Below, piece by piece: positions 1-64,000 of a stretch of DNA of 64,000 nucleotides (its first letter is position 1; each line of letters starts with the position of its first letter). The notes under the pieces were generated by a model. It ran no database searches. It worked only from the letters and a program-made list of their open reading frames with translations, and was not told the origin of the DNA. The DNA comes from Candidatus Krumholzibacteriota bacterium (GTDB taxonomy: Bacteria; Krumholzibacteriota; Krumholzibacteriia; JAJRXK01): the NCBI GenBank assembly GCA_029262065.1, contig JAJDAC010000041.1, forward strand, positions 62,001 to 126,000. Direction: 5' to 3'. The position numbers and the translations under genes were made by a program.

Positions 1-812
1 GCCTCTGGGTGGAACCGCATCCACGCGGGCGGTTCGGTCGCCAATCGGTTGGCCAATCGGCCCAGTTCTTCTCGATACGGCAGCGGATCGTCGTCCGCCA
101 CGGCCACGGGCGGCGGGGAAGTCGACACGACCCAGTCCACGGTGAGCGGTGTACCCGCGTCGGCCAGGCGCTGGCACTGCTCGAGCATGGTGCAGGCGGA
201 ATAGCCAGCCCCCACGATCAGAAGCCGCTGGTCCTGCCAATGCTCGGCCTGGTCGGTCAGATCGATGGGATGGTAGTGGATGTGTTCGGATGCTCTGCGT
301 TCGCCAACCGCTGGCGTCCCGCCAGGGCCCATCCACCGGTGCCGACCGTACGCGCCCGATGCATCGACCACGCTTCTGGCAAAAAACTCGATCTCGGCGC
401 GCTTGCCATCTTCCACCAGCAGGCGGAATCGTAGATCGGCGCGCCGCGCGTCGCCAATCAGCCGATTCTTGTAGGAACCTTCGCGACCAATTCCAACGAC
501 GGTTCGAAACGGAAGGATACGATCCCCCAACGTTTCCGCGATGGGCTGCAAATAGGTGTCGGCCAACTCGCGGCCCGTCATGAGTTTCTCGAGCGCCACG
601 CCCGCGGTATCTGAAGCCTTCCGCCCCAACTCCGAAGTGTTCATCGACCAGGGCGAGAACAACTCCACGAAACCCCACTCGCGCACGTGAGCCGCCACCG
701 CACCCTTCTCCAAAATGAGAAAGTCCAGGCCGCGCTCCTGCGCCACCAGGCCCATTTCCAGTCCAGCGGGGCCGGCGCCGACGATGATCAAGTCATAGGT
801 TCGCTCACTCAC
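1..812 (-). CDS. FAD/NAD(P)-binding oxidoreductase (partial, C-terminus beyond left edge)
   Basis: About 270 codons are visible, open from a GTG at 812 to the left edge with no stop. The start lies directly after the stop of the arsM-like gene, so the two are probably cotranscribed. An N-terminal dinucleotide-binding motif GAGPAG is at residues 12-17 and a second, GAGYSA, at 201-206. This two-Rossmann layout is that of flavin-containing monooxygenases and pyridine-nucleotide-dependent flavoproteins. The protein has no signal peptide and should be cytosolic. The ArsM neighbour suggests a role in organoarsenical metabolism, but that is inference from context; the substrate is unknown. Family-level call is firm, specific function is not. 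Confidence 0.85.
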   Translation of the reverse strand, partial: MSERTYDLIIVGAGPAGLEMGLVAQERGLDFLILEKGAVAAHVREWGFVELFSPWSMNTSELGRKASDTAGVALEKLMTGRELADTYLQPIAETLGDRILPFRTVVGIGREGSYKNRLIGDARRADLRFRLLVEDGKRAEIEFFARSVVDASGAYGRHRWMGPGGTPAVGERRASEHIHYHPIDLTDQAEHWQDQRLLIVGAGYSACTMLEQCQRLADAGTPLTVDWVVSTSPPPVAVADDDPLPYREELGRLANRLATEPPAWMRFHPE

Positions 813-1781
813 CTAGCAACAACCTCCGCCGTCGTAGAAATAGGTGGAATCGGTCACGAGAATATCGCCACGCTCCAACGCTTCGAACTGGCCGGCCGTC
901 TTGTCACACACCGACAGGGGAATGTCCCGCTGCATGATGTGCCCGGCGCCATCATCGAAGTGTTCGTCTTCACCAAAGTAGATGGCCGTTTTTCCGGTGA
1001 ACACACAGGGACCGTCGGCGGGCGTGGGATCCTTGATGGCCGCAACCTCCAAAGATTCGAGCAGCAGGGGCTCGTCCAGACCGTGCCGCTTGGGATCCAG
1101 ATACCGATACGGCCGCCGCGCGCGGATTTCGATGGTACCAAAGCCAGCGTCGGTCAGCGCGTCGACGTAGTCCTGGTACGTTTGTGATCCCGAGACACAC
1201 ATGGCGCGCAGAATCTCGTTCTTGCGCAAAGCCTCAGGCATGGGTCGCGGCGTGATGGGGTCAGACAGGACCAAGCGCCCGTGGGGGCGCAGAACCCGGT
1301 ACATCTCGGCAATCGCGGTTCGCAGATCGTCCATCTCGAAGATGTTGAACAGGCAGTTCTGGGCGGCTACGTCGACCGAACTGTCTTCCACCGGAAGGTG
1401 CAGGGCATCGCCGGCTCGAAGTTCGACGAAGTCGGGCGAGAACCAGTCGTTGGTGGCCGCCGCCTCCACGAAGTTGTCGCGACAGGCATCTATCATCTCG
1501 GGCACCGCGTCGATTCCAATGACTCCGCCCGGTTTACGCGAGAAGTACGAGAACTGCAGCAACTCCATGCCACCACCAACTCCTACATATAGAACGGTGG
1601 GGCTGTTGGTAAGATCGCGATGATGCACCGTGGACCCACACCCGTAGTTCATTTCCAGCATGCGGTCGGGAATGGTGAGACCGGGAAATTTCCAGATGGG
1701 TGAGGTGGTGCAACAAAGGCCCACATCGGGGACTTCGGCCGCTTTGCGGTAGAAATCGTGGGTGGTTTCGAGGTAACTCAA
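813..1781 (-). CDS. arsM: Arsenite methyltransferase, arsenosugar-type ArsM
   Basis: SAM-dependent methyltransferase of 322 aa. It carries the paired cysteines typical of the ArsM group linked to arsenosugar biosynthesis: a CC pair at residues 23-24 and a GGGCC C-terminus. The SAM-binding loop is VLYVGVGGGMEL and motif II lies near DVAAQNCLFNIF. The family methylates As(III) in the cytosol using SAM. An ATG at 1844 is in frame, but a TTG at 1781 fits better: it has a GGAG Shine-Dalgarno six bases upstream, gives MSYLETTHDFY, which matches how I recall homologues beginning, and leaves room for a -10-like TACAAT upstream. The next gene is a flavoprotein that starts on the base after this stop. 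No arsS radical-SAM gene is in view; it could lie beyond the left edge. Confidence 0.88.
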   Translation of the reverse strand: MSYLETTHDFYRKAAEVPDVGLCCTTSPIWKFPGLTIPDRMLEMNYGCGSTVHHRDLTNSPTVLYVGVGGGMELLQFSYFSRKPGGVIGIDAVPEMIDACRDNFVEAAATNDWFSPDFVELRAGDALHLPVEDSSVDVAAQNCLFNIFEMDDLRTAIAEMYRVLRPHGRLVLSDPITPRPMPEALRKNEILRAMCVSGSQTYQDYVDALTDAGFGTIEIRARRPYRYLDPKRHGLDEPLLLESLEVAAIKDPTPADGPCVFTGKTAIYFGEDEHFDDGAGHIMQRDIPLSVCDKTAGQFEALERGDILVTDSTYFYDGGGCC

Positions 1782-1821
1782 GCGATGCTCCGAGTCAGGA
1801 GGGCGGGGGATAGCTGTGGCG

Positions 1822-1827
1822 ATTGTA
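1822..1827 (-). promoter_or_regulatory. Possible -10 element of the arsM operon
   Basis: TACAAT on the minus strand, about 40 bp before the proposed TTG start of arsM. No good -35 is seen at 16-18 bp. It supports the shorter ArsM start, because the longer frame would include the promoter. Confidence 0.25.
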
Positions 1828-1962
1828 CGATACCCATCGGCCAAGCGTGACCCCTACTCACCGCAGGTGGAACCCAGAACCGACCCCTGGTGTACCAGCC
1901 CGACCGGGGTGGGGCTAACCCCCGAAGCGCCCCCTGACCCCATATCTCAGGAGAGAGCGAAC

Positions 1963-3246
1963 ATGCGATTTGCCAAGGTACCCAACCCCCTGGGCCCTAT
2001 TGCCGTATCGGGCCTGGTACTCACACTGGCGGCGGCCGCCTCGGTCCAGGCCAACTGGCAGGGCCAGGAGGTCGACAAGGACGGCGTGACGCACGTCATG
2101 AACCCCGCGATCGGTATGAGCGAAGACCGCACGCTGGGGCAAAAGCTTCTGTGGGAGGTGACGGCCGACGAGCAGGAGGTACTGATCGGTCGCGTGGCCG
2201 AGATCGTGGCCGACGATGAAGGTAACTCCTACGTGCTCGACAACCAACTCAGCGAGGTCCACGTCTTCTCTCCCGAGGGAGAGTACATCCGTTCGATCGG
2301 TCGCGAGGGCGAGGGGCCGGGCGAGTTCCGCATGCCCATGAACATGTTTCTCCTGAAAGACGGTTCCGTGGGCGTGGTACAGATGAGCCCTGGCAAGTTG
2401 GCCATGATGGACAAAGAGGGCACCCCACTTGGTGACCTGGAACTACCCGTGGGCGAGGGCGGCTCCCCCCCCATGCTTCTCAACGCCGGCTCGGGAGGAG
2501 ACAACATCGTCGTCCAGCTCACCGAACACGGGTTCGACGGCACCACGGTGCGCACCAAGAACTCGCTACTCTCGCTGGCACGAGACGGCAGCGTGTTGGG
2601 AGCATATTTTACTGATGAGACCGAACAGAAGATGGAGTCCAGTGGTGGCGGCATTTCCATCACGATGGACTCGTCGGCCATGGGTGAATGGAGCGCGGGA
2701 CCAAACGGTACCGTGTTCCGCTCTCCCCACCGTAACCAGTACCTGATCGAGCAATTTGCGGCTGACGGCACACTCGAGCGCATCATCGAACGTGAGTTCG
2801 AATCGCGCAAGCGTACCGAGGAAGAGTTGGAAGAAATTCGCAAACAGAACGAATCCATGCGCGAGCGTTTCGGCGGAGGACCTTCCCGGCCAGCCGAAAC
2901 CACCAACCGGGACATCGCCGAACTGCATCCTCGCGCCGATGGCTCGCTGTGGGTCCTGACCAGCTACGGCGACAACGACAACCCAGAAAACACCATGGGC
3001 GTGTTTGACGTATTCGATCCCCAGGGGCGCTACGAGGGCCAGGTAACCGTGCCCGCGCAGTACGATCCCGACGACGATCGCCTGTTCCTACGGGGAAACC
3101 GCCTGTACATCGTAAGAAACGGTCTCGACGCAATGCGTTCGGGCGGCGGCGGAATGATGATCGTCGTGGGTCCCGGCGGAGGCGAGGAAGACGACGACGA
3201 CGAGCCCGCGGAGCTCAGTATCGAGTGCTATGAATTGACGAACTAG
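1963..3246 (+). CDS. Secreted six-bladed beta-propeller (NHL-like) protein
   Basis: Protein of 427 aa with a Sec signal peptide over the first ~26 residues ([20 protein letters not shown], then ending ...SVQA). NHL-like propeller blades follow, for example [18 protein letters not shown] and the signature [12 protein letters not shown] common in Gemmatimonadota-like secreted propellers. The C-terminus is glycine-rich and then acidic ([10 protein letters not shown]). The start at 1963 has AGGAGAG about 8 bases upstream; the frame is open further 5' but lacks a ribosome site there. Its 3' end overlaps the convergent histidine kinase gene by 32 bp. Propellers of this type usually bind ligands or partners outside the membrane; no catalytic motif is visible. 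Confidence 0.8.
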
Positions 3247-6073
3247 CCAACACTTCGCGGAGAATGGTCGTGACGCTGGCGGTGGTGATGGGCTTGGGCA
3301 TGTACGAATCCATGCCCGCCGCCAGGCACGCTTCTTCGTCGGCCTTCAGGGCGTGAGCGGTCATGGCCACGATGGGCGTGTGTTCGCCCGTCGTGGCCTC
3401 TTCTTCGCGCAACCGCCGCGTCATCTCCAGACCGTCCATCAAGGGCATCTGCAGATCGCACAGGACCAGATCGAACGAACCCAGGCGCCAGGCTTGTAGA
3501 CCCTCTTCACCGTTCTCGGCCGAGGTGATCACGCCACCGGCTTTGGTGAGCATCTTCTCGGCCACCAACCGGTTCACCGCGTTGTCCTCGACCAGTAGAA
3601 CCTGCAACCCCGCGAGCAACTCGCCATCCAAATGCACAGGCCGGTTCACGGCGTCGTCGGCGGCCGAGGAATTCCCACACAGACGAGCCAGGTGACGCTC
3701 GAGCTTTGATTGCTTGATCGGCTTCATTAGGCAGTCCACAAGTCCGCTTCGATTCATTTCGGCAGCGCTCAAGCGGGTGTCCACCCTGGTCAAACCCACT
3801 ACTCGCTCTTCTTCGCACACACGCCGGGCGAAATCGTTGGCTCCCGGCAACGCAAGATCCATCAGTACGAAATCGAAGGCCTCACCCTGCCGACGGGCCC
3901 GATCGAGTATCGCGCCCGCCTCCGTGAGCGTGGAACTGCACTTGGCGTCGTAACCCAGCCTGCGGAGCATCTTCGTAAGCACATCCGTCAACACGGAATT
4001 GGCATCGACGGCCAATACTCGGCGATCCGGATCCTGGAGGGCCGGCGACACCGCCGCAAGCGACTCGACGGCTATTGGCAAGTCGAACCAGAATCGACTG
4101 CCCTGGCCCGGAGTACTCTCAACCTGAAGTTGGCCACCCATCAACTGAACGAGACGGCGGGAAATACTCAACCCCAAGCCGGTTCCACCGTACTGGCGAG
4201 TGGTAGAAGAATCGGCTTGAGCAAACGCATCGAAGATCGTGCGAAGCTTCTCGGGCTCAATACCAATGCCCGAGTCGCGCACGCTGAACACCAACGAGGG
4301 GGCGTTCGTGGTCACTGAGCGATGGATTGCCACTTCCAGAAAAACCTGCCCGCGCGGCGTGAACTTCAGGGCGTTGCCAATCAGGTTCACCAGAACCTGC
4401 CGCAACCGACCTGGGTCACCGGTGATCTGACGAGGTACGCCTTCATCCACGAACCCTATCAGTTCCAGGCCCAACCCATTGGCCCGGACGGCCAGAGAAT
4501 CCAGGATTCGTTCGATCGTCTGATTGAGGTCGAAGGAAATGGATTCCAGTTCCAGACGACCCGCCTCGATCTTGGAGAAGTCGAGAATGTCGTCAATGAT
4601 ACCCAGCAGCGCGCTCGCGCTGTCTTTTACGACGTGCAGATACTCGCGTTGCTCTTCGTCCAGATCGGTCTCCAGGGCCAGGTCGGTCATACCAACGACA
4701 CCGTTCATGGGCGTGCGAATTTCGTGCGACATGTTGGCCAGGAAGTCACCCTTGGCACGACTTGCTTCCTGGGCCGCGTCGCGGGCCTGGATGAGAGCTT
4801 CTTCGTCGTGCGCGCGACGCCGCAGCAGAAAATAGTTCTCGAGCGCGACCGACAGTTGGACCGCCACGATGTCCAGGTTGCCGCGGGGCGTCTGGCGGTC
4901 CTCGCTGGCAATGAGAATAGCCGCGCCGCGTAGATTTCCGTCGATGTGGATGGGTATGTACGTGGCCTGGGCAATATCCATGTCTTCCCAGATCACGGCC
5001 GCATCAGGATTGAAGGGCTCCGTGCGCGTAACCGGGGCCGTCATTTTCAACAACGGCTCAGCCAACGGGTCATCGGGCATGAGTAGAGCAACACGGCTAA
5101 GAACCCGCACCGGAATCTCGTGGGTCGCCACGGCCTCGATCATCGAGTTGGCCGAATCGCGCGCCATGATGAGGCCGCGATCCCAGCCGCGTTTGGCCAG
5201 GAACCTCAGTGCCTGTTGGAGGATTTCGCCGGGCTCATGCGCCCGCGAAATGCACTCGGAAAGCCCGTATCCCAGCTCCAGATTTGCTTGCGCTTCTTCG
5301 AGTGCCGCGGTTCGCTCGTCGACCTTTGCCTCCAGGGTGCGACTGTACCCTTCGACTTCGCGGCGTGTTTTTCCCAGGCTCTCGGCCATTTCGTTGAACC
5401 CACGCGAAAGCATACCCAACTCATCGGTACCACCCTCGGGCACGCGAATCTCCAGGTGTCCTGCGTGCATGCTGCGCACGGCTTCGCTCAGATTTTGAAT
5501 GGGCTGCAGGAGTCGACGGGACATGGACAGACCCAGAAGCAGCGCCAAGAGGGCCACGGCGCAACCCGAAAGCACCGCCACTCTTCGTTGGTACGTCAGC
5601 TCCCGTTTGGCCGCGCGCAATGACATGCCAAGCACCAGCGTGCCCATGCGGCCAGCAGGCCCCACGATAGGGGATGTGATGAGCAACTCGTCTTCGCGCC
5701 AGTGCGTTCCTACTTCAGCACTGGCGTACACCGAGGCGGGAAGATCGCGTCGGCGGGTGCTGAGGCCGTCCATGTCACGCGTGTTGTTCACTACATGGAC
5801 AAACGCCACGTCGGCATCGTGCTCGGCGTTTCGGATGGCGTCCTGTGAGCCGCGAACATCGTCGAATGCCAGGCTCGACGAAAGCGAATGCGCGAGCATT
5901 CGGGCCATGATCTGGCCCTTCGACTCGAACGTCTGATACACCTGGCTCTTCAGATGCATCGGGTAATAGAGCATGAACGAGCCCGCACACAGCCCTACGG
6001 CTGCGAACACCGAGGCGGTGACCTTGAAGCGCACGGACAGATTTGCCATGCGGCGGGCGATGGTCTCGAACAC
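3215..6073 (-). CDS. Membrane hybrid histidine kinase with two receiver domains
   Basis: Protein of 952 aa. It has TM1 at about 17-37, an extracytoplasmic sensor at ~40-160, TM2 at about 165-187, HAMP at ~190-245, a coiled coil, a GAF-like region at ~265-415, HisKA with phosphoacceptor H450 ([11 protein letters not shown]), and an HATPase with N box NLIGNALKF and G boxes DSGIGI and GGTGLGLSI. Receiver 1 has D739 in VLMDLALPG, and receiver 2 has D873 in [12 protein letters not shown] with MTAHAL and MPKPI. In receiver 1 the usual Thr/Ser switch segment reads GLTRV. There is no HPt domain, so a separate phosphotransfer partner is expected. The start is GTG 6073 with GGAGG upstream. No response regulator gene is adjacent, so the input and output are unknown. 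Confidence 0.93.
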
Positions 6074-6256
6074 GAAAACCGGCCTCCGGAGCCAAGGAAC
6101 TGGTGCTTCATGGGGTTATCGGCCTACAGACAACTGACCTTGAGCCCCATCCACAAATGCAATTCGTTGGAATAAAACCAGTTGAATGCCGGGGCTTGTA
6201 AGATTCGCGCGGTCCACGGACAATTGAGGCTCCTCCCCACGAACGAAAGCGTGCCC

Positions 6257-6619
6257 ATGGATCCGTCACTGCCACTCGAAGCCCGCCGCAAATTGGTAGA
6301 GTTCCTCTGCGCCATGGCGTGGTCCGACTTCAAGGTGCGCGACGCCGAGCGCGCCCATATCGAGCGGTTGATCCAGCGATTGGAACTGCCCGATGATATG
6401 GTGGAAGAGGCCAAGCACTGGCTGAGCAGCCCCGGCAACGTGCGCCGTATCGATCCCATCGAGATCCCCGACGATCAGAAGAACCTGTTCTTTTCCGAGG
6501 CCAGCCAACTCATGCTGGTGGACGGCGAATTGCACTCGGAAGAAGCCGAGACGCTGGATTTGCTGCGCCGGCTGTTGTTTCCGTCAGAAGAAGACGAGTA
6601 CGGCACGAGCGAGGCGTAA
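6257..6619 (+). CDS. TerB-like helical protein
   Basis: A 120-aa acidic, all-helical protein resembling the TerB/DjlA N-terminal fold: LEARRKLVEFLCAMAWSDF, then a second helical repeat ASQLMLVDGELHSEEAETL. In the family, the acidic residues near each 'D(G/F)..' turn can bind metal. Function is unknown; TerB-like proteins are linked to stress responses and membrane-associated complexes. The frame opens at 6182, but ATG 6257 begins the conserved part; GTG 6251 is an alternative, and no strong Shine-Dalgarno was seen for either. It lies 95 bp upstream of lexA in the same direction. Confidence 0.7.
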   Translation: MDPSLPLEARRKLVEFLCAMAWSDFKVRDAERAHIERLIQRLELPDDMVEEAKHWLSSPGNVRRIDPIEIPDDQKNLFFSEASQLMLVDGELHSEEAETLDLLRRLLFPSEEDEYGTSEA

Positions 6620-6642
6620 ACGCGTCCGCCATTGCATTCCAC

Positions 6643-6660
6643 ACAAAAGTATGGCATCCT
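6643..6660 (+). promoter_or_regulatory. Candidate lexA promoter with degenerate SOS-type element
   Basis: ACAAAAGTATG at 6643-6653 aligns with ACATTTGTATG found before imuB and dnaE2, and is followed at the same spacing by an extended -10-like TGGCATCCT (6652-6660). The first half-site is weaker than at the other two loci. That is plausible for an autoregulated repressor gene but could be chance. Confidence 0.35.
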
Positions 6661-6670
6661 GGCCCTCGCC

Positions 6671-6688
6671 TTTCAAACCTGATTGAAA
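6671..6688 (+). promoter_or_regulatory. Inverted repeat upstream of lexA
   Basis: TTTCAA-N6-TTGAAA, a perfect 6-bp inverted repeat, 27 bp before the lexA start and downstream of the proposed -10. It could be an alternative operator. It has no match before imuB or dnaE2. Confidence 0.35.
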
Positions 6689-6714
6689 ACCTGCCTCCCC
6701 CAGGAGTCAGCTCC

Positions 6715-7347
6715 ATGTCCAGAACACCACCCGGGCAAACCCGTGAACGGGTCTACCGGTACGTTTGCGAACGCTTGGCGGCCGGCCTTCCGCCCACAAT
6801 GCGTGAAGTGCAAAGCGCCATTGGATTCAAGTCGGTGCAGAGTGCGCGCGAACATATGGAAAAGCTGGTCGAAGAAGGTCGGCTGGCCAAGCACGAGGGC
6901 AAGTCGCGCGGGTACTACCTGCCCGGACAAGGCGCGGGACAACGCAGTACTACACTGGTTCCGCTACTGGGTAGTGTGCGCGCGGGTAACTTGACCGAGG
7001 CCATCGAAGATCACAGTGGCTACGTTCCCATGCAACCCAGACGCGCCGGTGAATACTTCGCGTTGCTGGTCGAAGGCGACAGCATGATCAAAGCCGGCAT
7101 CATGGAAGGTGACCTGGTGCTCGTGCGTAAGCAGGAGCGGGCGGTCACCGGCGACGTGGTGGTGGCCCTGGTCAACGACGAAGCCACCGTGAAAACGTTG
7201 AAACTGCGCGGACAACGAATCGAGTTGCACCCGGCCAACACGCGCTACAAACCCATCGTGCCCGATCCCGACACCTGCCGCATTCTGGGCAAAGTGGTGG
7301 AAGTGCGACGGCACCTGGAAGCTCCTAAACGAACCAAACGCCGGTAG
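6715..7347 (+). CDS. lexA: LexA repressor (SOS regulator, S24 autopeptidase)
   Basis: A 210-aa repressor. The N-terminal winged helix spans about 1-65 (PTMREVQSAIGFKSVQSAREHM). The autocleavage site is Ala90-Gly91 in SVRAGN, and the catalytic dyad is Ser123 (EGDSM) and Lys160 (ATVKTL). LexA represses damage-inducible genes and cleaves itself when stimulated by RecA filaments. The start has AGGAG upstream. imuA follows 11 bp downstream, so the two form an operon, which is the usual context of mutasome-linked LexA. The C-terminal tail is basic (PKRTKRR). Confidence 0.95.
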   Translation: MSRTPPGQTRERVYRYVCERLAAGLPPTMREVQSAIGFKSVQSAREHMEKLVEEGRLAKHEGKSRGYYLPGQGAGQRSTTLVPLLGSVRAGNLTEAIEDHSGYVPMQPRRAGEYFALLVEGDSMIKAGIMEGDLVLVRKQERAVTGDVVVALVNDEATVKTLKLRGQRIELHPANTRYKPIVPDPDTCRILGKVVEVRRHLEAPKRTKRR

Positions 7348-7358
7348 GTGCGATAACC

Positions 7359-8003
7359 ATGGCCTCCCCTGCCTCCAAACTGGCCGACCTGCCCCCGCTC
7401 ATCGCAGAAATGCGAATGGCTCGGGGCGCGTCGCTTATTCCCGTGCCCCGCGAGTGGAGTCTCGATCTGCTCGCGGGGCGCCTGGTCGAACTGTCGAGCC
7501 ACCACGAAACGGTATCGCTTACCGCGGCGAGCCACCTGGTACTGAAAGCACAGCAACGCGGTGAACCCTGCGCTTGGGTGGCTACCGGACGTTCCACGTT
7601 CTATCCGCCCGACGTTTCCCGCCTGGGAGTTGATTTGTCTTCACTTCCCGTGGTACGTGCGCGCGACGGGCTTGCCGCTACCCGGGCTACCGATCATCTG
7701 CTGCGCAGTGGTGCCTTCTCGGTCGTGGTATTCGACATGGGACCCAACCCGTTTCTGCGACCGGCCATGCAAACCCGCCTGGCCGGCTTGGCCAAGAAGC
7801 ACCACACCACGGTACTGTGCCTTACCCACAAGAGCCCCCAGGCCCCGTCACTGGGTTCGCTCATTTCCATTCGGGGCGAAGGCCATATCGAACGCCGTGG
7901 CTTCAACCAGTTTGCCTGGCGTATCGATGTCTTGAAGGACAAACAGCACGGGCCAGGGTGGAGTCACGAAGAGGTGTGCTTGGGGCCCGAGGGGTTGGGC
8001 TAA
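7359..8003 (+). CDS. imuA: ImuA-like RecA-fold mutasome protein
   Basis: A 214-aa protein with the RecA-like core of ImuA/SulA-type proteins: GEPCAWVATGRSTFYPPDV, then a beta-strand FSVVVFDMG, then VLCLTHKS, then LISIRGEGHIERRGF and WRIDVLKDK. No GxxxxGKT Walker A is present, as in other ImuA proteins that resemble RecA but do not act as recombinases. In the family ImuA binds ImuB and helps error-prone translesion synthesis by DnaE2. It sits 11 bp after lexA. Its partners imuB (23.1 kb) and dnaE2 (41.0 kb) are not adjacent, unlike the usual imuA-imuB-dnaE2 cassette. Confidence 0.8.
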   Translation: MASPASKLADLPPLIAEMRMARGASLIPVPREWSLDLLAGRLVELSSHHETVSLTAASHLVLKAQQRGEPCAWVATGRSTFYPPDVSRLGVDLSSLPVVRARDGLAATRATDHLLRSGAFSVVVFDMGPNPFLRPAMQTRLAGLAKKHHTTVLCLTHKSPQAPSLGSLISIRGEGHIERRGFNQFAWRIDVLKDKQHGPGWSHEEVCLGPEGLG

Positions 8004-8183
8004 GCAAGCCGACCGGCCGATGTGCCAACACCGTCCGCACCAGCCGTAATCAGGGTCATTTGATTCAGTTGCAACAAGTTACCTGGGCCAACATCACACC
8101 AGTCCCGGCCCATGAAACCTTGCTCACAGCCATACGGTAGTAGACGAGCTACTCCCTCTCGCATGCTCTTCCCGGAGGCCGCC

Positions 8184-9950
8184 ATGAACTCGATTCTCTC
8201 GCCCGGCATTCTGAGCCTGGCGCTCAGCGCCACGCTTTTTCTGGCGGCTACGCCAACCTTCGCCGCGCCCAGCGAAGACCTGAACGAACTGGTCGAAACC
8301 TACTACGACGAGTTCCTCCAGCTGAATCCCATCATGGCCACCTTCAACGGCGACCATCGGTACAACGATCGATTGGCCAACAGCATTGGCCCCGACCACA
8401 TCGAAGCTAGCCTGAAGCTCGAAACGTCGTACCTCGCGCGACTGCACGAAATCGATCGCACTGCATTGCGCGGGCAGGACCTGCTCAGCTACGAGATCTT
8501 CGAGCGCGATCGTCAGGAAGCCATCGATGGCGCGGATATTCCACAGCACCTGCTGCCCATCAACCAGATGTTCAGTGTCCCTACGTTCTTCCCCCAGCTC
8601 GCGGCCCCCGGTGGGTTGCAACCGTTCAATACGGTACAAGACTACGAAAACTTCCTGGGTCGCATGGACGGCTTCGCCGTGTGGATGGGACAGGCCATCA
8701 CCAACATGCGCGAGGGCATGGACAAGAAGATCGTCCACCCGCGCATCATCATGGAGCGAACGCTGCCCGTGCTGGCATCGCAGGTGGTCGACGATGTTGA
8801 AGACTCCATGTTCTTCTCGATCGTGAACCACATACCCGATGACATTTCTGAAACAGACCGCGACCGCATCACCGCGGCCTATCGTACGGCCGTGGAATCC
8901 AAGATCATCGCCAGTTACGCCGCCGTGCACGACTTCATTCGCGACGAGTATCTGCCCGTCTGCCGCGAAACCGTGGGAATAGATGGTATTCCGGGCGGCA
9001 GGGAATGGTACGAGTTTGCCATTCTCACCCACACCAATACCAACATGACCGCCGACGAGATCCATGAACTTGGCCTGAAGGAAGTGGCCCGCATCGGGGC
9101 CAAGATGGCCGAGCTGCTCGCCGAAATTGGTTTCGAGGGCACGCCACGCGAGTTCTTTGCCCAGATCGGTGACAATCGGGCCATGCGGTTTCAGAGCGAG
9201 CAGGACGTGATCGGCGCGTACGAAATGTTGCGTGAGACCGTGGCCAACAATACACCTCGCTTGTTCCACGAATGGCCCGAAGCCGATTTCGAAATCAAGG
9301 CGATCGAGGAATTTCGCCAAGCGACCGCTCCCGGCGCGCACTACATGGCGCCGTCACCCGACGGATCGCGCAAGGGTATCTTCTACGTGAACACCGGTGG
9401 CTGGGAAGAGCGCACGCGCGCGGGCACCGAATCGCTCTACATCCACGAAGCGGTGCCCGGGCACCATTTCCAGGTTGCCATCGCGCGCGAGCTGGAAGAG
9501 CTGCCGCGCTTCCGGCGTTTCGGCGGCAACACCGCCTACTCCGAGGGTTGGGGTCTGTACGCCGAGAGTCTGGGCAAGGACCTCGATCTCTACCAGGACC
9601 CATACATGCATATGGGAATGCTGGGCTCAGAGATGTTCCGCGCGCAACGCCTGGTCGTCGACACCGGCCTGCACTCCAAGGGCTGGACCCGTGAGAAAGC
9701 CATCGATTACCTACGTAGCGCCAACGAAGTAGACCGCTACATGGTCATGCCGGGTCAAGCGCTGGCCTACAAGATCGGCGAACTCACGATTTCGCGACTG
9801 CGCGCGCACGCCGAGCAAACATTGGGTGACAACTTCGACATCCGCGATTTCCACTCGCAGATACTCCAGGATGGACCCCTTCCCCTGGACGTCCTTGAAA
9901 AGAAGGTTACCCGTTGGATAAACGAAATCGGAGCCGCCGAGAGTCGCTGA
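8184..9950 (+). CDS. Secreted DUF885 family protein (putative metallopeptidase-like)
   Basis: A 588-aa protein with a Sec signal peptide (~28 aa, ending PTFAA). It has the DUF885 hallmark HEAVPGHHFQ and a following SEGWGLYAE motif that would supply metal-binding His and Glu residues. Family members are exported or membrane-linked and predicted to be zinc-dependent peptidases; direct biochemical proof is limited. The start at 8184 is preceded by CGGAGG. The frame is open further 5' to 8112, but those residues would precede the signal peptide. The next gene starts inside its last 37 bp, so they are probably coupled. Confidence 0.85.
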   Translation: MNSILSPGILSLALSATLFLAATPTFAAPSEDLNELVETYYDEFLQLNPIMATFNGDHRYNDRLANSIGPDHIEASLKLETSYLARLHEIDRTALRGQDLLSYEIFERDRQEAIDGADIPQHLLPINQMFSVPTFFPQLAAPGGLQPFNTVQDYENFLGRMDGFAVWMGQAITNMREGMDKKIVHPRIIMERTLPVLASQVVDDVEDSMFFSIVNHIPDDISETDRDRITAAYRTAVESKIIASYAAVHDFIRDEYLPVCRETVGIDGIPGGREWYEFAILTHTNTNMTADEIHELGLKEVARIGAKMAELLAEIGFEGTPREFFAQIGDNRAMRFQSEQDVIGAYEMLRETVANNTPRLFHEWPEADFEIKAIEEFRQATAPGAHYMAPSPDGSRKGIFYVNTGGWEERTRAGTESLYIHEAVPGHHFQVAIARELEELPRFRRFGGNTAYSEGWGLYAESLGKDLDLYQDPYMHMGMLGSEMFRAQRLVVDTGLHSKGWTREKAIDYLRSANEVDRYMVMPGQALAYKIGELTISRLRAHAEQTLGDNFDIRDFHSQILQDGPLPLDVLEKKVTRWINEIGAAESR

Positions 9951-11287
9951 TACAAGCTGTGTGCCTGCTGACCTGCATGCTTGGCTGCAGCGCCAGCGTA
10001 GCGTTTGCTTCTTCGTCTTCGCTCCAGCTGAAGCGCTCGGTCGATGAGTATGTGCAGCCCTATCTCGATACCGGGAACTTCAGTGGCTCCGTATTGATCG
10101 CGAAAGGCGACCAGGTACTCTTTTCGGGCGCGTACGGCCTGGCCAACTTGAATTCGGAAACCCCGAATGAACCCGACACCGCCTACTACCTGGCGTCTAC
10201 CTCTCGCATTTTCACATCGGCGGCCATTCTACTGCTGGAACAGAAGGGTCTGCTTTCGGTGGAAGATCCTCTGTCCCGACATATTCCTCGATGGCCTCGC
10301 GGCGATGAGATCACGATCCACCACCTGCTGACGCTTTCCGCCGGTTTTCCCAACATCAACTCCATGGGCGGATACGCGGCCTGGTCAAGCTCGCCGCAGA
10401 CCCCCGAGTCGCTTTGTGCGAGGTTTCGCGATCTACCCTTGGAATTTGAGCCCGGTACCAGATCGGTGCACAGCAACTCCAATTACAACGTCTTGGCTCT
10501 CCTCATCGAGAAGATCTCGGGGCAAACCTACGGCGAGTTCCTACGAAGTGAGTTCTTCGAGCCGCTGGGTATGTCGAGAACAGCACACGACGGCTCTTCC
10601 CTGGATATTCCCTATCGGGCCGACGGGTATCGACCCGTGGGACTGGCCAAACTCGAAGTACACAAGCTGGATCAATGGAGCGTGAAGACGGGGAACGGAT
10701 CCATCTACTCGACGGTCGAGGACCTCTACCGATTCGACCGAATGCTGGTGAACGACACCCTGCTAAGTGCAGCATCCACTCAGAAGCTGTTCACCGAACA
10801 CTTTCCCAGCAACGGCTATGGATGGTTTCTGGGGGATCGATCGGGAAGCAAACGGGTTTCGATCAGCGGTCGCAGCCCGGGCTTCGGCAGCTCCTGGCAG
10901 CGCCTGGTAGATCCGGACTTGACGGTGATCGTCCTGGGCAACATCTACAACGGCGTACCCTCGACCATTGCCGACGATCTGGTTTCGCTGGTATTGGGGG
11001 AGGAAATCGCACCGCCAAACCTGACGGCCCGGCCTCCCGACCCCCAACTGCTGTCGCAGGCTACTGGTGCCTACAAGTTTGGCCCGGACTTCTACCGAGC
11101 CAACGCCACCGTCGTCTTCTCCAACCAGAATGGCCACCTGTTCAATAACGACAGTTGGATGATTCCGGCCGGCGAGAGATCGTTCGTGCATCGGACCTAT
11201 TGGTCGACGATCACGTTCGCACCCGCGGAGGCGGGCAAGGCCCCCAGCGTGAAATACGATTCGTTCACCGGCCACCACGTCCGCTAG
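9914..11287 (+). CDS. Serine beta-lactamase/PBP-fold protein with altered catalytic motifs
   Basis: A 457-aa protein of the class C beta-lactamase-like family, exported, with a possible lipobox at C25 (CMLGC). The family needs SxxK, YxN and a late HxG motif. Here they read S95-T-S-R98, H186-S-N188 and SISGRSPGF, so Lys, Tyr and His are all replaced. I checked the R98 and H186 codons in the DNA (CGC at 10205, CAC at 10469). The fold is otherwise intact, with FEPGTRSVHSN and a C-terminal DUF3471-like segment. It starts at TTG 9914 with AGAAGG upstream, inside the DUF885 gene. It is probably a non-hydrolytic homologue or uses a changed mechanism. Confidence 0.8.
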   Translation: MDKRNRSRRESLIQAVCLLTCMLGCSASVAFASSSSLQLKRSVDEYVQPYLDTGNFSGSVLIAKGDQVLFSGAYGLANLNSETPNEPDTAYYLASTSRIFTSAAILLLEQKGLLSVEDPLSRHIPRWPRGDEITIHHLLTLSAGFPNINSMGGYAAWSSSPQTPESLCARFRDLPLEFEPGTRSVHSNSNYNVLALLIEKISGQTYGEFLRSEFFEPLGMSRTAHDGSSLDIPYRADGYRPVGLAKLEVHKLDQWSVKTGNGSIYSTVEDLYRFDRMLVNDTLLSAASTQKLFTEHFPSNGYGWFLGDRSGSKRVSISGRSPGFGSSWQRLVDPDLTVIVLGNIYNGVPSTIADDLVSLVLGEEIAPPNLTARPPDPQLLSQATGAYKFGPDFYRANATVVFSNQNGHLFNNDSWMIPAGERSFVHRTYWSTITFAPAEAGKAPSVKYDSFTGHHVR

Positions 11288-11334
11288 TACCTCGCGGGCT
11301 CGCCGTCGGTGCCCCAAAACCGCGCGCGATTCCC

Positions 11335-12918
11335 CTAGGGCAAAACTACCACCCGACTAGCCCCGCGACGCCCCGCCGCTTCGATGCGAACAAAGTACAC
11401 ACCCGCGGCCACGCGAGAGCCCTGGTCATCGCGTGCCGCCCAACTCACGGTGTGACGCCCCGCCTGACGAAAGCCATGGCTCAACCCGCGCACCAGCCTT
11501 CCCGACACGTCGTGAACCCTCACATCCACGTGTGACGAGAACGGTAATTCGAACGCCACCGAGGCATTCCCCGCCCGCGCGCGCAGCGGATTGGGCGCGC
11601 TGGGAAACACGCGCAGTGACACATTGCTCCCCGCTGCCGGTATGGGAGGTTCGGGGTTCGTCACTGCCAACCCGGCACAGTCTGGCCCCGCGTTGATGGC
11701 ATGGCCAACCCGCTCACCACACGCACTGTTGATGGGTAGAAGCGGTGAATCATTGCTGACTTCGACTACGCCTGGTTCGCTCGAGCAGAACTTCGGGTCG
11801 GTCGACACGTTGCCGTCTTCACCCAGGTACTCGGCCATGGACGCAGTCCAGTTGCCCCCCAGGTTGGCGTACGAGATGTTGCAACGAATATCGCGCTGGA
11901 CATCTTTTTCCAGGAAGAACGCCGGTCCGTTGCCGTTGGAAACCACCAGGTTGTGATGAAAATCCAGATCCGCGGTGCCGTCCCCGAAAGCCGGGTTCAC
12001 GGCCATGTATACCGCGGCCCCCGAACACTCATTGGCTCGGAACACGTTGTTGTGAACATCACCCGGCTTGGCATTCACCGTAATGAAGGCGCTCCCGGCC
12101 GTCTCGGCGGAGTTGTCGTAGAACAGGCTGCGCCTGAGAATGAAGTTGTTGTTGTAGCAATAGAGACCGCCGCCGAGCCCGTAGGCTCCCGTCTGCAACT
12201 GCTCCACCGCTTCATTCCCCGAGAACACACTGTCCTCCACGATGGATTGCGCATAGCTTCCCGCCAACAACATACCGGCGCCCGCCAGGGCCCGGTTGTC
12301 AACGAACCGACAGTTACGAAACGTGATACTGCTAACGCCGCCGGCCCACACGCCCCCACCGGTTTCGGCGTAGTTGTTCTCGAACACCACGTCTTCGAGA
12401 AGCGGGTAGACCAGGTGCATCGCCAACCCACCGCCTTCGGTTGGGAAAGGGCGCTGAGGAACCACCGGAGCCACCCCGTTCCGTAACGTGAAACCCCGCA
12501 GCGTGAACTCGACCGGTTCGTCGGGAACGTTGTTACCGTTGGCAAACATGACCCGGCCCTGGAACTGGGCATCGAGAATGGTTTCGGCCGAGCCCATCTC
12601 GGACTCGAATGTGACGCCTCGTGGCTGATCGACCCAGAGCACGACCATGCCGTGGTTCGTGTCGTTGCCGGGTCCCTGGTTGGCCCAGGTGTACTCGCCG
12701 GGGCCCACGCGAACGGTGTCTCCGTACTCGGCGGCATCAACCGCCTCCTGAATACGCGTGAAATCGCCGCTTCCGTCGAGTCGTACCAGCCAGGTACGTG
12801 CGGCGGCAGGGGTCGAAACCACGGTCAGGCCAAGGCCAAGAACCAGGGCGGCCATTGGGACCAGAAGCTTCGAGTCGAACTTGGGCAAAACAAGCGAGAG
12901 GGAGTAGCAAGGGGCCAC
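11335..12918 (-). CDS. Secreted right-handed parallel beta-helix protein with FlgD-like C-terminal domain
   Basis: A 527-aa protein with an N-terminal signal/anchor (LVPMAALVLGLGLTVVS). The opening motif DFTRIQEAVDAAEYGDTVRV is typical of pectin-lyase-fold secreted proteins. Beta-helix coils follow at ~60-400 with patterns such as LLEDVVFENNYAETGGGVW and SVFSGNEA. The last ~85 residues form a FlgD/type-9-sorting-like Ig domain: PNPLRA, VDVRVHDVSGRLVRGL, AAGVYFVRI. It starts at GTG 12918 with AGGAGG 5 bases upstream. Helix coils suggest polysaccharide binding or surface adhesion; no catalytic residues could be assigned. Confidence 0.8.
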   Translation of the reverse strand: MAPCYSLSLVLPKFDSKLLVPMAALVLGLGLTVVSTPAAARTWLVRLDGSGDFTRIQEAVDAAEYGDTVRVGPGEYTWANQGPGNDTNHGMVVLWVDQPRGVTFESEMGSAETILDAQFQGRVMFANGNNVPDEPVEFTLRGFTLRNGVAPVVPQRPFPTEGGGLAMHLVYPLLEDVVFENNYAETGGGVWAGGVSSITFRNCRFVDNRALAGAGMLLAGSYAQSIVEDSVFSGNEAVEQLQTGAYGLGGGLYCYNNNFILRRSLFYDNSAETAGSAFITVNAKPGDVHNNVFRANECSGAAVYMAVNPAFGDGTADLDFHHNLVVSNGNGPAFFLEKDVQRDIRCNISYANLGGNWTASMAEYLGEDGNVSTDPKFCSSEPGVVEVSNDSPLLPINSACGERVGHAINAGPDCAGLAVTNPEPPIPAAGSNVSLRVFPSAPNPLRARAGNASVAFELPFSSHVDVRVHDVSGRLVRGLSHGFRQAGRHTVSWAARDDQGSRVAAGVYFVRIEAAGRRGASRVVVLP

Positions 12919-13007
12919 ACCAGCCTCCTGTGGTCAGGGTCAGGGGATCCCGTCCAACATACGGAATCGGCGGGCTGCAGGAAATCCCGACAGACCCAGA
13001 TCGTCGC

Positions 13008-13598
13008 CTAGAACCGCCCTCGCACCGCTCCCCAGCTCTCTCGTGCAATGGCCACGGGCTTGCCCGTAACCGTCGCGGAGAAAGTACCGCTGACGAAAAC
13101 CGGCGTGCCGTCGCCGAATTCACTTCCCAGCACAACATCGTTGGCCACGAACGTCACGGTGTCGCCTTCCTGACATCCCGTTTCGGCAAAGACGATTTCG
13201 CCAGCCGAGTCGATCTCTCCGCTGGATGCCTCGTTGGGTGAGTCGAGAACGAAGAACGTGGCCCCCTTGGGATTCGGCCAGGTCCATATGTTCGGGAAGG
13301 TCAGCGGCGTGCCCGTTTCCAGATCAGCCAACACGACCTGTAGCAACCAGCCAATCGGAGCGCCTGCTTTAAAGAACACGATGTGCAGCGCGGGCGCCGA
13401 AACGTTCCCCTCATCGTACGGTGCACACCACACCCAGGCCTGGCCGCCGGGGAAATTGATAGTACTGCCGTCATCCCGCGTAAATACCAACGCGTTGGTG
13501 GCGGCCGAGGGTCGACCCACGGGAGTCGACAGGCCGGCGAGGGCGATCGATGCAGACATCGAGGCCAACAGAAAAGTCAGCGCGAAGAACCTGAGCAT
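13008..13598 (-). CDS. Small secreted protein of unknown function ending in SWGAVRGRF
   Basis: A 196-aa protein with a clear signal peptide (MLRFFALTFLLASMSASIALA). The body is beta-rich with no domain I recognise; it has two cysteines (WVWCAPYDEG and ETGCQEGD). The C-terminus ESWGAVRGRF matches the end of the otherwise unrelated secreted protein at 21303-21899. The start was set at 13598 because AGGAGG lies just upstream; the frame is open a little further. It is 89 bp upstream of the beta-helix gene on the same strand and may share its transcript. Confidence 0.75.
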   Translation of the reverse strand: MLRFFALTFLLASMSASIALAGLSTPVGRPSAATNALVFTRDDGSTINFPGGQAWVWCAPYDEGNVSAPALHIVFFKAGAPIGWLLQVVLADLETGTPLTFPNIWTWPNPKGATFFVLDSPNEASSGEIDSAGEIVFAETGCQEGDTVTFVANDVVLGSEFGDGTPVFVSGTFSATVTGKPVAIARESWGAVRGRF

Positions 13599-13884
13599 AG
13601 CCGCCTCCTGAATCCGAGAGCTTACTTGCAATCTTCATCCATGCGAGATCGAGACCATGTGTCCCTCGATGCCACAACACCTTTGCTCCCAGTACTTTCA
13701 CACAAGTCGGGGATCCGGCTGCCCGCGCTATGAGTATGCCACCAAGTACGACCATGTCACGATTCGTAACACCTTGGACGGGACCCATCACGCAATTGCC
13801 ACGATGGACCCAAGTAGGTATGGTTTCGACCATGCAAACATCCCATTGCCACAAGCAACCCGCCAGGCCCGCAAGGAAGAAACC

Positions 13885-15315
13885 GTGACAAGAATCTGGA
13901 TCACGATGGCCCTGACGCTGATCGGTGGGTCACTGGGCGCACGACAGGCGAACGCCCAACCGGCCGCGGTGCTCGACAAGGACGCCGCCACCACGGAACT
14001 CACGCAACTGAGTGACGCCCTCGAAAGCATCTCGCAATACGTTGAAAGGGCCGTCGTCCAGATCTTTGCCACAACCTATTCACCGGTGCCCAACAGCCCC
14101 ACCGGAGCTTTCTCGCAGCAACGAACCACGGGCTCGGGAGTGATTCTCGATCCCACCGGATACATCGTTACCAATGCGCACGTCGTATCTGGAGCCCGGC
14201 GCGTTCAGGTCCTACTGGCGCAGACCGACGACGCCCGACCCTCGGACTCTGTGCTTAGACCACGCGGCGAACTCGTGGGCGCCCAGGTCATTGCCAAAGA
14301 CTACGAGACCGACTTGGCGGTGCTGAAGATCCCCCGCAAGGGCCTGGAGTACCTGGAACTGGGCGACTCCGATCAACTGCGCAAAGGCGAGCTGGTGTTC
14401 GCGTTCGGCAGCCCTCTGGGTCTCGAAAACACGGTGACCATGGGAGTCGTCAGCTCGGTGGCGCGACAACTGCGCCCTGAGGACCCCATGATCTACCTAC
14501 AGACCGACGCCGCCATCAATCCCGGCAACAGTGGTGGCCCGCTCGTGAACATCGAAGGCGAGGTCGTGGGAATCAACACGTTCATCCTATCGCAGTCCGG
14601 AGGCAGCCAGGGCCTGGGCTTCGCCGCCCCCAGCAATATTGTACGCAACGTCTACCAGCAGATCCGCGAATCAGGCCGTGTGCGTCGTGGCGAAATCGGC
14701 ATGAATGCACAAACACTCAATCCCGCGCTGGCCGCCGGACTGGGCCTGTCCCGTGACTGGGGCGTTCTGGTGGGAGATGTCTATCCGCAAGGCCCGGCCG
14801 CCCGCGCCGGAATCAAGGCCGGCGATATTGTCATGTCGCTCGACGGTCGACCCATGGAGAACGGCCGACAGTTGGCGGTAAACCTATACGGCGTCAAGCC
14901 GGGCGATACCGTCAAGCTCGACGTACTGCGCGGAAAAGAGCGTATGACGAAGACGGTCGATGTCATCGAACGCCGCCCCGACCTGCAGCGGTTCGCCGAA
15001 CTTCTTTCGCCCAAGGAAAATTCTGTTCTCAAGCTGGGAATTCTGGCGCTGGACCTGGACAGCACCGTGGCCGCGATGCTGCCGAGTGTGCGCTACCAGG
15101 AAGGCGTGGTGGTGGCCGCGATCCTGCGGGAGATTACCGCCTGGAACGGTCCGCTGCTGCCCGGCGACGTGGTGTATGAGGCCAACCAACGACGGACCCG
15201 CGACATGAAAGAACTTCGCGAAGCCTTGAACCCCCTGGCACCCGGATCAAACATGGTTCTCCACGTCGAACGGCAGGGGCAGCTGATGTACCTGGCTTTC
15301 GAGGTCGAGTACTAG
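13885..15315 (+). CDS. HtrA/DegP-type periplasmic serine protease
   Basis: A 476-aa protein with a signal peptide (~24 aa, ending QANA). The trypsin-like domain has the complete triad H99 (TNAHVV), D143 (ETDLAVLKI) and S216 (NPGNSGGPL). A PDZ domain follows at ~265-355 (GVLVGDVYPQGPAARAGIKAGDIV), then a second, divergent PDZ-like region at ~380-475 (GVVVAAILREITAWNGPLLPGDVVYEANQR, quoted here as its strand order). HtrA proteins degrade or refold damaged envelope proteins. GTG 13885 was chosen because AAGGAAG lies upstream and the signal peptide starts there. Its 3' end overlaps thrC by 4 bp, convergently. Confidence 0.92.
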   Translation: MTRIWITMALTLIGGSLGARQANAQPAAVLDKDAATTELTQLSDALESISQYVERAVVQIFATTYSPVPNSPTGAFSQQRTTGSGVILDPTGYIVTNAHVVSGARRVQVLLAQTDDARPSDSVLRPRGELVGAQVIAKDYETDLAVLKIPRKGLEYLELGDSDQLRKGELVFAFGSPLGLENTVTMGVVSSVARQLRPEDPMIYLQTDAAINPGNSGGPLVNIEGEVVGINTFILSQSGGSQGLGFAAPSNIVRNVYQQIRESGRVRRGEIGMNAQTLNPALAAGLGLSRDWGVLVGDVYPQGPAARAGIKAGDIVMSLDGRPMENGRQLAVNLYGVKPGDTVKLDVLRGKERMTKTVDVIERRPDLQRFAELLSPKENSVLKLGILALDLDSTVAAMLPSVRYQEGVVVAAILREITAWNGPLLPGDVVYEANQRRTRDMKELREALNPLAPGSNMVLHVERQGQLMYLAFEVEY

Positions 15316-16607
15316 CCGGGGTCGGAAGCCAAGATTCCGAGTAGCTGGTCCAGATCGGCGGGAATACGCACCGCCCGACTCTCGCGGGCAAGACAATCGG
15401 CGAGCAACGCGGGTAACGCAAGCTCGTGCCCAACGATGGGCTCAACGTGCTCGCGAAACTTCGCCGGATGCGCGGTGGCCAGAACAACCATGGGACGATC
15501 TTTTTCTTGCGAGCTTCGTGCGCCCAGGTAGCCCACGGCCGAGTGGGGATCCAGAACGTATCCGGTGTTGGCGTAGACCTCGCCAATAACCGCACGCGTC
15601 TCGTCGTCGTTGTGCCGAGTACCGCGCATGTCGCTACGGATTGCTTGTATGTCACCATCATACATGTCGAGAATCCGGGCAAAGTTGCTGGGGTCACCCA
15701 CGTCCATCGCGTTGGAAATGGTGCGCTGCGACGGCCGAGGTGAAAATACGCCGGTTTCGAGATACTGAGGGATGACATCGTTCGCGTTCGTCGCGCTGAT
15801 GAAACCCTCGCAGGCCAAGCCCATTTTCTTCGCGATCAGTCCGGCGCAAAGGTTTCCGAAGTTTCCGCTGGGCGTGCAGAACACGGGATCGGGTAGGCCC
15901 TCGGGGAGAAGCGCGCGAGCCCAGAAATAGTAGATGGCTTGCGGCAACAACCGGCCCACGTTGATCGAGTTGGCCGAGGTCAGTCGGTAACTGCGTCGAA
16001 GGTCTTCGTTCGCAAACGCTTCTTTGATCATTCGCTGGCAATCATCAAACGTTCCCTCCACCGCCAACGCCTCGACGTTGCCGCCCAGGGTCGTGAACTG
16101 CTTCTCCTGGAGCGGGCTCACCTTTCCCCGCGGATACAGAATGACTACCCGAAGGTTCGGCAAACCGAAGAACGCGTGTGCGACGGCGCTCCCCGTGTCT
16201 CCCGAGGTAGCCACGAGGACGGTAAGGGGATTGTCGTCGTTGCGTAGGAACCACGACATCAGCCTGGACATGACGCGCGCACCGACATCCTTGAACGCGA
16301 AGGTAGGCCCATGAAATAGTTCCAGAATCCACAGGTTGTCGGCGATTGGACGCAGCGGAATCTCGAAATCCAGCGACTCCTGGGTAATGCGCGATAGTTC
16401 GTCTTCGGGAATCTCTTCCAGATAGGGCGCAAGGACTTCGGTGGCAACTTCGGGAACCGAAGCGTTCTTGAAACCGTCGCGCACGAGGTGGTCGAGAGTG
16501 GGAATGGTTTCGGGAAGGTAGAGGCCCCCGTCGGGCGCCAAACCAGCAAAGAGGGCCGCCTCGAAGCTGGTCGACGGACACGCGTTGTTCGTACTGCGAT
16601 ACCGCAT
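15312..16607 (-). CDS. thrC: Threonine synthase
   Basis: A 431-aa PLP enzyme that converts O-phosphohomoserine to threonine. It has the N-terminal signature YRSTNN, the PLP-lysine motif FHGPTFAFKDVGA with K106, and SGDTGSAV. Length matches the bacterial type I enzymes. The ATG overlaps the thrB stop (TGATG), which indicates translational coupling. It is the last gene of the thrA-asd-thrB-thrC operon. Confidence 0.96.
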   Translation of the reverse strand: MRYRSTNNACPSTSFEAALFAGLAPDGGLYLPETIPTLDHLVRDGFKNASVPEVATEVLAPYLEEIPEDELSRITQESLDFEIPLRPIADNLWILELFHGPTFAFKDVGARVMSRLMSWFLRNDDNPLTVLVATSGDTGSAVAHAFFGLPNLRVVILYPRGKVSPLQEKQFTTLGGNVEALAVEGTFDDCQRMIKEAFANEDLRRSYRLTSANSINVGRLLPQAIYYFWARALLPEGLPDPVFCTPSGNFGNLCAGLIAKKMGLACEGFISATNANDVIPQYLETGVFSPRPSQRTISNAMDVGDPSNFARILDMYDGDIQAIRSDMRGTRHNDDETRAVIGEVYANTGYVLDPHSAVGYLGARSSQEKDRPMVVLATAHPAKFREHVEPIVGHELALPALLADCLARESRAVRIPADLDQLLGILASDPG

Positions 16608-17593
16608 CAGGCTTCCGCCCCGCTAGCGGAACCGGGGTTGGCGACAATGCGGGCGCCGGCGGCACCGACCGCCGAAGTCCAGGCCTGGCCATTGGTTCCA
16701 CTTTCGACACACGCGGCCTTCATTGCCTCAGCGACCATCCCAGCCTGCAATCGATCGGGACAGAACGCGAAAATAGACGGACCCGATCCCGACAACCCAC
16801 AACCGATCGCGCCAGCTTCCAGGGCCGCCTGGCGGATGCGGGCAAAACCAGGCACGCGGGGGGTGCGTACAGGCTCGGCCACGACGTCGTTCATGGCACT
16901 CGCCAAGAGTGAGTGGTCACCCTGAATCAACCCTGCCACCAGGGCCGAAGTATTTCCCCACTGCACCACCGCATCTTCGAGCGGGATCGTGCGCGGAATG
17001 ACCGCCCGCGCCGACCGGGTATCAATTTCGAGTTCGGGGTGAAGCATGGCGCAGGCGATGTCGCCGGCGACGGGCAATGAGTCAACGCGCGCGTTGGCGC
17101 CCACACCCCGCACGAGCACGAATCCGCCGAACAGGCACGCAGCCGCGTTGTCGGCGTGGGCGAATCCCGAAGCAACCCGCTCTCCCTCGGTCACGCACCG
17201 AAGCAGATCTTCTGGTTCAAGACTCCGTTCCAGCAGTGAGTTGACTGCGACCGCCGCGGCCGCCGCGCTGGCCGCGCTTGATCCAAGTCCCGATGCCAGG
17301 GGCAGCCCCTTCGTGAGCCTCAGTTCCACGCCCAGGAGCGCATGCCCAGCCAGCCGTGCTTCGTCGAGAACGCATTGCGCCGCCACTCCGGCCGTGTTGC
17401 GCGCAGCTTCGCGAGGAAGCGCGCCACCATCACCAACAACATCACTCAACGTTACGCCGCTGGTTTCCGACCGACGCGCGGCTACACGATCGCCCGGACT
17501 GGCCAAAGCAAAACCGAAGATATCGAATCCACAGGTGACATTGGCCACCGTGGCTGGCGCGAAGGCATGGACCCATTCGGCCGGATCAGACAA
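16607..17593 (-). CDS. thrB: Homoserine kinase
   Basis: A 328-aa GHMP kinase that phosphorylates homoserine. It shows the N-terminal APATVANVTCGFDIFGFAL, the ATP-binding GHMP motif LASGLGSSAASAAAAAVAVN and the C-terminal GLSGSGPSIFAF. The frame extends further 5', but TTG 17593 has GGGAGG upstream, overlaps the asd stop by 8 bp and starts the protein where the family starts. The overlaps with asd and thrC suggest a fixed stoichiometry. Confidence 0.94.
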   Translation of the reverse strand: MSDPAEWVHAFAPATVANVTCGFDIFGFALASPGDRVAARRSETSGVTLSDVVGDGGALPREAARNTAGVAAQCVLDEARLAGHALLGVELRLTKGLPLASGLGSSAASAAAAAVAVNSLLERSLEPEDLLRCVTEGERVASGFAHADNAAACLFGGFVLVRGVGANARVDSLPVAGDIACAMLHPELEIDTRSARAVIPRTIPLEDAVVQWGNTSALVAGLIQGDHSLLASAMNDVVAEPVRTPRVPGFARIRQAALEAGAIGCGLSGSGPSIFAFCPDRLQAGMVAEAMKAACVESGTNGQAWTSAVGAAGARIVANPGSASGAEA

Positions 17594-18680
17594 TGGAACC
17601 TCCCGGAGCCTCGACGCCCTCCAGCAGTCCCTTGCGAACGGCAAGTTCGGCCACCAGCAACGCACCGCCCGCTGCGCCTCGCAGGGTGTTGTGCGAAAGC
17701 GTCACGAACTTGAAGTCGAAAAGCGAACAGGGACGTGCGCGGCCGACCGCGATCGCCATGCCGTTGCCCAGCTCACGGTGCAAACGGGGCTGCGGAGCAT
17801 TTTCTTCTTCGAGGTAGTGAATGGTGGGCTTGGGTGCCGAAGGAAGGTCCAGTCGCTGGGGTTCGCCTTCGAACTCGCGCCAGGCGCGGATCAGGTCCTG
17901 GACATCCACTTTCTGCCCCAGCTTCACGGAGACGCACTGAGTATGTCCATCGATCACGGACACGCGATTGCACTGCGTGCTGATCCTCACTCCGTGGCCG
18001 GCGATCTTTCCTCCACTCACCTGGCCCAGGATCTTCCGGGCCTCTCGTTCCATCTTCTCTTCTTCGCCACCGATGAAAGGAATCACATTGTCGATGGCCT
18101 GCATGCCGCCCACCCCGGGCAACCCCGCGCCCGACAGCGCTTGCATGGTGACCACGTTTACATCCCTTACGCCGAACGCGTCGTCCAGCGGCTTGAGCGC
18201 CAGCACCAACCCAATGGTCGAGCAGTTGGGATTCGCGAGAATGGCTCCCCGGCCAAAGTCCTGGGTCCTGGTCAGTTCGAGATGGTCGGCGTTGACCTCG
18301 GGCACGAGCAACGGAACATTCTCGTCCATGCGATGACTCTTGGCGTTTGACACCACAAGAACGCCGGCGCGCGCGAACGACTCTTCCAATGGCCCGGCCA
18401 CCGTGTCGTCCAGCGATGAGAATGCTACCCGACACTCGCCGATCGCACTGGGATCGGTGACCTCGACCATCATGGAGGCGACGCGCTCGGGTATCGGCGT
18501 GGTTTGTACCCAGTTGACGGCTTCTCTGTACGGCTTTCCGGCGGAACGTTCGGAAGCCATGAGGTGTGCGATGCGAAACCAGGGATGCGCGTCGAGCAAC
18601 GCCACGAAGCGCTGCCCCACACTCCCGGTTGCACCGAGCACCGCCACGGGGATGGATTGATTCTTTCCGTTGTCTGCCAT
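17586..18680 (-). CDS. asd: Aspartate-semialdehyde dehydrogenase, archaeal/fungal type
   Basis: A 364-aa enzyme that reduces aspartyl phosphate to the semialdehyde with NADPH. It has the N-terminal Rossmann motif GATGSVGQRF and the active cysteine C153 in ANPNCSTIGL. Sequence landmarks (SAGKPY, VVTMQALSGAG, IPFIGGEEEKM) are those of the archaeal/eukaryotic branch, not the enterobacterial Asd. It is 19 bp downstream of thrA and overlaps thrB. Confidence 0.94.
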   Translation of the reverse strand: MADNGKNQSIPVAVLGATGSVGQRFVALLDAHPWFRIAHLMASERSAGKPYREAVNWVQTTPIPERVASMMVEVTDPSAIGECRVAFSSLDDTVAGPLEESFARAGVLVVSNAKSHRMDENVPLLVPEVNADHLELTRTQDFGRGAILANPNCSTIGLVLALKPLDDAFGVRDVNVVTMQALSGAGLPGVGGMQAIDNVIPFIGGEEEKMEREARKILGQVSGGKIAGHGVRISTQCNRVSVIDGHTQCVSVKLGQKVDVQDLIRAWREFEGEPQRLDLPSAPKPTIHYLEEENAPQPRLHRELGNGMAIAVGRARPCSLFDFKFVTLSHNTLRGAAGGALLVAELAVRKGLLEGVEAPGGSIV

Positions 18681-18699
18681 TGATGACCTCTCCGTGGGC

Positions 18700-21150
18700 C
18701 TAGGACTCCGCGATAGCCCTGAGAATATCCGAAAACACGCCCGAGGCGGTTACCTCGGGTCCGGCGCCTGGCCCCTGTACGACCAATGGCGATTCAGAAT
18801 AACGATCGGTGGTGAACGCAATCACACTGTCTTTGCCCCGAACCTTGTGGCCGGGATGATCCGGACCCACCGTCGTCAGGGCAACGCGGGCCCCATGCTC
18901 GTCGAGCGATGCCAGGTACACCAGGCGACCTCCGGCGGCGGCCGCCTCGCTGGCGCGCGCACCGATGACCGGGTCGAGCTCGGGAAGCCGATCCCAGAAC
19001 TGCTCGAGAGAACCGTCGTTCCAGGTCTCATCGGGAAGCAGGGACTCGACGCCTACATCTTCGGGTTCGAGATCCCGGCCCGAAAGCCGTGCCAGGATCA
19101 GCAATTTCCTCGCGACGTCGCGGCCACCGAGATCCTCGCGCGGGTCGGGCTCGGTGAATCCAAGTTCGTGGGCCTTGCGTACCACATCGCTGAAGGCAGC
19201 ACCGTCGTTGACCTCGTTCATGACGTAACCCAGCGTACCCGAAAGCAACCCCTCGATCCGGGTGATGTTGTCGCCAGTAGCCAGAAGGTCATTGAGGGTA
19301 CGTATGACCGGAAGGGCCGCACCAACGGTGGACTCGTGGTAAAGACGCCCCGCCGCGGAGTTCACCAATTGACGGTAGTCGGACAGCGAGCCGGCCAGCG
19401 GCAGTTTGTTGGCCGCCACCACCGCTCCGCGCGATTCCAGGATCTGTAGGTACCAATGCGGCACGCGATCGCTGGCGGTGCAGTCCACCAGAATCCGCAC
19501 GGCTCCGCGGTCTTGTCTGGCCGCGGCTATCAAGTCGTCGTGCGAGGCGAGGGACTCGCCACTCTTGAGTCGGGCGGCGGCGTCAACGGGGTCCAGGCCG
19601 TTGCGGTTCAACAGAGCACCGCGGCTGTCGGCCAGCCCCACCAGACGTAAGCGGAATCCCCGCGTTTTCTCGAGCATCTCGCGTTGAGCGGCGATCTGCT
19701 CGAGGAGTACGGCCCCCACGCGACCGACCCCAGCCACGAAAAGGTCCACGCCCGCCCACCCGGGCAGGAAGAACGCGTCGTGGATCATCTGGACCACGCG
19801 CTTTTCATCCTTCGACTCGACGACCAAAGATATGTTCAACTCCGACGAACCCTGGGCGATGGCTCGCACGTTCACACCGTGGCGGCCCAACACGCCGAAC
19901 AAACGACCGGCCACGCCGGCGCGCTCTCGCATGCCCGCTCCCACCACGGCGACGATCGAGAGATCGCGCTCGATCACCACGTCATCGATGAAACCCGCAC
20001 GACGCTCGGCGGCAAACTCCTGCTCGATGCCGCGCGCGGCGAGCTCCACGACGTCGGGGGCCACGGCCAGACAGATCGAATGCTCGCTGGAGGCCTGGCT
20101 GATCAGGATGACACTTACGCCTTCGCGGGTCAGCGCCCCGAACAGGCGCATTGCGATGCCCGGAACGCCGACCATGCCGTCGCCTTCCAGGCGCAGAAGC
20201 GCCACCGAACGAATGGACGCCACCCCCACCACCGGTGGACTGTCTTCACCAGCCGCAACCACCGAGTTCGTCACTTCGGTACCCACCGCTTCCGGCCGGA
20301 ACGTGTTCTTGATACGCAGCGGAATCGATTTGCTGCGCGTGGGGTGAACACTGGGCGGGTGAACCACCTTGGCCCCGAAATGCGACAACTCCATGAGCTC
20401 TTCGTAACTCAGGGTTCGCATGCTGATAGCGTCGGGAACGATGCGTGGGTCGGCGCTCATGACGCCGTCAACGTCGGTCCAGAGTTCGACGGCCTCGGCG
20501 TCCAGCGCGGCCCCGATGAGCGACGCGGTGTAGTCGGAGCCACCGCGTCCGAGCGTGGTGGTTTCGCCATCGGCCGTCGCGGCCACGAAACCGGTTATCA
20601 CCTGGAGCGGCATGGCCTGGCTGAAATGTTCGCGCACGCGCTGGGTGGTTTCGTCGGCCCGTACCTGGGCGTTTCCGAACTCGGAGCCGGTGACGATCAG
20701 GCGGCGTGCATCACAATGGGCCGCATCCATGCCATCGGCGCGAAAGCATGCCGCCGTGATGGCCGCCGACAGCCGCTCGCCGGCGCTGACAATCCGATCC
20801 ACCGTGCGCGGACTGGCTTCGCGAACCATGAACGCGCCGTGGGCGATTTCTTCAATCTCACGAAATATCGCGTCGATATGCGCGTCCAACGCCGGCCGAT
20901 CTCCGGGCGCGGATAGTTGGGCCGCGGCGTCACGATGGCGCTTTTCCAGCTTCGTCAACACGTCGCGGTAGCCATCGTCGTGGCGCGAGGCGCCGTGGGC
21001 CACGTCCAACAGATCGTCGGTGACCCCTCCGAAAGCAGACACGACCACGGCGATCGCACCGTCCTTGGCTGCACCCGCCACGATCTTCGCCACCGAGCGA
21101 ACGCGCTCTGGGGTCTTCAGGGAAGAGCCGCCGAACTTCAGGATTCTCAA
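18700..21150 (-). CDS. thrA: Bifunctional aspartokinase/homoserine dehydrogenase
   Basis: About 816 aa, catalysing the first and third steps of threonine synthesis. The aspartokinase part starts RILKFGGSSL and contains TTLGRGGSDYTA. Two ACT domains follow at ~310-460 (GVPGIAMRLFGAL, GVAGRLFGVLGRHGVNV), the usual site of feedback inhibition by threonine. The homoserine dehydrogenase part starts at ~465 with VAGVGRVGAV and has GLSGTLGYVM and DPREDLGGRDVARK. The frame is open to a TTG at 21198; the TTG at 21150 is preferred because it places RILKFGG at the N-terminus as in homologues, though its ribosome site is weak. It is the first gene of the thr operon. Confidence 0.95.
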   Translation of the reverse strand: MRILKFGGSSLKTPERVRSVAKIVAGAAKDGAIAVVVSAFGGVTDDLLDVAHGASRHDDGYRDVLTKLEKRHRDAAAQLSAPGDRPALDAHIDAIFREIEEIAHGAFMVREASPRTVDRIVSAGERLSAAITAACFRADGMDAAHCDARRLIVTGSEFGNAQVRADETTQRVREHFSQAMPLQVITGFVAATADGETTTLGRGGSDYTASLIGAALDAEAVELWTDVDGVMSADPRIVPDAISMRTLSYEELMELSHFGAKVVHPPSVHPTRSKSIPLRIKNTFRPEAVGTEVTNSVVAAGEDSPPVVGVASIRSVALLRLEGDGMVGVPGIAMRLFGALTREGVSVILISQASSEHSICLAVAPDVVELAARGIEQEFAAERRAGFIDDVVIERDLSIVAVVGAGMRERAGVAGRLFGVLGRHGVNVRAIAQGSSELNISLVVESKDEKRVVQMIHDAFFLPGWAGVDLFVAGVGRVGAVLLEQIAAQREMLEKTRGFRLRLVGLADSRGALLNRNGLDPVDAAARLKSGESLASHDDLIAAARQDRGAVRILVDCTASDRVPHWYLQILESRGAVVAANKLPLAGSLSDYRQLVNSAAGRLYHESTVGAALPVIRTLNDLLATGDNITRIEGLLSGTLGYVMNEVNDGAAFSDVVRKAHELGFTEPDPREDLGGRDVARKLLILARLSGRDLEPEDVGVESLLPDETWNDGSLEQFWDRLPELDPVIGARASEAAAAGGRLVYLASLDEHGARVALTTVGPDHPGHKVRGKDSVIAFTTDRYSESPLVVQGPGAGPEVTASGVFSDILRAIAES

Positions 21151-21224
21151 TGGGTTCTCGCCCGGGTTCGTTCTTGGTATCAGGCCATGCGCTCGCAAGC
21201 GCGGCTGGACCGAAAGTCTATCTA

Positions 21225-21230
21225 CTTATA
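21225..21230 (-). promoter_or_regulatory. Possible -10 of the thr operon
   Basis: TATAAG on the minus strand, about 75 bp before the proposed thrA start. The -35 is unclear. The leader between them contains a short GCGCT-TGCG-AGCGC hairpin. No leader peptide rich in Thr or Ile codons was found. Confidence 0.25.
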
Positions 21231-21235
21231 CGTCA

Positions 21236-21265
21236 AACGCCAGGAGCAGATGTGCGCCTGGCGTT
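21236..21265 (-). terminator. Hairpin between the 21.3 kb gene and thrA
   Basis: A perfect 9-bp inverted repeat, AACGCCAGG and CCTGGCGTT, with a 12-nt loop. It lies after the stop of the upstream minus-strand gene and just before the likely thr promoter. There is no U-run, so it may be a weak terminator or a regulatory stem. Confidence 0.4.
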
Positions 21266-21302
21266 CGATTTCAAGGGTCATGGTCGACAGAGTTCCCTGG
21301 TC

Positions 21303-21899
21303 TCATCCTCCGTCGTACAAGGCCTTCACCGCTCCCCAAGACGAGGAAGTAGTTGCAACGGTACTGGTGGAGAGCCTCAGAGCATTGGAGTTGAGGTCCC
21401 AGCTTGCGAACCGATGCAACAGGCTCGGGCCGCATTCGAGCCACCCAGGCGCTTCGCCGTTGAAACTACTGGGATCCACCGGGTTCAGTCGAATCCACGC
21501 CGAGTCGGCTTCTTCCAACAACATTGCCCGGAACGTGACCACGGTCAGCAACGGAGCGCCAGACAGACACTCACCGGTTCCCACGATGAACGGCATGATA
21601 CCGTCGGAAAAACCGCCGCCAAAATTCAGCGAGTGCTCGTTCCCGAACTCGACGGCCATGAATGCAATGCTGGGATCCAACTCGACCTGCACCTCGTAGG
21701 CCGAGAGCGCCCTTCCTTCGGGATCGATGACCAGGTAGAATTCAAACGGTTCCAGAGGTGTAACCGCGCCCGAGTTTACCTGTTCATCGGGCGACATACT
21801 CAGGAAGATGGATCCCAGTGCCGGACCATGTTGCGCCCAGGACGCACCCGACCACAAGAGAAGTGAAATACTCAACGCTGGAATCAAGATTCTTTTCAT
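21303..21899 (-). CDS. Secreted beta-sandwich (cohesin-like) protein ending in SWGAVKALYDGG
   Basis: A 198-aa protein with a signal peptide (MKRILIPALSISLLLWSGASWAQ). The body alternates strands in the way cohesin-like beta-sandwiches do: FEFYLVIDPEGRALSAYEV, VELDPSIAFMAVEFG, LLTVVTFRAM. No enzyme motif is visible. The C-terminus SWGAVKALYDGG shares SWGAV(K/R) with the secreted protein at 13008-13598. ATG 21899 was chosen as the start of the signal peptide; upstream in-frame codons have no ribosome site. Domain assignment is by eye and tentative. Confidence 0.7.
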   Translation of the reverse strand: MKRILIPALSISLLLWSGASWAQHGPALGSIFLSMSPDEQVNSGAVTPLEPFEFYLVIDPEGRALSAYEVQVELDPSIAFMAVEFGNEHSLNFGGGFSDGIMPFIVGTGECLSGAPLLTVVTFRAMLLEEADSAWIRLNPVDPSSFNGEAPGWLECGPSLLHRFASWDLNSNALRLSTSTVATTSSSWGAVKALYDGG

Positions 21900-21921
21900 G
21901 ATTGCCCCATTCGGTTTCGGT

Positions 21922-22005
21922 AGGCAGGGGACACTGCCTCGCAACGGGAGCTAGACCAGTTCGCAGGACCGCCAGGGGTTGGGACACGGCACATCGAACG
22001 AACTG
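21922..22005 (-). other. Structured leader of the 21.3 kb gene
   Basis: Two inverted repeats lie upstream of the ATG at 21899: AGGCAG-N6-CTGCCT (21922-21939) and CAGTTCG (21957-21963) pairing with CGAACTG (21999-22005) across 35 nt. A TATATG-like -10 is near 22020. This may be a folded 5' UTR; it matches no riboswitch I know. Confidence 0.25.
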
Positions 22006-22110
22006 CGAGGACGCTTACATATATCGTACGGAATCCGCCCCGGCGGGGCCAGGTCCGCTGGGAGTGTTTGTGAAGCCACCGGAAGTCGTGCGATCAACCT
22101 CGATGCACGC

Positions 22111-22941
22111 TCACAGCCCCGGGTGGGTCTGGGCATACTGCCACTCCATGGCCGCGTAGATGGCCCGATTCAATATGGTGGCGTGCGTCTCGGCGGGAAA
22201 CGGTTCGTAGTGCCACGTAATCGAGTCGGGCGCCCGTAGTCGGAGCGCCTCTCGCACGCGATCCATCTCGGCCGCCATCTCCTCTCCCTCTTCCCCCAAC
22301 GCCAGATACAACGTGGCGGAAGCGGTGACCGAGCCAATGCTCTTCTCAAAGTCTTCGGTGGCCGACGATTGGTCCCACCACAGGCTGGGGCTCACCACAA
22401 CGTAGTGATCGAACAATTCGGGCCGGGCCAGAAACACCTCGATGGCCATGAGCCCGCCCAGGGACTGCCCAATGAGGGTGCGCGTGGACGTGCGAAAGTT
22501 CTTCTCGGCGAACGGCTGCACCTCTTCGGCCAGGAATCGGACGAAATTGGCCGCGCCGCCGGCGGTCGGAACCGCTTCCTGGTCGTCCGCGACGCGGGTG
22601 GGCCTGGTGAAGTCGCCACGTCGATCTTCGTTGGCAATACCCACCACGATGGCCGGGGGCATTAGTTCATAGGTGGCCAAGAAGCGCATGAGGCCAGCCA
22701 CGTGGTAGTAGTCCTCGTCGAGCGCCCCGTCCAACAGGTAGATCACCGGGAAACGGTCGGTACCCTCTTCTGTGTATTCCGGCGGCAGATAGACGTTGAA
22801 GGTCCGGTTTTCTTCCAGGATTTCGGACTCGACCTGGTACGTCTCGCCGAAGGCGATCGGGAGGGGCTCGGCCGCGGCGGCGCGAACCATTCCACCGACG
22901 AGCAGCACCACACCCAGAGAAAACTTCGTGATCTTGTTCAC
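22111..22941 (-). CDS. Exported alpha/beta-hydrolase, enterochelin-esterase (Fes/D) type
   Basis: A 276-aa protein with a signal peptide (NKITKFSLGVVLLVGGMVRAAAA). It shows the esterase-D/Fes-like layout: RTFNVYLPPEY, FPVIYLLDGALDEDYY, nucleophile S160 in IGQSLGGLMA, and a late catalytic His in FPAETHATI. These enzymes cleave esters such as siderophores or acyl compounds; the substrate here is unknown. GTG 22941 was chosen for its upstream GAGG and placement at the signal peptide. Divergent from imuB; the 206-bp gap holds the imuB control element. Confidence 0.83.
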   Translation of the reverse strand: MNKITKFSLGVVLLVGGMVRAAAAEPLPIAFGETYQVESEILEENRTFNVYLPPEYTEEGTDRFPVIYLLDGALDEDYYHVAGLMRFLATYELMPPAIVVGIANEDRRGDFTRPTRVADDQEAVPTAGGAANFVRFLAEEVQPFAEKNFRTSTRTLIGQSLGGLMAIEVFLARPELFDHYVVVSPSLWWDQSSATEDFEKSIGSVTASATLYLALGEEGEEMAAEMDRVREALRLRAPDSITWHYEPFPAETHATILNRAIYAAMEWQYAQTHPGL

Positions 22942-23051
22942 CTGAACCTCGACGTCGTTGGATCTCCATGGAAATGAAGCTGTTGCATGGGAGTGTACGG
23001 CACATTGTCCGCGACCGGAACCCGCCCCCCCCAAAACGGCACTCGTTTATA

Positions 23052-23070
23052 TACATTTGTATGTTATATT
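23052..23070 (+). promoter_or_regulatory. SOS-type operator/extended -10 of imuB
   Basis: The 19 bp TACATTTGTATGTTATATT is identical to the element before dnaE2 at 40957. It joins the inverted repeat TACA-TT-TGTA (here ATACA-TT-TGTAT) to an extended -10, TG-T-TATATT, so a bound repressor would cover the -10. The transcript would have a leader of about 70 nt. LexA as the binder is inference from the genes controlled. Confidence 0.7.
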
Positions 23071-23147
23071 CCACACCTCCCGGATACGACACCAAGTGAA
23101 CCACCTCGAAAGGCCTGCATCAGGGCCGCCCCGGGAGACCCCACACC

Positions 23148-24632
23148 GTGGAACGCATGGCCTGCGTGGTGCTGCCAGAATACCCTCTGCAGCTCCTGCT
23201 CAAACGAAATCCCCAATGGCTCGAACACCCCGTGGCGGTGGTCGATCGTGATAAAGCCCAGGGCAAACTGCTGTGGGTGAACGAACGTGCCCGTGCCCTC
23301 CGGATTCTTCCGGGCCTTCGGTACAGCGAAGGCTTATCGCTGAGCCACGAACTGCGTGCCGGCGTGGTCACCGAGGAAGACCTGCAAACCCAGACCGAGC
23401 GACTTCTGCGACGCCTTCGCTTCTACTCGGCCGACGTCGAGCCGTCCCAAGAACCAGGAGTGTTTTGGCTGAGCGCGCGGGGGTTATCGTTGCTGTTTCC
23501 CTCGCTACAGAAGTGGACCGAGCTCATCCACTCCGACGTATGCGACATGGGATACCAGTTGTCAGTGGTCGCCGGCTTCTCGCGCTTCGGAAGCTACGCC
23601 ACGGCCAAGTCGCAGATCACCGGCACCATGTGCTTTCGCGAAGAATTCGAAGAAGAAATCTTCGCCAAGGCCATTCGTATCGAGCGACTGGGGTTCAAGC
23701 CCGAGCTACGCGACGCGCTGGCGCAACTGGGCGTGTTCAACCTGGGCCAGTTTCTCGAGCTTCCCTCCAACGGAGTACGCAAACGTTTCGGCGCCGAGGT
23801 CCACAACTTGTACCAGTTGGCCAAAGGCGAGCTATGGGCCCCCGTACAAGGAACAACTCCTGTTGAGCCCGCGCGCACCGCATTGCATCTGGATCATCCC
23901 GAAATGCAGGTACATCGCCTACTGGTCATTCTGGAAGAATTGCTGCGCAACCTGATGGGCATTCTCAACGCGCGCAACGAGACCCTGCAAGCACTCCACC
24001 TGAACCTGCAACTGGACGACGGTCGTGAAACCACCGAGGTCCTACGCCCGGCCGAACCTACATTCGACATGAAGCAACTGCTGGAGCTTCTACGACTGCG
24101 GCTGGAAAACATCGCGCTCAGTGCCGGCGTGGTGCACCTGGAACTTCATATCGAAGGCATACTCGCCACACGCGAGCAGCTACAACTTTTCCAGACCGCG
24201 CCCAATCGCGACCTGAAAGCCGCTTCGCGCGCGCTCGCACGCATTCGGGCCGAGTTGGGCGATGAAGCCGTAGCTCACGCAGTGTTGAAAGAAGGCCACC
24301 TTCCCGAGGCACGATTCACATGGGAGCCGGTAACCAAACTCGAAACCCCGAAGCCTCGCAATGTGCAAACCGGAAACCTGATTCGCCGTGTGTTCCAGCG
24401 ACCCATTGCCCTGTCGATTCAACCACGCAACGAGCCCGACGGTTGGATGATCACCGGGCTGGAAGACGGCCCGGTGGAAGAGATCGTGGGGCCGTACATC
24501 GTTACCGGTGGTTGGTGGCGACGCGATGTGTTTCGCGAGTATCACTTCGTGCGCGCACGGCGCAACGGTTGGCTATGGGTATACTTCGATCGCCTTCGGA
24601 GGCGGTGGTACTGGCAAGGATGTGTAGAGTAA
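23148..24632 (+). CDS. imuB: ImuB, catalytically inactive Y-family polymerase homologue
   Basis: About 494 aa. It begins like ImuB (ERMACVVLPEYPLQLLLKR) and lacks the N-terminal DMDAFF acidic motif of active Y-family polymerases. The second acidic motif is also gone: the region reads FYSADVEPSQEPGVFWLSARG, where an active enzyme would have SIDE. The finger/palm pattern (GYQLSVVAGFSRFGSYATAKS), HhH-like region (LAQLGVFNLGQFLELP) and little-finger region are kept, and the C-terminus ends FDRLRRRWYWQGCVE, typical of ImuB. In the family it is a scaffold linking ImuA and DnaE2 to the sliding clamp. GTG 23148 or ATG 23157 may be the start. Confidence 0.88.
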   Translation: MERMACVVLPEYPLQLLLKRNPQWLEHPVAVVDRDKAQGKLLWVNERARALRILPGLRYSEGLSLSHELRAGVVTEEDLQTQTERLLRRLRFYSADVEPSQEPGVFWLSARGLSLLFPSLQKWTELIHSDVCDMGYQLSVVAGFSRFGSYATAKSQITGTMCFREEFEEEIFAKAIRIERLGFKPELRDALAQLGVFNLGQFLELPSNGVRKRFGAEVHNLYQLAKGELWAPVQGTTPVEPARTALHLDHPEMQVHRLLVILEELLRNLMGILNARNETLQALHLNLQLDDGRETTEVLRPAEPTFDMKQLLELLRLRLENIALSAGVVHLELHIEGILATREQLQLFQTAPNRDLKAASRALARIRAELGDEAVAHAVLKEGHLPEARFTWEPVTKLETPKPRNVQTGNLIRRVFQRPIALSIQPRNEPDGWMITGLEDGPVEEIVGPYIVTGGWWRRDVFREYHFVRARRNGWLWVYFDRLRRRWYWQGCVE

Positions 24633-24635
24633 TCG

Positions 24636-27600
24636 CTACCAGGGAGCTCGCTCGCTTCCCACGGTAACGAAGGCCGCCCAATAGAACGGGTGGGCATATT
24701 CTTCGGAATCCAGGAGTTTTGCCCGGGCTCGCCGCAGCGACTCCGCCGCCGGCCGGTCCTTTTCGAACATCTCCTTATATAGGTTCTCCATGAGCGCGGC
24801 CGTGGACTCGTCGGATACCGGCCACAGGCTGGCCACCACACCACGGGCACCCGCGCCAAGGAACGCGCGGGTGAGCCCCACGACTCCTTCGCCCTTCTGC
24901 AACCGGCCGCGTGCGCTCTCGCAGGCCGAGAGAACCACCAGGCTCTGACTCAGTGGCAACGAGAAGATCTCCAGGGAGTAGAGATAGCCGTCCTCACCCG
25001 AATCGGTTTCGGTGCCCAGGGCAATGCTGGACCGGCTCGGCTCGGCCGCGTCGATCAGTCCGTGTGCGGCCAGGTGCAGCACGCGCGGAGCCCGCTCGCG
25101 TAGCTCGCGTTTCAGTGCCGATTCCGTGGCCTCGGCTCCCACCAGAAGACGGCTCCGCTTCTTTCCCACCGATTCGCCGATGGCCTCCACTTCGTTTCGA
25201 GAATACGGAAGCGCGCTCAGTCCCCGTGCCTCGTCGTAGAGAGGATCTCCGGCCGCCAGCAACTCGAGCTCTGGCTTTTCCCCATCCGCCCGTTCACGCA
25301 ACCCCAACCACACAGTGGCCGATGGCGCGTAGACCAGTGGCACATCTCGCCCCAGGAACGGTAGCGAACCCCAAGGAGCACTTGCTTCGGAGTCGGCAGA
25401 AAGAAGTACCTCGAACGGCAAGTCGAAGAGAACGCCATCGGGCACGATCACAACCGCATCGGCGGCGTGAACCCGAGCATTGGCCGGTTGCAACAAGCGG
25501 TCATAGAGACTTCGTGCCTGCGAACGAAGTACGGCGTCGGCACCGCCCCGTGCTGCAATGGCCGCCCGGAGCTTTTCGATCCCAACCTCCAACTCGGCCC
25601 GCGGCGGAAGCTCCACCATCTCCACCGACTCTCGATCGACAACCCACATGTAGGACGCGCTGTCGCCCAGCGCGTATTCCAGAAGCAGCACGCCGCGCGG
25701 CAGACCGGCGGCAACCGCTTCCAACGACAGCGGTGAAGCCGCCGGGACCGAAGCGCCAAGGGTCTCTCTGGTGTGGCGTTCCCGTAGAGATGCCATCTGT
25801 TCTTCGATCCTGAAACGCGCACCTCGTCCCTCCGGGCCCGGCGGCGCCGTATACAAAGAGTCGAGCAGTGCTTCCATGCCCGGAACCTCGCCGGCGGGAA
25901 GCGCGCTCTGCACCAGATCCAGCAACCCTCGCGCCTTCAACCGTTCGGCCACTGAGAATGCACGAGACGTCCATACTTCGCCCGCGTCCTCGTTTGACTT
26001 GCCAACGTAGTAAGCCAGAACTCCCTCGTAGGCCTTGCCGCGATCGCCTCGCACGAACCCCGTACCCACGGCCGCGTCGCTCACGCGATTCGCCTCGAGA
26101 GCATCGAGCGCTCGGTCGTAGTAGTAGGCCGCGCTGTCGGGCACATCCTGCTCGAAACTGTGGGCCAGACCCAGCAGAGGCAGCCAGTCAATCGCGTACT
26201 GGCCCGACGACTCAAGTTGCACCATGGCTCGTCGGTACCGCTCGCGAGCCTGCACGTTTTCCCCCGCAATCGCTTCCACGTTGGCCAGGCCGATCTCGCT
26301 GAGCGGAATGGTCGCTTCCGCGCCATCGGCTTGATCCTGCGCCAACGCCTCGGTCCAGTGCCCACGCGATTTCTCGACATCACCCAGCTCCAGGGCGGCG
26401 TCTCCGGCCAGGGCATTCGCATCGCGATAACGACGCGGCGCTCCCTGGGCCGCGGCCAGCTCGATCGCCTGCTCGGCGGAGGAGAGAGCACGATCGTTGG
26501 CCGAAACCGAGCGATACAACTCGCCCAGATTGATCAACGCCTCGGTTTGCAGATCGGGCAGCCCCCGCTCCTGCGCCAACTTCAAGGCCGCCACCAGATC
26601 TTCCCGCGCGCGATCGAAGTCGCCGACATTGTGAAAAGTCAGTCCACGAACCCTATGTAGAATGACCGCCATGGTGGGTTCTTCGACCCGCTCCGCCAAG
26701 GCTTCGGCCAGCTCCAACTCGCCGAGCGCTTCCTGGTATCTTCCTTCCAGACGGAGGTTGTCGGCGTAGTTGACCCGACCAATCAATTCATCATCGGCGG
26801 CGTCGATCTGCTGCGCGATGTCGATAACCCTGGCGTAGGAACTCGCGGCTTCGTCGTAACGCCCCATGCTGCTGTGCAGATTCCCGATGCTGGTGTACAG
26901 CTCGGAAAGCCGTTTCATTTCGCCCTGCGCTTCCAGGATGGGAAGCGCCTCTTCGAAGTGCTTGCGCGCGGGTACGAGCTGACCCAGCACGTAGTACACG
27001 TTCCCCAGGTACGTCAGCGTCGTCCCCAGTCCACCCATGTCACCGATGGCGCGGCGCATTTCCTTGGCCTGACCGTAGAAATCGCCGGCCGTCTCGTATT
27101 CTCCGAGTTGCATGGCGACCGAACCCAGGCCGTTGAGGGTCCGACCCTGGAGCAAACGATCTTCCACCGCGCGCCGAGCGACGATGGCTTTTTCGTAGGC
27201 GGCCCTTACGGCCTGCATGTCTCCGCGGGCCCATTCGAAAACCCCAAGCGTTCCCCAAGCGACGGCCTCATCGTGACTGGCGCCGATCTGGGCGTAGATC
27301 TCCAGTGCCTGCTTCAGGTGCTCTGCGCCAAGCGCCGGATCACCGGCCGCGCGGGCCTCGCTGGCCTGGGCCTCCAGGCCCTTGGCTCGGCGAAACTCGG
27401 CCCAGTCGGCGTCGCTGCGGTTTTGGTAGGCCAAGACCAGTGTGGCGGGAACCGAGGAGCCCGATGCCGTGGCGTGATGGCTGGCGACGGTTTCGGCGAA
27501 GTCCACGTTCTCCTGAGCGGCGCCCGCATCTCCGTCAGCCTGGAGGGCGATGGCCACGTCGATCATCTGGGCCACGGCCGCACCCACCAACAGCGGGTTC

Positions 27601-27764
27601 TCGGCCACGAATTCGTGGAGTGCGGAGTCGCCACCAGTCTGGAAGGCGGCGTCGGCCTCCACGATGAAACCAGTCACCGGATCGGCCGTCGCGGGCGAGA
27701 AAAAGCCCGAAAAGGCCAACAAAACCAGCGAAAAGGCAAAAACCAACCGTCGAAAATGGTGCAT
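24636..27764 (-). CDS. Exported TPR-CHAT caspase-like protease
   Basis: A 1042-aa protein with a signal peptide (MHHFRRLVFAFSLVLLAFSG, ending ...PATA). About 15 TPR units cover ~60-600, for example AVAWGTLGVFEWARGDMQAV. The C-terminal CHAT domain at ~700-1040 has the dyad His901 (LHLAAHGLID) and Cys948 (VVLSACESARG), followed by the usual GLTRAFLGAGARGVVASLW. CHAT proteases are clan CD cysteine peptidases. Many with TPRs are regulated by protein partners. Export is notable, since the best-known TPR-CHAT protease, Craspase, is cytosolic. Start 27764 has AGGAAG upstream. It ends 3 bp from imuB, convergently. Confidence 0.92.
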   Translation of the reverse strand: MHHFRRLVFAFSLVLLAFSGFFSPATADPVTGFIVEADAAFQTGGDSALHEFVAENPLLVGAAVAQMIDVAIALQADGDAGAAQENVDFAETVASHHATASGSSVPATLVLAYQNRSDADWAEFRRAKGLEAQASEARAAGDPALGAEHLKQALEIYAQIGASHDEAVAWGTLGVFEWARGDMQAVRAAYEKAIVARRAVEDRLLQGRTLNGLGSVAMQLGEYETAGDFYGQAKEMRRAIGDMGGLGTTLTYLGNVYYVLGQLVPARKHFEEALPILEAQGEMKRLSELYTSIGNLHSSMGRYDEAASSYARVIDIAQQIDAADDELIGRVNYADNLRLEGRYQEALGELELAEALAERVEEPTMAVILHRVRGLTFHNVGDFDRAREDLVAALKLAQERGLPDLQTEALINLGELYRSVSANDRALSSAEQAIELAAAQGAPRRYRDANALAGDAALELGDVEKSRGHWTEALAQDQADGAEATIPLSEIGLANVEAIAGENVQARERYRRAMVQLESSGQYAIDWLPLLGLAHSFEQDVPDSAAYYYDRALDALEANRVSDAAVGTGFVRGDRGKAYEGVLAYYVGKSNEDAGEVWTSRAFSVAERLKARGLLDLVQSALPAGEVPGMEALLDSLYTAPPGPEGRGARFRIEEQMASLRERHTRETLGASVPAASPLSLEAVAAGLPRGVLLLEYALGDSASYMWVVDRESVEMVELPPRAELEVGIEKLRAAIAARGGADAVLRSQARSLYDRLLQPANARVHAADAVVIVPDGVLFDLPFEVLLSADSEASAPWGSLPFLGRDVPLVYAPSATVWLGLRERADGEKPELELLAAGDPLYDEARGLSALPYSRNEVEAIGESVGKKRSRLLVGAEATESALKRELRERAPRVLHLAAHGLIDAAEPSRSSIALGTETDSGEDGYLYSLEIFSLPLSQSLVVLSACESARGRLQKGEGVVGLTRAFLGAGARGVVASLWPVSDESTAALMENLYKEMFEKDRPAAESLRRARAKLLDSEEYAHPFYWAAFVTVGSERAPW

Positions 27765-27835
27765 ACTGTCGCTTCCTGATGAATTCCCTCGAACCTGGGC
27801 AGCGTACACCCTTCACGCCGCTCAGCCCACCGGTC

Positions 27836-27844
27836 TGGTACTAT
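27836..27844 (+). promoter_or_regulatory. Extended -10 promoter for the 27.9 kb operon
   Basis: TGGTACTAT (TGn-TACTAT) is about 75 bp before the ATG at 27920, in the divergent gap with the CHAT gene. It resembles the extended -10 seen before imuB and dnaE2. No clear -35. Confidence 0.35.
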
Positions 27845-27919
27845 TGAACGGCTCGCCTGACTCCCCAGGCTGGGCCCGCGTTGTGTCTCCCTCGACCCCC
27901 AAACTTCCCGGAGCTCCCC

Positions 27920-28486
27920 ATGCGTCTTGCTGATCTGCGCCGATTTTTCGTCCTATCCCTGCTCGTGGTGCTGGGCTCAGAACCCGCCTCCGCGACCCTG
28001 GTTCTGCAGCGAACCACGCAGCAACTCGGATCCGACTCCGATGTGGTCGTACAGGGGACGGTCGAAGCCGTTCAGCCATTCTGGAACGCCGAGGGAACCC
28101 GCATCCTGACCGCGATCGACATTCGGGTTGAGACCGCCCACAAAGGGGCGCCGGCGCAGACAATTCGGGTCGTCCAGATGGGCGGCACCCTCGATGGCAT
28201 GCGCATGACGGTGGCCGGAGCCCTGCAGTGGACGCCGGGCGAAGAGATCCTGGTCTTTCTGGAATCCAGCCAAGACAGCTACCGGGTAGCGGGGTTCACC
28301 CAAGGCAAGTTCTCGCTCGAGCGCGATCCCGCCACGCGTGAACTCTACGCGACGCGCGAGCTCCCCGAGGGCGCCAAACTGCTCGATCGACCGGGTGGAC
28401 GCGCCGTGTCTGATGGCCGCGCCGTCAGAACGTCCATCAAGGAACTGCTGGCCGAAGCCCTGCCCCAGCTGAACGGAGGGGAGTGA
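27920..28486 (+). CDS. Small secreted protein paired with the giant matrixin
   Basis: A 188-aa protein with a signal peptide (MRLADLRRFFVLSLLVVLGS). The body has an OB-like run of beta strands: DSDVVVQGTVEAVQPFWN, then TAIDIRVETAHKGA, then GALQWTPGEEILVFLE. I recall uncharacterised secreted proteins with this VVxGxVExV..W..EG..I.T layout next to matrixin metalloproteases; no function is known. It ends 3 bp before the 28490 gene, so the two are an operon. It could be a chaperone, inhibitor or adaptor of the protease, which is inference from the arrangement only. Confidence 0.75.
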   Translation: MRLADLRRFFVLSLLVVLGSEPASATLVLQRTTQQLGSDSDVVVQGTVEAVQPFWNAEGTRILTAIDIRVETAHKGAPAQTIRVVQMGGTLDGMRMTVAGALQWTPGEEILVFLESSQDSYRVAGFTQGKFSLERDPATRELYATRELPEGAKLLDRPGGRAVSDGRAVRTSIKELLAEALPQLNGGE

Positions 28487-28489
28487 GCC

Positions 28490-31400
28490 ATGAAGCAATT
28501 CACGACTACAAGCACCGCTCTTCTTATCCTTCTTCTGCTGGCCGTACCCACGTTTGCTCAGATCGTCGACACCGATGGCGACGGAGTTGAAGATGGCACC
28601 GACCTGTGTCCCAACGAAGACGCAAGTGGCTTCGACGCAAATGGCGACGGCTGCCTCGATGATCCGCGCGGAGCCCGGCACATCGAGTTCTGGGCCACCA
28701 CTGATTTGCCTCTCAACTACGTCGTACACGAGGACGGGGCCCCCAACGTTACCGACGGCAGCGATTTCGCGGCCATCGACGCCGCCTTCCAAGCCTGGAC
28801 GTCACTGCCCGACGCTTTCATGTCGGCCACCAATACCGGCACGACACCGCAAGCACAGGCCAGCGGCATCGACGGCATCCACCAGGTAACGTTCTCGGAC
28901 ATGAGTTTCAACTTCGGCAGCGCAGTGCTCGCGGTGGGCTTGACCACCTCGTTCACGGAACCCGCGAACTTTCTGGGACGCGACGTACTCCCGGGGCAGA
29001 TCGTGGATGCCGACATGATGTTCAACCCCACCAAGCAATTCCGAACTTCGAGCTGGGGTCTGCCCAACGCTGCCGATATCCAGGCCACGGCTACGCACGA
29101 GGCGGGACATCTGTTCGGCCTGGCTCACTCGGCCGTCGTGACTTCCACCATGTTCTACGTTCTGCCTCCCGGCGAGAACGCACGTACGCTCGAATCCGAC
29201 GACGAACTGGCGCTGTTCAAGGCCTACCCCGAACCCGGTCCACTGGGTTCGGCTACGCGACTCGACGGCGCGGTGGTGGACGGCGGCGGGTTCCCGGTTC
29301 CTGGCGCAGCTGTATTCCTCATAAGTACGGCCACCGGTGACACCACGGCGTGTGACTACACGCTGCCCACCGGAGCCTACACATTCGTCGGTGCTGCACC
29401 GGGTAACTACACGGTCGCCATCCATCCGTTGGACGGGTCCTCTGGCATCCGCTTCCTGGTGCCCGGGTTCATCAATCAACTGGTGCAGGATACCGCGGTG
29501 CAGAACTTCGTACCGGAGTCCTGGAGCCTCGACGAAACCACGAGCGACGACCCAACCGTAGCCGACCCGATCAACCTGGCGACGGGCGTACCCGTAACCG
29601 GTATCGACATCATCACCAACGTCGACCTCCTCCCGCCGCTGGTTCAGGACCAACGTCCACTACCCGGTTCCACCGGCGTGGGAATCGACGCGGCCGTACT
29701 CATCTCGTTCGACGAACCCATCGACGATGCGACAATTCAGGGGAATTTCTCACTGACGGATCCGTCGGGGGGATTCGTGTCCGGGTTGGCTTCAATTTTC
29801 AGGGACGACCGGGTGATCTCCTTCACCCCGAATCGGCCTCTCGACTTCGGAACCGACTACACCCTCACGCTGGGCAGCGGTCTGAGCGACCGCTTCGGCA
29901 ATCCGCTGGGCAGCGATCAGGAGGCTACGTTCTCCACCGAGCCCCGCCCCGCGGTGTCGATCAACAGTCTTACCCCCAATCGCGGCGTGGCCGGAACCAG
30001 CGTCGTGATCAACGGCGAGGGATTCGATGTAGATACGGCAAACACCACGGTGCTCTTCGACGGCATCCCCGCCACGATCACCTCGGCGTCTTCCATCCGA
30101 CTCATCGCCACGGTTCCCTCGTCGATCGATGTTGGCAGTTACCAGGTCAGTGTCACGGTAGCGGGTACGACGAACGAGACCAGCAACGATCTCTTGTTCA
30201 GTGTCCTCACGTTGCAGGAGATTGCGCGCGGAACCGACGTGGGCGTGGCCAACCTGGCCGGGGCGCCTCGTGCGCTCACGACGAAACAAGATGGTTCGCT
30301 TGCCTACGTCGGCACCAGCGTCGGCGTATCGACCGTTGTCGTCGACCCCGCTCAGCCCAGCTACCTGACTTCAGATCCCATTTCGCAACTCAGTGACCCT
30401 ATTGCGGCCATCGACATCACGCCGGACGGCCGCCGGGTCTACGCTCTCAGTCGAGCCCAGCAGCGCCTGCATTGGATCGATGCGGACGCAACCTCAGCGA
30501 ACTTCAACGAGGTGCTCGCAACGATCGATTTGAGCGAGGAACCGCTGGGTATCGCGATTGAACCCGCCGGCAAGCGTGCGTTCGTGCCCATGGCCGATGG
30601 AAGCGTCCAGATCTGGGATGTGAAGTTCGACGACGGCACCTACGGCAACACGTTCAACCGCCAGATCGGACAGATCGACAACGTGGCCGGCGGCGCGGTG
30701 GGATCGGTGGCCTTCGATCCCAGCAACGAGCTACTCCTGCTTCCAACCGGCGCCGGGACTCTCGCCATCTACGCAATGGAAACCCTCGAAGTGTTGGCCG
30801 AAGTAAACGTGGGAGTAGACCCGCGGCGGGTCAAAGTCGACCCCGCCGGAAAACTGGCCTACGTCACCGATGGCAATGGCATTGTATCGGTAGTGTCGCT
30901 GGGCGATCTCGCCGAGGCGGCCGCGAATGGGACCGCCCCGGCCGTCCCTGCTTTCAAGGTGCAGGACATCGAATTGGGCGGCACGGCCCGGGGTCTTGCA
31001 ATCACCCCAGCCGCCCTGTTCGCCTACGTTGCCAATCGCGAGTTCGATCAGGTTGAGGTCATTGACCTCGATTCCTCGAGCTCCACCTTCCGCACATCGG
31101 CGGCCGAGATCCCCACCGGATCGAATCCCGTCGCAACGTCGCTTTCCCTGGATGCGAACTATCTGTTCACTTTGGTCGAGGGCGCCAACCAACTGCAGGT
31201 GACAGCCATCGGCTTCGGCCCGGTACTACGCAGTGTGTACCCCCGACTCGTACAACCAGGTGACTACGTTGCCATCTCCGGTTCTGGCTTCACAGACCCC
31301 GAGTGTGCGACCACCGTGTGCCCACCCGGAACCGGCGAGCGCATCTGGTTTGGTGACATCGAAGCCACGAACTTTGAGATCATCCCCACCGGCGATGCTT

Positions 31401-34400
31401 TCTTGAATGTACGCGTGCCCGCTGGATTCACCGGCGGACCGGTGCGGGTGCAAGTTCTGGGAGGCGGACCACCCACGGCGCCCGATCCCTACTCGAATGC
31501 CATTTTCTTGCGCGCGCTGGAACCGGGCGACCCGTTTGACCCGGAGATTGGCGAAGGTCTGAGTTCGTCGATCTCGATGGATTCGAGCAACGGCTACGAT
31601 TTCGATGACGCCGAGGAGCAGGGACTCACCAACGTGGCCGAGGTCTCTCCCAACGGTGAAATCGTCGTACTGGGCGGTTTCGGCACCATCTGGATTTTGG
31701 ACGGACGCACCACCAGCAACACGTACAATCAGGAGCTGGCCGAACTTCCCATGAGCGTGGATGAGCGGGTCGAAGACGTAGCGTTTTCAGCCGATGGATC
31801 GCGCCTCTACGTCTCGCTCCGAACGTTCCAGATAGAGCCTGGCGACGGTGCGGCGGTCGTCGACATCGTCGACGTGAATCCCAACAGCCCCAGCTTCGCA
31901 ACGGTTCTGGGGCAAATTGACATGAGCCTCATCGACAACTGTTTCGGACCGGCTCGGATCTACACGCATCCCGCGGGTGACTATCTGTTCATTGAGGACT
32001 CGTGCAACGATGCGTTGGTGGTGGCCGACATCCAGCCAGGATCCTTGACCGAGAACGAGATTGTCATACGGCCCACTTTCTTCGGTACCAATCGCGGCGG
32101 CGACTTCCACCCCGGCGGAGACCACTTGTACACCGTTGTTGATACCGAGGTGAAGATCACCAACACCAACCCGTTGAGCGCGGGATGGAGCGAAACCAAC
32201 GACTTTTTTCCTGCAACAACATTCTGGAATATGACGCCGCACACGGTAGCGTTCACACCGGACGGCGCAAGGGCGATGGTCCTGCTATCACAAGACAATC
32301 CCCCGGGAGGCGCCAACAGCGAGAACTACTACGTCGCCACCCTCGACACGAGCGATCCGCGAAACCCGGTGGAGCTGTATCCCCCCCAGTTTGTCCTCGC
32401 TGGAGAAACCCTGACGGCTCCGGCGGGAGAGATCATCGTTTCTCCTCAAGGGCACCGCATGATCGTGCAGGTCGCACGCTTCGGTGTGTCGCTGTGGGAC
32501 ATCACTGCAGCGACCTACGTGAGCATTGCCAGTGTCGGCAGCGAAGGCTCCACGGATACGGCGGCTGGCCTTGCCTTTACTCCCGACGGCGAACGCGCGT
32601 ACTTCACGGAGCGTCAGTCCTCAACTGTGGGCTACAACCGCGCCCAGCTTCTGAACTTCGTCTCGGCAAACTCCACTGACATAACCGTTCTTTCGGGGGA
32701 TGCCCAGGTTGGCGTGGCGGGGCAACCGCTACCGGCCCCCGTGCGAATCCAGATCACGGACGTAAATCAGTTTCCCAGACCCGGTGTTGCCCTTCAGGTA
32801 AGCATCATCGGGGGCGGATCTCTTCCCAACGGGAGCGACCGACAGATCTTGTCCACGAACAACAATGGGATTGCGGAGATCAACTGGACACTGGGACCCA
32901 ACCCCGATGTGCCGGGCCAGACCACTCCGGGCAACCGGATGTTCTTGAACCTAGGCAGCACGGGCCAACTGCCAGTTGCGTTCTACGCCGACTCGATCGA
33001 GAACCCCGCGTTGCTACCTCTGAACTTCGTGCAGGTTCTGCCCGCCGACGAGGCCACGAACGTATCGGCTACCACGTCCGTACAGGCCATCTTCTCGCGT
33101 CCGGTCGATCCGGCGACCGCCAATCTCACCGCGTTCTTCGTACATCCTGAAGCGGGAGTCGATCCGGTACCAGCCATCGTGGGCCTGGCCGACAACGCCC
33201 GACGGGTGTCGCTCACACCCATCACGCCGCTGGCCTTTGATACGGCCTACGACGTGGAGATCACGGGTGGCCTGCAAGACACCGACGCGAACGCATTGAC
33301 CAATCCCACGACGACCTCGTTCGTCACCTCATTTCCACCGGCCTTGCGACTCAGCTCAGTGAGCCCACCCAGCGCCACCGTGGGAATCGAATTGATCTTG
33401 GGCGGGCGAGGATTCAATGCCGACCCTGCTTTGAACACGGTGTTCTTCAACAACGTGGCCGTCACCGCGGTGGACGCCGGACCCGACTTCTTGCGCGTGC
33501 GCGTTCCCGCGAATGCCACCACCGGATTGATCCGCGTGGAAGCCAACTCACAGGTCAGCTCCACGCTGGGGTTCACGGTGCTGGTGCCAAACACGTCGCC
33601 GCTCGATGAAGTCGTAGCCTCTTTGGGCAGCGGTTCGTCTACCAAAGGCGTGTCGCTCTCACCAGACGGCACTCGTGCCTATACGCTGAGCCCGGAAGCG
33701 AATCTGGTCATTCCGATCGACATGGAGACCTTCACCAGCGGCGACGGTATTCCGGTGGGCAACAATCCGGTGTCCATCGACATTCACCCCGACGGCACCC
33801 TTGCCTACGTGGCCAACTTTGGCTCGAACGACATATCTGTCATCGATGTCGACCCCACCTCGGGCACCTTCGAAGAGGTTGTCGCTCGCATACCCACGGG
33901 CAACTCTCCCATCGATCTCGCCGTTTCACCGCAGGGAGACGACGTATTTGTCGCCCACGCCGCGGAGACGTTCTTCAACATCATCGATGGCAACTCCTCC
34001 AGCTCCACGTTCAACCAGGTCGTGGCCAGCGTGGGCTCGGGAACCACCTCGAAGGCCGTGGCCATCGATCCCGACGGAACCCGAGTGTTCTTCGGCACCA
34101 ACGTGGGCTACTTCATCGTGGAGCAGCCCGGCTTCGAAACCGTGGTGGCCAGCGTCGCCAGCGGCTCGTCGACGAAAGCCCTGAAGATCACGCCCGACGG
34201 AACGTTGCTCATCGTGCTGGACACGACGGGGTCGGTCGACATCTACGATGTCAACCAGACCAGCTCGGCGTTCAATTCGGTGGTGGCCTCGCTGGGTAGT
34301 GGCTCTTCGACCAAGGGAGTCAGCCTCTCTCCCGATGGCACGTTGCTCTACTTGTTCCAGGAAGATAGCGACGACATCCTGGTGTTCTCGCTGGAGATCC

Positions 34401-35803
34401 TGAACGGCGTGTCGGCCATGGATGAAGCCACGACACCGCCGGCGCAGGTCGCCGTGAACCTGGTGAAGACCGTCAACTTCGGCCCGGATCCCAGCGCCAT
34501 GGCGTTCGATCCCACCGGCGGCGGTCTGGCCATCGTGGCCACCGCGGGTGATCTACAGCTCAAGTTGATCAACACCAGCAGCGTGTCCCTGACAACGGTC
34601 GCGGCGACCATTCGGGTCACGCCCCGCACCCTCAACCTGAACTCCAACGGACGCTACGTCACTGGTTCGATCGAGCTGCCGCCGAATATCTTCCCGAAGG
34701 ACATCGTCAAGTCGACCGTGATCTTGTACAGCGATAATCCGCTCGTGGGAATTCTGGCCGACCCGGACAAAGGGGAAATCACGGACGAGAACGGAAACGG
34801 CATCGATGAGCTGATCGTGAAGTTCGACCGGGCTGCTTTCCAGGAGATCATTCCCGAGGGAGACAGCGTACTGGTGGTCATCGAGGGCCTACTCGAAGAC
34901 GGACGCACCTTCCGTGGCGAAGACTTCATTCGCACGAAGCGCCCATCGGTGACCTTCCCCACCGGAGGCGAGGTGTTGGAATCGGGTGCGACGGTCGATG
35001 TGACCTGGACCTCACCCAGCGACGTAGATGCGGACTTCGTTGACGTGTACTACTCCACGGACGGCGGCGATAACTGGTTCCCGATTGCCGACAAGGTCCC
35101 GGACACCGGAGCCACCCCCTGGAACTTGCCGTTCATAGAGACTGAGGATGCTCGGGTTCTCGTGGTCTTGTTCGAGAACAACAGCGAGGCCGGCGGAGGC
35201 ATCAGCCCAGCTCCGTTTTCTATCACGGGAATGCCCGTGGCCGTGTCTTTGCAAGACGTGCAGCTGGATGTTCAGCAGGGCAACGCCGTCCTTCGCTGGA
35301 ACGTCTACGCCGCCGCTGCACGCCCGGGCTTCCATGTGCTGCGCAGTGAACGTGAGGACGGAAACTTCGAGCGCATCACCCACCAAACGGTGACCGAAGG
35401 CGAACTCGGATTCGAGTTCGAAGACGAAGCCATTCGAGGCAACCGTACCTACTACTACCTGCTTGAAGAATCCTGGGGTGGCAACGCCGGGACCAAGCAC
35501 GGACCGTTCATGCTCAAGAACCTGGTAAGCAACTCACTCGAGCAGAACTATCCGAACGCGTTCAACCCCATTACCAACATCCGGTTTTCGGTCGCCCAGC
35601 GCGGCCCCGTGAAGTTGGTTCTCTACAATGTCGCCGGACAAAGGGTGAAGACGTTGATCAACAAGGTGCTCGAAGCCGACACCTACCAGGTGGAGTGGAA
35701 CGGGCGCGATGAGAACGGCAAGGATGTCTCCAGCGGCATCTATCTGTACCGCATGGAGACCTCGGGATTCGTGGCGTCGCGGAAGATGACCCTGGTGCGC
35801 TAG
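28490..35803 (+). CDS. Giant secreted matrixin-like metalloprotease with propellers, Ig/IPT domains and FlgD-like C-terminus
   Basis: A 2437-aa protein. Signal peptide 1-23, then a thrombospondin type 3-like Ca-binding segment at ~25-55 (DTDGDGVEDGTDLCPNED). The metalloprotease domain is at ~60-255 with zinc site HEAGHLFGLAH (H203, H207, H213) and a Met-turn TSTMFYV. After it come a carboxypeptidase-regulatory-like domain (~265-330), a Big_5-like domain (~380-480), an IPT/TIG domain (~485-575), a YVTN/lactonase-type propeller (~575-905), a second IPT, a second propeller, a Big_1-like domain (~1395), another Big_5 and IPT, a third propeller with repeats, a FnIII-like segment, and a FlgD/type-9-sorting-like end (NYPNAFNPITNIRFSV ... 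SSGIYLYRMETSGF). Likely surface-attached or secreted. Confidence 0.9.
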   Translation: MKQFTTTSTALLILLLLAVPTFAQIVDTDGDGVEDGTDLCPNEDASGFDANGDGCLDDPRGARHIEFWATTDLPLNYVVHEDGAPNVTDGSDFAAIDAAFQAWTSLPDAFMSATNTGTTPQAQASGIDGIHQVTFSDMSFNFGSAVLAVGLTTSFTEPANFLGRDVLPGQIVDADMMFNPTKQFRTSSWGLPNAADIQATATHEAGHLFGLAHSAVVTSTMFYVLPPGENARTLESDDELALFKAYPEPGPLGSATRLDGAVVDGGGFPVPGAAVFLISTATGDTTACDYTLPTGAYTFVGAAPGNYTVAIHPLDGSSGIRFLVPGFINQLVQDTAVQNFVPESWSLDETTSDDPTVADPINLATGVPVTGIDIITNVDLLPPLVQDQRPLPGSTGVGIDAAVLISFDEPIDDATIQGNFSLTDPSGGFVSGLASIFRDDRVISFTPNRPLDFGTDYTLTLGSGLSDRFGNPLGSDQEATFSTEPRPAVSINSLTPNRGVAGTSVVINGEGFDVDTANTTVLFDGIPATITSASSIRLIATVPSSIDVGSYQVSVTVAGTTNETSNDLLFSVLTLQEIARGTDVGVANLAGAPRALTTKQDGSLAYVGTSVGVSTVVVDPAQPSYLTSDPISQLSDPIAAIDITPDGRRVYALSRAQQRLHWIDADATSANFNEVLATIDLSEEPLGIAIEPAGKRAFVPMADGSVQIWDVKFDDGTYGNTFNRQIGQIDNVAGGAVGSVAFDPSNELLLLPTGAGTLAIYAMETLEVLAEVNVGVDPRRVKVDPAGKLAYVTDGNGIVSVVSLGDLAEAAANGTAPAVPAFKVQDIELGGTARGLAITPAALFAYVANREFDQVEVIDLDSSSSTFRTSAAEIPTGSNPVATSLSLDANYLFTLVEGANQLQVTAIGFGPVLRSVYPRLVQPGDYVAISGSGFTDPECATTVCPPGTGERIWFGDIEATNFEIIPTGDAFLNVRVPAGFTGGPVRVQVLGGGPPTAPDPYSNAIFLRALEPGDPFDPEIGEGLSSSISMDSSNGYDFDDAEEQGLTNVAEVSPNGEIVVLGGFGTIWILDGRTTSNTYNQELAELPMSVDERVEDVAFSADGSRLYVSLRTFQIEPGDGAAVVDIVDVNPNSPSFATVLGQIDMSLIDNCFGPARIYTHPAGDYLFIEDSCNDALVVADIQPGSLTENEIVIRPTFFGTNRGGDFHPGGDHLYTVVDTEVKITNTNPLSAGWSETNDFFPATTFWNMTPHTVAFTPDGARAMVLLSQDNPPGGANSENYYVATLDTSDPRNPVELYPPQFVLAGETLTAPAGEIIVSPQGHRMIVQVARFGVSLWDITAATYVSIASVGSEGSTDTAAGLAFTPDGERAYFTERQSSTVGYNRAQLLNFVSANSTDITVLSGDAQVGVAGQPLPAPVRIQITDVNQFPRPGVALQVSIIGGGSLPNGSDRQILSTNNNGIAEINWTLGPNPDVPGQTTPGNRMFLNLGSTGQLPVAFYADSIENPALLPLNFVQVLPADEATNVSATTSVQAIFSRPVDPATANLTAFFVHPEAGVDPVPAIVGLADNARRVSLTPITPLAFDTAYDVEITGGLQDTDANALTNPTTTSFVTSFPPALRLSSVSPPSATVGIELILGGRGFNADPALNTVFFNNVAVTAVDAGPDFLRVRVPANATTGLIRVEANSQVSSTLGFTVLVPNTSPLDEVVASLGSGSSTKGVSLSPDGTRAYTLSPEANLVIPIDMETFTSGDGIPVGNNPVSIDIHPDGTLAYVANFGSNDISVIDVDPTSGTFEEVVARIPTGNSPIDLAVSPQGDDVFVAHAAETFFNIIDGNSSSSTFNQVVASVGSGTTSKAVAIDPDGTRVFFGTNVGYFIVEQPGFETVVASVASGSSTKALKITPDGTLLIVLDTTGSVDIYDVNQTSSAFNSVVASLGSGSSTKGVSLSPDGTLLYLFQEDSDDILVFSLEILNGVSAMDEATTPPAQVAVNLVKTVNFGPDPSAMAFDPTGGGLAIVATAGDLQLKLINTSSVSLTTVAATIRVTPRTLNLNSNGRYVTGSIELPPNIFPKDIVKSTVILYSDNPLVGILADPDKGEITDENGNGIDELIVKFDRAAFQEIIPEGDSVLVVIEGLLEDGRTFRGEDFIRTKRPSVTFPTGGEVLESGATVDVTWTSPSDVDADFVDVYYSTDGGDNWFPIADKVPDTGATPWNLPFIETEDARVLVVLFENNSEAGGGISPAPFSITGMPVAVSLQDVQLDVQQGNAVLRWNVYAAAARPGFHVLRSEREDGNFERITHQTVTEGELGFEFEDEAIRGNRTYYYLLEESWGGNAGTKHGPFMLKNLVSNSLEQNYPNAFNPITNIRFSVAQRGPVKLVLYNVAGQRVKTLINKVLEADTYQVEWNGRDENGKDVSSGIYLYRMETSGFVASRKMTLVR
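33611..34342 (+). repeat. Four VVASxGSGSSTKxxxxxPDGT repeats inside the giant protease
   Basis: Copies begin at 33611, 34019, 34142 and 34280, each 21 codons. Copies 1 and 4 encode nearly the same peptide with many synonymous differences, so the protein rather than the DNA is under selection. They mark blades of the third propeller; unequal spacing (408, 123, 138 bp) shows insertions between blades. Confidence 0.75.
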
Positions 35804-35828
35804 AAACGCCGACGTCAGCAAGAACGTG

Positions 35829-35861
35829 AGCCCCTCCGCCACCTGTGCGGAGGGGCTTTTT
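35829..35861 (+). terminator. Rho-independent terminator after the giant protease
   Basis: An 11-bp GC-rich stem, AGCCCCTCCGC / GCGGAGGGGCT, 7-nt loop, followed by TTTTT. It sits 26 bp after the stop codon. Confidence 0.9.
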
Positions 35862-36031
35862 CGTTCCCTGATCACTTCCTGTTGCTGACCGGCTCTTCCT
35901 GCTGTTGACCGACCCTGGCGCGTACAGGGCGAAGCTGTCACCAGCCGCCATTGCAGTGGCCATCGCCCCTGGCATTGGAGTACTGTCCGTTGCTCAACTG
36001 ACAGCGACGATAGACGTTTCCCGGAGGCATC

Positions 36032-37291
36032 ATGACAACCACCCTTGTTTTGGTCGTTGGCGTAACGCTCGTCGTCTCGGCTCTATGCTCGCTGCTCGAG
36101 GCCACTCTCTATTCCACACGGGTCGCCATCCTAGAAGCCGCAAGAGCCGACGGACGTCACATCGTGGCGGCGGGACACATGCTGGATCTGAAGCGGAATG
36201 TTTCAAAGCCAACCTCGGCCATCCTGATCCTGAATACGATTGCCAACACGGCGGGGGCGACGGTGGCGGGTATGCTTGCTGCGCAAGTTTGGGGCGGCGG
36301 CGTGGTGCCGCTCTTCTCGGCCGGACTTACCGCCGCAATCCTGTTCCTATCCGAGATTCTCCCGAAGACGTTCGGCGCCCTTCATTGGCGCGGCATCTGG
36401 CCATTCGTCGCCCTGCCGCTGAAGGGGTTGGTCACGGCAATGCGACCGTTGATCTGGGTGACCGAGCACTTTTCTTCGTTGATCGTGTCACGAGGTCGTA
36501 CCGCGCCGGTGACGACCGAAGCAGAGATCGTGGCCATGATTCGGATGGGGGCAGGTGCTGGACAGCTGACCCGGACCGAGACGGAGCTACTCACCTCGGT
36601 ATTTCATTTCGACGAACTTGTATGCAGCGATGTCATGATTCCGTGGACCAACGTCGTGCGCATCGAGGCAACGTGGACGCGCGAGCGTTGCGTGGACGTC
36701 ATTCGTGAGTCGGGTCACAGCCGCTATCCAGTTTGCGATGCCGGTGGTGGTGTGCTGGGCATCCTCAACGTTACGGATTTTGCGACCTCAGCGCCCGACG
36801 CCGGTATTGATTCTCTGCTCCGCCCAGCGATCAAGGTTCCGGAGTCGCTTTCTCTTCCGGCGTTGCTGCTCAACATGCAAGCGGAACCAGTGCGAGTCGC
36901 CATCGTCATCGACGAGTACGGCAACACGACCGGCCTTCTGACAGTGGTGGATCTCATCGAGGAGATCGTGGGGGTTCTCAGTGACGAGGTGAAACCGCGT
37001 GAGTCTGAAATCCACCGGGAGGCCGCGAATGTCTACCTCGTGTCGGGTGTGGTGCCCATCTCGCGCGTGCAGCGCGAAATTGGCATCGAGCTGCCGGAGC
37101 GACCCAACGCTCGGACGATGTCGGGGTGGCTGGCGGCACACCTCGGCCGCCTTCCCCGCGTTGGGGACGAGGTCAAGGTCGTAGGTGGCACCGTGAGGGT
37201 CGAGCGCGTAGTGAACCACCGTGCCGACCGAGTACGTGTCGTCGTTGACGACGTCCCCGATTCGTCGGAGGGGTCCGGGATGCCCGCATGA
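36032..37291 (+). CDS. CNNM/CorC-family (HlyC/CorC) membrane transporter
   Basis: A 419-aa protein. The N-terminal CNNM (DUF21) membrane domain spans ~1-145 and contains four hydrophobic stretches and the SEILPKTFG motif at ~107-115. It is followed by a CBS-pair at ~195-310 (VMIPWTNVV, SRYPVCD, IDEYGNTTGLLTVVDLIEEIVG), and a CorC_HlyC transporter-associated domain at ~325-410. Members move or regulate Mg/Co or other divalent cations across the inner membrane. The start has GGAGG about 7 bases upstream. It lies alone between two secreted-protein genes with its own upstream gap of 228 bp. Confidence 0.93.
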   Translation: MTTTLVLVVGVTLVVSALCSLLEATLYSTRVAILEAARADGRHIVAAGHMLDLKRNVSKPTSAILILNTIANTAGATVAGMLAAQVWGGGVVPLFSAGLTAAILFLSEILPKTFGALHWRGIWPFVALPLKGLVTAMRPLIWVTEHFSSLIVSRGRTAPVTTEAEIVAMIRMGAGAGQLTRTETELLTSVFHFDELVCSDVMIPWTNVVRIEATWTRERCVDVIRESGHSRYPVCDAGGGVLGILNVTDFATSAPDAGIDSLLRPAIKVPESLSLPALLLNMQAEPVRVAIVIDEYGNTTGLLTVVDLIEEIVGVLSDEVKPRESEIHREAANVYLVSGVVPISRVQREIGIELPERPNARTMSGWLAAHLGRLPRVGDEVKVVGGTVRVERVVNHRADRVRVVVDDVPDSSEGSGMPA

Positions 37292-37434
37292 CGGGGGCTT
37301 GAGCGGTGGAGTTGGCCTGGCGCGCGGGGCTTTTTCTTGACCAAGGCGTCATTCGAGTGCATTGATTTCACTCCCTCATGCACCTGTTAAGGACTCTGAA
37401 CCCCACACGCACTCCAAGATACAGGACGACACCC

Positions 37435-40400
37435 ATGCGCAACCGTATGCGGCTTTGGCCCTTATTGCTCCCCCTTCTCGGGCTGTTCTTCCTCCAACAA
37501 CGGGCTCAGGTGCCCGAAATACTCGAGATCCCCATCAACGGTCAGTGGACAGCGGCCGATCGTGCCATGTGGAAGAAGTTCAAGATGGCCAAGCAGGGGC
37601 GCCCGATCGACGCCAAGATCCCTCCGAAGGGTCACCCCGAGAAGTTCGCAGAAATCCTGCACCAGATGAAGACTCCCGCCGACCGGGATGCGCCCGAGTA
37701 CCAACCAGGTTACCGGCAACGCGAACTTTCCAAGGCCATGCGCGGCGCAAAACGGGGTCCCGCCCTGCCGTGGATCTCGCGTGGGCCGGGCAACGTTGCA
37801 GGTCGGGCGCGAGCCCTGGTAGTGGACCCCGACGACGCAACCAACAGCACCTGGTACATCGGTACCGCGGGCGGAGGAATGTGGAAAACCACGGATGCCG
37901 GTGCTACGTGGTCGAACTCATCGGTGGGCCTTGCATCGATGTCCGTGGGCGCACTGGTGATGGCCCCATCGAATCACGACGTCATGTACGCAGGCACCGG
38001 CGAGGGGTTCTTCAACATTGGCGCCGTCAACGGTCAGGGCATGTTCAAGTCGACCGACCGAGGCGCCACCTGGACACTGCTACCGGGCACCAATGTCGCC
38101 GCCTGGGAAAACGTCACGCGTATCGTCGTCGATCCCAACGACGAGAACATCGTCTTGGCAAGTACCGTCACCGGATTCTGGAAGGGAGATATCAACGATA
38201 TCTCCAATATCTGGCGTTCGATCGATGGTGGGGCCACCTGGGTTTCGGTGCATTCGACCATGTTCTCCGTGGAGCAGATCATCGCAACGCCAGGCAACTT
38301 CAATATTCTGTACGCCACTGCGAACGCCGACGGAATCCTGAAATCTACCGACGCTGGAGTTTCGTGGAGCAACGTGCTCTCGACGCCTGGACTATTGCGC
38401 TCGGAACTGGCCATCTCACCTGTGGATTCCGATCGCCTGTACGCGTCGGTATGGGCCTCGGTTCCACGGTTCTTCTACTCTACCGACGCGGGCGCAAACT
38501 GGACCGAAACCACCAACACCACGATTGGCGAGGACACCCACTTTCTGGGCGGACAAGGCTGGCTCGACAACGCAATCGTTTGTCACCCGACCGACGTGAA
38601 CACCGTGTACGTTGGCGGTCAGCGCCTGTACAGGCTGGTCATCAGTGGGGCGAACGTCACGGCCACGCAACTGGCCGTCGGACCCGTGCACGTGGACTAT
38701 CACGGGCTCACCGTCCTTGACGACGGTGGCGGCAACTGGCGAATTCTCGCGGTGAACGACGGGGGCGTGGGTATCTCCGGAAACGAAGACACCAACTGGA
38801 CCGACCCGAAAGACGGCATGCTGACCACGCAATTCTACGGCGCAGACAAGCGCCCCGGGCGTAGCCAATACGTCGGCGGAATGCAGGACAACGGCAGTTG
38901 GATTTCAGCAGAGAATCCGGGGCAACTAGACAATTGGTCAGAGGCTTTCGGCGGTGACGGCTTCGAAGCATCGTGGCATTTCTTTGACAGCAACAAGATC
39001 ATGGTGTCTGCCCAATTCAACAACATGCAGCGAACGTTGGACGGTGGCCTCACCTGGAACAGTGTTGGACCTGGCAACGGGCCGTTTATCAGCCGCCTGG
39101 GCAAAACCAACCAGTTTCCGCAGATCCTGCTGGCCGTGTCCGAGTCTGGTGTGTACCGCACCACGAACTTTGGCGACACCTGGACGCTGATCAACGTTCC
39201 GATTCGGTGGGGCACGGGCGCTTTTCGGGACGTACGTATGTCCAGCGCCGACGGTAATATCTGCTGGGCCGGGGCTGGCATAGAGTTCAACACCCGGGTC
39301 CAGGTTTCGACGGATCGTGGCGTGACCTGGAACCAGACCAGCAACTATACGACGGCGACCCTGGGCACACTGTCGGGGATTTCGACCCACCCCACCGATC
39401 CCAACACCGCCTACGCCTGTTTCTCGTTCGGTCAGCGACCAAAGATACTGCGCACCACCGATCTGGGCGTTACCTGGACCGACATTACCGGCTTCGAAAC
39501 CAGCACGGTGAGCACGAACGGGTTCCCCGACGTAGCCACCTACGACGTCATGGTGTTTCCAAACGACACCAACAAGATCTGGGCGGGTACAGAAATCGGT
39601 CTGGTCGAGTCACTCGACGGTGGTGCCACGTGGGCCATGGCCAACAACGGGTTTCCGCAACCAGCTTCCATCTGGCAGGTCCGTCAGATAGAGGACGAAG
39701 TTGTCGTGGCCACGCACGGGTCCGGCATTTGGAGCGTAACCATTCCCGGGATGTCTGCCGGATCTCAATACCGACCCCTGCTGGATAGTGCAGCGCAGGG
39801 CCCCAGTGGTGTGGTCCTCGACCTCAACCTCCGGTCGGCCTACGACTCCACCGATATCCGCGTGAACGGTGCCACGGTGCAAACGCTGGGTCTCAACGCC
39901 GCTTTCGACAAGCCGGCCGTGGTCCTGCCCGTGATTGCCGATGACAACTGGGATGTGCGCGCGCACTCCTTTATTGGCGGCACCGAGTTCGTTTCGATCA
40001 TCCGCAACCTCGACGTGTTCGCGCTGCAGGTCGCCCAACCGGAGTTCTCCACCGACTTCGAGCCCGACACCGGCGACCTGACTCAGATCGACGGCTTCTC
40101 GGTGGGCCCGAACGTCAGCTTCGTGGGCAACAGCCTGAACACCGCCCACCGCTACGCCGACTCGAGCCAGCCGATCTCTTACGTTCGTGTCCCGATCACG
40201 GTGGCTCACTCCAATGCCACCCTGGAATTCGACGAGGTAGTGCTCGTGGAGCCCGGGGACCCAGGGAGTGAATTCGGTGGCGCCAGCTTTTGGGACTATG
40301 TAATCGTCGAGGGCTCTACCGACGGCATCCAATGGAAGCCATTGCTCGACGGGTACGACTCAAACGACGACCCCGCCTGGCTCGCCGAGTGGAATTCTCT

Positions 40401-40881
40401 CGTCGTAGGATCGAATTCATTCGGCACCGGCGAAGAATCGCTCTACCGCCATCGGGTTATCAACATGCTCGACACGTTCAACCCCGGTGAAACCATTCTC
40501 GTGCGCTTTCGGATGTTCGCGGACGGCTTCGTAAACGGCTGGGGCTGGGCCATCGACAACATCGAGATCCAGACAGGCGTGACGGGCACGGACTCCCCCA
40601 CGGGACTGGTATCGATGCAACAAAACTTCCCGAATCCATTCAATCCCAGTACGGTCATTCGCTACACCGTTGCCACCCCGGGACTTGTCTTGCTCAAGGT
40701 GTACGACCTACGCGGTCGGGAAGTGCGAACGCTGGTCAACGGCGTTCAGGACTCCGGACCACAGTCGATCGAATGGAGCGGAAAGGACAACGCCGGGCGC
40801 GGCGTGGCCAGCGGCACCTACATCTATCGTCTGGTGGCAAGGGAGCAGACCATTCAGAAGAAGATGACGCTGCTGAAATAA
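37435..40881 (+). CDS. Secreted Asp-box (VPS10/sortilin-like) protein with jelly-roll and FlgD-like C-terminus
   Basis: A 1148-aa protein with a signal peptide (MRNRMRLWPLLLPLLGLFFL). At least ten Asp-box turns of the S/T-x-D-x-G-x-T-W kind occur, such as KTTDAGATW, KSTDRGATW, RSIDGGATW, RTLDGGLTW and ESLDGGATW, forming one or two large propellers over ~100-770. A later region (~900-1050; VPITVAHSNATLEFDE, WDYVIVEGSTDGIQW, WGWAIDNIEI) resembles the MAM/jelly-roll region of immune-inhibitor-A-like secreted proteases, but no protease domain is present. The last ~90 residues are a FlgD/type-9-sorting-like domain (NFPNPFNPSTVIRYTV ... ASGTYIYRLVA). ATG 37435 was chosen at the signal peptide with AGGAC upstream. 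A terminator follows. Confidence 0.88.
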   Translation: MRNRMRLWPLLLPLLGLFFLQQRAQVPEILEIPINGQWTAADRAMWKKFKMAKQGRPIDAKIPPKGHPEKFAEILHQMKTPADRDAPEYQPGYRQRELSKAMRGAKRGPALPWISRGPGNVAGRARALVVDPDDATNSTWYIGTAGGGMWKTTDAGATWSNSSVGLASMSVGALVMAPSNHDVMYAGTGEGFFNIGAVNGQGMFKSTDRGATWTLLPGTNVAAWENVTRIVVDPNDENIVLASTVTGFWKGDINDISNIWRSIDGGATWVSVHSTMFSVEQIIATPGNFNILYATANADGILKSTDAGVSWSNVLSTPGLLRSELAISPVDSDRLYASVWASVPRFFYSTDAGANWTETTNTTIGEDTHFLGGQGWLDNAIVCHPTDVNTVYVGGQRLYRLVISGANVTATQLAVGPVHVDYHGLTVLDDGGGNWRILAVNDGGVGISGNEDTNWTDPKDGMLTTQFYGADKRPGRSQYVGGMQDNGSWISAENPGQLDNWSEAFGGDGFEASWHFFDSNKIMVSAQFNNMQRTLDGGLTWNSVGPGNGPFISRLGKTNQFPQILLAVSESGVYRTTNFGDTWTLINVPIRWGTGAFRDVRMSSADGNICWAGAGIEFNTRVQVSTDRGVTWNQTSNYTTATLGTLSGISTHPTDPNTAYACFSFGQRPKILRTTDLGVTWTDITGFETSTVSTNGFPDVATYDVMVFPNDTNKIWAGTEIGLVESLDGGATWAMANNGFPQPASIWQVRQIEDEVVVATHGSGIWSVTIPGMSAGSQYRPLLDSAAQGPSGVVLDLNLRSAYDSTDIRVNGATVQTLGLNAAFDKPAVVLPVIADDNWDVRAHSFIGGTEFVSIIRNLDVFALQVAQPEFSTDFEPDTGDLTQIDGFSVGPNVSFVGNSLNTAHRYADSSQPISYVRVPITVAHSNATLEFDEVVLVEPGDPGSEFGGASFWDYVIVEGSTDGIQWKPLLDGYDSNDDPAWLAEWNSLVVGSNSFGTGEESLYRHRVINMLDTFNPGETILVRFRMFADGFVNGWGWAIDNIEIQTGVTGTDSPTGLVSMQQNFPNPFNPSTVIRYTVATPGLVLLKVYDLRGREVRTLVNGVQDSGPQSIEWSGKDNAGRGVASGTYIYRLVAREQTIQKKMTLLK

Positions 40882-40904
40882 GCGCGACGAGATTCAGAGA
40901 GAGA

Positions 40905-40937
40905 AACGCCCCCAAAGGCCCTTTTGGGGGCGTTTTT
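40905..40937 (+). terminator. Rho-independent terminator between the Asp-box gene and dnaE2
   Basis: A 12-bp stem, AACGCCCCCAAA / TTTGGGGGCGTT, ending in TTTTT, 23 bp after the stop. It isolates the dnaE2 promoter, which starts 20 bp later. Confidence 0.92.
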
Positions 40938-40956
40938 GTGCGCCCTTCCAATTCAG

Positions 40957-40975
40957 TACATTTGTATGTTATATT
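40957..40975 (+). promoter_or_regulatory. SOS-type operator/extended -10 of dnaE2
   Basis: Identical over 19 bp to the element before imuB (23052). Here the inverted repeat is TACA-TT-TGTA, preceded by AG, and the -10 is TATATT at 40970-40975, 36 bp before the ATG. The half-sites TAC...GTA resemble, from memory, the cyanobacterial LexA box. The two loci are 18 kb apart and the flanks are unrelated, which argues for selection. Confidence 0.7.
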
Positions 40976-41010
40976 GCCCAACGGTCCACCCAAACTCCTT
41001 TTGCTTTTCC

Positions 41011-44000
41011 ATGAACGCCACCTCCTACACCCCACTTTGGTGCAAGAGCAACTACTCCTTCCTGGAGGGCGCCAGCCACCCCGAAGAGTTGGTGGAAGAG
41101 GCCCTGCGCTTGGGCCTGCGCTCGCTCGCCCTCACCGACCGCGACGGCGTGTACGGAATAGTGCGCGCTCACATGGCCGCCCGCTCCACCGATTTGCACC
41201 TCATCGTGGGCAGCGAAGTCACCCTGGAAGACCAGTCCACCATCACCCTGCTGGCGACCGATCGCCCGGGCTACGCCAACCTGTGCCGCCTGCTTACCAA
41301 GGGCCGCCTGCGCTGTGAAAAAGGTCGTAGCGAGGTCACCTGGAGGGAAGTGTGTGAACACGCGGAAGGACTGATTGCCCTGTGGGGCGGACATGCCAGC
41401 CTGCTGGTGGCCAACGCCGACCCCCTGTTCATTGCGCGCGACCTGCGCGAAGCATTCGACGACCGCATCTACGCCATGCTTACCCGCCACCGCGAGCCCG
41501 AAGAAATCCATCGGGAACGCCGCCTGCGCGAACGAGCCAAACGCTACGGGTTTCCCACCGTGGCCAGTACCGAAGTTCTGTACCACACCCGCGGTCGACG
41601 ATCGCTGCAAGACGTGCTGACCTGCATCCGCCACGGCGTCACGCTCAATACCGTGGGGCAACTCACCAAACCCAACGACCAACACGCGCTCATGTCGGCC
41701 GTGCGCCTTGGCATGCTATACGAAGACGATCTGGCCGCGGTACGCCGCACCGACCTGATCGCCCAACGCTGCACGTTCTCGCTGCAACAGATTCGCTACC
41801 GCTACCCCAACGAGCGATTGCCGGCGGGCACCAGTGTTGAACAACACCTGCGCCAACTTGCGTTCGAAGGCGCGAAGCTGCGTTATCCGCCCGAACACTT
41901 CCACAATGGAACGCCACGCGACGTGGTTCTACAGCTGGAGAAGGAGCTGAAGCTCATCCAGGAACTGGAGTACGACGGGTACTTCCTGACCATGTGGGAA
42001 ATCGTGCAGTTCTGTCGCAAGAACGGAATCCTGTGTCAGGGTCGCGGGTCGGCCGCCAACTCAGCCGTGTGCTACTGCCTGGGCATCACCGCCATCGATC
42101 CGGTGCGCATGGGGCTGCTGTTCGAACGATTTTTGTCGAGGGAGCGCGCTGAGCCACCCGACATAGACCTGGATATCTCACACGAGCGTCGCGAAGAAGT
42201 CATTCAGCACGTGTACAGCAAGTACGGCCGCCAGTACGCCGCCATGGCCGCCAACTTCATTCGCTACCGCGCGCGCTCGGCCGTGCGCGAAGTGGGCAAG
42301 GTGCTCGAATTACCCGAAGTGGAGATCGACCGCCTGGCCAACCTGCTCAGCAACAGTGACGCCATCGATACCGATCTGTTGCGCACCGCGGGCTTCGACA
42401 TCGACAGCCCCGTGCACCAACACCTCATGCGCCTGACCATGGAGATCCAGGACTTTCCACGGCATCTGTCCATCCACCCCGGTGGCTTCCTGCTGGGGCA
42501 TGAACCCGTCAGCACGCTGGTGCCCATTGAGAACGCCACCATGGAAGACCGTACGGTCATCCAGTGGGACAAGGAAGATCTGGAGAACCTGGGTCTGTTC
42601 AAGGTGGACCTGCTGGGTCTTGGCATGCTGACGGTGATCGACAAGTCGTTCCAGCTTCAGAAGAAGCATCTGAACGAGCATTTCGATCTGGCTACCATTC
42701 CCCACCAGGACGAGCCCACGTTCGAGATGATCCGCGCCGCCGACACCATCGGCGTGTTCCAGATCGAGAGTCGGGCGCAGATGGCCATGCTGCCCCGCCT
42801 GAAGCCGCGCACGTACTACGACCTGGTCATCGAAATAAGCATCGTGCGCCCGGGTCCTATATCGGGCGGCATGGTGCATCCTTATCTAAGACGCCGGAAC
42901 GGCGAGGAACCGGTGACCTACCCGCACAAGTGCCTCGAACCCGTACTACGCAAGACTTTGGGGGTGCCGTTGTTCCAGGAGCAGGTCATGCAGCTGGCCA
43001 TGGCCGCCGCCGACTACACACCCGGCGAGGCCGACCAGTTGCGGCGCGACATGGCCGCCTGGCGACAGACCGGTAAACTCGAACGCCACCGCGACCGACT
43101 CATCACGCGCATGGTGCAGAAGGGAATAACCCCCGAATTCGCCGAGCGCGTGTTCAACCAGATTCGCGGCTTCGGCGAGTACGGGTTTCCCGAAAGTCAC
43201 GCAGCCAGCTTTGCCCTGTTGGGTTACGCCAGCGCCTGGTTGAAATGCCACTACCCCGCGGTGTTTGCCTGTGCACTGTTGAACTCACAGCCCATGGGAT
43301 TCTATTCGCCCGCAACCATCGTCGACGACGTGAAGCGCCACGGCGTGGAATGTCGTCCTATCTGCGTGCAGCGCAGCCAATGGGATTGCACCATGGAGCC
43401 ATGCGAAACCAGCGGCGAGGGCCTGGCCATGCGCATGGGATTTCGCTACGTGAAGGGACTGCGGGCAGATCAGGGCCAGCGCATCGAGACCACACGGGGT
43501 ACGCGTCCGTTCACCTCGTTGGAAGAGTTCGCCCAACGAACACGGTTCGAAGACGCCACCCTCGCCCGCCTGGCCGTAGCCGGCGCATTCGAAGGCATCG
43601 ACCCCGAGCGCCGCAGCGCTCTGTGGAAGGCAAAGGGCATGCGCGTACCGCGTCAGCCCGTACTGGACCTGCAAATGACCGAGCGCAAACCGAAATTCGA
43701 TTCACTGGATCAGTTCAATACCATTGCCTGGGACTACAACTCCAGCCACCACAGCGTGCGGGGCCACCCACTGCTGGCCATGCGCAGCGAACTGCAGGCG
43801 CACCGACTGCCTTGCGCCACGCAGATCAACGAACTCCCGCACGGTCGGCGGGTACGCTACGCCGGCCTGGTCATCAACCGCCAGCGCCCCAAGACCGCCG
43901 GCGGCGTGGTGTTCATGACGCTGGAAGACGAAACGGGGCTGGTGAACCTGGTGATCTGGAAAGACGTGTTCCGGAAATACAAGATCCTGGCGAAGACGTC

Positions 44001-44127
44001 TTCGTTCCTGGGGGTCAGCGGGAAGATCCAGACCGAGCAGGGAGTGACCCACCTGGTGGTGGATAGCATGTGGGTGCCGGAACTGAGTGTGAAGCCGAAG
44101 CGGTTGAAGAGTCGGGACTTCCACTGA
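41011..44127 (+). CDS. dnaE2: DnaE2 error-prone DNA polymerase III alpha
   Basis: A 1038-aa polymerase, shorter than replicative DnaE and close to other DnaE2 proteins. The PHP domain is N-terminal (CKSNYSFLEGASHPEELV); its metal-site histidines are replaced (LWCKS, TDRDG), so PHP exonuclease activity is unlikely. Polymerase acidic residues are in PDIDLDIS and FKVDLLGLGMLT. A HhH region and a C-terminal OB fold (RVRYAGLVINRQRPKTAGG) follow. With ImuA and ImuB it makes damage-induced mutations in other bacteria. ATG 41011 lies 36 bp after the -10, so the in-frame TTG at 40924 is excluded. No clear Shine-Dalgarno precedes the ATG. Confidence 0.94.
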   Translation: MNATSYTPLWCKSNYSFLEGASHPEELVEEALRLGLRSLALTDRDGVYGIVRAHMAARSTDLHLIVGSEVTLEDQSTITLLATDRPGYANLCRLLTKGRLRCEKGRSEVTWREVCEHAEGLIALWGGHASLLVANADPLFIARDLREAFDDRIYAMLTRHREPEEIHRERRLRERAKRYGFPTVASTEVLYHTRGRRSLQDVLTCIRHGVTLNTVGQLTKPNDQHALMSAVRLGMLYEDDLAAVRRTDLIAQRCTFSLQQIRYRYPNERLPAGTSVEQHLRQLAFEGAKLRYPPEHFHNGTPRDVVLQLEKELKLIQELEYDGYFLTMWEIVQFCRKNGILCQGRGSAANSAVCYCLGITAIDPVRMGLLFERFLSRERAEPPDIDLDISHERREEVIQHVYSKYGRQYAAMAANFIRYRARSAVREVGKVLELPEVEIDRLANLLSNSDAIDTDLLRTAGFDIDSPVHQHLMRLTMEIQDFPRHLSIHPGGFLLGHEPVSTLVPIENATMEDRTVIQWDKEDLENLGLFKVDLLGLGMLTVIDKSFQLQKKHLNEHFDLATIPHQDEPTFEMIRAADTIGVFQIESRAQMAMLPRLKPRTYYDLVIEISIVRPGPISGGMVHPYLRRRNGEEPVTYPHKCLEPVLRKTLGVPLFQEQVMQLAMAAADYTPGEADQLRRDMAAWRQTGKLERHRDRLITRMVQKGITPEFAERVFNQIRGFGEYGFPESHAASFALLGYASAWLKCHYPAVFACALLNSQPMGFYSPATIVDDVKRHGVECRPICVQRSQWDCTMEPCETSGEGLAMRMGFRYVKGLRADQGQRIETTRGTRPFTSLEEFAQRTRFEDATLARLAVAGAFEGIDPERRSALWKAKGMRVPRQPVLDLQMTERKPKFDSLDQFNTIAWDYNSSHHSVRGHPLLAMRSELQAHRLPCATQINELPHGRRVRYAGLVINRQRPKTAGGVVFMTLEDETGLVNLVIWKDVFRKYKILAKTSSFLGVSGKIQTEQGVTHLVVDSMWVPELSVKPKRLKSRDFH

Positions 44128-44142
44128 CCGGCGACGTGGATA

Positions 44143-46146
44143 TCAGGAGTCCAATCGCTCCGCCCACTGCTTCAATGCGCCGTGACTCGGAAACGCCTCG
44201 ACTCCCTGCTGTATCACCGTGCGCAGCTCGTCGCTCTTCCCCTGCTTCTCCAGATACGTAGCGTGCAACAGCACCAGATCCGGCCGATCCGCGAACTCCC
44301 GCGCCTTCTTCACGTGGGGCTCGCCGTCAGCGTACCGACCACTACGCAGGAACAAGCGCGCGTACCCCTCGTGTACGAAAGCCCAATCGCGGTCCACCAA
44401 CCGACCTGACTTCCACGCTGCATCCAGCGCGCGGCCCATGCCGTCGTAGTCAGCCTGGGACAGAAAGAACCGCACCGCCTCGCGTAGCACGTCACCATTG
44501 GACGGATCCAACTCCAACGCGCGTTCGAAACTGAGCGTGGCTTCGTGCTTCTGCCCCGACCCTACCTGCAGGCGAGCCAGGTTCACGCGCGCTTCCAGCC
44601 ACGCCGGGCGCTCAACTACCAGCCGGCCAAACTCGGCCAGCGCATCGTCCACACGGCCCAGTTCGCGATAGCTGCCCGCCAGCATGCCGCGCGCCCAGGC
44701 GTTGTGGGGGTTCTGCTCCAACACGGTTTCCAGTTTCTGCACCGCCAACAGGAATCGCTTGGCTACGATGTCGCCCTGCGCCCGAGTGGCCAGCTTCAGC
44801 GCATCAACGCGTTCGGTCGCGTCGGGCCGTTCGTCCATGAATGCGAACAGGGCGTCAGAGTCGGGCGACGCACCGCGCGGCACGGCGCCGGCGTACCCCA
44901 GCGCCGCCAACGCCTCCTGTTCCGCCGCCGTGGGCTGCCGGTCGGCCGACGTTTCGTTCCCACTGCTGGCATCCACCAACTCCCGCACGTTCGCTTCCAG
45001 ACTGGACAACAGATCCGAAGCCCACGGGGCCGTGGACAACAGGTCGGCTTGTTCAACGGGATCGGCTTGCAGATCGAATGCCCACGAGCGCGCCGATCGA
45101 ATTGCCTTCCGCGACCCTCGCCGCACCGCGAACATTGGGCTCCACCCACATGACTCGTTGCCGGCCATGGTCTCCATGATCAGTTCACGCGAGGGCGGCG
45201 CCGACTCCAACGGCAGCGCGATACCCGAACCCGACAACCGCGAGGCATCGATCCCCGCCAGGGTGGCCAGCGTCGGGGCAACATCCCACAGACCCACTGG
45301 TTCGTTCTCGACCCGCGTGGGAACGCCCGCGCCCTCCAAAATGAGCGGAACATGCTGCGTGGTTTCGTACAGAAAGAACGAGTGCGTATCTTCGCCGTGC
45401 TCTCCCAGGCCTTCACCGTGATCGCTCGTAAGAGCAACCACGCGGGGCCGGCCCCGAACCGACGTCGCCTTCTCCAGCCACTCACCCACGATCGCATCGA
45501 CGGCTGCAACCTCACCATCGTACAGGCGACCGGCAAACTGTGTATCAAATGGCGGCGGCGGTGAATACGGCGCGTGCGGTTCGAACAGGTGAACCCAGAC
45601 AAACGCGGGCTCGTCTCCCAAGGTTTTCAGCCAGTTCAGGGCCCGGGCGATGACCTGGCCGCCAGGACGCTCGGAGTAGTCGAACACGCGGGATCCAGGC
45701 TGCGTCACGTCGTCGTCGTACACCTGGAAACCTCGGTCCAGTCCGAAGCGCGAGTCCAACGGAAAAGCGCCCACGAACGCTCCCGTGGCGTAGCCACTCT
45801 CGGCCAGCAGCTCGGCCAGCGTGGGAATAGCTGCGTCCAGCCGGTAGGTTCCGTTGTTGCGAACGCCGTGTTCCAGCGGAAGCTGACCCGTGAGAATGGA
45901 CGCGTGCGCCGGCAGGGTAATGGGAACCGGTGACACGCAGTTGGCAAAGCGAAGACCGCGCGAAGCCAGCGCATCGAACGTGGGAGTGCTGGCCCCACCG
46001 TACCCGTAGCAACCCAGACGGTCGGCGCGCAGCGTATCCACCGTGATCAGGAAAATGTCGGGCGGGACGGATTTCGCGCACGAACCCATGAGTGAGCAGG
46101 CCACGGCCAAACCGATTGGCATCAGAGCCCGCAGCAGCCTACTCAC
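44143..46146 (-). CDS. Sulfatase-like hydrolase with C-terminal TPRs, probable lipoprotein
   Basis: A 667-aa protein. It is exported with a possible lipidation Cys at 23 (LMGSC). The alkaline-phosphatase-superfamily domain at ~29-400 shows metal residues D37 (TVDTLRADR) and SDHGEGLGEHG. The usual CxPSR nucleophile site reads T77-L-P-A-H, so there is no formylglycine cysteine; Thr would be the nucleophile. About five TPRs follow at ~440-660. The true substrate may be a phosphate or phosphonate ester instead of a sulfate. GTG 46146 with GGGGAG upstream overlaps the CPBP gene by 8 bp. It is the last of a three-gene minus-strand operon and faces dnaE2. Confidence 0.85.
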   Translation of the reverse strand: MSRLLRALMPIGLAVACSLMGSCAKSVPPDIFLITVDTLRADRLGCYGYGGASTPTFDALASRGLRFANCVSPVPITLPAHASILTGQLPLEHGVRNNGTYRLDAAIPTLAELLAESGYATGAFVGAFPLDSRFGLDRGFQVYDDDVTQPGSRVFDYSERPGGQVIARALNWLKTLGDEPAFVWVHLFEPHAPYSPPPPFDTQFAGRLYDGEVAAVDAIVGEWLEKATSVRGRPRVVALTSDHGEGLGEHGEDTHSFFLYETTQHVPLILEGAGVPTRVENEPVGLWDVAPTLATLAGIDASRLSGSGIALPLESAPPSRELIMETMAGNESCGWSPMFAVRRGSRKAIRSARSWAFDLQADPVEQADLLSTAPWASDLLSSLEANVRELVDASSGNETSADRQPTAAEQEALAALGYAGAVPRGASPDSDALFAFMDERPDATERVDALKLATRAQGDIVAKRFLLAVQKLETVLEQNPHNAWARGMLAGSYRELGRVDDALAEFGRLVVERPAWLEARVNLARLQVGSGQKHEATLSFERALELDPSNGDVLREAVRFFLSQADYDGMGRALDAAWKSGRLVDRDWAFVHEGYARLFLRSGRYADGEPHVKKAREFADRPDLVLLHATYLEKQGKSDELRTVIQQGVEAFPSHGALKQWAERLDS

Positions 46147-46822
46147 CACCGCTCCCCAGGAAGAACAGCCGGAACGCCAGTACCACGGCCAGGTCGGCAC
46201 CGAAGTGGCCCAGGTAGGAGGCCTTCCAACTCTGGGTGCGATGCGCCAACCACCCCCAGTACACGCCGGCGCCGGCGATCACCGAAATACGCAGCAAGAC
46301 CGAAGGCACCTCGTACCACGCGGCCAATACGAATCCGTGGTACGCCGCGAACGTAACGCCGGAAATCACGATACCTGGCCATCGACCGAAAGCCCTCACG
46401 CATCGTGGCAATGCCTGCGCGCGCCACCACCACTCTTCCACCAACGGAATCACCAACAGGAACACGACCGAGTAGACGGCCACGTGATCCTGGTTCCAGC
46501 CCAACGCCTCGATCCGGGCCTGAAACTCGCCCAGGTTCACCACCAGGAAACCGCGTAGTAGAGCGTAACCTGCAAACAGTCCCGTGAAGAACACCAGGAA
46601 TTCCACGAACGGTCGCCGCCATCGGGCCACGCCCGGTGGATGAAGTTGCAATCCCCCGTCCGACGAGAACGGACGAATCCCCAGCAACAACCACGGCCCC
46701 AGCAGGCAACCCGCAAACGCGTACAATCCAAACGCCGCGCGCACGTCGCGCACGACCATCATACCCACCGCCACCAGGGCGCTGGGCAGAATCAAAGCCA
46801 CGATGAGTCGAAAGTGAGCCAT
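46139..46822 (-). CDS. CPBP (CAAX-type) intramembrane metalloprotease
   Basis: A 227-aa multi-pass membrane protein. The family motifs are in order: EEWWWR (EExxxR), a His in AAYHGF, and HFGAD near the C-terminus. The CPBP family cleaves or processes membrane-linked proteins and peptides. The long 5' open frame is not part of the gene: ATG 46822 begins right after the stop of the upstream lipoprotein gene (7 bp gap) and starts the first TM. Together with its neighbours it forms a small envelope operon whose job is unknown. Confidence 0.85.
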   Translation of the reverse strand: MAHFRLIVALILPSALVAVGMMVVRDVRAAFGLYAFAGCLLGPWLLLGIRPFSSDGGLQLHPPGVARWRRPFVEFLVFFTGLFAGYALLRGFLVVNLGEFQARIEALGWNQDHVAVYSVVFLLVIPLVEEWWWRAQALPRCVRAFGRWPGIVISGVTFAAYHGFVLAAWYEVPSVLLRISVIAGAGVYWGWLAHRTQSWKASYLGHFGADLAVVLAFRLFFLGSGGE

Positions 46823-46829
46823 GCGTGCG

Positions 46830-47432
46830 TTATCGCGCCTTGCGCACGCCGCGCACCAGGGTGTCCAACTGCTTGCCCATGGCGGTGGCGGTTGCGTCGG
46901 GACCCGTGAGCTTGAAGAACACCGGACCCTCGGGACCCTCAACGATGGCCGCGATCAGCCGGTACCCCTCGCGCGGCTCGGTCTGGCGGGCCATGGGTGC
47001 ACCGACGGGCATCGCGAAGGTGCCCGCCACGCTCAACGCATGGACCGGCATTCCGTCGACCTGGAACTGCGAACGGTCGGCCGTGCCAGTGGGATCGGCG
47101 CCGCCCGGAAGCGACATCTGGCCCAGCCAGCGTTGGATGTTGGCCTCGATGGATCCGCCCTGATCGGGGCCGAAGTGAAACACATATAGTTCGGCCGGTT
47201 CGGTGTCGCCGGACACCGGGGCCTGGCGGTACTGCGCCTTGCGCATGGCCGAGGCACCCAGGTCCTGCCATTGCGGAGCCGGCACGAATCTCAATCCCGC
47301 AACCTCCACGCCCGTCGAGGCTCCAGCGTTTGTGGATTCGCTAGATGGACCACCCGACGAGCCAGTGTCCGACTCCCCGTTTCCGCAAGCACTCAGAACG
47401 ACCGTCAGAATCAGCAGCAACAACAGACGCAT
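46830..47432 (-). CDS. Uncharacterised lipoprotein
   Basis: A 200-aa protein with a type II signal peptide and lipobox LSAC at about residue 16, then a Ser/Gly-rich linker. The conserved part contains QDLGASAMRKAQYR, DGMPVHALSVAGTFAMPVG, GYRLIAAIVEGPEGPVFFKLTGP and a helix at the end. I recall the GxRLxxAIVEGPxGPxFFKLTGP pattern in secreted proteins of Planctomycetes and relatives without a known function. ATG 47432 has GAGG at 5 bases; GTG 47438 is an alternative. First gene of the three-gene operon. Confidence 0.75.
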   Translation of the reverse strand: MRLLLLLILTVVLSACGNGESDTGSSGGPSSESTNAGASTGVEVAGLRFVPAPQWQDLGASAMRKAQYRQAPVSGDTEPAELYVFHFGPDQGGSIEANIQRWLGQMSLPGGADPTGTADRSQFQVDGMPVHALSVAGTFAMPVGAPMARQTEPREGYRLIAAIVEGPEGPVFFKLTGPDATATAMGKQLDTLVRGVRKAR

Positions 47433-47573
47433 GTACACCTCGGTACTTCAGCGAGACCGTGAATTGGACACCGCTACTATAGAAGGATGGCGAAGCCGCG
47501 AGCAAGGATCGTCCGTGGTCTTCTTCACGTTGGCCACCTAGAATAGGTTGAGACCTCAATCCGGGAGACTCCA

Positions 47574-49277
47574 GTGGCCGAATCTCCACGATCCTCCGCG
47601 ACCTCTTCCGCGGTTTCGACAGCCGCGATGGTCGCCGCGCAGTCGGTAGCTTCGCGCGGAAACTCGACCCTGCCGCCTGACATGCTCGATCAGGTCGCTC
47701 GCCGTATGGCCATCATGGGCGTGGCCACCGCCTTGGTGTGGATTCTCACGCGGATCATCTATCGCACCGGCCTCGAGCACCAGACCCTGGCCCCCATGCG
47801 CCAGGTCATCTTCTTATGTGGCCTGAGCCTCTCGCTTGTCATGGTCTATCTGGCCCGATTTCGGAAACTGGCCCCCGACTCGCTGCTACGCTTGGGATTC
47901 ACCTTCGAAATCGCTACGGCATTTCTGATTGCGGTAGCGGTGCAGTCCACGCCCTTGGAGTTTGCCCACCCCACGCTGGGCAACCTACCGGTGCACGGGG
48001 TGTCGTGGCTGGCGTCGTGGGTGATCGTGTACTCCGCCATCGTTCCCGCTCAACCACGCGCTATCTTTCTGGCCGCGATCTTGTCCGTGAGCATGGAACC
48101 CGCCTGGATCTACGTCGACGCAGCGCTGCATTCGAGCTTTCCCGATCGCTGGAGCGCGTTGGTAGGACCACCCATTCCCAAGCCACCGGTCAGTAGTATC
48201 CTGACCATCTACTCCATCAGCCTGTTGTACGCGGCGCTGGCCGTCATCCCCAGCAAGATCGTATTGCGATTATCACAACAGGTAGGGCGCGCGCGGCGCA
48301 TGGGCAGCTACCACTTGACCAGCAAGTTGGGCAGCGGCGGCATGGGCGAAGTCTGGATGGCCCATCACCGCATGCTGGCCCGACCCGCGGCCATCAAACT
48401 GGTGAGGTCCGACTTGCTGGGGGCGCGTAGTCGCGCTGAAGCGGGCGAGACCCTACAAAGATTCGAGCGCGAGGCGCAGGCCACCGCGTCACTTCAATCA
48501 CCCCACACCATCCAGGTGTTCGACTTCGGCCTGAGCGACGACCACACGTTCTACTACGTCATGGAACTCCTCGACGGCCTCGATCTGGATTCGCTGGTGC
48601 GCCAGTACGGCCCGGTCGATCCCGCGCGTAGCGTCTACATGTTGCGCCAGGCCTGTCACTCGCTGGCCGACGCCCACGCCATCGGATTCACGCACCGCGA
48701 CATCAAGCCCGCGAATCTGTTCACGTGTCGTTTGGGGCAGGACTACGACTTCGTGAAGGTCCTGGACTTCGGGTTGGTCAAACGCTCGAAAGCCAACAAC
48801 GACGTCACGGTCACGCAGGAAGGCCTGACCGGGGGTACGCCCGCGTTCATGGCCCCCGAGGCCGTGTTGGGCGATCCCATCGATCACCGGGCCGACCTGT
48901 ACTCGCTGGGTTGCGTTGGTTCGTGGCTTCTCACCGGACGCCTGTTGTTCGACGAGGAGAATCCCATGAAGATGGCAATGGCCCACGTGCAAGAACCACC
49001 CCCCGCACCATCGGCCGCCAGCGAGTTGGAGATTCCCGCCAAGCTGGACGCGCTGATTTTGGAGTGTCTGGCCAAGAAACCCGACGATCGCCCTTCGTCG
49101 GCCAACGAGATCGACGCACGGCTGGCCGAAATCGAATTCGACCAGCCGTGGAACAACGATCGTGCCGCGCGGTGGTGGCAGATGCACCAGCCCAAGCGCA
49201 AGAGCCCAACCGCGGGGGCCACCGAGATTCCCGTCTCGGTGACCCAACTCTTCAAACAGGACTCGGACCCCGATTGA
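47574..49277 (+). CDS. Membrane Ser/Thr protein kinase with N-terminal six-helix domain
   Basis: A 567-aa protein. About six hydrophobic segments lie between residues 45 and 230, then a PknB-like kinase at ~245-520: glycine loop LGSGGMGEVW, Lys275 (AAIKLV), catalytic loop HRDIKPANL with Asp376, DFG at ~398, and GTPAFMAPEA. Most bacterial PknB-type kinases put the membrane segment after the kinase; here it comes first. There is no extracytoplasmic sensor such as PASTA. The start is GTG 47574 with GGGAG. The C-tail has a Ser/Thr-rich stretch that could be autophosphorylated. Confidence 0.93.
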   Translation: MAESPRSSATSSAVSTAAMVAAQSVASRGNSTLPPDMLDQVARRMAIMGVATALVWILTRIIYRTGLEHQTLAPMRQVIFLCGLSLSLVMVYLARFRKLAPDSLLRLGFTFEIATAFLIAVAVQSTPLEFAHPTLGNLPVHGVSWLASWVIVYSAIVPAQPRAIFLAAILSVSMEPAWIYVDAALHSSFPDRWSALVGPPIPKPPVSSILTIYSISLLYAALAVIPSKIVLRLSQQVGRARRMGSYHLTSKLGSGGMGEVWMAHHRMLARPAAIKLVRSDLLGARSRAEAGETLQRFEREAQATASLQSPHTIQVFDFGLSDDHTFYYVMELLDGLDLDSLVRQYGPVDPARSVYMLRQACHSLADAHAIGFTHRDIKPANLFTCRLGQDYDFVKVLDFGLVKRSKANNDVTVTQEGLTGGTPAFMAPEAVLGDPIDHRADLYSLGCVGSWLLTGRLLFDEENPMKMAMAHVQEPPPAPSAASELEIPAKLDALILECLAKKPDDRPSSANEIDARLAEIEFDQPWNNDRAARWWQMHQPKRKSPTAGATEIPVSVTQLFKQDSDPD

Positions 49278-49292
49278 CGTTCCAGCGTTCAA

Positions 49293-50390
49293 TCAGGGAC
49301 AAGCCAGGATCGGCCCCGGTCCACCCGTGAACAGGTACGCCATCAGATACACCGCATCGGCGATATCTACGTCGGAGTCCCCGTTTACACCGCCTTGGCA
49401 TAGTGGGGATGGGGCTGCTCCACCCACGAACAAGTACTGCAGCAGGAACACCGAATCGGCGATGTCGACCGATCCATCCGAGTTGACGTCGCCTGCACCA
49501 TCGAGCCAGGTTGTGAGCTTGTCCTCGATCCAGCAGTTCATGCGTCCGCCCTGTTGCACCGTGAACAGGCCTTGGTCCCAACACACCGGATCGGGGCCAT
49601 AGGGAATCATGTAGTTCTCGGGCTGCGCCGGCGGATACGCCACGCCGGTGCAAGGCCCCGTACCGGGGGGGCTCGGCGGACAACCCGCGGGTGAAGGTGG
49701 CGTATCCGAGCAGAAGTCGCCCGACACATCTCCGTTCGAACCATCGGCCAGCTCGAAACATGGACTGCACAGCGGAACCTCGAACGTTCCGTGATGCAGA
49801 TGCCACAGTCCCAGGGTATGACCCATTTCGTGCAGTATGAGCTTCTGACCGGTGCCGAACCGGTCGTCATCGACCTGCATTCCGCCCAGCGCGGTGAGCG
49901 CCACGGGGTCCCAAGGGACCACGGCGAGTCCACCAAGGCCCGCCGGGTAGTCAGTCACCCACACGTGCACCTGCGTTTGCGGATTCACGGCGTAGGTCTG
50001 CTTCATGAGATCCACATCGGCACCGGGTACGTCGGTACGAAACGTGGAATCGTTCACGAACGCAGTCGTGGCCACGAACTGGATGTTGTGCGGGGCAAAC
50101 TCGGCGTTCATGAGGGCGAGCTCGTCGCTTACCTCCTGCGCCGTGGCCGCGGGGTTGCTTCCGTCGTCTTCGGCGAAGACCACGAACCGTACGCGTACCG
50201 TCTTCACGGGATCACCCGGCTGGGGAATAGCCGCGTCACGGTTGACCGGATCGTCACACGGACCTTCGAGCGGACAGCCGGGCGTCTTGGCGTACGGACT
50301 GGGCGGCGCTTCGGTCACGCAACGCCATTCTTCGGCCTGCGAGGGAACGGCGGCCATGAGAATCACCAACAGAAACATATGAATGCGCAT
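49293..50390 (-). CDS. Secreted M43-type metalloprotease with C-terminal dockerin
   Basis: A 365-aa protein. Signal peptide (MRIHMFLLVILMAAVPSQA). The catalytic domain has zinc site HEMGHTLGLWH (H187, H191, H197) and a Met-turn in ENYMIPYG, as in the pappalysin/M43 family. It ends with two calcium-loop dockerin segments, GDVNSDGSVDIADSVFLL and VNGDSDVDIADAVYLMAYLF. ATG 50390 has AGGAGG upstream; the much longer open frame is a shadow. It lies 8 bp after the paralogue at 50399 and is the last gene of that operon. It probably cleaves extracellular peptides; the dockerin suggests attachment to a cohesin-like partner. Confidence 0.9.
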   Translation of the reverse strand: MRIHMFLLVILMAAVPSQAEEWRCVTEAPPSPYAKTPGCPLEGPCDDPVNRDAAIPQPGDPVKTVRVRFVVFAEDDGSNPAATAQEVSDELALMNAEFAPHNIQFVATTAFVNDSTFRTDVPGADVDLMKQTYAVNPQTQVHVWVTDYPAGLGGLAVVPWDPVALTALGGMQVDDDRFGTGQKLILHEMGHTLGLWHLHHGTFEVPLCSPCFELADGSNGDVSGDFCSDTPPSPAGCPPSPPGTGPCTGVAYPPAQPENYMIPYGPDPVCWDQGLFTVQQGGRMNCWIEDKLTTWLDGAGDVNSDGSVDIADSVFLLQYLFVGGAAPSPLCQGGVNGDSDVDIADAVYLMAYLFTGGPGPILACP

Positions 50391-50398
50391 GTGGCCTC

Positions 50399-51520
50399 CT
50401 ACGGGCAAGCGTCCAGCGGCGCTGGACCCTGGGTAAACAGGTACGAGAGCAGATAGATGGAGTCGCCAATGTCGATCGACGTGTCGTCGTTCACATCGGC
50501 CACGCACGGGGTGGTCGGAGCAGGACCCGATGCGAACAGGTACGCCAACAGGAACACGCTGTCGCTGATGTCCAACTGGCCATCGGCATTGACGTCGCCC
50601 GTCGGCGGAGGTCCCAGCTGACCGGTGAGCTGCGCGTCGGTCCAGCAATGCATGCGTCCCGATTGTTCGGGGGTGAACAGGTTCCAGCACCCGGTCCCAC
50701 CCTGTTCGGCGTAGCTCATGAAGTTTTCGGGCTGCGTGCTGCCCCAGGGAACTCCCGCGCAGGCATCGATGCCCGGCGCGTCCGCGCACACGCCGTACTG
50801 CGGCGTGGCCGGTGTGTCGGCGCAGAAATCGCCCACGAAGTCGGCGGCGGGATCCTGCGGAACCTCGTGACACGCGTCGGTGCAGGCCAGGCCGCGAAAC
50901 GTGTGCCACAGGCCGAGTTGGTGCCCCATTTCGTGCGTCAGAACCCGGTGGGGATCGCCGAAACCGAATTCATCCATGACAATTCCACCCACGGGCGAAA
51001 GTGCATCTGGATCCCACGGATACGTCGCACGGCCCACCAGGAACGGATTCATACCGCACACGAACACGTTCACCGTGGTGTCAAAGTCCACCGCGTAGGC
51101 CATCTGCATGGCGTCGATGGTCGTGCTCAACGGAATGAAGACCCGGTAGGCGGAGTCGTTCACGAATGCCGTCTCGTAGGTGAACTGCACCCGATGCGGC
51201 GCGAAGTCGGCGTTGAGTTGCGCCACCTGCCAATCAACATCGGCCTGCGTGGCCGCGGGGTTGGCCCCCGACGTTTCGGCGATCACCACGAAGCGAAGCC
51301 GCACGAACTTGATGGGCACACTCGGACCGGGAATGGCTGCGTCACGCAGAATAGGGTCGTCGCAGGGACCCTCGGGAACGCATCCCGGACTCTTGTCCGG
51401 CCCGACTTTGCGCAGCCAAGCCTCTTGCGTGTCGCAGAATTGCTGCGCACCGACCGAAGACGCCACGGACAGGAGAGTAGCGAGTAGCACGAAGGCGGTT
51501 GAGATCTTCACTGTCACCAC
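50399..51520 (-). CDS. Secreted M43-type metalloprotease with C-terminal dockerin (paralogue)
   Basis: A 373-aa paralogue of the next gene in the same operon. Signal peptide, then conserved core with CVPEGPCDDPILRDAAIP, zinc site HEMGHQLGLWH (H196, H200, H206) and Met-turn ENFMSYAE. Two dockerin repeats, GDVNADGQLDISDSVFLL and VNDDTSIDIGDSIYLLSYLF. The loop after the zinc site differs from its partner, which suggests different substrates. The GTG at 51520 follows the previous stop directly; GTG 51511, with better spacing from AGGTGG, is an alternative that shortens the N-terminus by three residues. Confidence 0.9.
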   Translation of the reverse strand: MVTVKISTAFVLLATLLSVASSVGAQQFCDTQEAWLRKVGPDKSPGCVPEGPCDDPILRDAAIPGPSVPIKFVRLRFVVIAETSGANPAATQADVDWQVAQLNADFAPHRVQFTYETAFVNDSAYRVFIPLSTTIDAMQMAYAVDFDTTVNVFVCGMNPFLVGRATYPWDPDALSPVGGIVMDEFGFGDPHRVLTHEMGHQLGLWHTFRGLACTDACHEVPQDPAADFVGDFCADTPATPQYGVCADAPGIDACAGVPWGSTQPENFMSYAEQGGTGCWNLFTPEQSGRMHCWTDAQLTGQLGPPPTGDVNADGQLDISDSVFLLAYLFASGPAPTTPCVADVNDDTSIDIGDSIYLLSYLFTQGPAPLDACP

Positions 51521-52474
51521 CTACTCGCGCACGACGACGAGCTTGCGCGTGAACTCGTGGCGCTGGGCGCCGTCGTTCGCGTACGCAACCATTCGTGCGA
51601 AGTACACACCCACCGGCATGTCGGAAACGTCGATCCAACGTTCGTGGGCGCCGCTACCCAGATTTTCGCCATCGACCAGCGACCGCACCCGCTGCCCGCG
51701 CACGTCGTATAAGGAAAGGTCCACGCGGGCGGAAGTGCCCAGTTCGAACGCGATGCGCGAGCGATGGCTGGCCGGCGAGGGAAGCCCACCACGCAGCGCG
51801 AAGCGCGTCGCTTCGGGTACTCCCACGACCACATCGATCGCGGTCACCCTGAGCGCCTCGACCAATGGCGCCCAGGTCTGCGCGCCGCCGCCACTGGTGA
51901 CGGCAAGACCAAGCGCGCCACCGCCAGCCAGCGGCAGCTCGCCCACATCCACGGTGTAGCTACCGGCGGCCACCGCATTCAAGCGAAGGCGCGCCACCGG
52001 CGCCGTGCCGTTCCAGCCCGATCCCGCTACACCCTGCTGCAACGAGGACAGCAGGGCTTGTGCATCGCCGGTAGCATCGAATACCGAGCGAACGTCCCAG
52101 GCGTCGAACGGCGCCAGCAGCTGAAGTTGGCTGTCCGTGGGGTAGGCTGGAGCCACGGTGCTTTCGGGCGCCACGCCCGGGCCGGGGGCACCCACCAGCA
52201 AACCCGCGGCCGGACCCTGGATTTCGATCGGCAGCGTGAAACCGCCAACATCGTAGCCGGCACCGGTTTGCACTTCGAGCCACACGAACACGTCGCGGCT
52301 CTCGCCCACGGGAATTTCCAGATTGCCCAGACGCGGCGAATTGGGGCGATCGGTATCGCTGAACCAGACGGCGTCGGTGGTTCGGACCGGCGGCGTCGCC
52401 ACCGCGGATGACGCGACAAGGGCGCCGCTGAGACCCAGCGTGACGGCCAGGCCGAGAAACACGAATCGGAGCAT
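51521..52474 (-). CDS. Secreted beta-sandwich (cohesin-like?) protein with FlgD-like C-terminal domain
   Basis: A 317-aa protein with a signal peptide (MLRFVFLGLAVTLGLSGALV). The middle (~35-210) alternates strands and turns as in cohesin-like sandwiches: SRDVFVWLEVQTGAGYDVGG, then FTLPIEIQGPAAGLLV, then VARLRLNAVAAGSYTVDVG. The last ~85 residues form the FlgD/sorting-type domain seen in other secreted proteins here (VDLSLYDVRGQRVRSL, DMPVGVYFARMVA). The gene is first in an operon with two dockerin-bearing proteases and starts with GAGGAG upstream. A cohesin assignment is an inference from fold pattern and context. Confidence 0.75.
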   Translation of the reverse strand: MLRFVFLGLAVTLGLSGALVASSAVATPPVRTTDAVWFSDTDRPNSPRLGNLEIPVGESRDVFVWLEVQTGAGYDVGGFTLPIEIQGPAAGLLVGAPGPGVAPESTVAPAYPTDSQLQLLAPFDAWDVRSVFDATGDAQALLSSLQQGVAGSGWNGTAPVARLRLNAVAAGSYTVDVGELPLAGGGALGLAVTSGGGAQTWAPLVEALRVTAIDVVVGVPEATRFALRGGLPSPASHRSRIAFELGTSARVDLSLYDVRGQRVRSLVDGENLGSGAHERWIDVSDMPVGVYFARMVAYANDGAQRHEFTRKLVVVRE

Positions 52475-52604
52475 GGCTCGACTCCTCGTTGAGGGATTGT
52501 CGGGCCCCGCTCGGGATCCGACTCACCGCACCGACGAAGTCGTCAGGCATTTGATACAGTTGATTCGCGTTTTGTTGAACCGAGCGAAGTAGATGCGCGT
52601 GGGC

Positions 52605-53015
52605 TTAACGGCCGCCACCCAGGTCGGGCGCCATGACCTGGCGCCGCGCCCGATCGCTCGCCAGCAGCTCGGGTGAGTACCTGGCGGCCAACAACGCGCG
52701 GGCATCGGTGAACAGATCGTCGTTGGCGGCACGGAATTCGGCCCACGTTTCGTTCGTGGATCGCACCCGATGCACCATGATAAAGAACAATGCGTGCGTC
52801 ACGGTGGCGTGGAATTTCGCGGCCGCCCCCCAGGCGATCGTGTAGTCGCGGATGCGCGCCGCGAACTCGCGGTGGGCCGAATCGGGATGACCATTCTCGC
52901 GCAGGAGCGCCCAGGCGCAATACACGTGGGCCGCGTGATCGAGCATGTCTTCGCGCAAGGTGCCAACCCGGAAATCCTTGTACACCTGAGGAAGATGGGA
53001 ATCGATGGATTCCAT
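52605..53015 (-). CDS. Conserved helical protein of unknown function next to EVE gene
   Basis: A 136-aa, mostly helical protein. Conserved-looking histidines appear in DMLDHAAHVYCAW and AAKFHATVTHALFFIMVH. I recall a family of small proteins with the pattern H..H...AW.......A and (Y/F)HxTxT followed by a hydrophobic helix; no function is known for it. ATG 53015 overlaps the stop of the EVE gene (ATGA), so the two are translationally coupled. The 5' open frame upstream belongs to the EVE coding region in another frame. Metal binding is possible given the histidines. Confidence 0.7.
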   Translation of the reverse strand: MESIDSHLPQVYKDFRVGTLREDMLDHAAHVYCAWALLRENGHPDSAHREFAARIRDYTIAWGAAAKFHATVTHALFFIMVHRVRSTNETWAEFRAANDDLFTDARALLAARYSPELLASDRARRQVMAPDLGGGR

Positions 53016-53434
53016 CAGAGCTTCGTCTTGCCCAGCGACAGAATCCGGCGAAACTCGGCGCCCGTCACCGGCATGACCGACAGACGGGAGTTGCGTGCCA
53101 GTACCATCTCGGCCAGCTTCGGATCGGCTTTGACCTCTTCCAACGACACGGGGCGCTTCAGGGGCGCGACGGGCTTGAGGTCGGTCACGACCCATTTGTC
53201 GCCCTCGGCGGTGGGGTCGGGGTAGTGCTCGCGCGTGACTTCGGCTACGCCTACGATCTCCTTGCCATTCACCGAGTGGTAGAACAGCACCTGATCACCC
53301 TGGGCCATCTTCTTGAGATTGTTGCGGGCCTGGTAGTTGCGAACGCCATCCCACATGCTGCCGCCCTCACCCACGAACGTGTCCCACGAGTAGGCTCCTG
53401 GCTCGGACTTCACCAACCAATACTGCTTCGCCAT
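53015..53434 (-). CDS. EVE domain protein (modified-base binder)
   Basis: A 139-aa protein made of a single EVE (PUA-like) domain: YWLVKSEPGAYSWDTF, then MWDGVRNYQARNNLKKM, then DQVLFYHSVNGKEIVGVAEV, then LKRPVSLEEVKADPKL and RLSVMPVTGAEFRRIL. EVE proteins read modified bases or RNA in bacteria and some take part in defence. It is a small single-domain form, coupled to the downstream helical gene. The start is ATG 53434, giving MAKQYW, the usual N-terminus. Confidence 0.94.
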   Translation of the reverse strand: MAKQYWLVKSEPGAYSWDTFVGEGGSMWDGVRNYQARNNLKKMAQGDQVLFYHSVNGKEIVGVAEVTREHYPDPTAEGDKWVVTDLKPVAPLKRPVSLEEVKADPKLAEMVLARNSRLSVMPVTGAEFRRILSLGKTKL

Positions 53435-53521
53435 GCGCTGCGCTCCATTCGATCCCGGGGTATTCGAAGACATCATAATAGGAGACCTTGGCATTGCTTG
53501 CGACATCGAGTCCGGGCTGCC

Positions 53522-54961
53522 ATGCTGACGGCGGAGGCCGATTCCTTGGAAACCACCCCGCTGATGCGACCCTGGCTCTACCGCCTGGCCGATCCCCTGG
53601 TTCGTGCCGCGCTGTTCATCTACTTCCGCAAGATCGAAATCGAGGGACAGGAGAACATCCCCTCCCACGGCCCGGTCATCCTGGCGGCCAACCATCCGCA
53701 TTCCATCACCGACGCCATGGTGCTGGCCAGCGCCACGCGAAGACCCGTTCACTATATTGCGCACAGCGGTTTGTTTCGCCCCGCCCTCAGGGCCTTCTTT
53801 CTACGTCAGACCGGGGTCATTCCGGTCTATCGACGAAGCGATGAATCGCAGGGTGAAGTAGACAATCAGACGATGTTCGCGGCCTGTATCACCACGCTGC
53901 GCCGGGGCGGTTGCATTGGTATTTTCCCCGAGGGCACCAGCCAGCAGGAACGCCGAGTACAGAAACTTCGTACCGGCACCGCACGCATTGCCCTGGAGGC
54001 GGAAGCGCAGTACGACTTCCAACTGGGCGTGGCCGTGGTGCCGGTAGGACTGAACTTCGAGAACCGCCGTCACTTCCGCACGCGCGTGCTCATAAGCCTG
54101 GGGCGCCCCATCCAGGCGCGCCGCTACCAACAACTCTACGAAGACGACCCCGCCGAAGCGGTTCGACTGTTCACCACCGCTCTCGCCGAGCGAATCCGGG
54201 ACCGCGTGATCAACCTGGAAAAATCGGAGCTGGGCGAACTGGTCCACAACATCGAGCGTACCTACCAGGACGAGCTCGCCGATAGCGATGAGCTGCAGGG
54301 GACGGGAAAAAGCGCCTTCCAACGCCGGCAACTGGTATCGCGCGAGATCGCTCGCGCCGTGGAACACTTCTATGATACCGACCCAGAGCTGGTGTGGCGG
54401 CTGGACCAGGGACTTCGACGCTATCGAGCCCAGCTCGCCCACTGGAAACTGTCCGATGAAATGATCCGCCGCGAGTTCGACCCCACCGTGCGCAGCCGCC
54501 TGGCCCGCATGCTCGTGCTGGGCGCGGTGCTGCTACCGGTAGGATTGTACGGCCTACTACTCAACTACTTGCCGTACAAGTTCACCGGTTGGGTCGCCAG
54601 GCGTATTTCCGGCGACCCTACCAAGACCCATGGGTTTCAGCTGATGGTGGGCGCAGTTGTGTTCAGCCTCTACTACCCTACCTTGTTGTATGGAGTGCAT
54701 GGATTGCTGGGAAGCCAGTGGGTGCGAACCGGCGCCTTCGCGGCCAGCCTGTTGCCGGCGGGCTTGTTTGCCCGCTATTTCGCGCGTTGGTTCGTGCGCG
54801 AGCGGCGCATGTTGGGCTTCGCATGGTTCTCGGCGACTCAACGCGCGGCTTTGCAACAACTACGGCGGTGGCGGCGAGACATCATTGGCGATCTCGACCT
54901 GCATCTCGACCGCTACGCCGAAATGCGGGCACAGACCCGCGATCCGGAGTTGGACACGTGA
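53522..54961 (+). CDS. Membrane glycerophospholipid acyltransferase (PlsC-like, SCT1 type)
   Basis: A 479-aa protein. The acyltransferase domain spans ~25-230 with the motif NHPHSITDAMV (a His-x5-Asp form, as in the yeast GPAT-like group), motif III FPEGTSQ and VVPVGLNFENR. Two hydrophobic pairs near the C-terminus (~345-365 and ~385-425) anchor it. Such enzymes add acyl chains to glycerol phosphate or lysophospholipids. ATG 53522 was chosen as the start of the conserved part; the long frame to its left is antisense to the EVE gene and a shadow. First gene of a four-gene unit linked by overlaps. Confidence 0.87.
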   Translation: MLTAEADSLETTPLMRPWLYRLADPLVRAALFIYFRKIEIEGQENIPSHGPVILAANHPHSITDAMVLASATRRPVHYIAHSGLFRPALRAFFLRQTGVIPVYRRSDESQGEVDNQTMFAACITTLRRGGCIGIFPEGTSQQERRVQKLRTGTARIALEAEAQYDFQLGVAVVPVGLNFENRRHFRTRVLISLGRPIQARRYQQLYEDDPAEAVRLFTTALAERIRDRVINLEKSELGELVHNIERTYQDELADSDELQGTGKSAFQRRQLVSREIARAVEHFYDTDPELVWRLDQGLRRYRAQLAHWKLSDEMIRREFDPTVRSRLARMLVLGAVLLPVGLYGLLLNYLPYKFTGWVARRISGDPTKTHGFQLMVGAVVFSLYYPTLLYGVHGLLGSQWVRTGAFAASLLPAGLFARYFARWFVRERRMLGFAWFSATQRAALQQLRRWRRDIIGDLDLHLDRYAEMRAQTRDPELDT

Positions 54962-55626
54962 GTCCCACGGCCCTCGATTTTCCCGCAGTGCGACGCTACC
55001 TCGATCAGAGGTTTCTGTGCGCCATGCCTAGCGCCGGAAACCGGGTGGCCCTGACCTTCGACGACGGACCAAGCCCGCGCAATACCGAAGCCCTGCTCGA
55101 CGTTCTCGACAAGCATGGGGTTCACGCCACGTTCTTCCTGGCCGGTATGCGAGCAAGCGCGTATCCCCATGTGGTTCGGCGCGCGGCTGAAGCGGGCCAT
55201 GACATCGGAAATCACACAACGCATCACCTGCCGCTGAATCTGCTGCCAACGAGTATCATAAAGCGCCAGATCGAAGGTACGAATCAGCGCATCGTCGACA
55301 TCACCGGACAACGACCCGAATTCATGCGGCCGCCATTCGGGTGGTTCAACGATCGGGTCGTGGAAGCCATCACCCAACTGGATATGCGACCAGTCATCGG
55401 GAGTGTCTACCCGCGCGACTCGCGCCGACCGGGCGTGCAGACTATCGTGCAACGCGTGGTCGACCGGCTGTCCCCCGGCGCCATCATCATCCTGCACGAT
55501 GGCGGGTGGCACCCGCGGGCAGACCGCCGGCAGACCGTGGAAGCGGTCGACCGGCTACTCGGGGTGCTACGGACCATGCATTTCGAGGCCGGCTCTGTGA
55601 ACGAACTGCTACGTTCTTCGAAATGA
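54958..55626 (+). CDS. NodB-type polysaccharide deacetylase
   Basis: A 222-aa protein. It carries the family motifs in order: ALTFDDGPS (catalytic Asp and metal Asp), HTTHH (metal His), RPPFGWFN and LHDGG. Enzymes of this type remove N-acetyl groups from peptidoglycan, chitin-like or other N-acetyl sugars. There is no signal peptide, so it may act on a cytosolic or membrane precursor, which fits its position after a lipid acyltransferase. GTG 54958 overlaps the upstream stop (GTGA). Confidence 0.93.
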   Translation: MSPTALDFPAVRRYLDQRFLCAMPSAGNRVALTFDDGPSPRNTEALLDVLDKHGVHATFFLAGMRASAYPHVVRRAAEAGHDIGNHTTHHLPLNLLPTSIIKRQIEGTNQRIVDITGQRPEFMRPPFGWFNDRVVEAITQLDMRPVIGSVYPRDSRRPGVQTIVQRVVDRLSPGAIIILHDGGWHPRADRRQTVEAVDRLLGVLRTMHFEAGSVNELLRSSK

Positions 55627-55688
55627 ACTTGCCAGAGCCGGTGGTTTCCCTAGCCTTCAGTGCATATTTCAATGCGAAAGCAGGCGCC

Positions 55689-56339
55689 ATGAATCTTGCC
55701 AACGAGCTGGCTCTACTAAGAAGCCAGGACAAGACACTTTTTGAACCCGCGCAACTGGAAGTCACCCAGATGGCTCTGAACCTGCTGCGCGACAGCAACC
55801 TGGCCCAGGGCGCGTTGGGACCGGGAGATCGTATTCCCCCGGGTGACTTGCGCACCATCGACAACCAGGTAGTGGCGCTCGAGTCGTTGAATGAACAGGG
55901 TCCGCTATTGCTCAGCTTCTACCGGGGCGGCTGGTGTCCCTACTGTTCGCTCGAGCTTCGCGCGTATCAGGAACTTCTGGCTCGGGTGAAAGAGGCCGGC
56001 GCCCAGTTCGTGGCCGTGTCGCCCGAAACTCCCGAGAACCTGCGCCGCACACGGGACGACAATGAGTTGTCGTTCACGTTGCTGCACGACCCCAACCAGC
56101 GGGTGGCGCGTAGTTTCGGTCTGGTGTTCGAGATTCCCGAAGCCATGCGAAGCATATACCAGGGCCTGGGCCTCGACCTACCCAAGCGGCATGGTAGCAC
56201 CGTATTCGAGCTACCGATCCCCGCCACGTACTTCATCGACGGAGGCGGCACGATTGCCTCGGCATTCGTGGACGCGGACTACCGCGAACGGGGCAGCCCC
56301 GCCGACTTCCTGGCCGCTATCGAAAGGCAGAGTGCATGA
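55689..56339 (+). CDS. AhpC/TSA-like peroxiredoxin
   Basis: A 216-aa thioredoxin-fold protein with a CxxC motif, RGGWCPYCSLELRAY, in the place of the usual peroxidatic Cys. It also shows FVAVSPETPENL and LHDPNQRVARSFGL, typical of the AhpC/TSA family. Likely reduces peroxides or disulfides in the cytosol. ATG 55689 has GCAGG upstream; the ATG at 55623 overlaps the upstream stop (ATGA) but has no ribosome site and would add an unusual N-terminus. It ends overlapped by the cytochrome gene (ATGA). Confidence 0.88.
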   Translation: MNLANELALLRSQDKTLFEPAQLEVTQMALNLLRDSNLAQGALGPGDRIPPGDLRTIDNQVVALESLNEQGPLLLSFYRGGWCPYCSLELRAYQELLARVKEAGAQFVAVSPETPENLRRTRDDNELSFTLLHDPNQRVARSFGLVFEIPEAMRSIYQGLGLDLPKRHGSTVFELPIPATYFIDGGGTIASAFVDADYRERGSPADFLAAIERQSA

Positions 56340-56761
56340 CACGCTGGGTACTGTGTTTGGCCGTGGCTATGGCTGCGGTGGGCTGCAACGAAAAGGAAAC
56401 CCAGGACGCGCAATCTCAACCGGATCCCGTCGAGGAGATCGACCTGGTAGAGATGGGTCTGTCTCTGCACTCGGCCTACGGATGCGTACGGTGTCACTCG
56501 CTCGATGGGACGCAAGTGGCGGGACCCTCATACCTGGGAATCCACGGCCAGCCGGTTGCATTGCTCGATGGCACCACCGTAATTCGCGATGAAGCCTATC
56601 TTCGTCGGTCGATCGTCAGCGCCAAGTCGCAGGTAGTGCAGGGATACATCGCCAGCATGGGAAGCTATCCCCACATTCCGGACATCGAACTGGACGCATT
56701 GGTGGCGCTGATTGTTTCGTTGGGCAACAACGAAACCTCGCCCATCGAGTCAACGCAGTAG
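56336..56761 (+). CDS. Small c-type cytochrome, lipoprotein
   Basis: A 141-aa protein with a signal peptide and lipobox-like AVGC near residue 17. One heme c site, CVRCH at ~50, and a likely axial Met in IASMGSYP. The pattern (YGCVRCHSLDGTQVAGPSYLG) resembles the cytochrome c domain of oxidase subunit II and of monoheme periplasmic cytochromes. It is translationally coupled to the peroxiredoxin. Its 3' end overlaps the convergent MFS-spermidine-synthase-like gene by 12 bp. Confidence 0.9.
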   Translation: MTRWVLCLAVAMAAVGCNEKETQDAQSQPDPVEEIDLVEMGLSLHSAYGCVRCHSLDGTQVAGPSYLGIHGQPVALLDGTTVIRDEAYLRRSIVSAKSQVVQGYIASMGSYPHIPDIELDALVALIVSLGNNETSPIESTQ

Positions 56762-59700
56762 TTGCATCAACTCCGGGTCGCGGCGTTGGCCGGGGAAATC
56801 GTCGAGAAACGCCTCCAACTCGGCCGGGAACTCCGAACTCTCCAGGCGCTGCAACGCCGATAGCCGTAGCCGACGCGCCGGCATCTTGTACTGCGTAAAG
56901 GCCACCCGCTGGAGACCGTCCAGTACTTCCAGGCTTTCGGCGAATCGTCCCACGCGTTGATAGCCAGCGGTAAGCGCCAGCGAGGCCTCTACATCGTACG
57001 GTTTCTGCCGCACCTGCAATTCCAGCAGGGCCAACGCCTGGGGCGAGACCGGCGCGCACTCCGCCAACCGTTCGAGCAATTGCGCCCGTACCAGAACGTC
57101 TTCGTCACGCGGAAAAATCGCGCGCAGCCCATCGCCCACTACTTTTACGATCTCGGTTGCCTGCACCGGATCGGTGGGGTCCAGCAATTGACTCCTCAGC
57201 AAGTGGAAGTCGGCCGGCGGCCGCCATCCCGCGGCCAGCAACTCAGCCAACACGGACATGGCCGCGTCTCGCTCTCCTATCCGGGCCAGTACGCGGGCAC
57301 GGGCGTACTGAAGAACGGCCAGATCGGGATCCTCGCGCAGCGCTTCGGCCAGAATGCGTTGTTTGGCCCCGACCGACGTAGTGGCCCGGGCCCTCAGGGC
57401 CGCGGCCTCCGGACCCCGCACTCCATCCAGCACCGCCAGGGCATCGGCGGGCGAGGGGTGCACCAGAAACCGTGCGGTCGCTACCTGTAGCTCGGACTCT
57501 TCGTCGGCGGTGGGTACGGGATGCACATCGGGCCAACGGCTGGGTCGCGCCTGGCGAAGTTTCCACAGGAAATCGATCACGCCGAAGGCAGTGGTGCCCT
57601 CGTATCGCGTGCGCGCGGCGTGGTGCGCCAACTTGGGATGTTTGTCGGTCAGGATTTCGCCACTCTGTACCACCACCCCCACCTCCACGCCCGACAACAG
57701 GAACCGCGCAAAGAGGTCATCGGTCTGGTTGCTGTAGAGGCGCGGCCACATGTCAGCGCGCAGGCCAGGGTTTTTCGAAACCAGATCGCGCAACGCCGCC
57801 CGGTCGTACACCAACGGCGTGTCGCGCCCAATGAGAAGGAGGTCGGCCGGATACGACCACCACAGGTCGGCGTAACGAAACGACTCCAGGAACGTGCGTA
57901 GCATGGCTTTCAACTGCCATTCATCACTCTCGTACAGTTGAATCCACTGAACGTATACTCCGTCTTCGCGCAGGCTTCGACGCGAATTGTGGTAGTGCTC
58001 GCGCGTGAAGAGATTGGCTACGCCGGCGACCGAAGGATTCGTAGGTTCGGAAACGATGATGTCGTATTTGGCCTGCTGACGCTCGCGCAGGAAAAACGTC
58101 CGGGCGTCGTCGTCGATCAACCGGGTAGAAGGTCGATCCAGGACACCATGGTTCACTTCCTGGAAGTAGTTGCGCGCCGCCTCCACCACGGCTGACTCTA
58201 TTTCGATGATATCCAGTTGCTTGAGGCTGGGCATGTCGCTCATGACACGAGCCGTGGTTCCACTTCCTACTCCCACCAGCACCGCGTGTTCGGCCGTGGG
58301 ATGCGCCATGAACGGAAGCAGCCCGAACAGGATTTGCGTGGACATGTCGTCCAGGGTAGAGGCGTCGGTCTTGCCACCGATTCGCAGTTGCGTGGAGTTC
58401 CCCGATCGTCGAACCGACACGTGTGCGTTCAGACCTTCGCGCGAGAACGGCTGAGAAAGACCGCCACCGATGAACGCGTCGCGGTACCGGCCAGGTTCGT
58501 CGGGCAGGTCGGAGGGACGTACCCGTGTGGGGTTGAGATCTACCGCTTCGGGAGCCCAGCCAGGAAGAGCCACGGCCGCCACGCCCACGACAAGCGCAGC
58601 GGGAAGCCAAGTACGGCCACCAGGCCCGTGCCACCACGCGACGGCCAGGAACGCCACCACGCAACTCGTGACAACGGCCGCCAGCTTCAGGGTCAGAACC
58701 GTACCAAGTAGCGGCACGAAGACGAACGCGGCCAACACCGATCCGGCGATAGCACCCATCGTGTTGAACAGCAGCATGGTCCCCAATCGTTCACCCGCGT
58801 CGCCGACGGTGGAAATCCCCTGTCGCATGACCAGGGGAAACGCCATTCCCAATGCCAGGGTCACGGGTGCGATCATTCCCATGCACAGCAGCAACTGTAC
58901 GGTGAGAGCTTCGCCGTAGTAGAACATCCGGCTCTGCACAATCTGGTAGAGCGCGCGCAGAAACGGAACATAGAGTGCAATGAACACCACCGACCCGGCC
59001 GCCACGAACACCAGACACAGCAGCAGGACCTGACGCGCCCTTTTGGCGTCGGGCGCACTACGCGCCACCAATATGCTTCCCACGCCAATGCCCACCAATG
59101 TCGCCGCCAGCACCACCGGGAAAACATGGGTAGTGGCGCCCAGAGCCAACGAGAACGCTCGGGTCCAGGCCACTTCCAACAGCAGCGAAATGAATCCGGT
59201 CCCAAACGCGAGCGCCAATGCCAATCGCGCCGATCGCCAGGGCGGCGGTCCATTGGTGGGCTCAGACTTGTCAATGGGCTCGGCCAGAAGCGGACCCAGA
59301 CTCAACGCTACGGCCGCCAATAGAATGTTGACCACAGCGGTGAACCGAATCGAAGCGTCGATTCCCAGTTGCGGTAGCAGTACGAACCCCGCCAGCAACG
59401 TCCCGAACACCGCGCCCAGGGTATTGGCACCGTAGAGAACGCCCACCGCGCGCGGCGTGTCCTCGACGCTGCGCGTGAACGGACGCGCCAGTACGGGCAA
59501 GGTGCCGCCCATGAGAAACGTAGCGGGGAACAGAGCCAGCAACCCCAGCACGCTCTTTACGCCCAGACCCACGAAGCCGCCACCCAGACCGCCGGCCCGC
59601 GCATAGATTGCTTCCACGGCCAACAACACGAAGGGCGAGGCCAAGGCCCATAGACCAATGCCCAATTCGAGCGCCGCGTATCGCGACGCCGGGCGGCCCG

Positions 59701-59890
59701 GCCGATCGGCCAAGCGACCAAACACCCAGGCACCCGCGCCCAGGCCCGCCATGTACGCGGCCAGCACCACGCCCAGGGCGTAGGTGGTTACGCCAAAGGC
59801 CTGCTCCAGTCGCGCGAACCAAACCACTTCGTAGATCAGGCCGGTGGCGCCGGACAGAAAGAACAACAGGAATACGATGGGGAGATTCAT
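56750..59890 (-). CDS. Fused MFS-like transporter/spermidine synthase-like protein with TPR-like tail
   Basis: A 1046-aa protein. The N-terminal ~440 residues carry about 14 hydrophobic segments (LIYEVVWFARLEQAFG, then GADP-like loop FGRLADRPG, then LYGANTLGAVFGTLLAG). The Rossmann methyltransferase/spermidine-synthase domain at ~500-760 has VLVGVGSGTTARVM, DIIEIESAVV, DDARTFF and SEPTNPSVAG. The last ~250 residues form helical TPR-like repeats. Such fusions are common in Myxococcota-like and FCB bacteria; their substrate is not established, and amine or polyamine-like products are only implied by homology. It faces the PPTase gene divergently. Confidence 0.88.
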   Translation of the reverse strand: MNLPIVFLLFFLSGATGLIYEVVWFARLEQAFGVTTYALGVVLAAYMAGLGAGAWVFGRLADRPGRPASRYAALELGIGLWALASPFVLLAVEAIYARAGGLGGGFVGLGVKSVLGLLALFPATFLMGGTLPVLARPFTRSVEDTPRAVGVLYGANTLGAVFGTLLAGFVLLPQLGIDASIRFTAVVNILLAAVALSLGPLLAEPIDKSEPTNGPPPWRSARLALALAFGTGFISLLLEVAWTRAFSLALGATTHVFPVVLAATLVGIGVGSILVARSAPDAKRARQVLLLCLVFVAAGSVVFIALYVPFLRALYQIVQSRMFYYGEALTVQLLLCMGMIAPVTLALGMAFPLVMRQGISTVGDAGERLGTMLLFNTMGAIAGSVLAAFVFVPLLGTVLTLKLAAVVTSCVVAFLAVAWWHGPGGRTWLPAALVVGVAAVALPGWAPEAVDLNPTRVRPSDLPDEPGRYRDAFIGGGLSQPFSREGLNAHVSVRRSGNSTQLRIGGKTDASTLDDMSTQILFGLLPFMAHPTAEHAVLVGVGSGTTARVMSDMPSLKQLDIIEIESAVVEAARNYFQEVNHGVLDRPSTRLIDDDARTFFLRERQQAKYDIIVSEPTNPSVAGVANLFTREHYHNSRRSLREDGVYVQWIQLYESDEWQLKAMLRTFLESFRYADLWWSYPADLLLIGRDTPLVYDRAALRDLVSKNPGLRADMWPRLYSNQTDDLFARFLLSGVEVGVVVQSGEILTDKHPKLAHHAARTRYEGTTAFGVIDFLWKLRQARPSRWPDVHPVPTADEESELQVATARFLVHPSPADALAVLDGVRGPEAAALRARATTSVGAKQRILAEALREDPDLAVLQYARARVLARIGERDAAMSVLAELLAAGWRPPADFHLLRSQLLDPTDPVQATEIVKVVGDGLRAIFPRDEDVLVRAQLLERLAECAPVSPQALALLELQVRQKPYDVEASLALTAGYQRVGRFAESLEVLDGLQRVAFTQYKMPARRLRLSALQRLESSEFPAELEAFLDDFPGQRRDPELMQLLR

Positions 59891-59964
59891 GGAATCCGGG
59901 GCAAGGGGAACTTCAATTTACCGTGCCGGGCACCGTCTGCACAAGCGCCGGGCTAGAGCAGTCA

Positions 59965-59973
59965 TGGTATCCT
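59965..59973 (+). promoter_or_regulatory. Extended -10 promoter of the PPTase gene
   Basis: TGGTATCCT (TGn-TATCCT) would start transcription near 59980. This falls after the first in-frame ATG of the PPTase frame (59964), so that ATG cannot be used from this promoter. It supports a downstream start. Confidence 0.45.
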
Positions 59974-60032
59974 GCCCATGGATCGGCGGTGTCGCAAGCC
60001 GGCATCCGCGCCCGTCGTCGAAGGAGCCTCCG

Positions 60033-60764
60033 CTGTCAGCCCACGCACCCTGGTCGCCGCCGCCAAAGCCGCTACGCCTGGCCACAAACGAGGTCCACAT
60101 CTGGCGTTTCCCGCTCACGCCGCCCCCGCTAGACGCAGCAGAAATTCTCTCGCCCGCCGAACTCGAGCGGGCCGCGCGCTTCCGCTTCGAGCGCGACCAG
60201 CACCAGTACGTGACCGGTCATGTGAACCTGCGACGCATCCTTGCCCGCTATCTGCCGCAGAGCGCGGCGGCGATTGCCTTCCGTACCGAAGCGAAGGGTA
60301 AACCTTATGTAGAGGGCACCCAGGTACGCTTCAACATGGCCGATTCAGATGGGCTGGGCCTGGTGGGGATAGCCCTCAACCGGGAAATCGGGGTGGATCT
60401 GGAAAGGGTCCGCGACAACGTGGAGCATCACGACATCGCCCAGCAGTTCTTCACCGCCCGAGAACAAAGTGAATTATCAGCGCACGAGGGCGCAGCCCGA
60501 CGCGACGCGTTCTTTCACGTTTGGGCCCAGAAGGAAGCCTATCTGAAGGCGCGCGGCGACGGGCTCACGGTTCCCCTGAAAGATTTCTCGGTGAGCTGCG
60601 ACGTGGGCGTGGCCGGAGTACTCGAGCGACACGATGAAGACGGCGAGTCCCACCGCTGGGAGATGCTGGCCCTGGCCGTGGCGCCCGATTACGCCGCGGC
60701 CGTGTGTGTAGAGGGTTCGGGGTGGTCGCTCCGCGCCTTCGACTTCGGCGAAGCCAACCCCTAG
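60033..60764 (+). CDS. 4'-phosphopantetheinyl transferase (Sfp type), probable CTG start
   Basis: A 243-aa enzyme that activates carrier proteins of fatty acid, polyketide or peptide synthases by adding phosphopantetheine from CoA. Motifs: GKPYVEG, RFNMADSDG, GVDLERV (Asp122) and FHVWAQKEAYLKARGDGL (Trp164, Lys167, Glu168). No ATG, GTG or TTG in frame is suitable: the first ATG at 59964 overlaps the likely promoter. CTG 60033 has AAGGAG six bases upstream and gives the usual family length. The gene overlaps the M28 peptidase stop by 4 bp (CTAG). Confidence 0.88.
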   Translation: MSAHAPWSPPPKPLRLATNEVHIWRFPLTPPPLDAAEILSPAELERAARFRFERDQHQYVTGHVNLRRILARYLPQSAAAIAFRTEAKGKPYVEGTQVRFNMADSDGLGLVGIALNREIGVDLERVRDNVEHHDIAQQFFTAREQSELSAHEGAARRDAFFHVWAQKEAYLKARGDGLTVPLKDFSVSCDVGVAGVLERHDEDGESHRWEMLALAVAPDYAAAVCVEGSGWSLRAFDFGEANP

Positions 60765-62419
60765 CGACTTTCCGTGGCTGCGATTGCCTTCTTGCGCTTC
60801 AGTTCGAATTCGTCGCCGCGGTTCCAGGCGGCCATGTCATCCTGGTTGGCCACCGTCAACCCTACCCACAGCGCCAACTGGACGTCTTCGACCATCCCTT
60901 CCAGATTCCAATCGTCAGACAACTCGTCACTGGGCTGATGGTAGTGCTTGGCGCGCCACTCGTTTTCGCGTTCTTCGCCCCAACCCTCGGGGCGATCCAG
61001 GTAGCTCTTGCCCGACTTGAAGTACAGCGCGGGAACACCGATTCGCGCGAAGTTCAACTGGTCCGAACGGTAGTAGTAGCCCTTGTCGGGGTACGGCTCG
61101 TTCACTACCACCCGACCCTGCTTGGCCGCGTGGGTCGCCAGCACGTCTTCCAGGTTCGACTTTCCCTTGCCCACCACCGCTACATCGCTGGTGCGTCCCA
61201 GAATGTTGCCGCCATCAATATTGATATTGGCGGCGATGCGCCCGGGGTGGAACGTGGGGTTTCGCGAGTACCAACGCGATCCAAGTAGACCTTGCTCTTC
61301 GGCGGCCACGGCCAGAATCAGCAGGCTGCGCCGAGGTCGCTGCGGCAGCGACGCCCACGCTTTCGCGACATTCAGAATGGAGCCCACGCCGGCGGCGTTG
61401 TCCACGGCTCCGTTGTAGATGGAGTCTCCTGCGTCGTTGGGCTCGCCCACTCCCAGATGATCGTGGTGCGCGGTGTAGACCACGACCTGGTTCTGCAGTT
61501 CTGGATCGCTCCCACGCAACAGCCCGGCGACGTTCGCGGTCTCTTTCTGGGCCACATCCACGTCGAACCCGAGCGAAGTGCGCACTCCCAACGGGACCGG
61601 CTGGAAGTCGCGCGAACGAGCCTGCTGGGCCAGATCTTCCAGATCATGACCGCCAAGGCTGGCAATGCGCTGCGCCGCCTCCCAGGTGAGCCATCCGGGT
61701 ACCTTGATGCGAGACTCATCACCCGCCGGCAACTCGAACTGTTCGCCGTTCCATCCGCTTTGAACCACGTTCCAGCCGTAGCCCGCCGACGGCGTGGTGT
61801 GGATGATGAGAGCACCCGCGGCGCCCTGTCGCGCCGCACTCTCGTACTTGTAGGTCCATCGACCGTAATACAATCGCTTGGACCCACCGAACGAATCATC
61901 CCAATCGGGATCGTTGTTCAGCATGACCAGGATCTTGCCGGTCAGGTCCACGCCCTTGAAGTCGTTCCAGTCTTCTTCCGGTGCTTCGATGCCGTAGCCC
62001 ACGAACACCAGTTCACATTCGGGAACCTCCACGCGCTTCGCCTGCACCCCGGACACGGCCATGAATTCGTCCCAGAACGACAGGGCGACGGACTCGCTGG
62101 CGCCACGGAAACTCCATTCCTTCGGAGGATGGGCGGTTACCCCCACGATTGGAAACCGTTGCTCCCATGTGCCATTGTCCCCCCCCGGCTCGAAACCCAG
62201 CGATGCAAGCTGTTCGGCAATGTATGTACGCGTGAGTTGGTCGCCCTCGGTGGCCGGACCGCGTCCGCCGTACTCGTCGCTGGCCAATATCGACACGTGC
62301 TGGCGAATGGTCTGGGCCGTGATCTGACGCGCCGCTTCCTCGGCGAACACATCGGCGAGCACGAACACCGGCAACAGGACGGCGACGGTGGCGAAGAAAA
62401 CAGTAACTGGATACCTCAT
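60761..62419 (-). CDS. Secreted M28-family aminopeptidase with PA domain
   Basis: A 552-aa protein with a signal peptide (MRYPVTVFFATVAVLLPVFVLA). A PA domain is inserted at ~130-270 (AAGALIIHTTPSAGYGWNVV). The M28 zinc ligands are readable in HHDHLGVG, DNAAGVGS, AEEQGLLGS, NINIDGG and HYHQPSDE, so both metal sites look complete. Family members cut N-terminal residues from peptides outside the cell. Starts 130 bp from the divergent FAD gene. Confidence 0.93.
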   Translation of the reverse strand: MRYPVTVFFATVAVLLPVFVLADVFAEEAARQITAQTIRQHVSILASDEYGGRGPATEGDQLTRTYIAEQLASLGFEPGGDNGTWEQRFPIVGVTAHPPKEWSFRGASESVALSFWDEFMAVSGVQAKRVEVPECELVFVGYGIEAPEEDWNDFKGVDLTGKILVMLNNDPDWDDSFGGSKRLYYGRWTYKYESAARQGAAGALIIHTTPSAGYGWNVVQSGWNGEQFELPAGDESRIKVPGWLTWEAAQRIASLGGHDLEDLAQQARSRDFQPVPLGVRTSLGFDVDVAQKETANVAGLLRGSDPELQNQVVVYTAHHDHLGVGEPNDAGDSIYNGAVDNAAGVGSILNVAKAWASLPQRPRRSLLILAVAAEEQGLLGSRWYSRNPTFHPGRIAANINIDGGNILGRTSDVAVVGKGKSNLEDVLATHAAKQGRVVVNEPYPDKGYYYRSDQLNFARIGVPALYFKSGKSYLDRPEGWGEERENEWRAKHYHQPSDELSDDWNLEGMVEDVQLALWVGLTVANQDDMAAWNRGDEFELKRKKAIAATESR

Positions 62420-62549
62420 GAAGAGCTCCCGGAGCGGGTCCGTGGAAAAAGGGACGTTGGGAAACCGAGCTGGCGCAGTATAACTTCCTGAGCCAACCCG
62501 GGTCCATCGGGTCCGCTTCGAATCATCCCTCCAACTTCAGATCCAGCCC

Positions 62550-63830
62550 ATGTCCGCGTTGATCGAACCCACCACCTCCAATCGCACCGACCAGGTCATC
62601 GTGGTCGGCGCCGGACTGGCCGGCCTGGCGTGTGCGGTGCACCTGCACCGCCGCGGGCTGCCGTGCCTCGTGCTGGAAGCCTCCGATGACGTGGGCGGGC
62701 GGGCCCGGACCGACGTGGAACAAGGCTTCCTGCTCGACCGGGGATTCCAGGTGCTGCTTACGGCCTACCCCGAGGCGCAATCGATGCTCGACCTGCGCGC
62801 ACTCGAACTGGGCCAGTTCTCACCTGGAGCCCTGGTGCGATTTGATGGCCGATTCCACCGCCTGGCCGATCCCTTTCGACAGTTTTCCACGGCGCTGCGC
62901 AGTGTTGCCAACCCGGTGGGCTCCCTGGCCGACAAACTCCGTGTACTGAAGCTACGCCGCGCCGCCTGCGCGGGGTCGTTGGAGGGCATTTTTCTTCGAC
63001 CCGAATGCTCCACCGCCGAGCACCTGCACCGGGCCGGCCTATCGCCGGCCATGGTCGAGCGGTTCTTTCGCCCATTTCTGGGAGGCATCTTCCTGGACCG
63101 TGATCTGGCTACGTCGAGTCGCATGTTCGAGTTCGTCTTTCGCATGTTCTCGCAAGGCACCGTGACCATCCCGGCGACCGGGATGCAAAGCGTGGCGAGA
63201 CAACTGGCCGCTCTTCTGCCCGACGGCACGGTGCGACTGAGCGCAGAGGTTCTGGCGGTGGACGCGGGCGAAGTAGTGTTGGCATCGGGCGAGGCCGTCG
63301 CCGCCTCGTCGATAGTGGTGGCCACCGATGGGACGAACGCCGCGCGACTCTTGAACCAGCGGGTCGAAGAACCGGAATGGACCGCGGTGGATTGTCTATA
63401 TTACGCGGCCGATCGGGCTCCCATCGAAGAACCGGTGCTGGTCCTGAACGGAGACGGCGAGGGTCCCATCAACAATCTTTGCGTGCCCAGTCAGGTAGCC
63501 GCCGGCTACTCACCCGGCCAGCAGTCCCTGGTGTCCGTGAGTGTGTTGGGCTCGGTTCCGGGCGTTCCGGTGGAACCCGCCGTGCGCCGGCAACTGATCG
63601 ACTGGTTCGGCTCCTCGGTTGAGCAATGGAAACACCTGCGCACGTACCGCATTCGCCACGCCCTACCCTGTCAGCCCGTGGGCTGGTTGCAGCCATACCA
63701 ACGACCCACGTCGGTGCACGAAGGACTCTTCGTTTGCGGTGATCACATCGAAACGGCTTCCATCCAGGGCGCGCTTTCTTCCGGACGACGAGCCGCCGCG
63801 GCGGTTATCGATCGGCTACAGAACTCATGA
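62550..63830 (+). CDS. FAD-dependent amine oxidase/phytoene desaturase-like protein
   Basis: A 426-aa flavoprotein. N-terminal Rossmann motif VIVVGAGLAGLACAVHL, then the family hallmark LEASDDVGGRARTD. A second half contains the C-terminal FAD-binding signature GLFVCGDHIETASIQGALSSGRRAA. This layout covers protoporphyrinogen oxidase-like, monoamine oxidase-like and phytoene desaturase-like enzymes, and I cannot choose between them. There is no signal peptide, so the protein is cytosolic or membrane-associated. The next gene overlaps its stop (ATGA). Confidence 0.88.
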   Translation: MSALIEPTTSNRTDQVIVVGAGLAGLACAVHLHRRGLPCLVLEASDDVGGRARTDVEQGFLLDRGFQVLLTAYPEAQSMLDLRALELGQFSPGALVRFDGRFHRLADPFRQFSTALRSVANPVGSLADKLRVLKLRRAACAGSLEGIFLRPECSTAEHLHRAGLSPAMVERFFRPFLGGIFLDRDLATSSRMFEFVFRMFSQGTVTIPATGMQSVARQLAALLPDGTVRLSAEVLAVDAGEVVLASGEAVAASSIVVATDGTNAARLLNQRVEEPEWTAVDCLYYAADRAPIEEPVLVLNGDGEGPINNLCVPSQVAAGYSPGQQSLVSVSVLGSVPGVPVEPAVRRQLIDWFGSSVEQWKHLRTYRIRHALPCQPVGWLQPYQRPTSVHEGLFVCGDHIETASIQGALSSGRRAAAAVIDRLQNS

Positions 63831-64000
63831 GCCGGCGTAGCTGGACGCTGCTTTGCGCGCTGCTTCTGACCGGCGCGAAGGCCGACGCCGCGGATCCGTT
63901 CCTGCGCGTGCTGGGCATTGCCCAGGACGGTGGTTTGCCACACGCGGCGTGCACGTGCGAACATTGCGACGCCGCGCGGAACGATCCCGCACGACGACAC
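63827..64000 (+). CDS. PqqB-like metallo-beta-lactamase-fold protein (partial, C-terminus beyond right edge)
   Basis: 58 codons are visible from ATG 63827 to the right edge. A signal peptide (SRRSWTLLCALLLTGAKADA) is followed by FLRVLGIAQDGGLPHAACTCEHC. The VLGxAQDGGxPxxxCxCxxC pattern is that of PqqB-like MBL hydrolases, which bind zinc with the CxCxxC cysteines. Export is unusual for PqqB proper, so this may be an extracellular relative. The zinc-binding HxHxDH is outside the window. Coupled to the upstream FAD gene (ATGA). Confidence 0.8.
   Translation, partial: MSRRSWTLLCALLLTGAKADAADPFLRVLGIAQDGGLPHAACTCEHCDAARNDPARRH

What the first reader, a model, noticed from the sequence alone, without database searches (positions are those of the whole stretch)
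23052..40975. Identical 19-bp operator/promoter before imuB and dnaE2; the mutasome is split over three loci
TACATTTGTATGTTATATT occurs at 23052-23070 and 40957-40975, 18 kb apart, with unrelated flanks, upstream of exactly the two genes that should be co-induced. It combines an inverted repeat (TACA-TT-TGTA) with an extended -10, so repression by occlusion is built in. A degenerate form, ACAAAAGTATG followed by TGGCATCCT at the same spacing, precedes lexA (6643-6660). In most bacteria imuA, imuB and dnaE2 are one cassette; here they are dispersed but apparently held together by the operator.
Basis: partly seen in the sequence, partly recalled or inferred. Interest (0 to 1): 0.75.

Follow-up and report, generated by a model that had tools for sequence, protein, structure and literature searches.

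The report
Dedicated LexA switch for split mutasome
In this bacterium the genes for an error-prone DNA-copying machine have drifted apart on the chromosome, and the separated genes carry the same on/off DNA switch, apparently worked by a repressor of their own that sits beside the first gene and is distinct from the cell's general DNA-damage repressor.

Summary
The sites are best read as operators of the window's own LexA. That LexA is not the general SOS repressor: it is a second LexA (LexA2) encoded beside imuA. recA and a dinB-lexA1 operon elsewhere carry a different box (AAAC-N4-GTTT), so the expected recA/uvrA/ruvC regulon is not there. In 38 relatives LexA2 occurs in 13 of 14 genomes with imuA and imuB and 0 of 24 others. 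Of 75 LexA2 loci (15 phylum labels), 66 carry an A[G/T]AC-N4-GT[C/A]T-like box; a -10 typically starts 2 bp after it. Cassette genes over 1 kb from the preceding one have their own box in 6 of 7 cases, against 2 of 167 close junctions. LexA2 residue 40 (Ala or Ser/Thr) goes with operator base 2 (G or T), though tree-independent support is thin; the window has Ser and T. Split LexA-controlled cassettes and cassette-specific LexA2 proteins are known; this operator, its breadth and the pairing I did not find in print. Nothing was tested experimentally.

The parts
6641..6652 (+). LexA2 operator ACACAAAAGTAT before lexA2 (one half-site imperfect)
6655..6660 (+). weak -10 CATCCT (3 of 6), 2 bp after the operator
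6715..7347 (+). lexA2: LexA DNA-binding and S24 domains; Ala90-Gly91, Ser123, Lys160 present; recognition-helix Ser40
7359..8003 (+). imuA-like RecA-fold protein, 11 bp after lexA2
23051..23062 (+). LexA2 operator ATACATTTGTAT before imuB (palindromic outside the central TT)
23065..23070 (+). -10 TATATT (5 of 6), with TG one base upstream (extended -10); no good -35
23148..24632 (+). imuB (Y-family polymerase homologue without the usual catalytic residues; QLQLF at 344-348 resembles a clamp-binding motif, recalled)
40907..40937 (+). terminator-like hairpin and T-run between the upstream gene and dnaE2
   Evidence: read from sequence by eye
40956..40967 (+). LexA2 operator GTACATTTGTAT before dnaE2
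40970..40975 (+). -10 TATATT (5 of 6), extended -10; no good -35
41011..44127 (+). dnaE2 (imuC), error-prone DNA polymerase

Best explanation
The repeated 19-mer is the operator and core promoter of a mutasome-only SOS regulon. LexA2, encoded at 6715-7347 with imuA, binds A[G/T]AC-N4-GT[C/A]T. At imuB and dnaE2 the 12-bp operator ends 2 bp before the -10 and overlaps the TG of an extended -10, so bound LexA2 would block RNA polymerase. On DNA damage RecA filaments would trigger LexA2 self-cleavage (its Ala-Gly site and Ser/Lys pair are present) and release lexA2-imuA, imuB and dnaE2 together. The split genes descend from a lexA2-imuA-imuB-dnaE2 operon; genes that end up far from the shared promoter mostly have an operator of their own. 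Shown by sequence: sites, geometry, co-occurrence, operators at split points. Inferred: binding, cleavage, co-induction, descent.
For: (a) Operator at lexA2 itself: 66 of 75 LexA2 loci have a 7- or 8-of-8 match to A[G/T]AC-N4-GT[C/A]T within 260 bp upstream. (b) A[G/T]ACAWWTGT[A/C]T occurs 55 times in 1,222,713 bp of 80 named loci, 52 within about 400 bp upstream of lexA2, imuA, imuB or dnaE2. (c) Of 180 junctions between neighbouring cassette genes, a full box precedes the second gene in 6 of 7 with gaps over 1 kb, 1 of 6 at 501-1000 bp, 2 of 167 up to 500 bp; Fisher 5e-9 for first against last. (d) In 38 relatives AGACAWWTGTCT has 17 sites, 13 of them before lexA2, imuB or dnaE2, in 9 LexA2 genomes; the number is little above the backwards control (13), the placing is what counts. 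(e) LexA2 (50% identity or more in its best segment, others 41% or less) in 13 of 14 genomes with imuA and imuB, 0 of 24 others. (f) In 59 boxes the hexamer 2 bp downstream matches TATAAT at 3.6 of 6 on average, 1.2-1.9 at six other offsets. (g) Residue 40, aligned with E. coli Ser39, a DNA-contact residue (PMC3091678, one passage), goes with operator base 2: Ala with G in both half-sites 44, mixed 7, T in both 0; Ser/Thr 1, 5 and 9. The window has Ser and T in both half-sites at imuB and dnaE2.
Against: No binding or expression data. 9 of 75 LexA2 loci lack a box by the rule used, some with near-boxes. Detached dnaE2 of G018 and G029 has no LexA2 box and carries a LexA1-type repeat instead; L296 dnaE2 (gap 1393 bp) has no box. 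The residue-base pairing has only 3 well-supported independent tree pairs, which agree in 2.3 to 2.9 of 3 on average, too few for significance (median p 0.25-0.5). One clear exception to the pairing: L229 (Ser with AGAC..GTCT). The lexA2 operator of the window is imperfect and its -10 poor.
Confidence: 0.88

Rival explanations
1. The sites belong to the general SOS repressor LexA1 (C49), and LexA2 is redundant.
For: LexA1-type and LexA2 boxes share AC-N4-GT and differ at one base per half-site. In G003, which lacks LexA2, the imuA-imuB-dnaE2 operon carries AAACATTTGTTT, a LexA1-type box. In family f5 detached dnaE2 carries the LexA1-type direct repeat.
Against: In the window genome recA, the dinB-X-lexA1 operon and one C22 promoter have A at base 2, while imuB and dnaE2 have T. 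A[G/T]AC operators go with LexA2 in the class and beyond. The 27 LexA1-type rows lie on one side of a branch (support 100). The LexA1 box itself rests on few promoters.
Confidence: 0.07
2. The 19-mer is a recently copied promoter or repeat unrelated to LexA.
For: 19 identical bases 18 kb apart.
Against: Identity stops at the edges of operator and -10, and the same kind of operator precedes imuB or dnaE2 in other genomes such as G015, G025 and L235. A copied promoter would still be a LexA2 promoter.
Confidence: 0.03
3. Chance similarity.
For: C45:41422 (ATACAATTGTATG before an unrelated gene) suggests that isolated boxes occur by chance.
Against: 0 of 100 shuffles gave two matches; cross-genome evidence as above.
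Confidence: 0.02

Closest known systems
Pseudomonas putida lexA2-imuA-imuB-imuC(dnaE2) operon with two LexA regulons
   Same: A second lexA heads the cassette and controls it, and another LexA has a different regulon (PMC3901139 and PMC5261740, passages read).
   Different: One operon there, three transcription units here. Its LexA2 box, recalled as GTAC-N4-GTGC, shares the AC-N4-GT core but not the outer bases; that paper was not held.
Mycobacterial mutasome (imuA'-imuB and dnaE2 at separate loci, both LexA-controlled)
   Same: Split cassette with LexA control at each piece (PMC3901139, passages).
   Different: There, as I recall, the general LexA does it; here a separate LexA2 is encoded with imuA.
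Cassette-only SOS regulons
   Different: Here a second, general-type LexA with its own box coexists.

Membership tests
LexA repressor | LexA DNA-binding domain plus S24 peptidase, above curated cut-offs | tested here: met
   Pfam PF01726 34.6 (cut-off 23.7), PF00717 98.7 (23.3); TIGR00498 145.4 (110.95)
LexA repressor | Ala-Gly cleavage site and Ser/Lys catalytic pair | tested here: met
   A90-G91, S123, K160 invariant in 13 of 13 aligned LexA2
LexA repressor | RecA-stimulated self-cleavage; binding to its own promoter | not testable with these tools
   operator-like site before lexA2 found; no experiment
ImuA-ImuB-DnaE2 mutasome | DnaE2-type C-family polymerase | tested here: met
   PRK05672 1341 bits, cut-off 939
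ImuA-ImuB-DnaE2 mutasome | ImuB: Y-family homologue without catalytic residues | tested here: met
   11 of 11 aligned members match IMS at E up to 0.01, the window one below the curated cut-off (16.4 of 23.2); the DMDAF of the genome's DinB is absent from the N-terminus (by eye)
ImuA-ImuB-DnaE2 mutasome | ImuA RecA-like protein | tested here: met
   RecA Pfam 27.3 (cut-off 27); NCBIfam ImuA model only 25.9 of 150, so not met by that model; 46-56% identity to imuA of G002, G008, G011, G027
lexA2-imuABC cassette (P. putida type) | lexA2 next to imuA, with another LexA elsewhere | tested here: met
lexA2-imuABC cassette (P. putida type) | all four genes in one operon | tested here: not met
   15 kb and 16 kb separate the pieces; contiguous in G002, G008, G011, G027
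lexA2-imuABC cassette (P. putida type) | LexA2 protein of the same lineage as P. putida LexA2 | not tested
   P. putida LexA2 was not retrieved

The most novel reading that the evidence does not exclude
A single LexA lineage has travelled with the mutasome cassette through many phyla as a self-contained SOS circuit. It kept one operator architecture (A[G/T]AC-N4-GT[C/A]T, -10 two bp downstream) whatever box the host's own LexA uses. One recognition-helix residue (40, Ala or Ser/Thr) sets the second operator base, and operators appear at break points when the operon splits. Where LexA2 is lost, or a piece moves out, the host LexA1 can take over.
Probability: 0.5. Interest if true: 0.7.

Novelty: new variant of a known kind. 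Interest (0 to 1): 0.55.

Why it matters
It would separate control of induced mutagenesis from the general SOS response in one cell, with two LexA boxes that differ by a base per half-site. That makes insulation between paralogous repressors, and how operons are rewired after they split, directly testable: a predicted one-residue, one-base code, and related genomes with intact, split and apparently captured cassettes. It also sits oddly with the view (PMC8565304, passages) that the LexA motif is stable within broad phylogenetic groups, since one operator here goes with the cassette across groups.

Tried and rejected
Rejected: the general SOS motif idea; AYACAWWWGTATG finds no recA site, and recA has a different box. 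Rejected: a real third site at C45:41422. The 4 AGACAWWTGTCT sites outside the cassette (G009, G032 twice, G019:C309) lie in or before unrelated frames.

Rows dropped: 12 of 87 LexA rows (L281, L282, L285, L293, L297-L304) were left out of the LexA2 counts because they look like LexA1 or are of unclear type; none had a box. G022 dnaE2 was left out of the split test because its upstream sequence reads N. One search printed residue 'I' for L310 and L312, which read as Ala by eye. For the tree tests the window was scored by its imuB box, not its mixed lexA2 box, and L241 by a box 620 bp upstream.

Led nowhere: papers by identifier for the Verrucomicrobia LexA motif, the two P. putida regulons and cassette dispersal are not held. 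The frame after the C22 LexA1-type box and the middle gene of the dinB-X-lexA1 operon match no Pfam family. A literature search for LexA with Krumholzibacter found 0 papers. 'Not found in print' means in those searches of an open-licence library only, mostly from listings.
Full report
Observation. The operator core is 12 bp: ATACATTTGTAT at 23051-23062 and GTACATTTGTAT at 40956-40967, with ACACAAAAGTAT at 6641-6652 before lexA. In all three the next base is G and a -10-like hexamer starts 2 bp after the box: TATATT, TATATT and CATCCT. The gene before imuB reads the other way, and dnaE2 is preceded by a terminator-like hairpin, so both probably need promoters of their own (by eye).

Genes. lexA passes the curated LexA models; the next gene is RecA-like and matches imuA of relatives; dnaE2 is secure; ImuB rests on relatives and synteny more than on its own Pfam score. 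Order and strand over 37 kb are lexA-imuA ... imuB ... dnaE2, as in the contiguous cassettes of G002, G008, G011 and G027.

Which LexA. The genome holds three LexA-type proteins. The window one falls with the rows that I call LexA2; the 27 LexA1-type rows form one side of a branch with support 100, and 4 rows of unclear type mix with LexA2. C49 encodes dinB, an unknown 459-aa protein and LexA1; before dinB stand two boxes, CAAACATGCGTTT and CAAACATCCGTTT. recA has AAACAAATGTTT just upstream of a plausible -35/-10, by eye. CAAACNNNNGTTT has 15 forward and 16 reverse sites in the genome against 7 and 5 for the reversed control, so a single hit means little. C14 encodes a LexA-like protein with Gly for the catalytic Ser and Arg for Lys.

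Regulon limits. ATACNNNNGTAT has 23 sites in the genome against 4 for the control. Of the 14 examined, only the imuB site is followed by TATATT; 11 of the other 13 lie in frames of 280 residues or more, L217 and L218 do not. Three more seen (C34, C45, C56) have no TATATT either; 6 of 23 were not looked at. AGACAWWTGTCT is absent from this genome.

Relatives. Of 38 genomes of the class, 14 have clear imuA and imuB, and 13 of these 14 have LexA2; none of the other 24 do. 13 of the 14 also have a DnaE2 of about 60% identity or more; in G019 (86% complete) none was found. The one without LexA2, G003, has an imuA-imuB-dnaE2 operon with AAACATTTGTTT before it, like the AAACATCTGTTT before its dinB, with lexA1 1.5 kb further on: it seems to have passed to LexA1. 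In one search, 20 of 80 phylum genomes reach E 1e-40; G015, G022 and G027 fall short there because an insert splits their LexA2 match.

Operators follow the breaks. In the class, 8 detached imuB or dnaE2 genes could be read: G000 (2), G015 (2), G022 imuB and G025 dnaE2 carry a LexA2 box, 6 of 8. G018 and G029 dnaE2 do not, and carry CGAA-N7-CGAA, a direct repeat found before lexA1 in 4 of 4 and recA in 3 of 6 genomes of that family examined, and before lexA2 in 4 of 5 and in 5 of 10 more; background 0.075 per 250 bp in held loci of that family, which include these very sites. In contiguous cassettes no exact box lies before imuB or dnaE2, though G027 has a one-mismatch site inside imuA. In named loci a full box precedes the gene at 6 of 7 junctions over 1 kb, 1 of 6 of 501-1000 bp and 2 of 167 up to 500 bp; L238 there is evidently the same genome as G015. 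The one long junction without a box is L296.

Breadth. The LexA2 rows carry 15 phylum labels, read from record titles (19 of 75 rows have none), among them Pseudomonadota (Thiocapsa, Thiocystis), Acidobacteriota, Planctomycetota, Myxococcota and Krumholzibacteriota, and the labels mix on the tree. Mixing suggests transfer but does not prove it: many branches are weak and most rows are metagenome bins.

Operator code. Operators come in two forms. Ala40 LexA2 goes with G at base 2 of both half-sites (44, nearly all AGAC..GTCT; 7 mixed, 0 with T in both); Ser or Thr goes with T (9 in both, 5 mixed including the window's own lexA2 box, 1 with G in both). Fisher p is 2e-9 for the unmixed sites, but it ignores relatedness. 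On trees built with and without the helix columns there are 3 well-supported independent pairs, agreeing in 2.3 to 2.9 of 3 on average, and p cannot reach 0.05. Ten more lexA2 loci of the phylum are all Ala with AGAC or GGAC, but all are of one family. Second boxes agree: those of Ala genomes (G015, G022, G025, L260, L262, L263, L275, L276, L283, L286) have G, those of the window and of Thiocystis (L235), both Ser, have T in both half-sites.

What is known. [quoted passage not shown] putida LexA1 and LexA2. PMC3323433 (passages) describes cassette-only LexA regulons. PMC8565304 (outline and passages) reviews LexA motif change after duplication. So the kind is known. The operator, its breadth, and the residue-base pairing I did not find in the searches made, which cover an open-licence library only.

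Noticed in passing
own genome C14:213695-214282 (L158): A third LexA-like protein lacks the catalytic Ser (GDGM) and Lys (SVRR) and has SNG at the cleavage site: probably a LexA that cannot cut itself.
   Followed up: partly
own genome C49:244-3619 (L157): dinB, an unknown 459-aa gene without a Pfam match, and lexA1 in a row, with tandem LexA1-type boxes in front.
   Followed up: partly
family f5 genomes, e.g. L039, L036, L055: Direct repeat TTCG-N7-TTCG stands before lexA1, some recA genes and also upstream of several lexA2, which suggests double control there.
   Followed up: partly
family f3 genomes, e.g. G026 C1:3088335-3093228, G023 C33:11070-15708: Another possible cassette: LexA1-type lexA, a distant ImuB-like gene and a DnaE homologue side by side.
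   Followed up: no
own genome C22:53932 (L164): AAACATGTGTTTGTTATATT, a LexA1-type box with the same -10 as imuB, before a reading frame with no Pfam match.
   Followed up: partly
window 24636-27809, - strand: TPR-CHAT protein convergent with imuB.
   Followed up: no
G015, G022, G027 LexA2 (L142, L043, L042): Insert before the catalytic part of LexA2, about 25-50 residues by eye.
   Followed up: no

What the first reader, a model, noticed from the sequence alone, without database searches (positions are those of the whole stretch)
49293..52474. Possible dockerin-cohesin protease assembly encoded in one operon
Two paralogous M43 metalloproteases each end in a full pair of dockerin calcium loops. 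The first gene of the operon encodes a secreted beta-sandwich with a pattern like cohesin domains plus a FlgD-like sorting domain. If the sandwich is a cohesin, this is a minimal cell-surface protease complex: one anchored scaffold and two dockable enzymes. Dockerins are mostly known from cellulosomes; a dedicated proteolytic pair would be new.
Basis: partly seen in the sequence, partly recalled or inferred. Interest (0 to 1): 0.62.

Follow-up and report, generated by a model that had tools for sequence, protein, structure and literature searches.

The report
Dockerin-tailed M43 protease pair operon
Two side-by-side secreted zinc proteases really do end in dockerin-type docking modules, but the neighbouring gene proposed as their cohesin scaffold is not recognisable as a cohesin, so this is best read as a new example of the known non-cellulosomal dockerin-bearing proteases, with the docking partner unproven.

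Summary
Three abutting minus-strand genes encode a secreted beta-rich protein with a C-terminal sorting tail (52474-51521) and two 47%-identical pappalysin-type M43 proteases (51520-50399, 50390-49293), each ending in a dockerin pair. One of the four calcium loops lacks its first acid. The key claim, that the sandwich is a cohesin, is not supported by direct test: Pfam Cohesin does not match it even at permissive E-values. Profile alignment to cohesins of the same class is marginal (P=0.02; real cohesins reach 1e-6 to 1e-30). AlphaFold2 runs were uninformative (pLDDT about 35) and no relatives were found. A shuffle control leaves a weak hint of a very diverged cohesin-like fold. The genome has undisputed cohesins elsewhere, an equally plausible partner. 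In most M43 relatives of the class a sorting tail sits where these have a dockerin, so tethering in trans is plausible but unproven. A Planctomycetota M43-dockerin protease exists in a genome with no detectable cohesin. Dockerin-protease assemblies were already proposed (planctosome; Ca. Stygibacter). Side findings: a conserved subtilase-dockerin/cohesin cluster in seven relatives, and a class-wide C-terminal tag (SSWGxVKxLYR-stop) absent from Pfam and NCBIfam.

The parts
51521..52474 (-). Gene 1 (317 aa): signal peptide, ~185-aa beta-rich region without detectable relatives, C-terminal Por_Secre/T9SS-type sorting tail
   Evidence: orphan status
51827..52387 (-). Putative beta-sandwich (residues 30-216), the proposed cohesin; not matched by PF00963; marginal colinear profile alignment to class cohesins
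   Evidence: structure prediction uninformative
51587..51781 (-). Sorting tail of gene 1 (residues 232-296)
   Evidence: TIGR04183 23.2 bits and Por_Secre_tail 25.1 bits; tails of this kind matched at about 150 places in the genome, the number scored
50399..51520 (-). Gene 2 (373 aa, GTG start abutting the stop of gene 1): secreted M43 pappalysin-type metalloprotease with C-terminal dockerin
50621..51181 (-). M43 catalytic domain of gene 2; HEMGHQLGLWH at 50935-50903, Met-turn NFMSY
   Evidence: pappalysin-1 match, residues 114-300, E 1.8e-31
50402..50602 (-). Dockerin of gene 2: loops DVNADGQLDISD and DVNDDTSIDIGD, helices (S)VFLLAYLF / (S)IYLLSYLF, Cys between the repeats and CP at the end
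   Evidence: Dockerin_1 22.6 bits, 24.8 bits in genome scan; 4dh2_B E 1.5e-4
51434..51436 (-). Cys29 of a Cys-x-Thr motif in the N-terminal segment, conserved in the M43 relatives; likely cysteine-switch of a latent zymogen (inference)
   Evidence: C-D-T here, C-V-T in gene 3, C-R-T L069, C-Q-T L070, C-P-T L048, C-G-T L056
49293..50390 (-). Gene 3 (365 aa, ATG with GGAGG upstream): second secreted M43 protease with C-terminal dockerin, 47% identical to gene 2
49506..50084 (-). M43 catalytic domain of gene 3; HEMGHTLGLWH at 49832-49800
   Evidence: pappalysin-1 match, residues 103-295, E 8e-21
49296..49499 (-). Dockerin of gene 3; loop 2 (GVNGDSDVDIAD) lacks the first calcium ligand
   Evidence: Dockerin_1 29.6 bits, over cut-off

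Best explanation
The operon makes two secreted, probably latent (Cys-x-Thr) pappalysin-type M43 metalloproteases and one small secreted protein that carries the class's generic surface-sorting tail. The proteases have a dockerin where most M43 relatives in this class carry their own sorting tail. The most likely working model is that the dockerin is a calcium-dependent tether in trans: the tail-less proteases are held at the surface by a sorted partner with a cohesin-type fold. Shown: operon layout, M43 identity, dockerins, sorting tail, tail-for-dockerin difference. Inferred: docking, surface retention, partner identity (gene 1 or the multi-cohesin protein at G000:C27:157454-159550), zymogen latency.
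For: M43 and dockerin matches. The dockerin repeats are near-symmetric duplicates, as in binding dockerins. M43 homologues in the same genome (C18) and in G015, G036, G038 and G042 end in a sorting tail instead of a dockerin. Gene 1 is cotranscribed by layout and bears a sorting tail. The genome encodes a 698-aa protein with at least two cohesins over the Pfam cut-off plus a FlgD-type tail. Elsewhere in the class a subtilase-dockerin gene lies beside a cohesin gene in seven genomes. In Zixiibacteriota an M43 protease carries a cohesin-like domain (profile P 4e-5) and a dockerin-like pair in one chain.
Against: No cohesin was detected in gene 1. No binding data. The closest M43-dockerin homologue (Planctomycetota, L069) is in a genome with no PF00963 match (completeness of that genome not stated). 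Most dockerins in this genome sit in the same chain as cohesin-like domains and tails, so they need not act in trans. Loop 2 of gene 3 is imperfect. Synteny could not be tested because gene 1 has no relatives.
Confidence: 0.48

Rival explanations
1. The dockerins do not dock to anything: they are self-standing calcium-stabilised C-terminal caps of secreted proteases, as in many non-cellulosomal dockerin proteins, and gene 1 is an unrelated co-expressed surface protein.
For: M43-dockerin protease in a Planctomycetota genome with no detectable cohesin. In the class, dockerins occur on FG-GAP, beta-helix, vWA and TIG-like proteins with no common theme, and 34 of 78 genomes have dockerins while 36 of 78 have cohesins. 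Gene 1 is not recognisable as a cohesin.
Against: Near-symmetric repeats, and replacement of the sorting tail that relatives carry, suggest an attachment role. Bona fide cohesins exist in the same genome.
Confidence: 0.38
2. First reader's model (a special case of the best explanation): gene 1 is a highly diverged cohesin and is the dedicated anchored scaffold for both proteases.
For: Operon position and sorting tail. Profile alignment to class cohesins 18.4 over 108 colinear columns, against shuffles mean 11.8, sd 2.0; no shuffle (of 200) and no control window (of 102) reached that score with 80 or more columns. Among 166 windows of sorting-tail proteins all 12 with that score and length lie in proteins with cohesin-like domains. 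Fusion of M43, cohesin-like domain and dockerin in L070.
Against: PF00963 silent. Alignment P only 0.02 and unstable with boundaries and profile subset. About 50 extra residues in the middle. AlphaFold2 uninformative. No homologues.
Confidence: 0.24
3. The partner is the genome's true cohesin protein at C27 (698 aa, cohesins plus FlgD tail), not gene 1 (another special case of the best explanation).
For: Cohesins over the Pfam cut-off with an anchor tail.
Against: Encoded elsewhere, next to a beta-helix protein; the same pair of genes occurs in other genomes of the class without this M43 operon. The M43 dockerins are a different subtype (LFxGGPxP...CP) from the other dockerins aligned from this genome.
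Confidence: 0.13
4. Gene 1 is not a scaffold but a protective partner of the proteases, for example a secreted inhibitor or folding factor.
For: Same operon, secreted, orphan sequence, similar size.
Against: A sorting tail is unusual for a dedicated inhibitor. No similarity to known inhibitors in Pfam or PDB sequence searches.
Confidence: 0.09

Closest known systems
Planctosome of freshwater Planctomycetes (Nemodlikiaceae), PMC6461901
   Same: Hypothetical surface complex in which cohesin/dockerin pairs gather secreted metallopeptidases (M12B reprolysin-like, M14) for peptide degradation
   Different: There cohesins are annotated in the anchor and adaptor proteins; here no cohesin is detectable in the operon, and the enzymes are M43 pappalysins
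Cellulosome-like complex of Ca. Stygibacter (Cloacimonadota), PMC8542988
   Same: Signal-peptide proteases (S8, C25) with C-terminal dockerins and a surface-attached partner with a T9SS-type C-terminal domain
   Different: It has a 3,755-aa scaffoldin with tandem cohesins and CBMs; gene 1 is 317 aa with at most one very diverged module
Non-cellulosomal dockerin/cohesin modules (Peer et al. 2009, known here only through citing papers; also ANME archaea PMC9012536)
   Same: Dockerins on secreted proteins outside cellulose degradation
   Different: None in kind; the M43 combination and the tandem paralogous pair are particular to this locus
Dockerin-bearing peptidases of the Ruminococcus flavefaciens cellulosome, PMC2930009
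   Same: Peptidase modules linked to dockerins
   Different: They belong to a full cellulosome with many scaffoldins
Pappalysin family (M43B: human PAPP-A, mirolysin)
   Same: Catalytic domain and HExxHxxGxxH motif
   Different: Dockerin at the C-terminus; no pappalysin accessory domains

Membership tests
Peptidase family M43 (pappalysins) | HExxHxxGxxH zinc motif and Met-turn in a metzincin domain | tested here: met
   PF05572 2.4e-9 (gene 2); pappalysin-1 1.8e-31 and 8e-21; gene 3 is below Pfam M43 reporting but aligns to gene 2 at 47%
Dockerin type I | Two 12-residue calcium loops each followed by a helix | tested here: met
   29.6 bits (gene 3) and 22.6-24.8 bits (gene 2) against a cut-off of 22.9; one of four loops lacks the position-1 acid
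Dockerin type I | Calcium-dependent binding to a cohesin | not testable with these tools
   Needs purified proteins
Cohesin (gene 1) | Match to the cohesin profile PF00963 | tested here: not met
   No match at E<=10 in hmmscan or at E<=1 in the genome scan, which does find 10 other places
Cohesin (gene 1) | Profile-profile similarity to cohesins of the same class | tested here: inconclusive
   P 0.02, probability 2%, score above nearly all controls with a long colinear alignment
Cohesin (gene 1) | Nine-strand jelly-roll fold | tested here: inconclusive
   Single-sequence AlphaFold2 pLDDT about 30-45 in the region; structural search of that model meaningless
Cellulosome or proteolytic cellulosome-like complex | Scaffoldin with several cohesins plus dockerin enzymes | tested here: not met
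   No detectable cohesin in the operon; a multi-cohesin protein exists elsewhere in the genome without known link
T9SS type A sorting domain (gene 1 tail) | Match to TIGR04183 over its cut-off | tested here: met
   23.2 bits against 23, borderline
T9SS type A sorting domain (gene 1 tail) | Type IX secretion machinery in the genome | not tested

The most novel reading that the evidence does not exclude
Gene 1 is a very diverged single cohesin with its own sorting tail, and the operon is a minimal surface protease assembly of one scaffold and two dockable pappalysins; with the subtilase-dockerin/cohesin cluster of related genomes it would show that this class repeatedly uses cohesin-dockerin pairing for surface proteolysis.
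Probability: 0.22. Interest if true: 0.55.

Novelty: new member of a known kind. Interest (0 to 1): 0.3.

Why it matters
Non-cellulosomal dockerins are widespread but rarely have an assigned partner. This locus offers a small, testable set (two dockerins, one candidate partner, one alternative cohesin protein). If docking were shown it would support cohesin-dockerin pairing as a way to hold tail-less proteases at the surface in a poorly known bacterial class.

Tried and rejected
Sandwich homologue searches in 80 class genomes, GTDB contigs and all fetched ORFs gave only spurious low-complexity overlaps (L067, L068). Two AlphaFold2 runs (full length; residues 30-217) were low-confidence in the sandwich, and a PDB fold search with the first gave meaningless TM-scores of about 0.2. 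A viral-contig search with gene 3 found nothing. A Planctomycetota-wide M43 search could not be run because a locus is not accepted as a centre. The NCBIfam hit to DVUA0089 in the sandwich (18.7 bits, cut-off 29) was not pursued as too weak. G003's M43 C-terminal region looked cohesin-like by eye but scored as background. Promoter and terminator scans were at chance level.

Full report
What is there. Three minus-strand genes abut: gene 1 at 52474-51521 (317 aa), gene 2 at 51520-50399 (373 aa), gene 3 at 50390-49293 (365 aa). Gene 2 starts at the base after gene 1's stop, gene 3 starts 8 nt after gene 2, and GGAG-type ribosome-binding sites precede genes 1 and 3. A convergent protein-kinase-like gene ends at 49277 and closes the unit. 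All three proteins begin with a signal-peptide-like stretch. The window lies in an unnamed 5.8-Mb genome (G000:C41:62001-126000).

The proteases. Genes 2 and 3 are 47% identical and belong to M43: Pfam Peptidase_M43 2.4e-9 for gene 2; human pappalysin-1 is the best PDB sequence match for both (1.8e-31, 8e-21). Both keep HEMGHxLGLWH. A Cys-x-Thr motif in the N-terminal segment is shared with relatives in other genomes and phyla. By analogy with other M43 enzymes this suggests a cysteine-switch zymogen (inference from general knowledge).

The dockerins. Both C-termini are dockerins and match solved dockerins (4dh2_B). Three of four calcium loops are complete; the second loop of gene 3 begins with G instead of D. 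Both belong to a subtype with helices ending YLFxxGxxP and a terminal CP. It occurs elsewhere in the class on a beta-helix protein, an FG-GAP protein and a TIG-like protein. The genome has eleven dockerin places in all, most in the same chain as cohesin-like domains or sorting tails.

Where relatives differ. Few genomes of the class have close M43 relatives (8 of 58 at E<=1e-10, counting the genome itself). Those in the same genome (C18) and in G015, G036, G038 and G042 end in a sorting tail instead of a dockerin, and G008 has neither. A Planctomycetota relative (L069, 43% identity) has the same M43-dockerin layout, in a genome with no PF00963 match. A Zixiibacteriota relative (L070) has M43, PKD, a cohesin-like domain (profile P 4e-5) and a dockerin-like pair in one chain. 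So the dockerin occupies the place of the anchor tail. That favours a tethering role without proving it.

Is gene 1 a cohesin? Pfam Cohesin does not report it at E<=10, while the same model finds ten other places in this genome. The region is a sequence orphan. Against an alignment of 32 cohesin-like domains from this class it scores 18.4, P 0.022, probability 2%; twelve cohesins left out in turn score 37 to 166. Controls make this slightly more interesting: shuffles average 11.8 (sd 2.0), 1 of 200 reaches 18.4, and none aligns 80 or more columns, while the sandwich aligns 108 columns colinearly; 0 of 102 windows from other window ORFs do so. Among 166 windows of sorting-tail proteins, those that do so lie in proteins with cohesin-like domains. 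The alignment is not stable to boundaries or profile choice, and only one score type was tried. I read this as a hint, about one in four, not a result. Both AlphaFold2 runs failed in this region.

Other candidate partners. The genome has a 698-aa protein with at least two cohesins over the cut-off and a FlgD tail (C27:157454-159550), next to a 1607-aa beta-helix protein. It is a cohesin by test, so a better-attested candidate than gene 1, though it is not linked to the M43 operon. The tail of gene 1 says little by itself: about 150 such tails were matched in this genome, the number scored.

Literature. Peptidase assemblies by cohesin-dockerin pairing were proposed for freshwater Planctomycetes (PMC6461901) and Ca. 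Stygibacter (PMC8542988). Dockerin-peptidases occur in R. flavefaciens (PMC2930009). No paper in the library holds both 'pappalysin' and 'dockerin'. The locus is therefore a new member of a known kind.

Verdict. Ordinary to mildly interesting. The dockerin-protease pair is real; the scaffold claim is unproven and, as 'it is a cohesin', fails its direct test. The two side findings under Noticed in passing may deserve separate follow-up, the C-terminal tag above all.

Noticed in passing
window 21306-21950 (-); loci L159-L188 and others: Short secreted proteins of this class end in a conserved C-terminal tag, about PxExSSWGxVKxLY(R/K) followed by the stop. 16 ORF ends among 2351 carried it against none in 465,030 other residues. 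A profile built from 15 of them hits all 38 class genomes searched, 8-77 places each at E<=1 (70 in this genome), and the 30 best loci are all within 7 residues of the stop. No Pfam or NCBIfam model covered the tag in the proteins scanned and no paper text holds five sample forms. Possibly an undescribed sorting or processing signal.
   Followed up: partly
L130 4786-9849, L131 3844-8626, L133 1796-8089; also G024, G075, G077, G078: Conserved cluster in seven genomes of one family of the class: an S8 subtilase with internal dockerin and sorting tail, two small genes, and a secreted cohesin protein. A better case for protease-cohesin pairing than the window operon.
   Followed up: partly
L139 2455-9378 (own genome C27), L135 3752-10627, L132, L138, L119: Conserved adjacent gene pair: giant beta-helix protein with sorting tail (dockerin detectable in some, not by Pfam in the own genome) and a multi-cohesin protein with sorting tail.
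   Followed up: partly
L070 5875-7719: Zixiibacteriota M43 protease with PKD, cohesin-like and dockerin-like pair in one chain.
   Followed up: partly
window 28490-35803 (+): 2437-aa secreted protein with matrixin (M10), TIG, beta-propeller, Ig-like domains and a FlgD tail.
   Followed up: no
window 24636-27809 (-): 1057-aa TPR-CHAT protein; CHAT proteases can be part of bacterial defence or death pathways.
   Followed up: no
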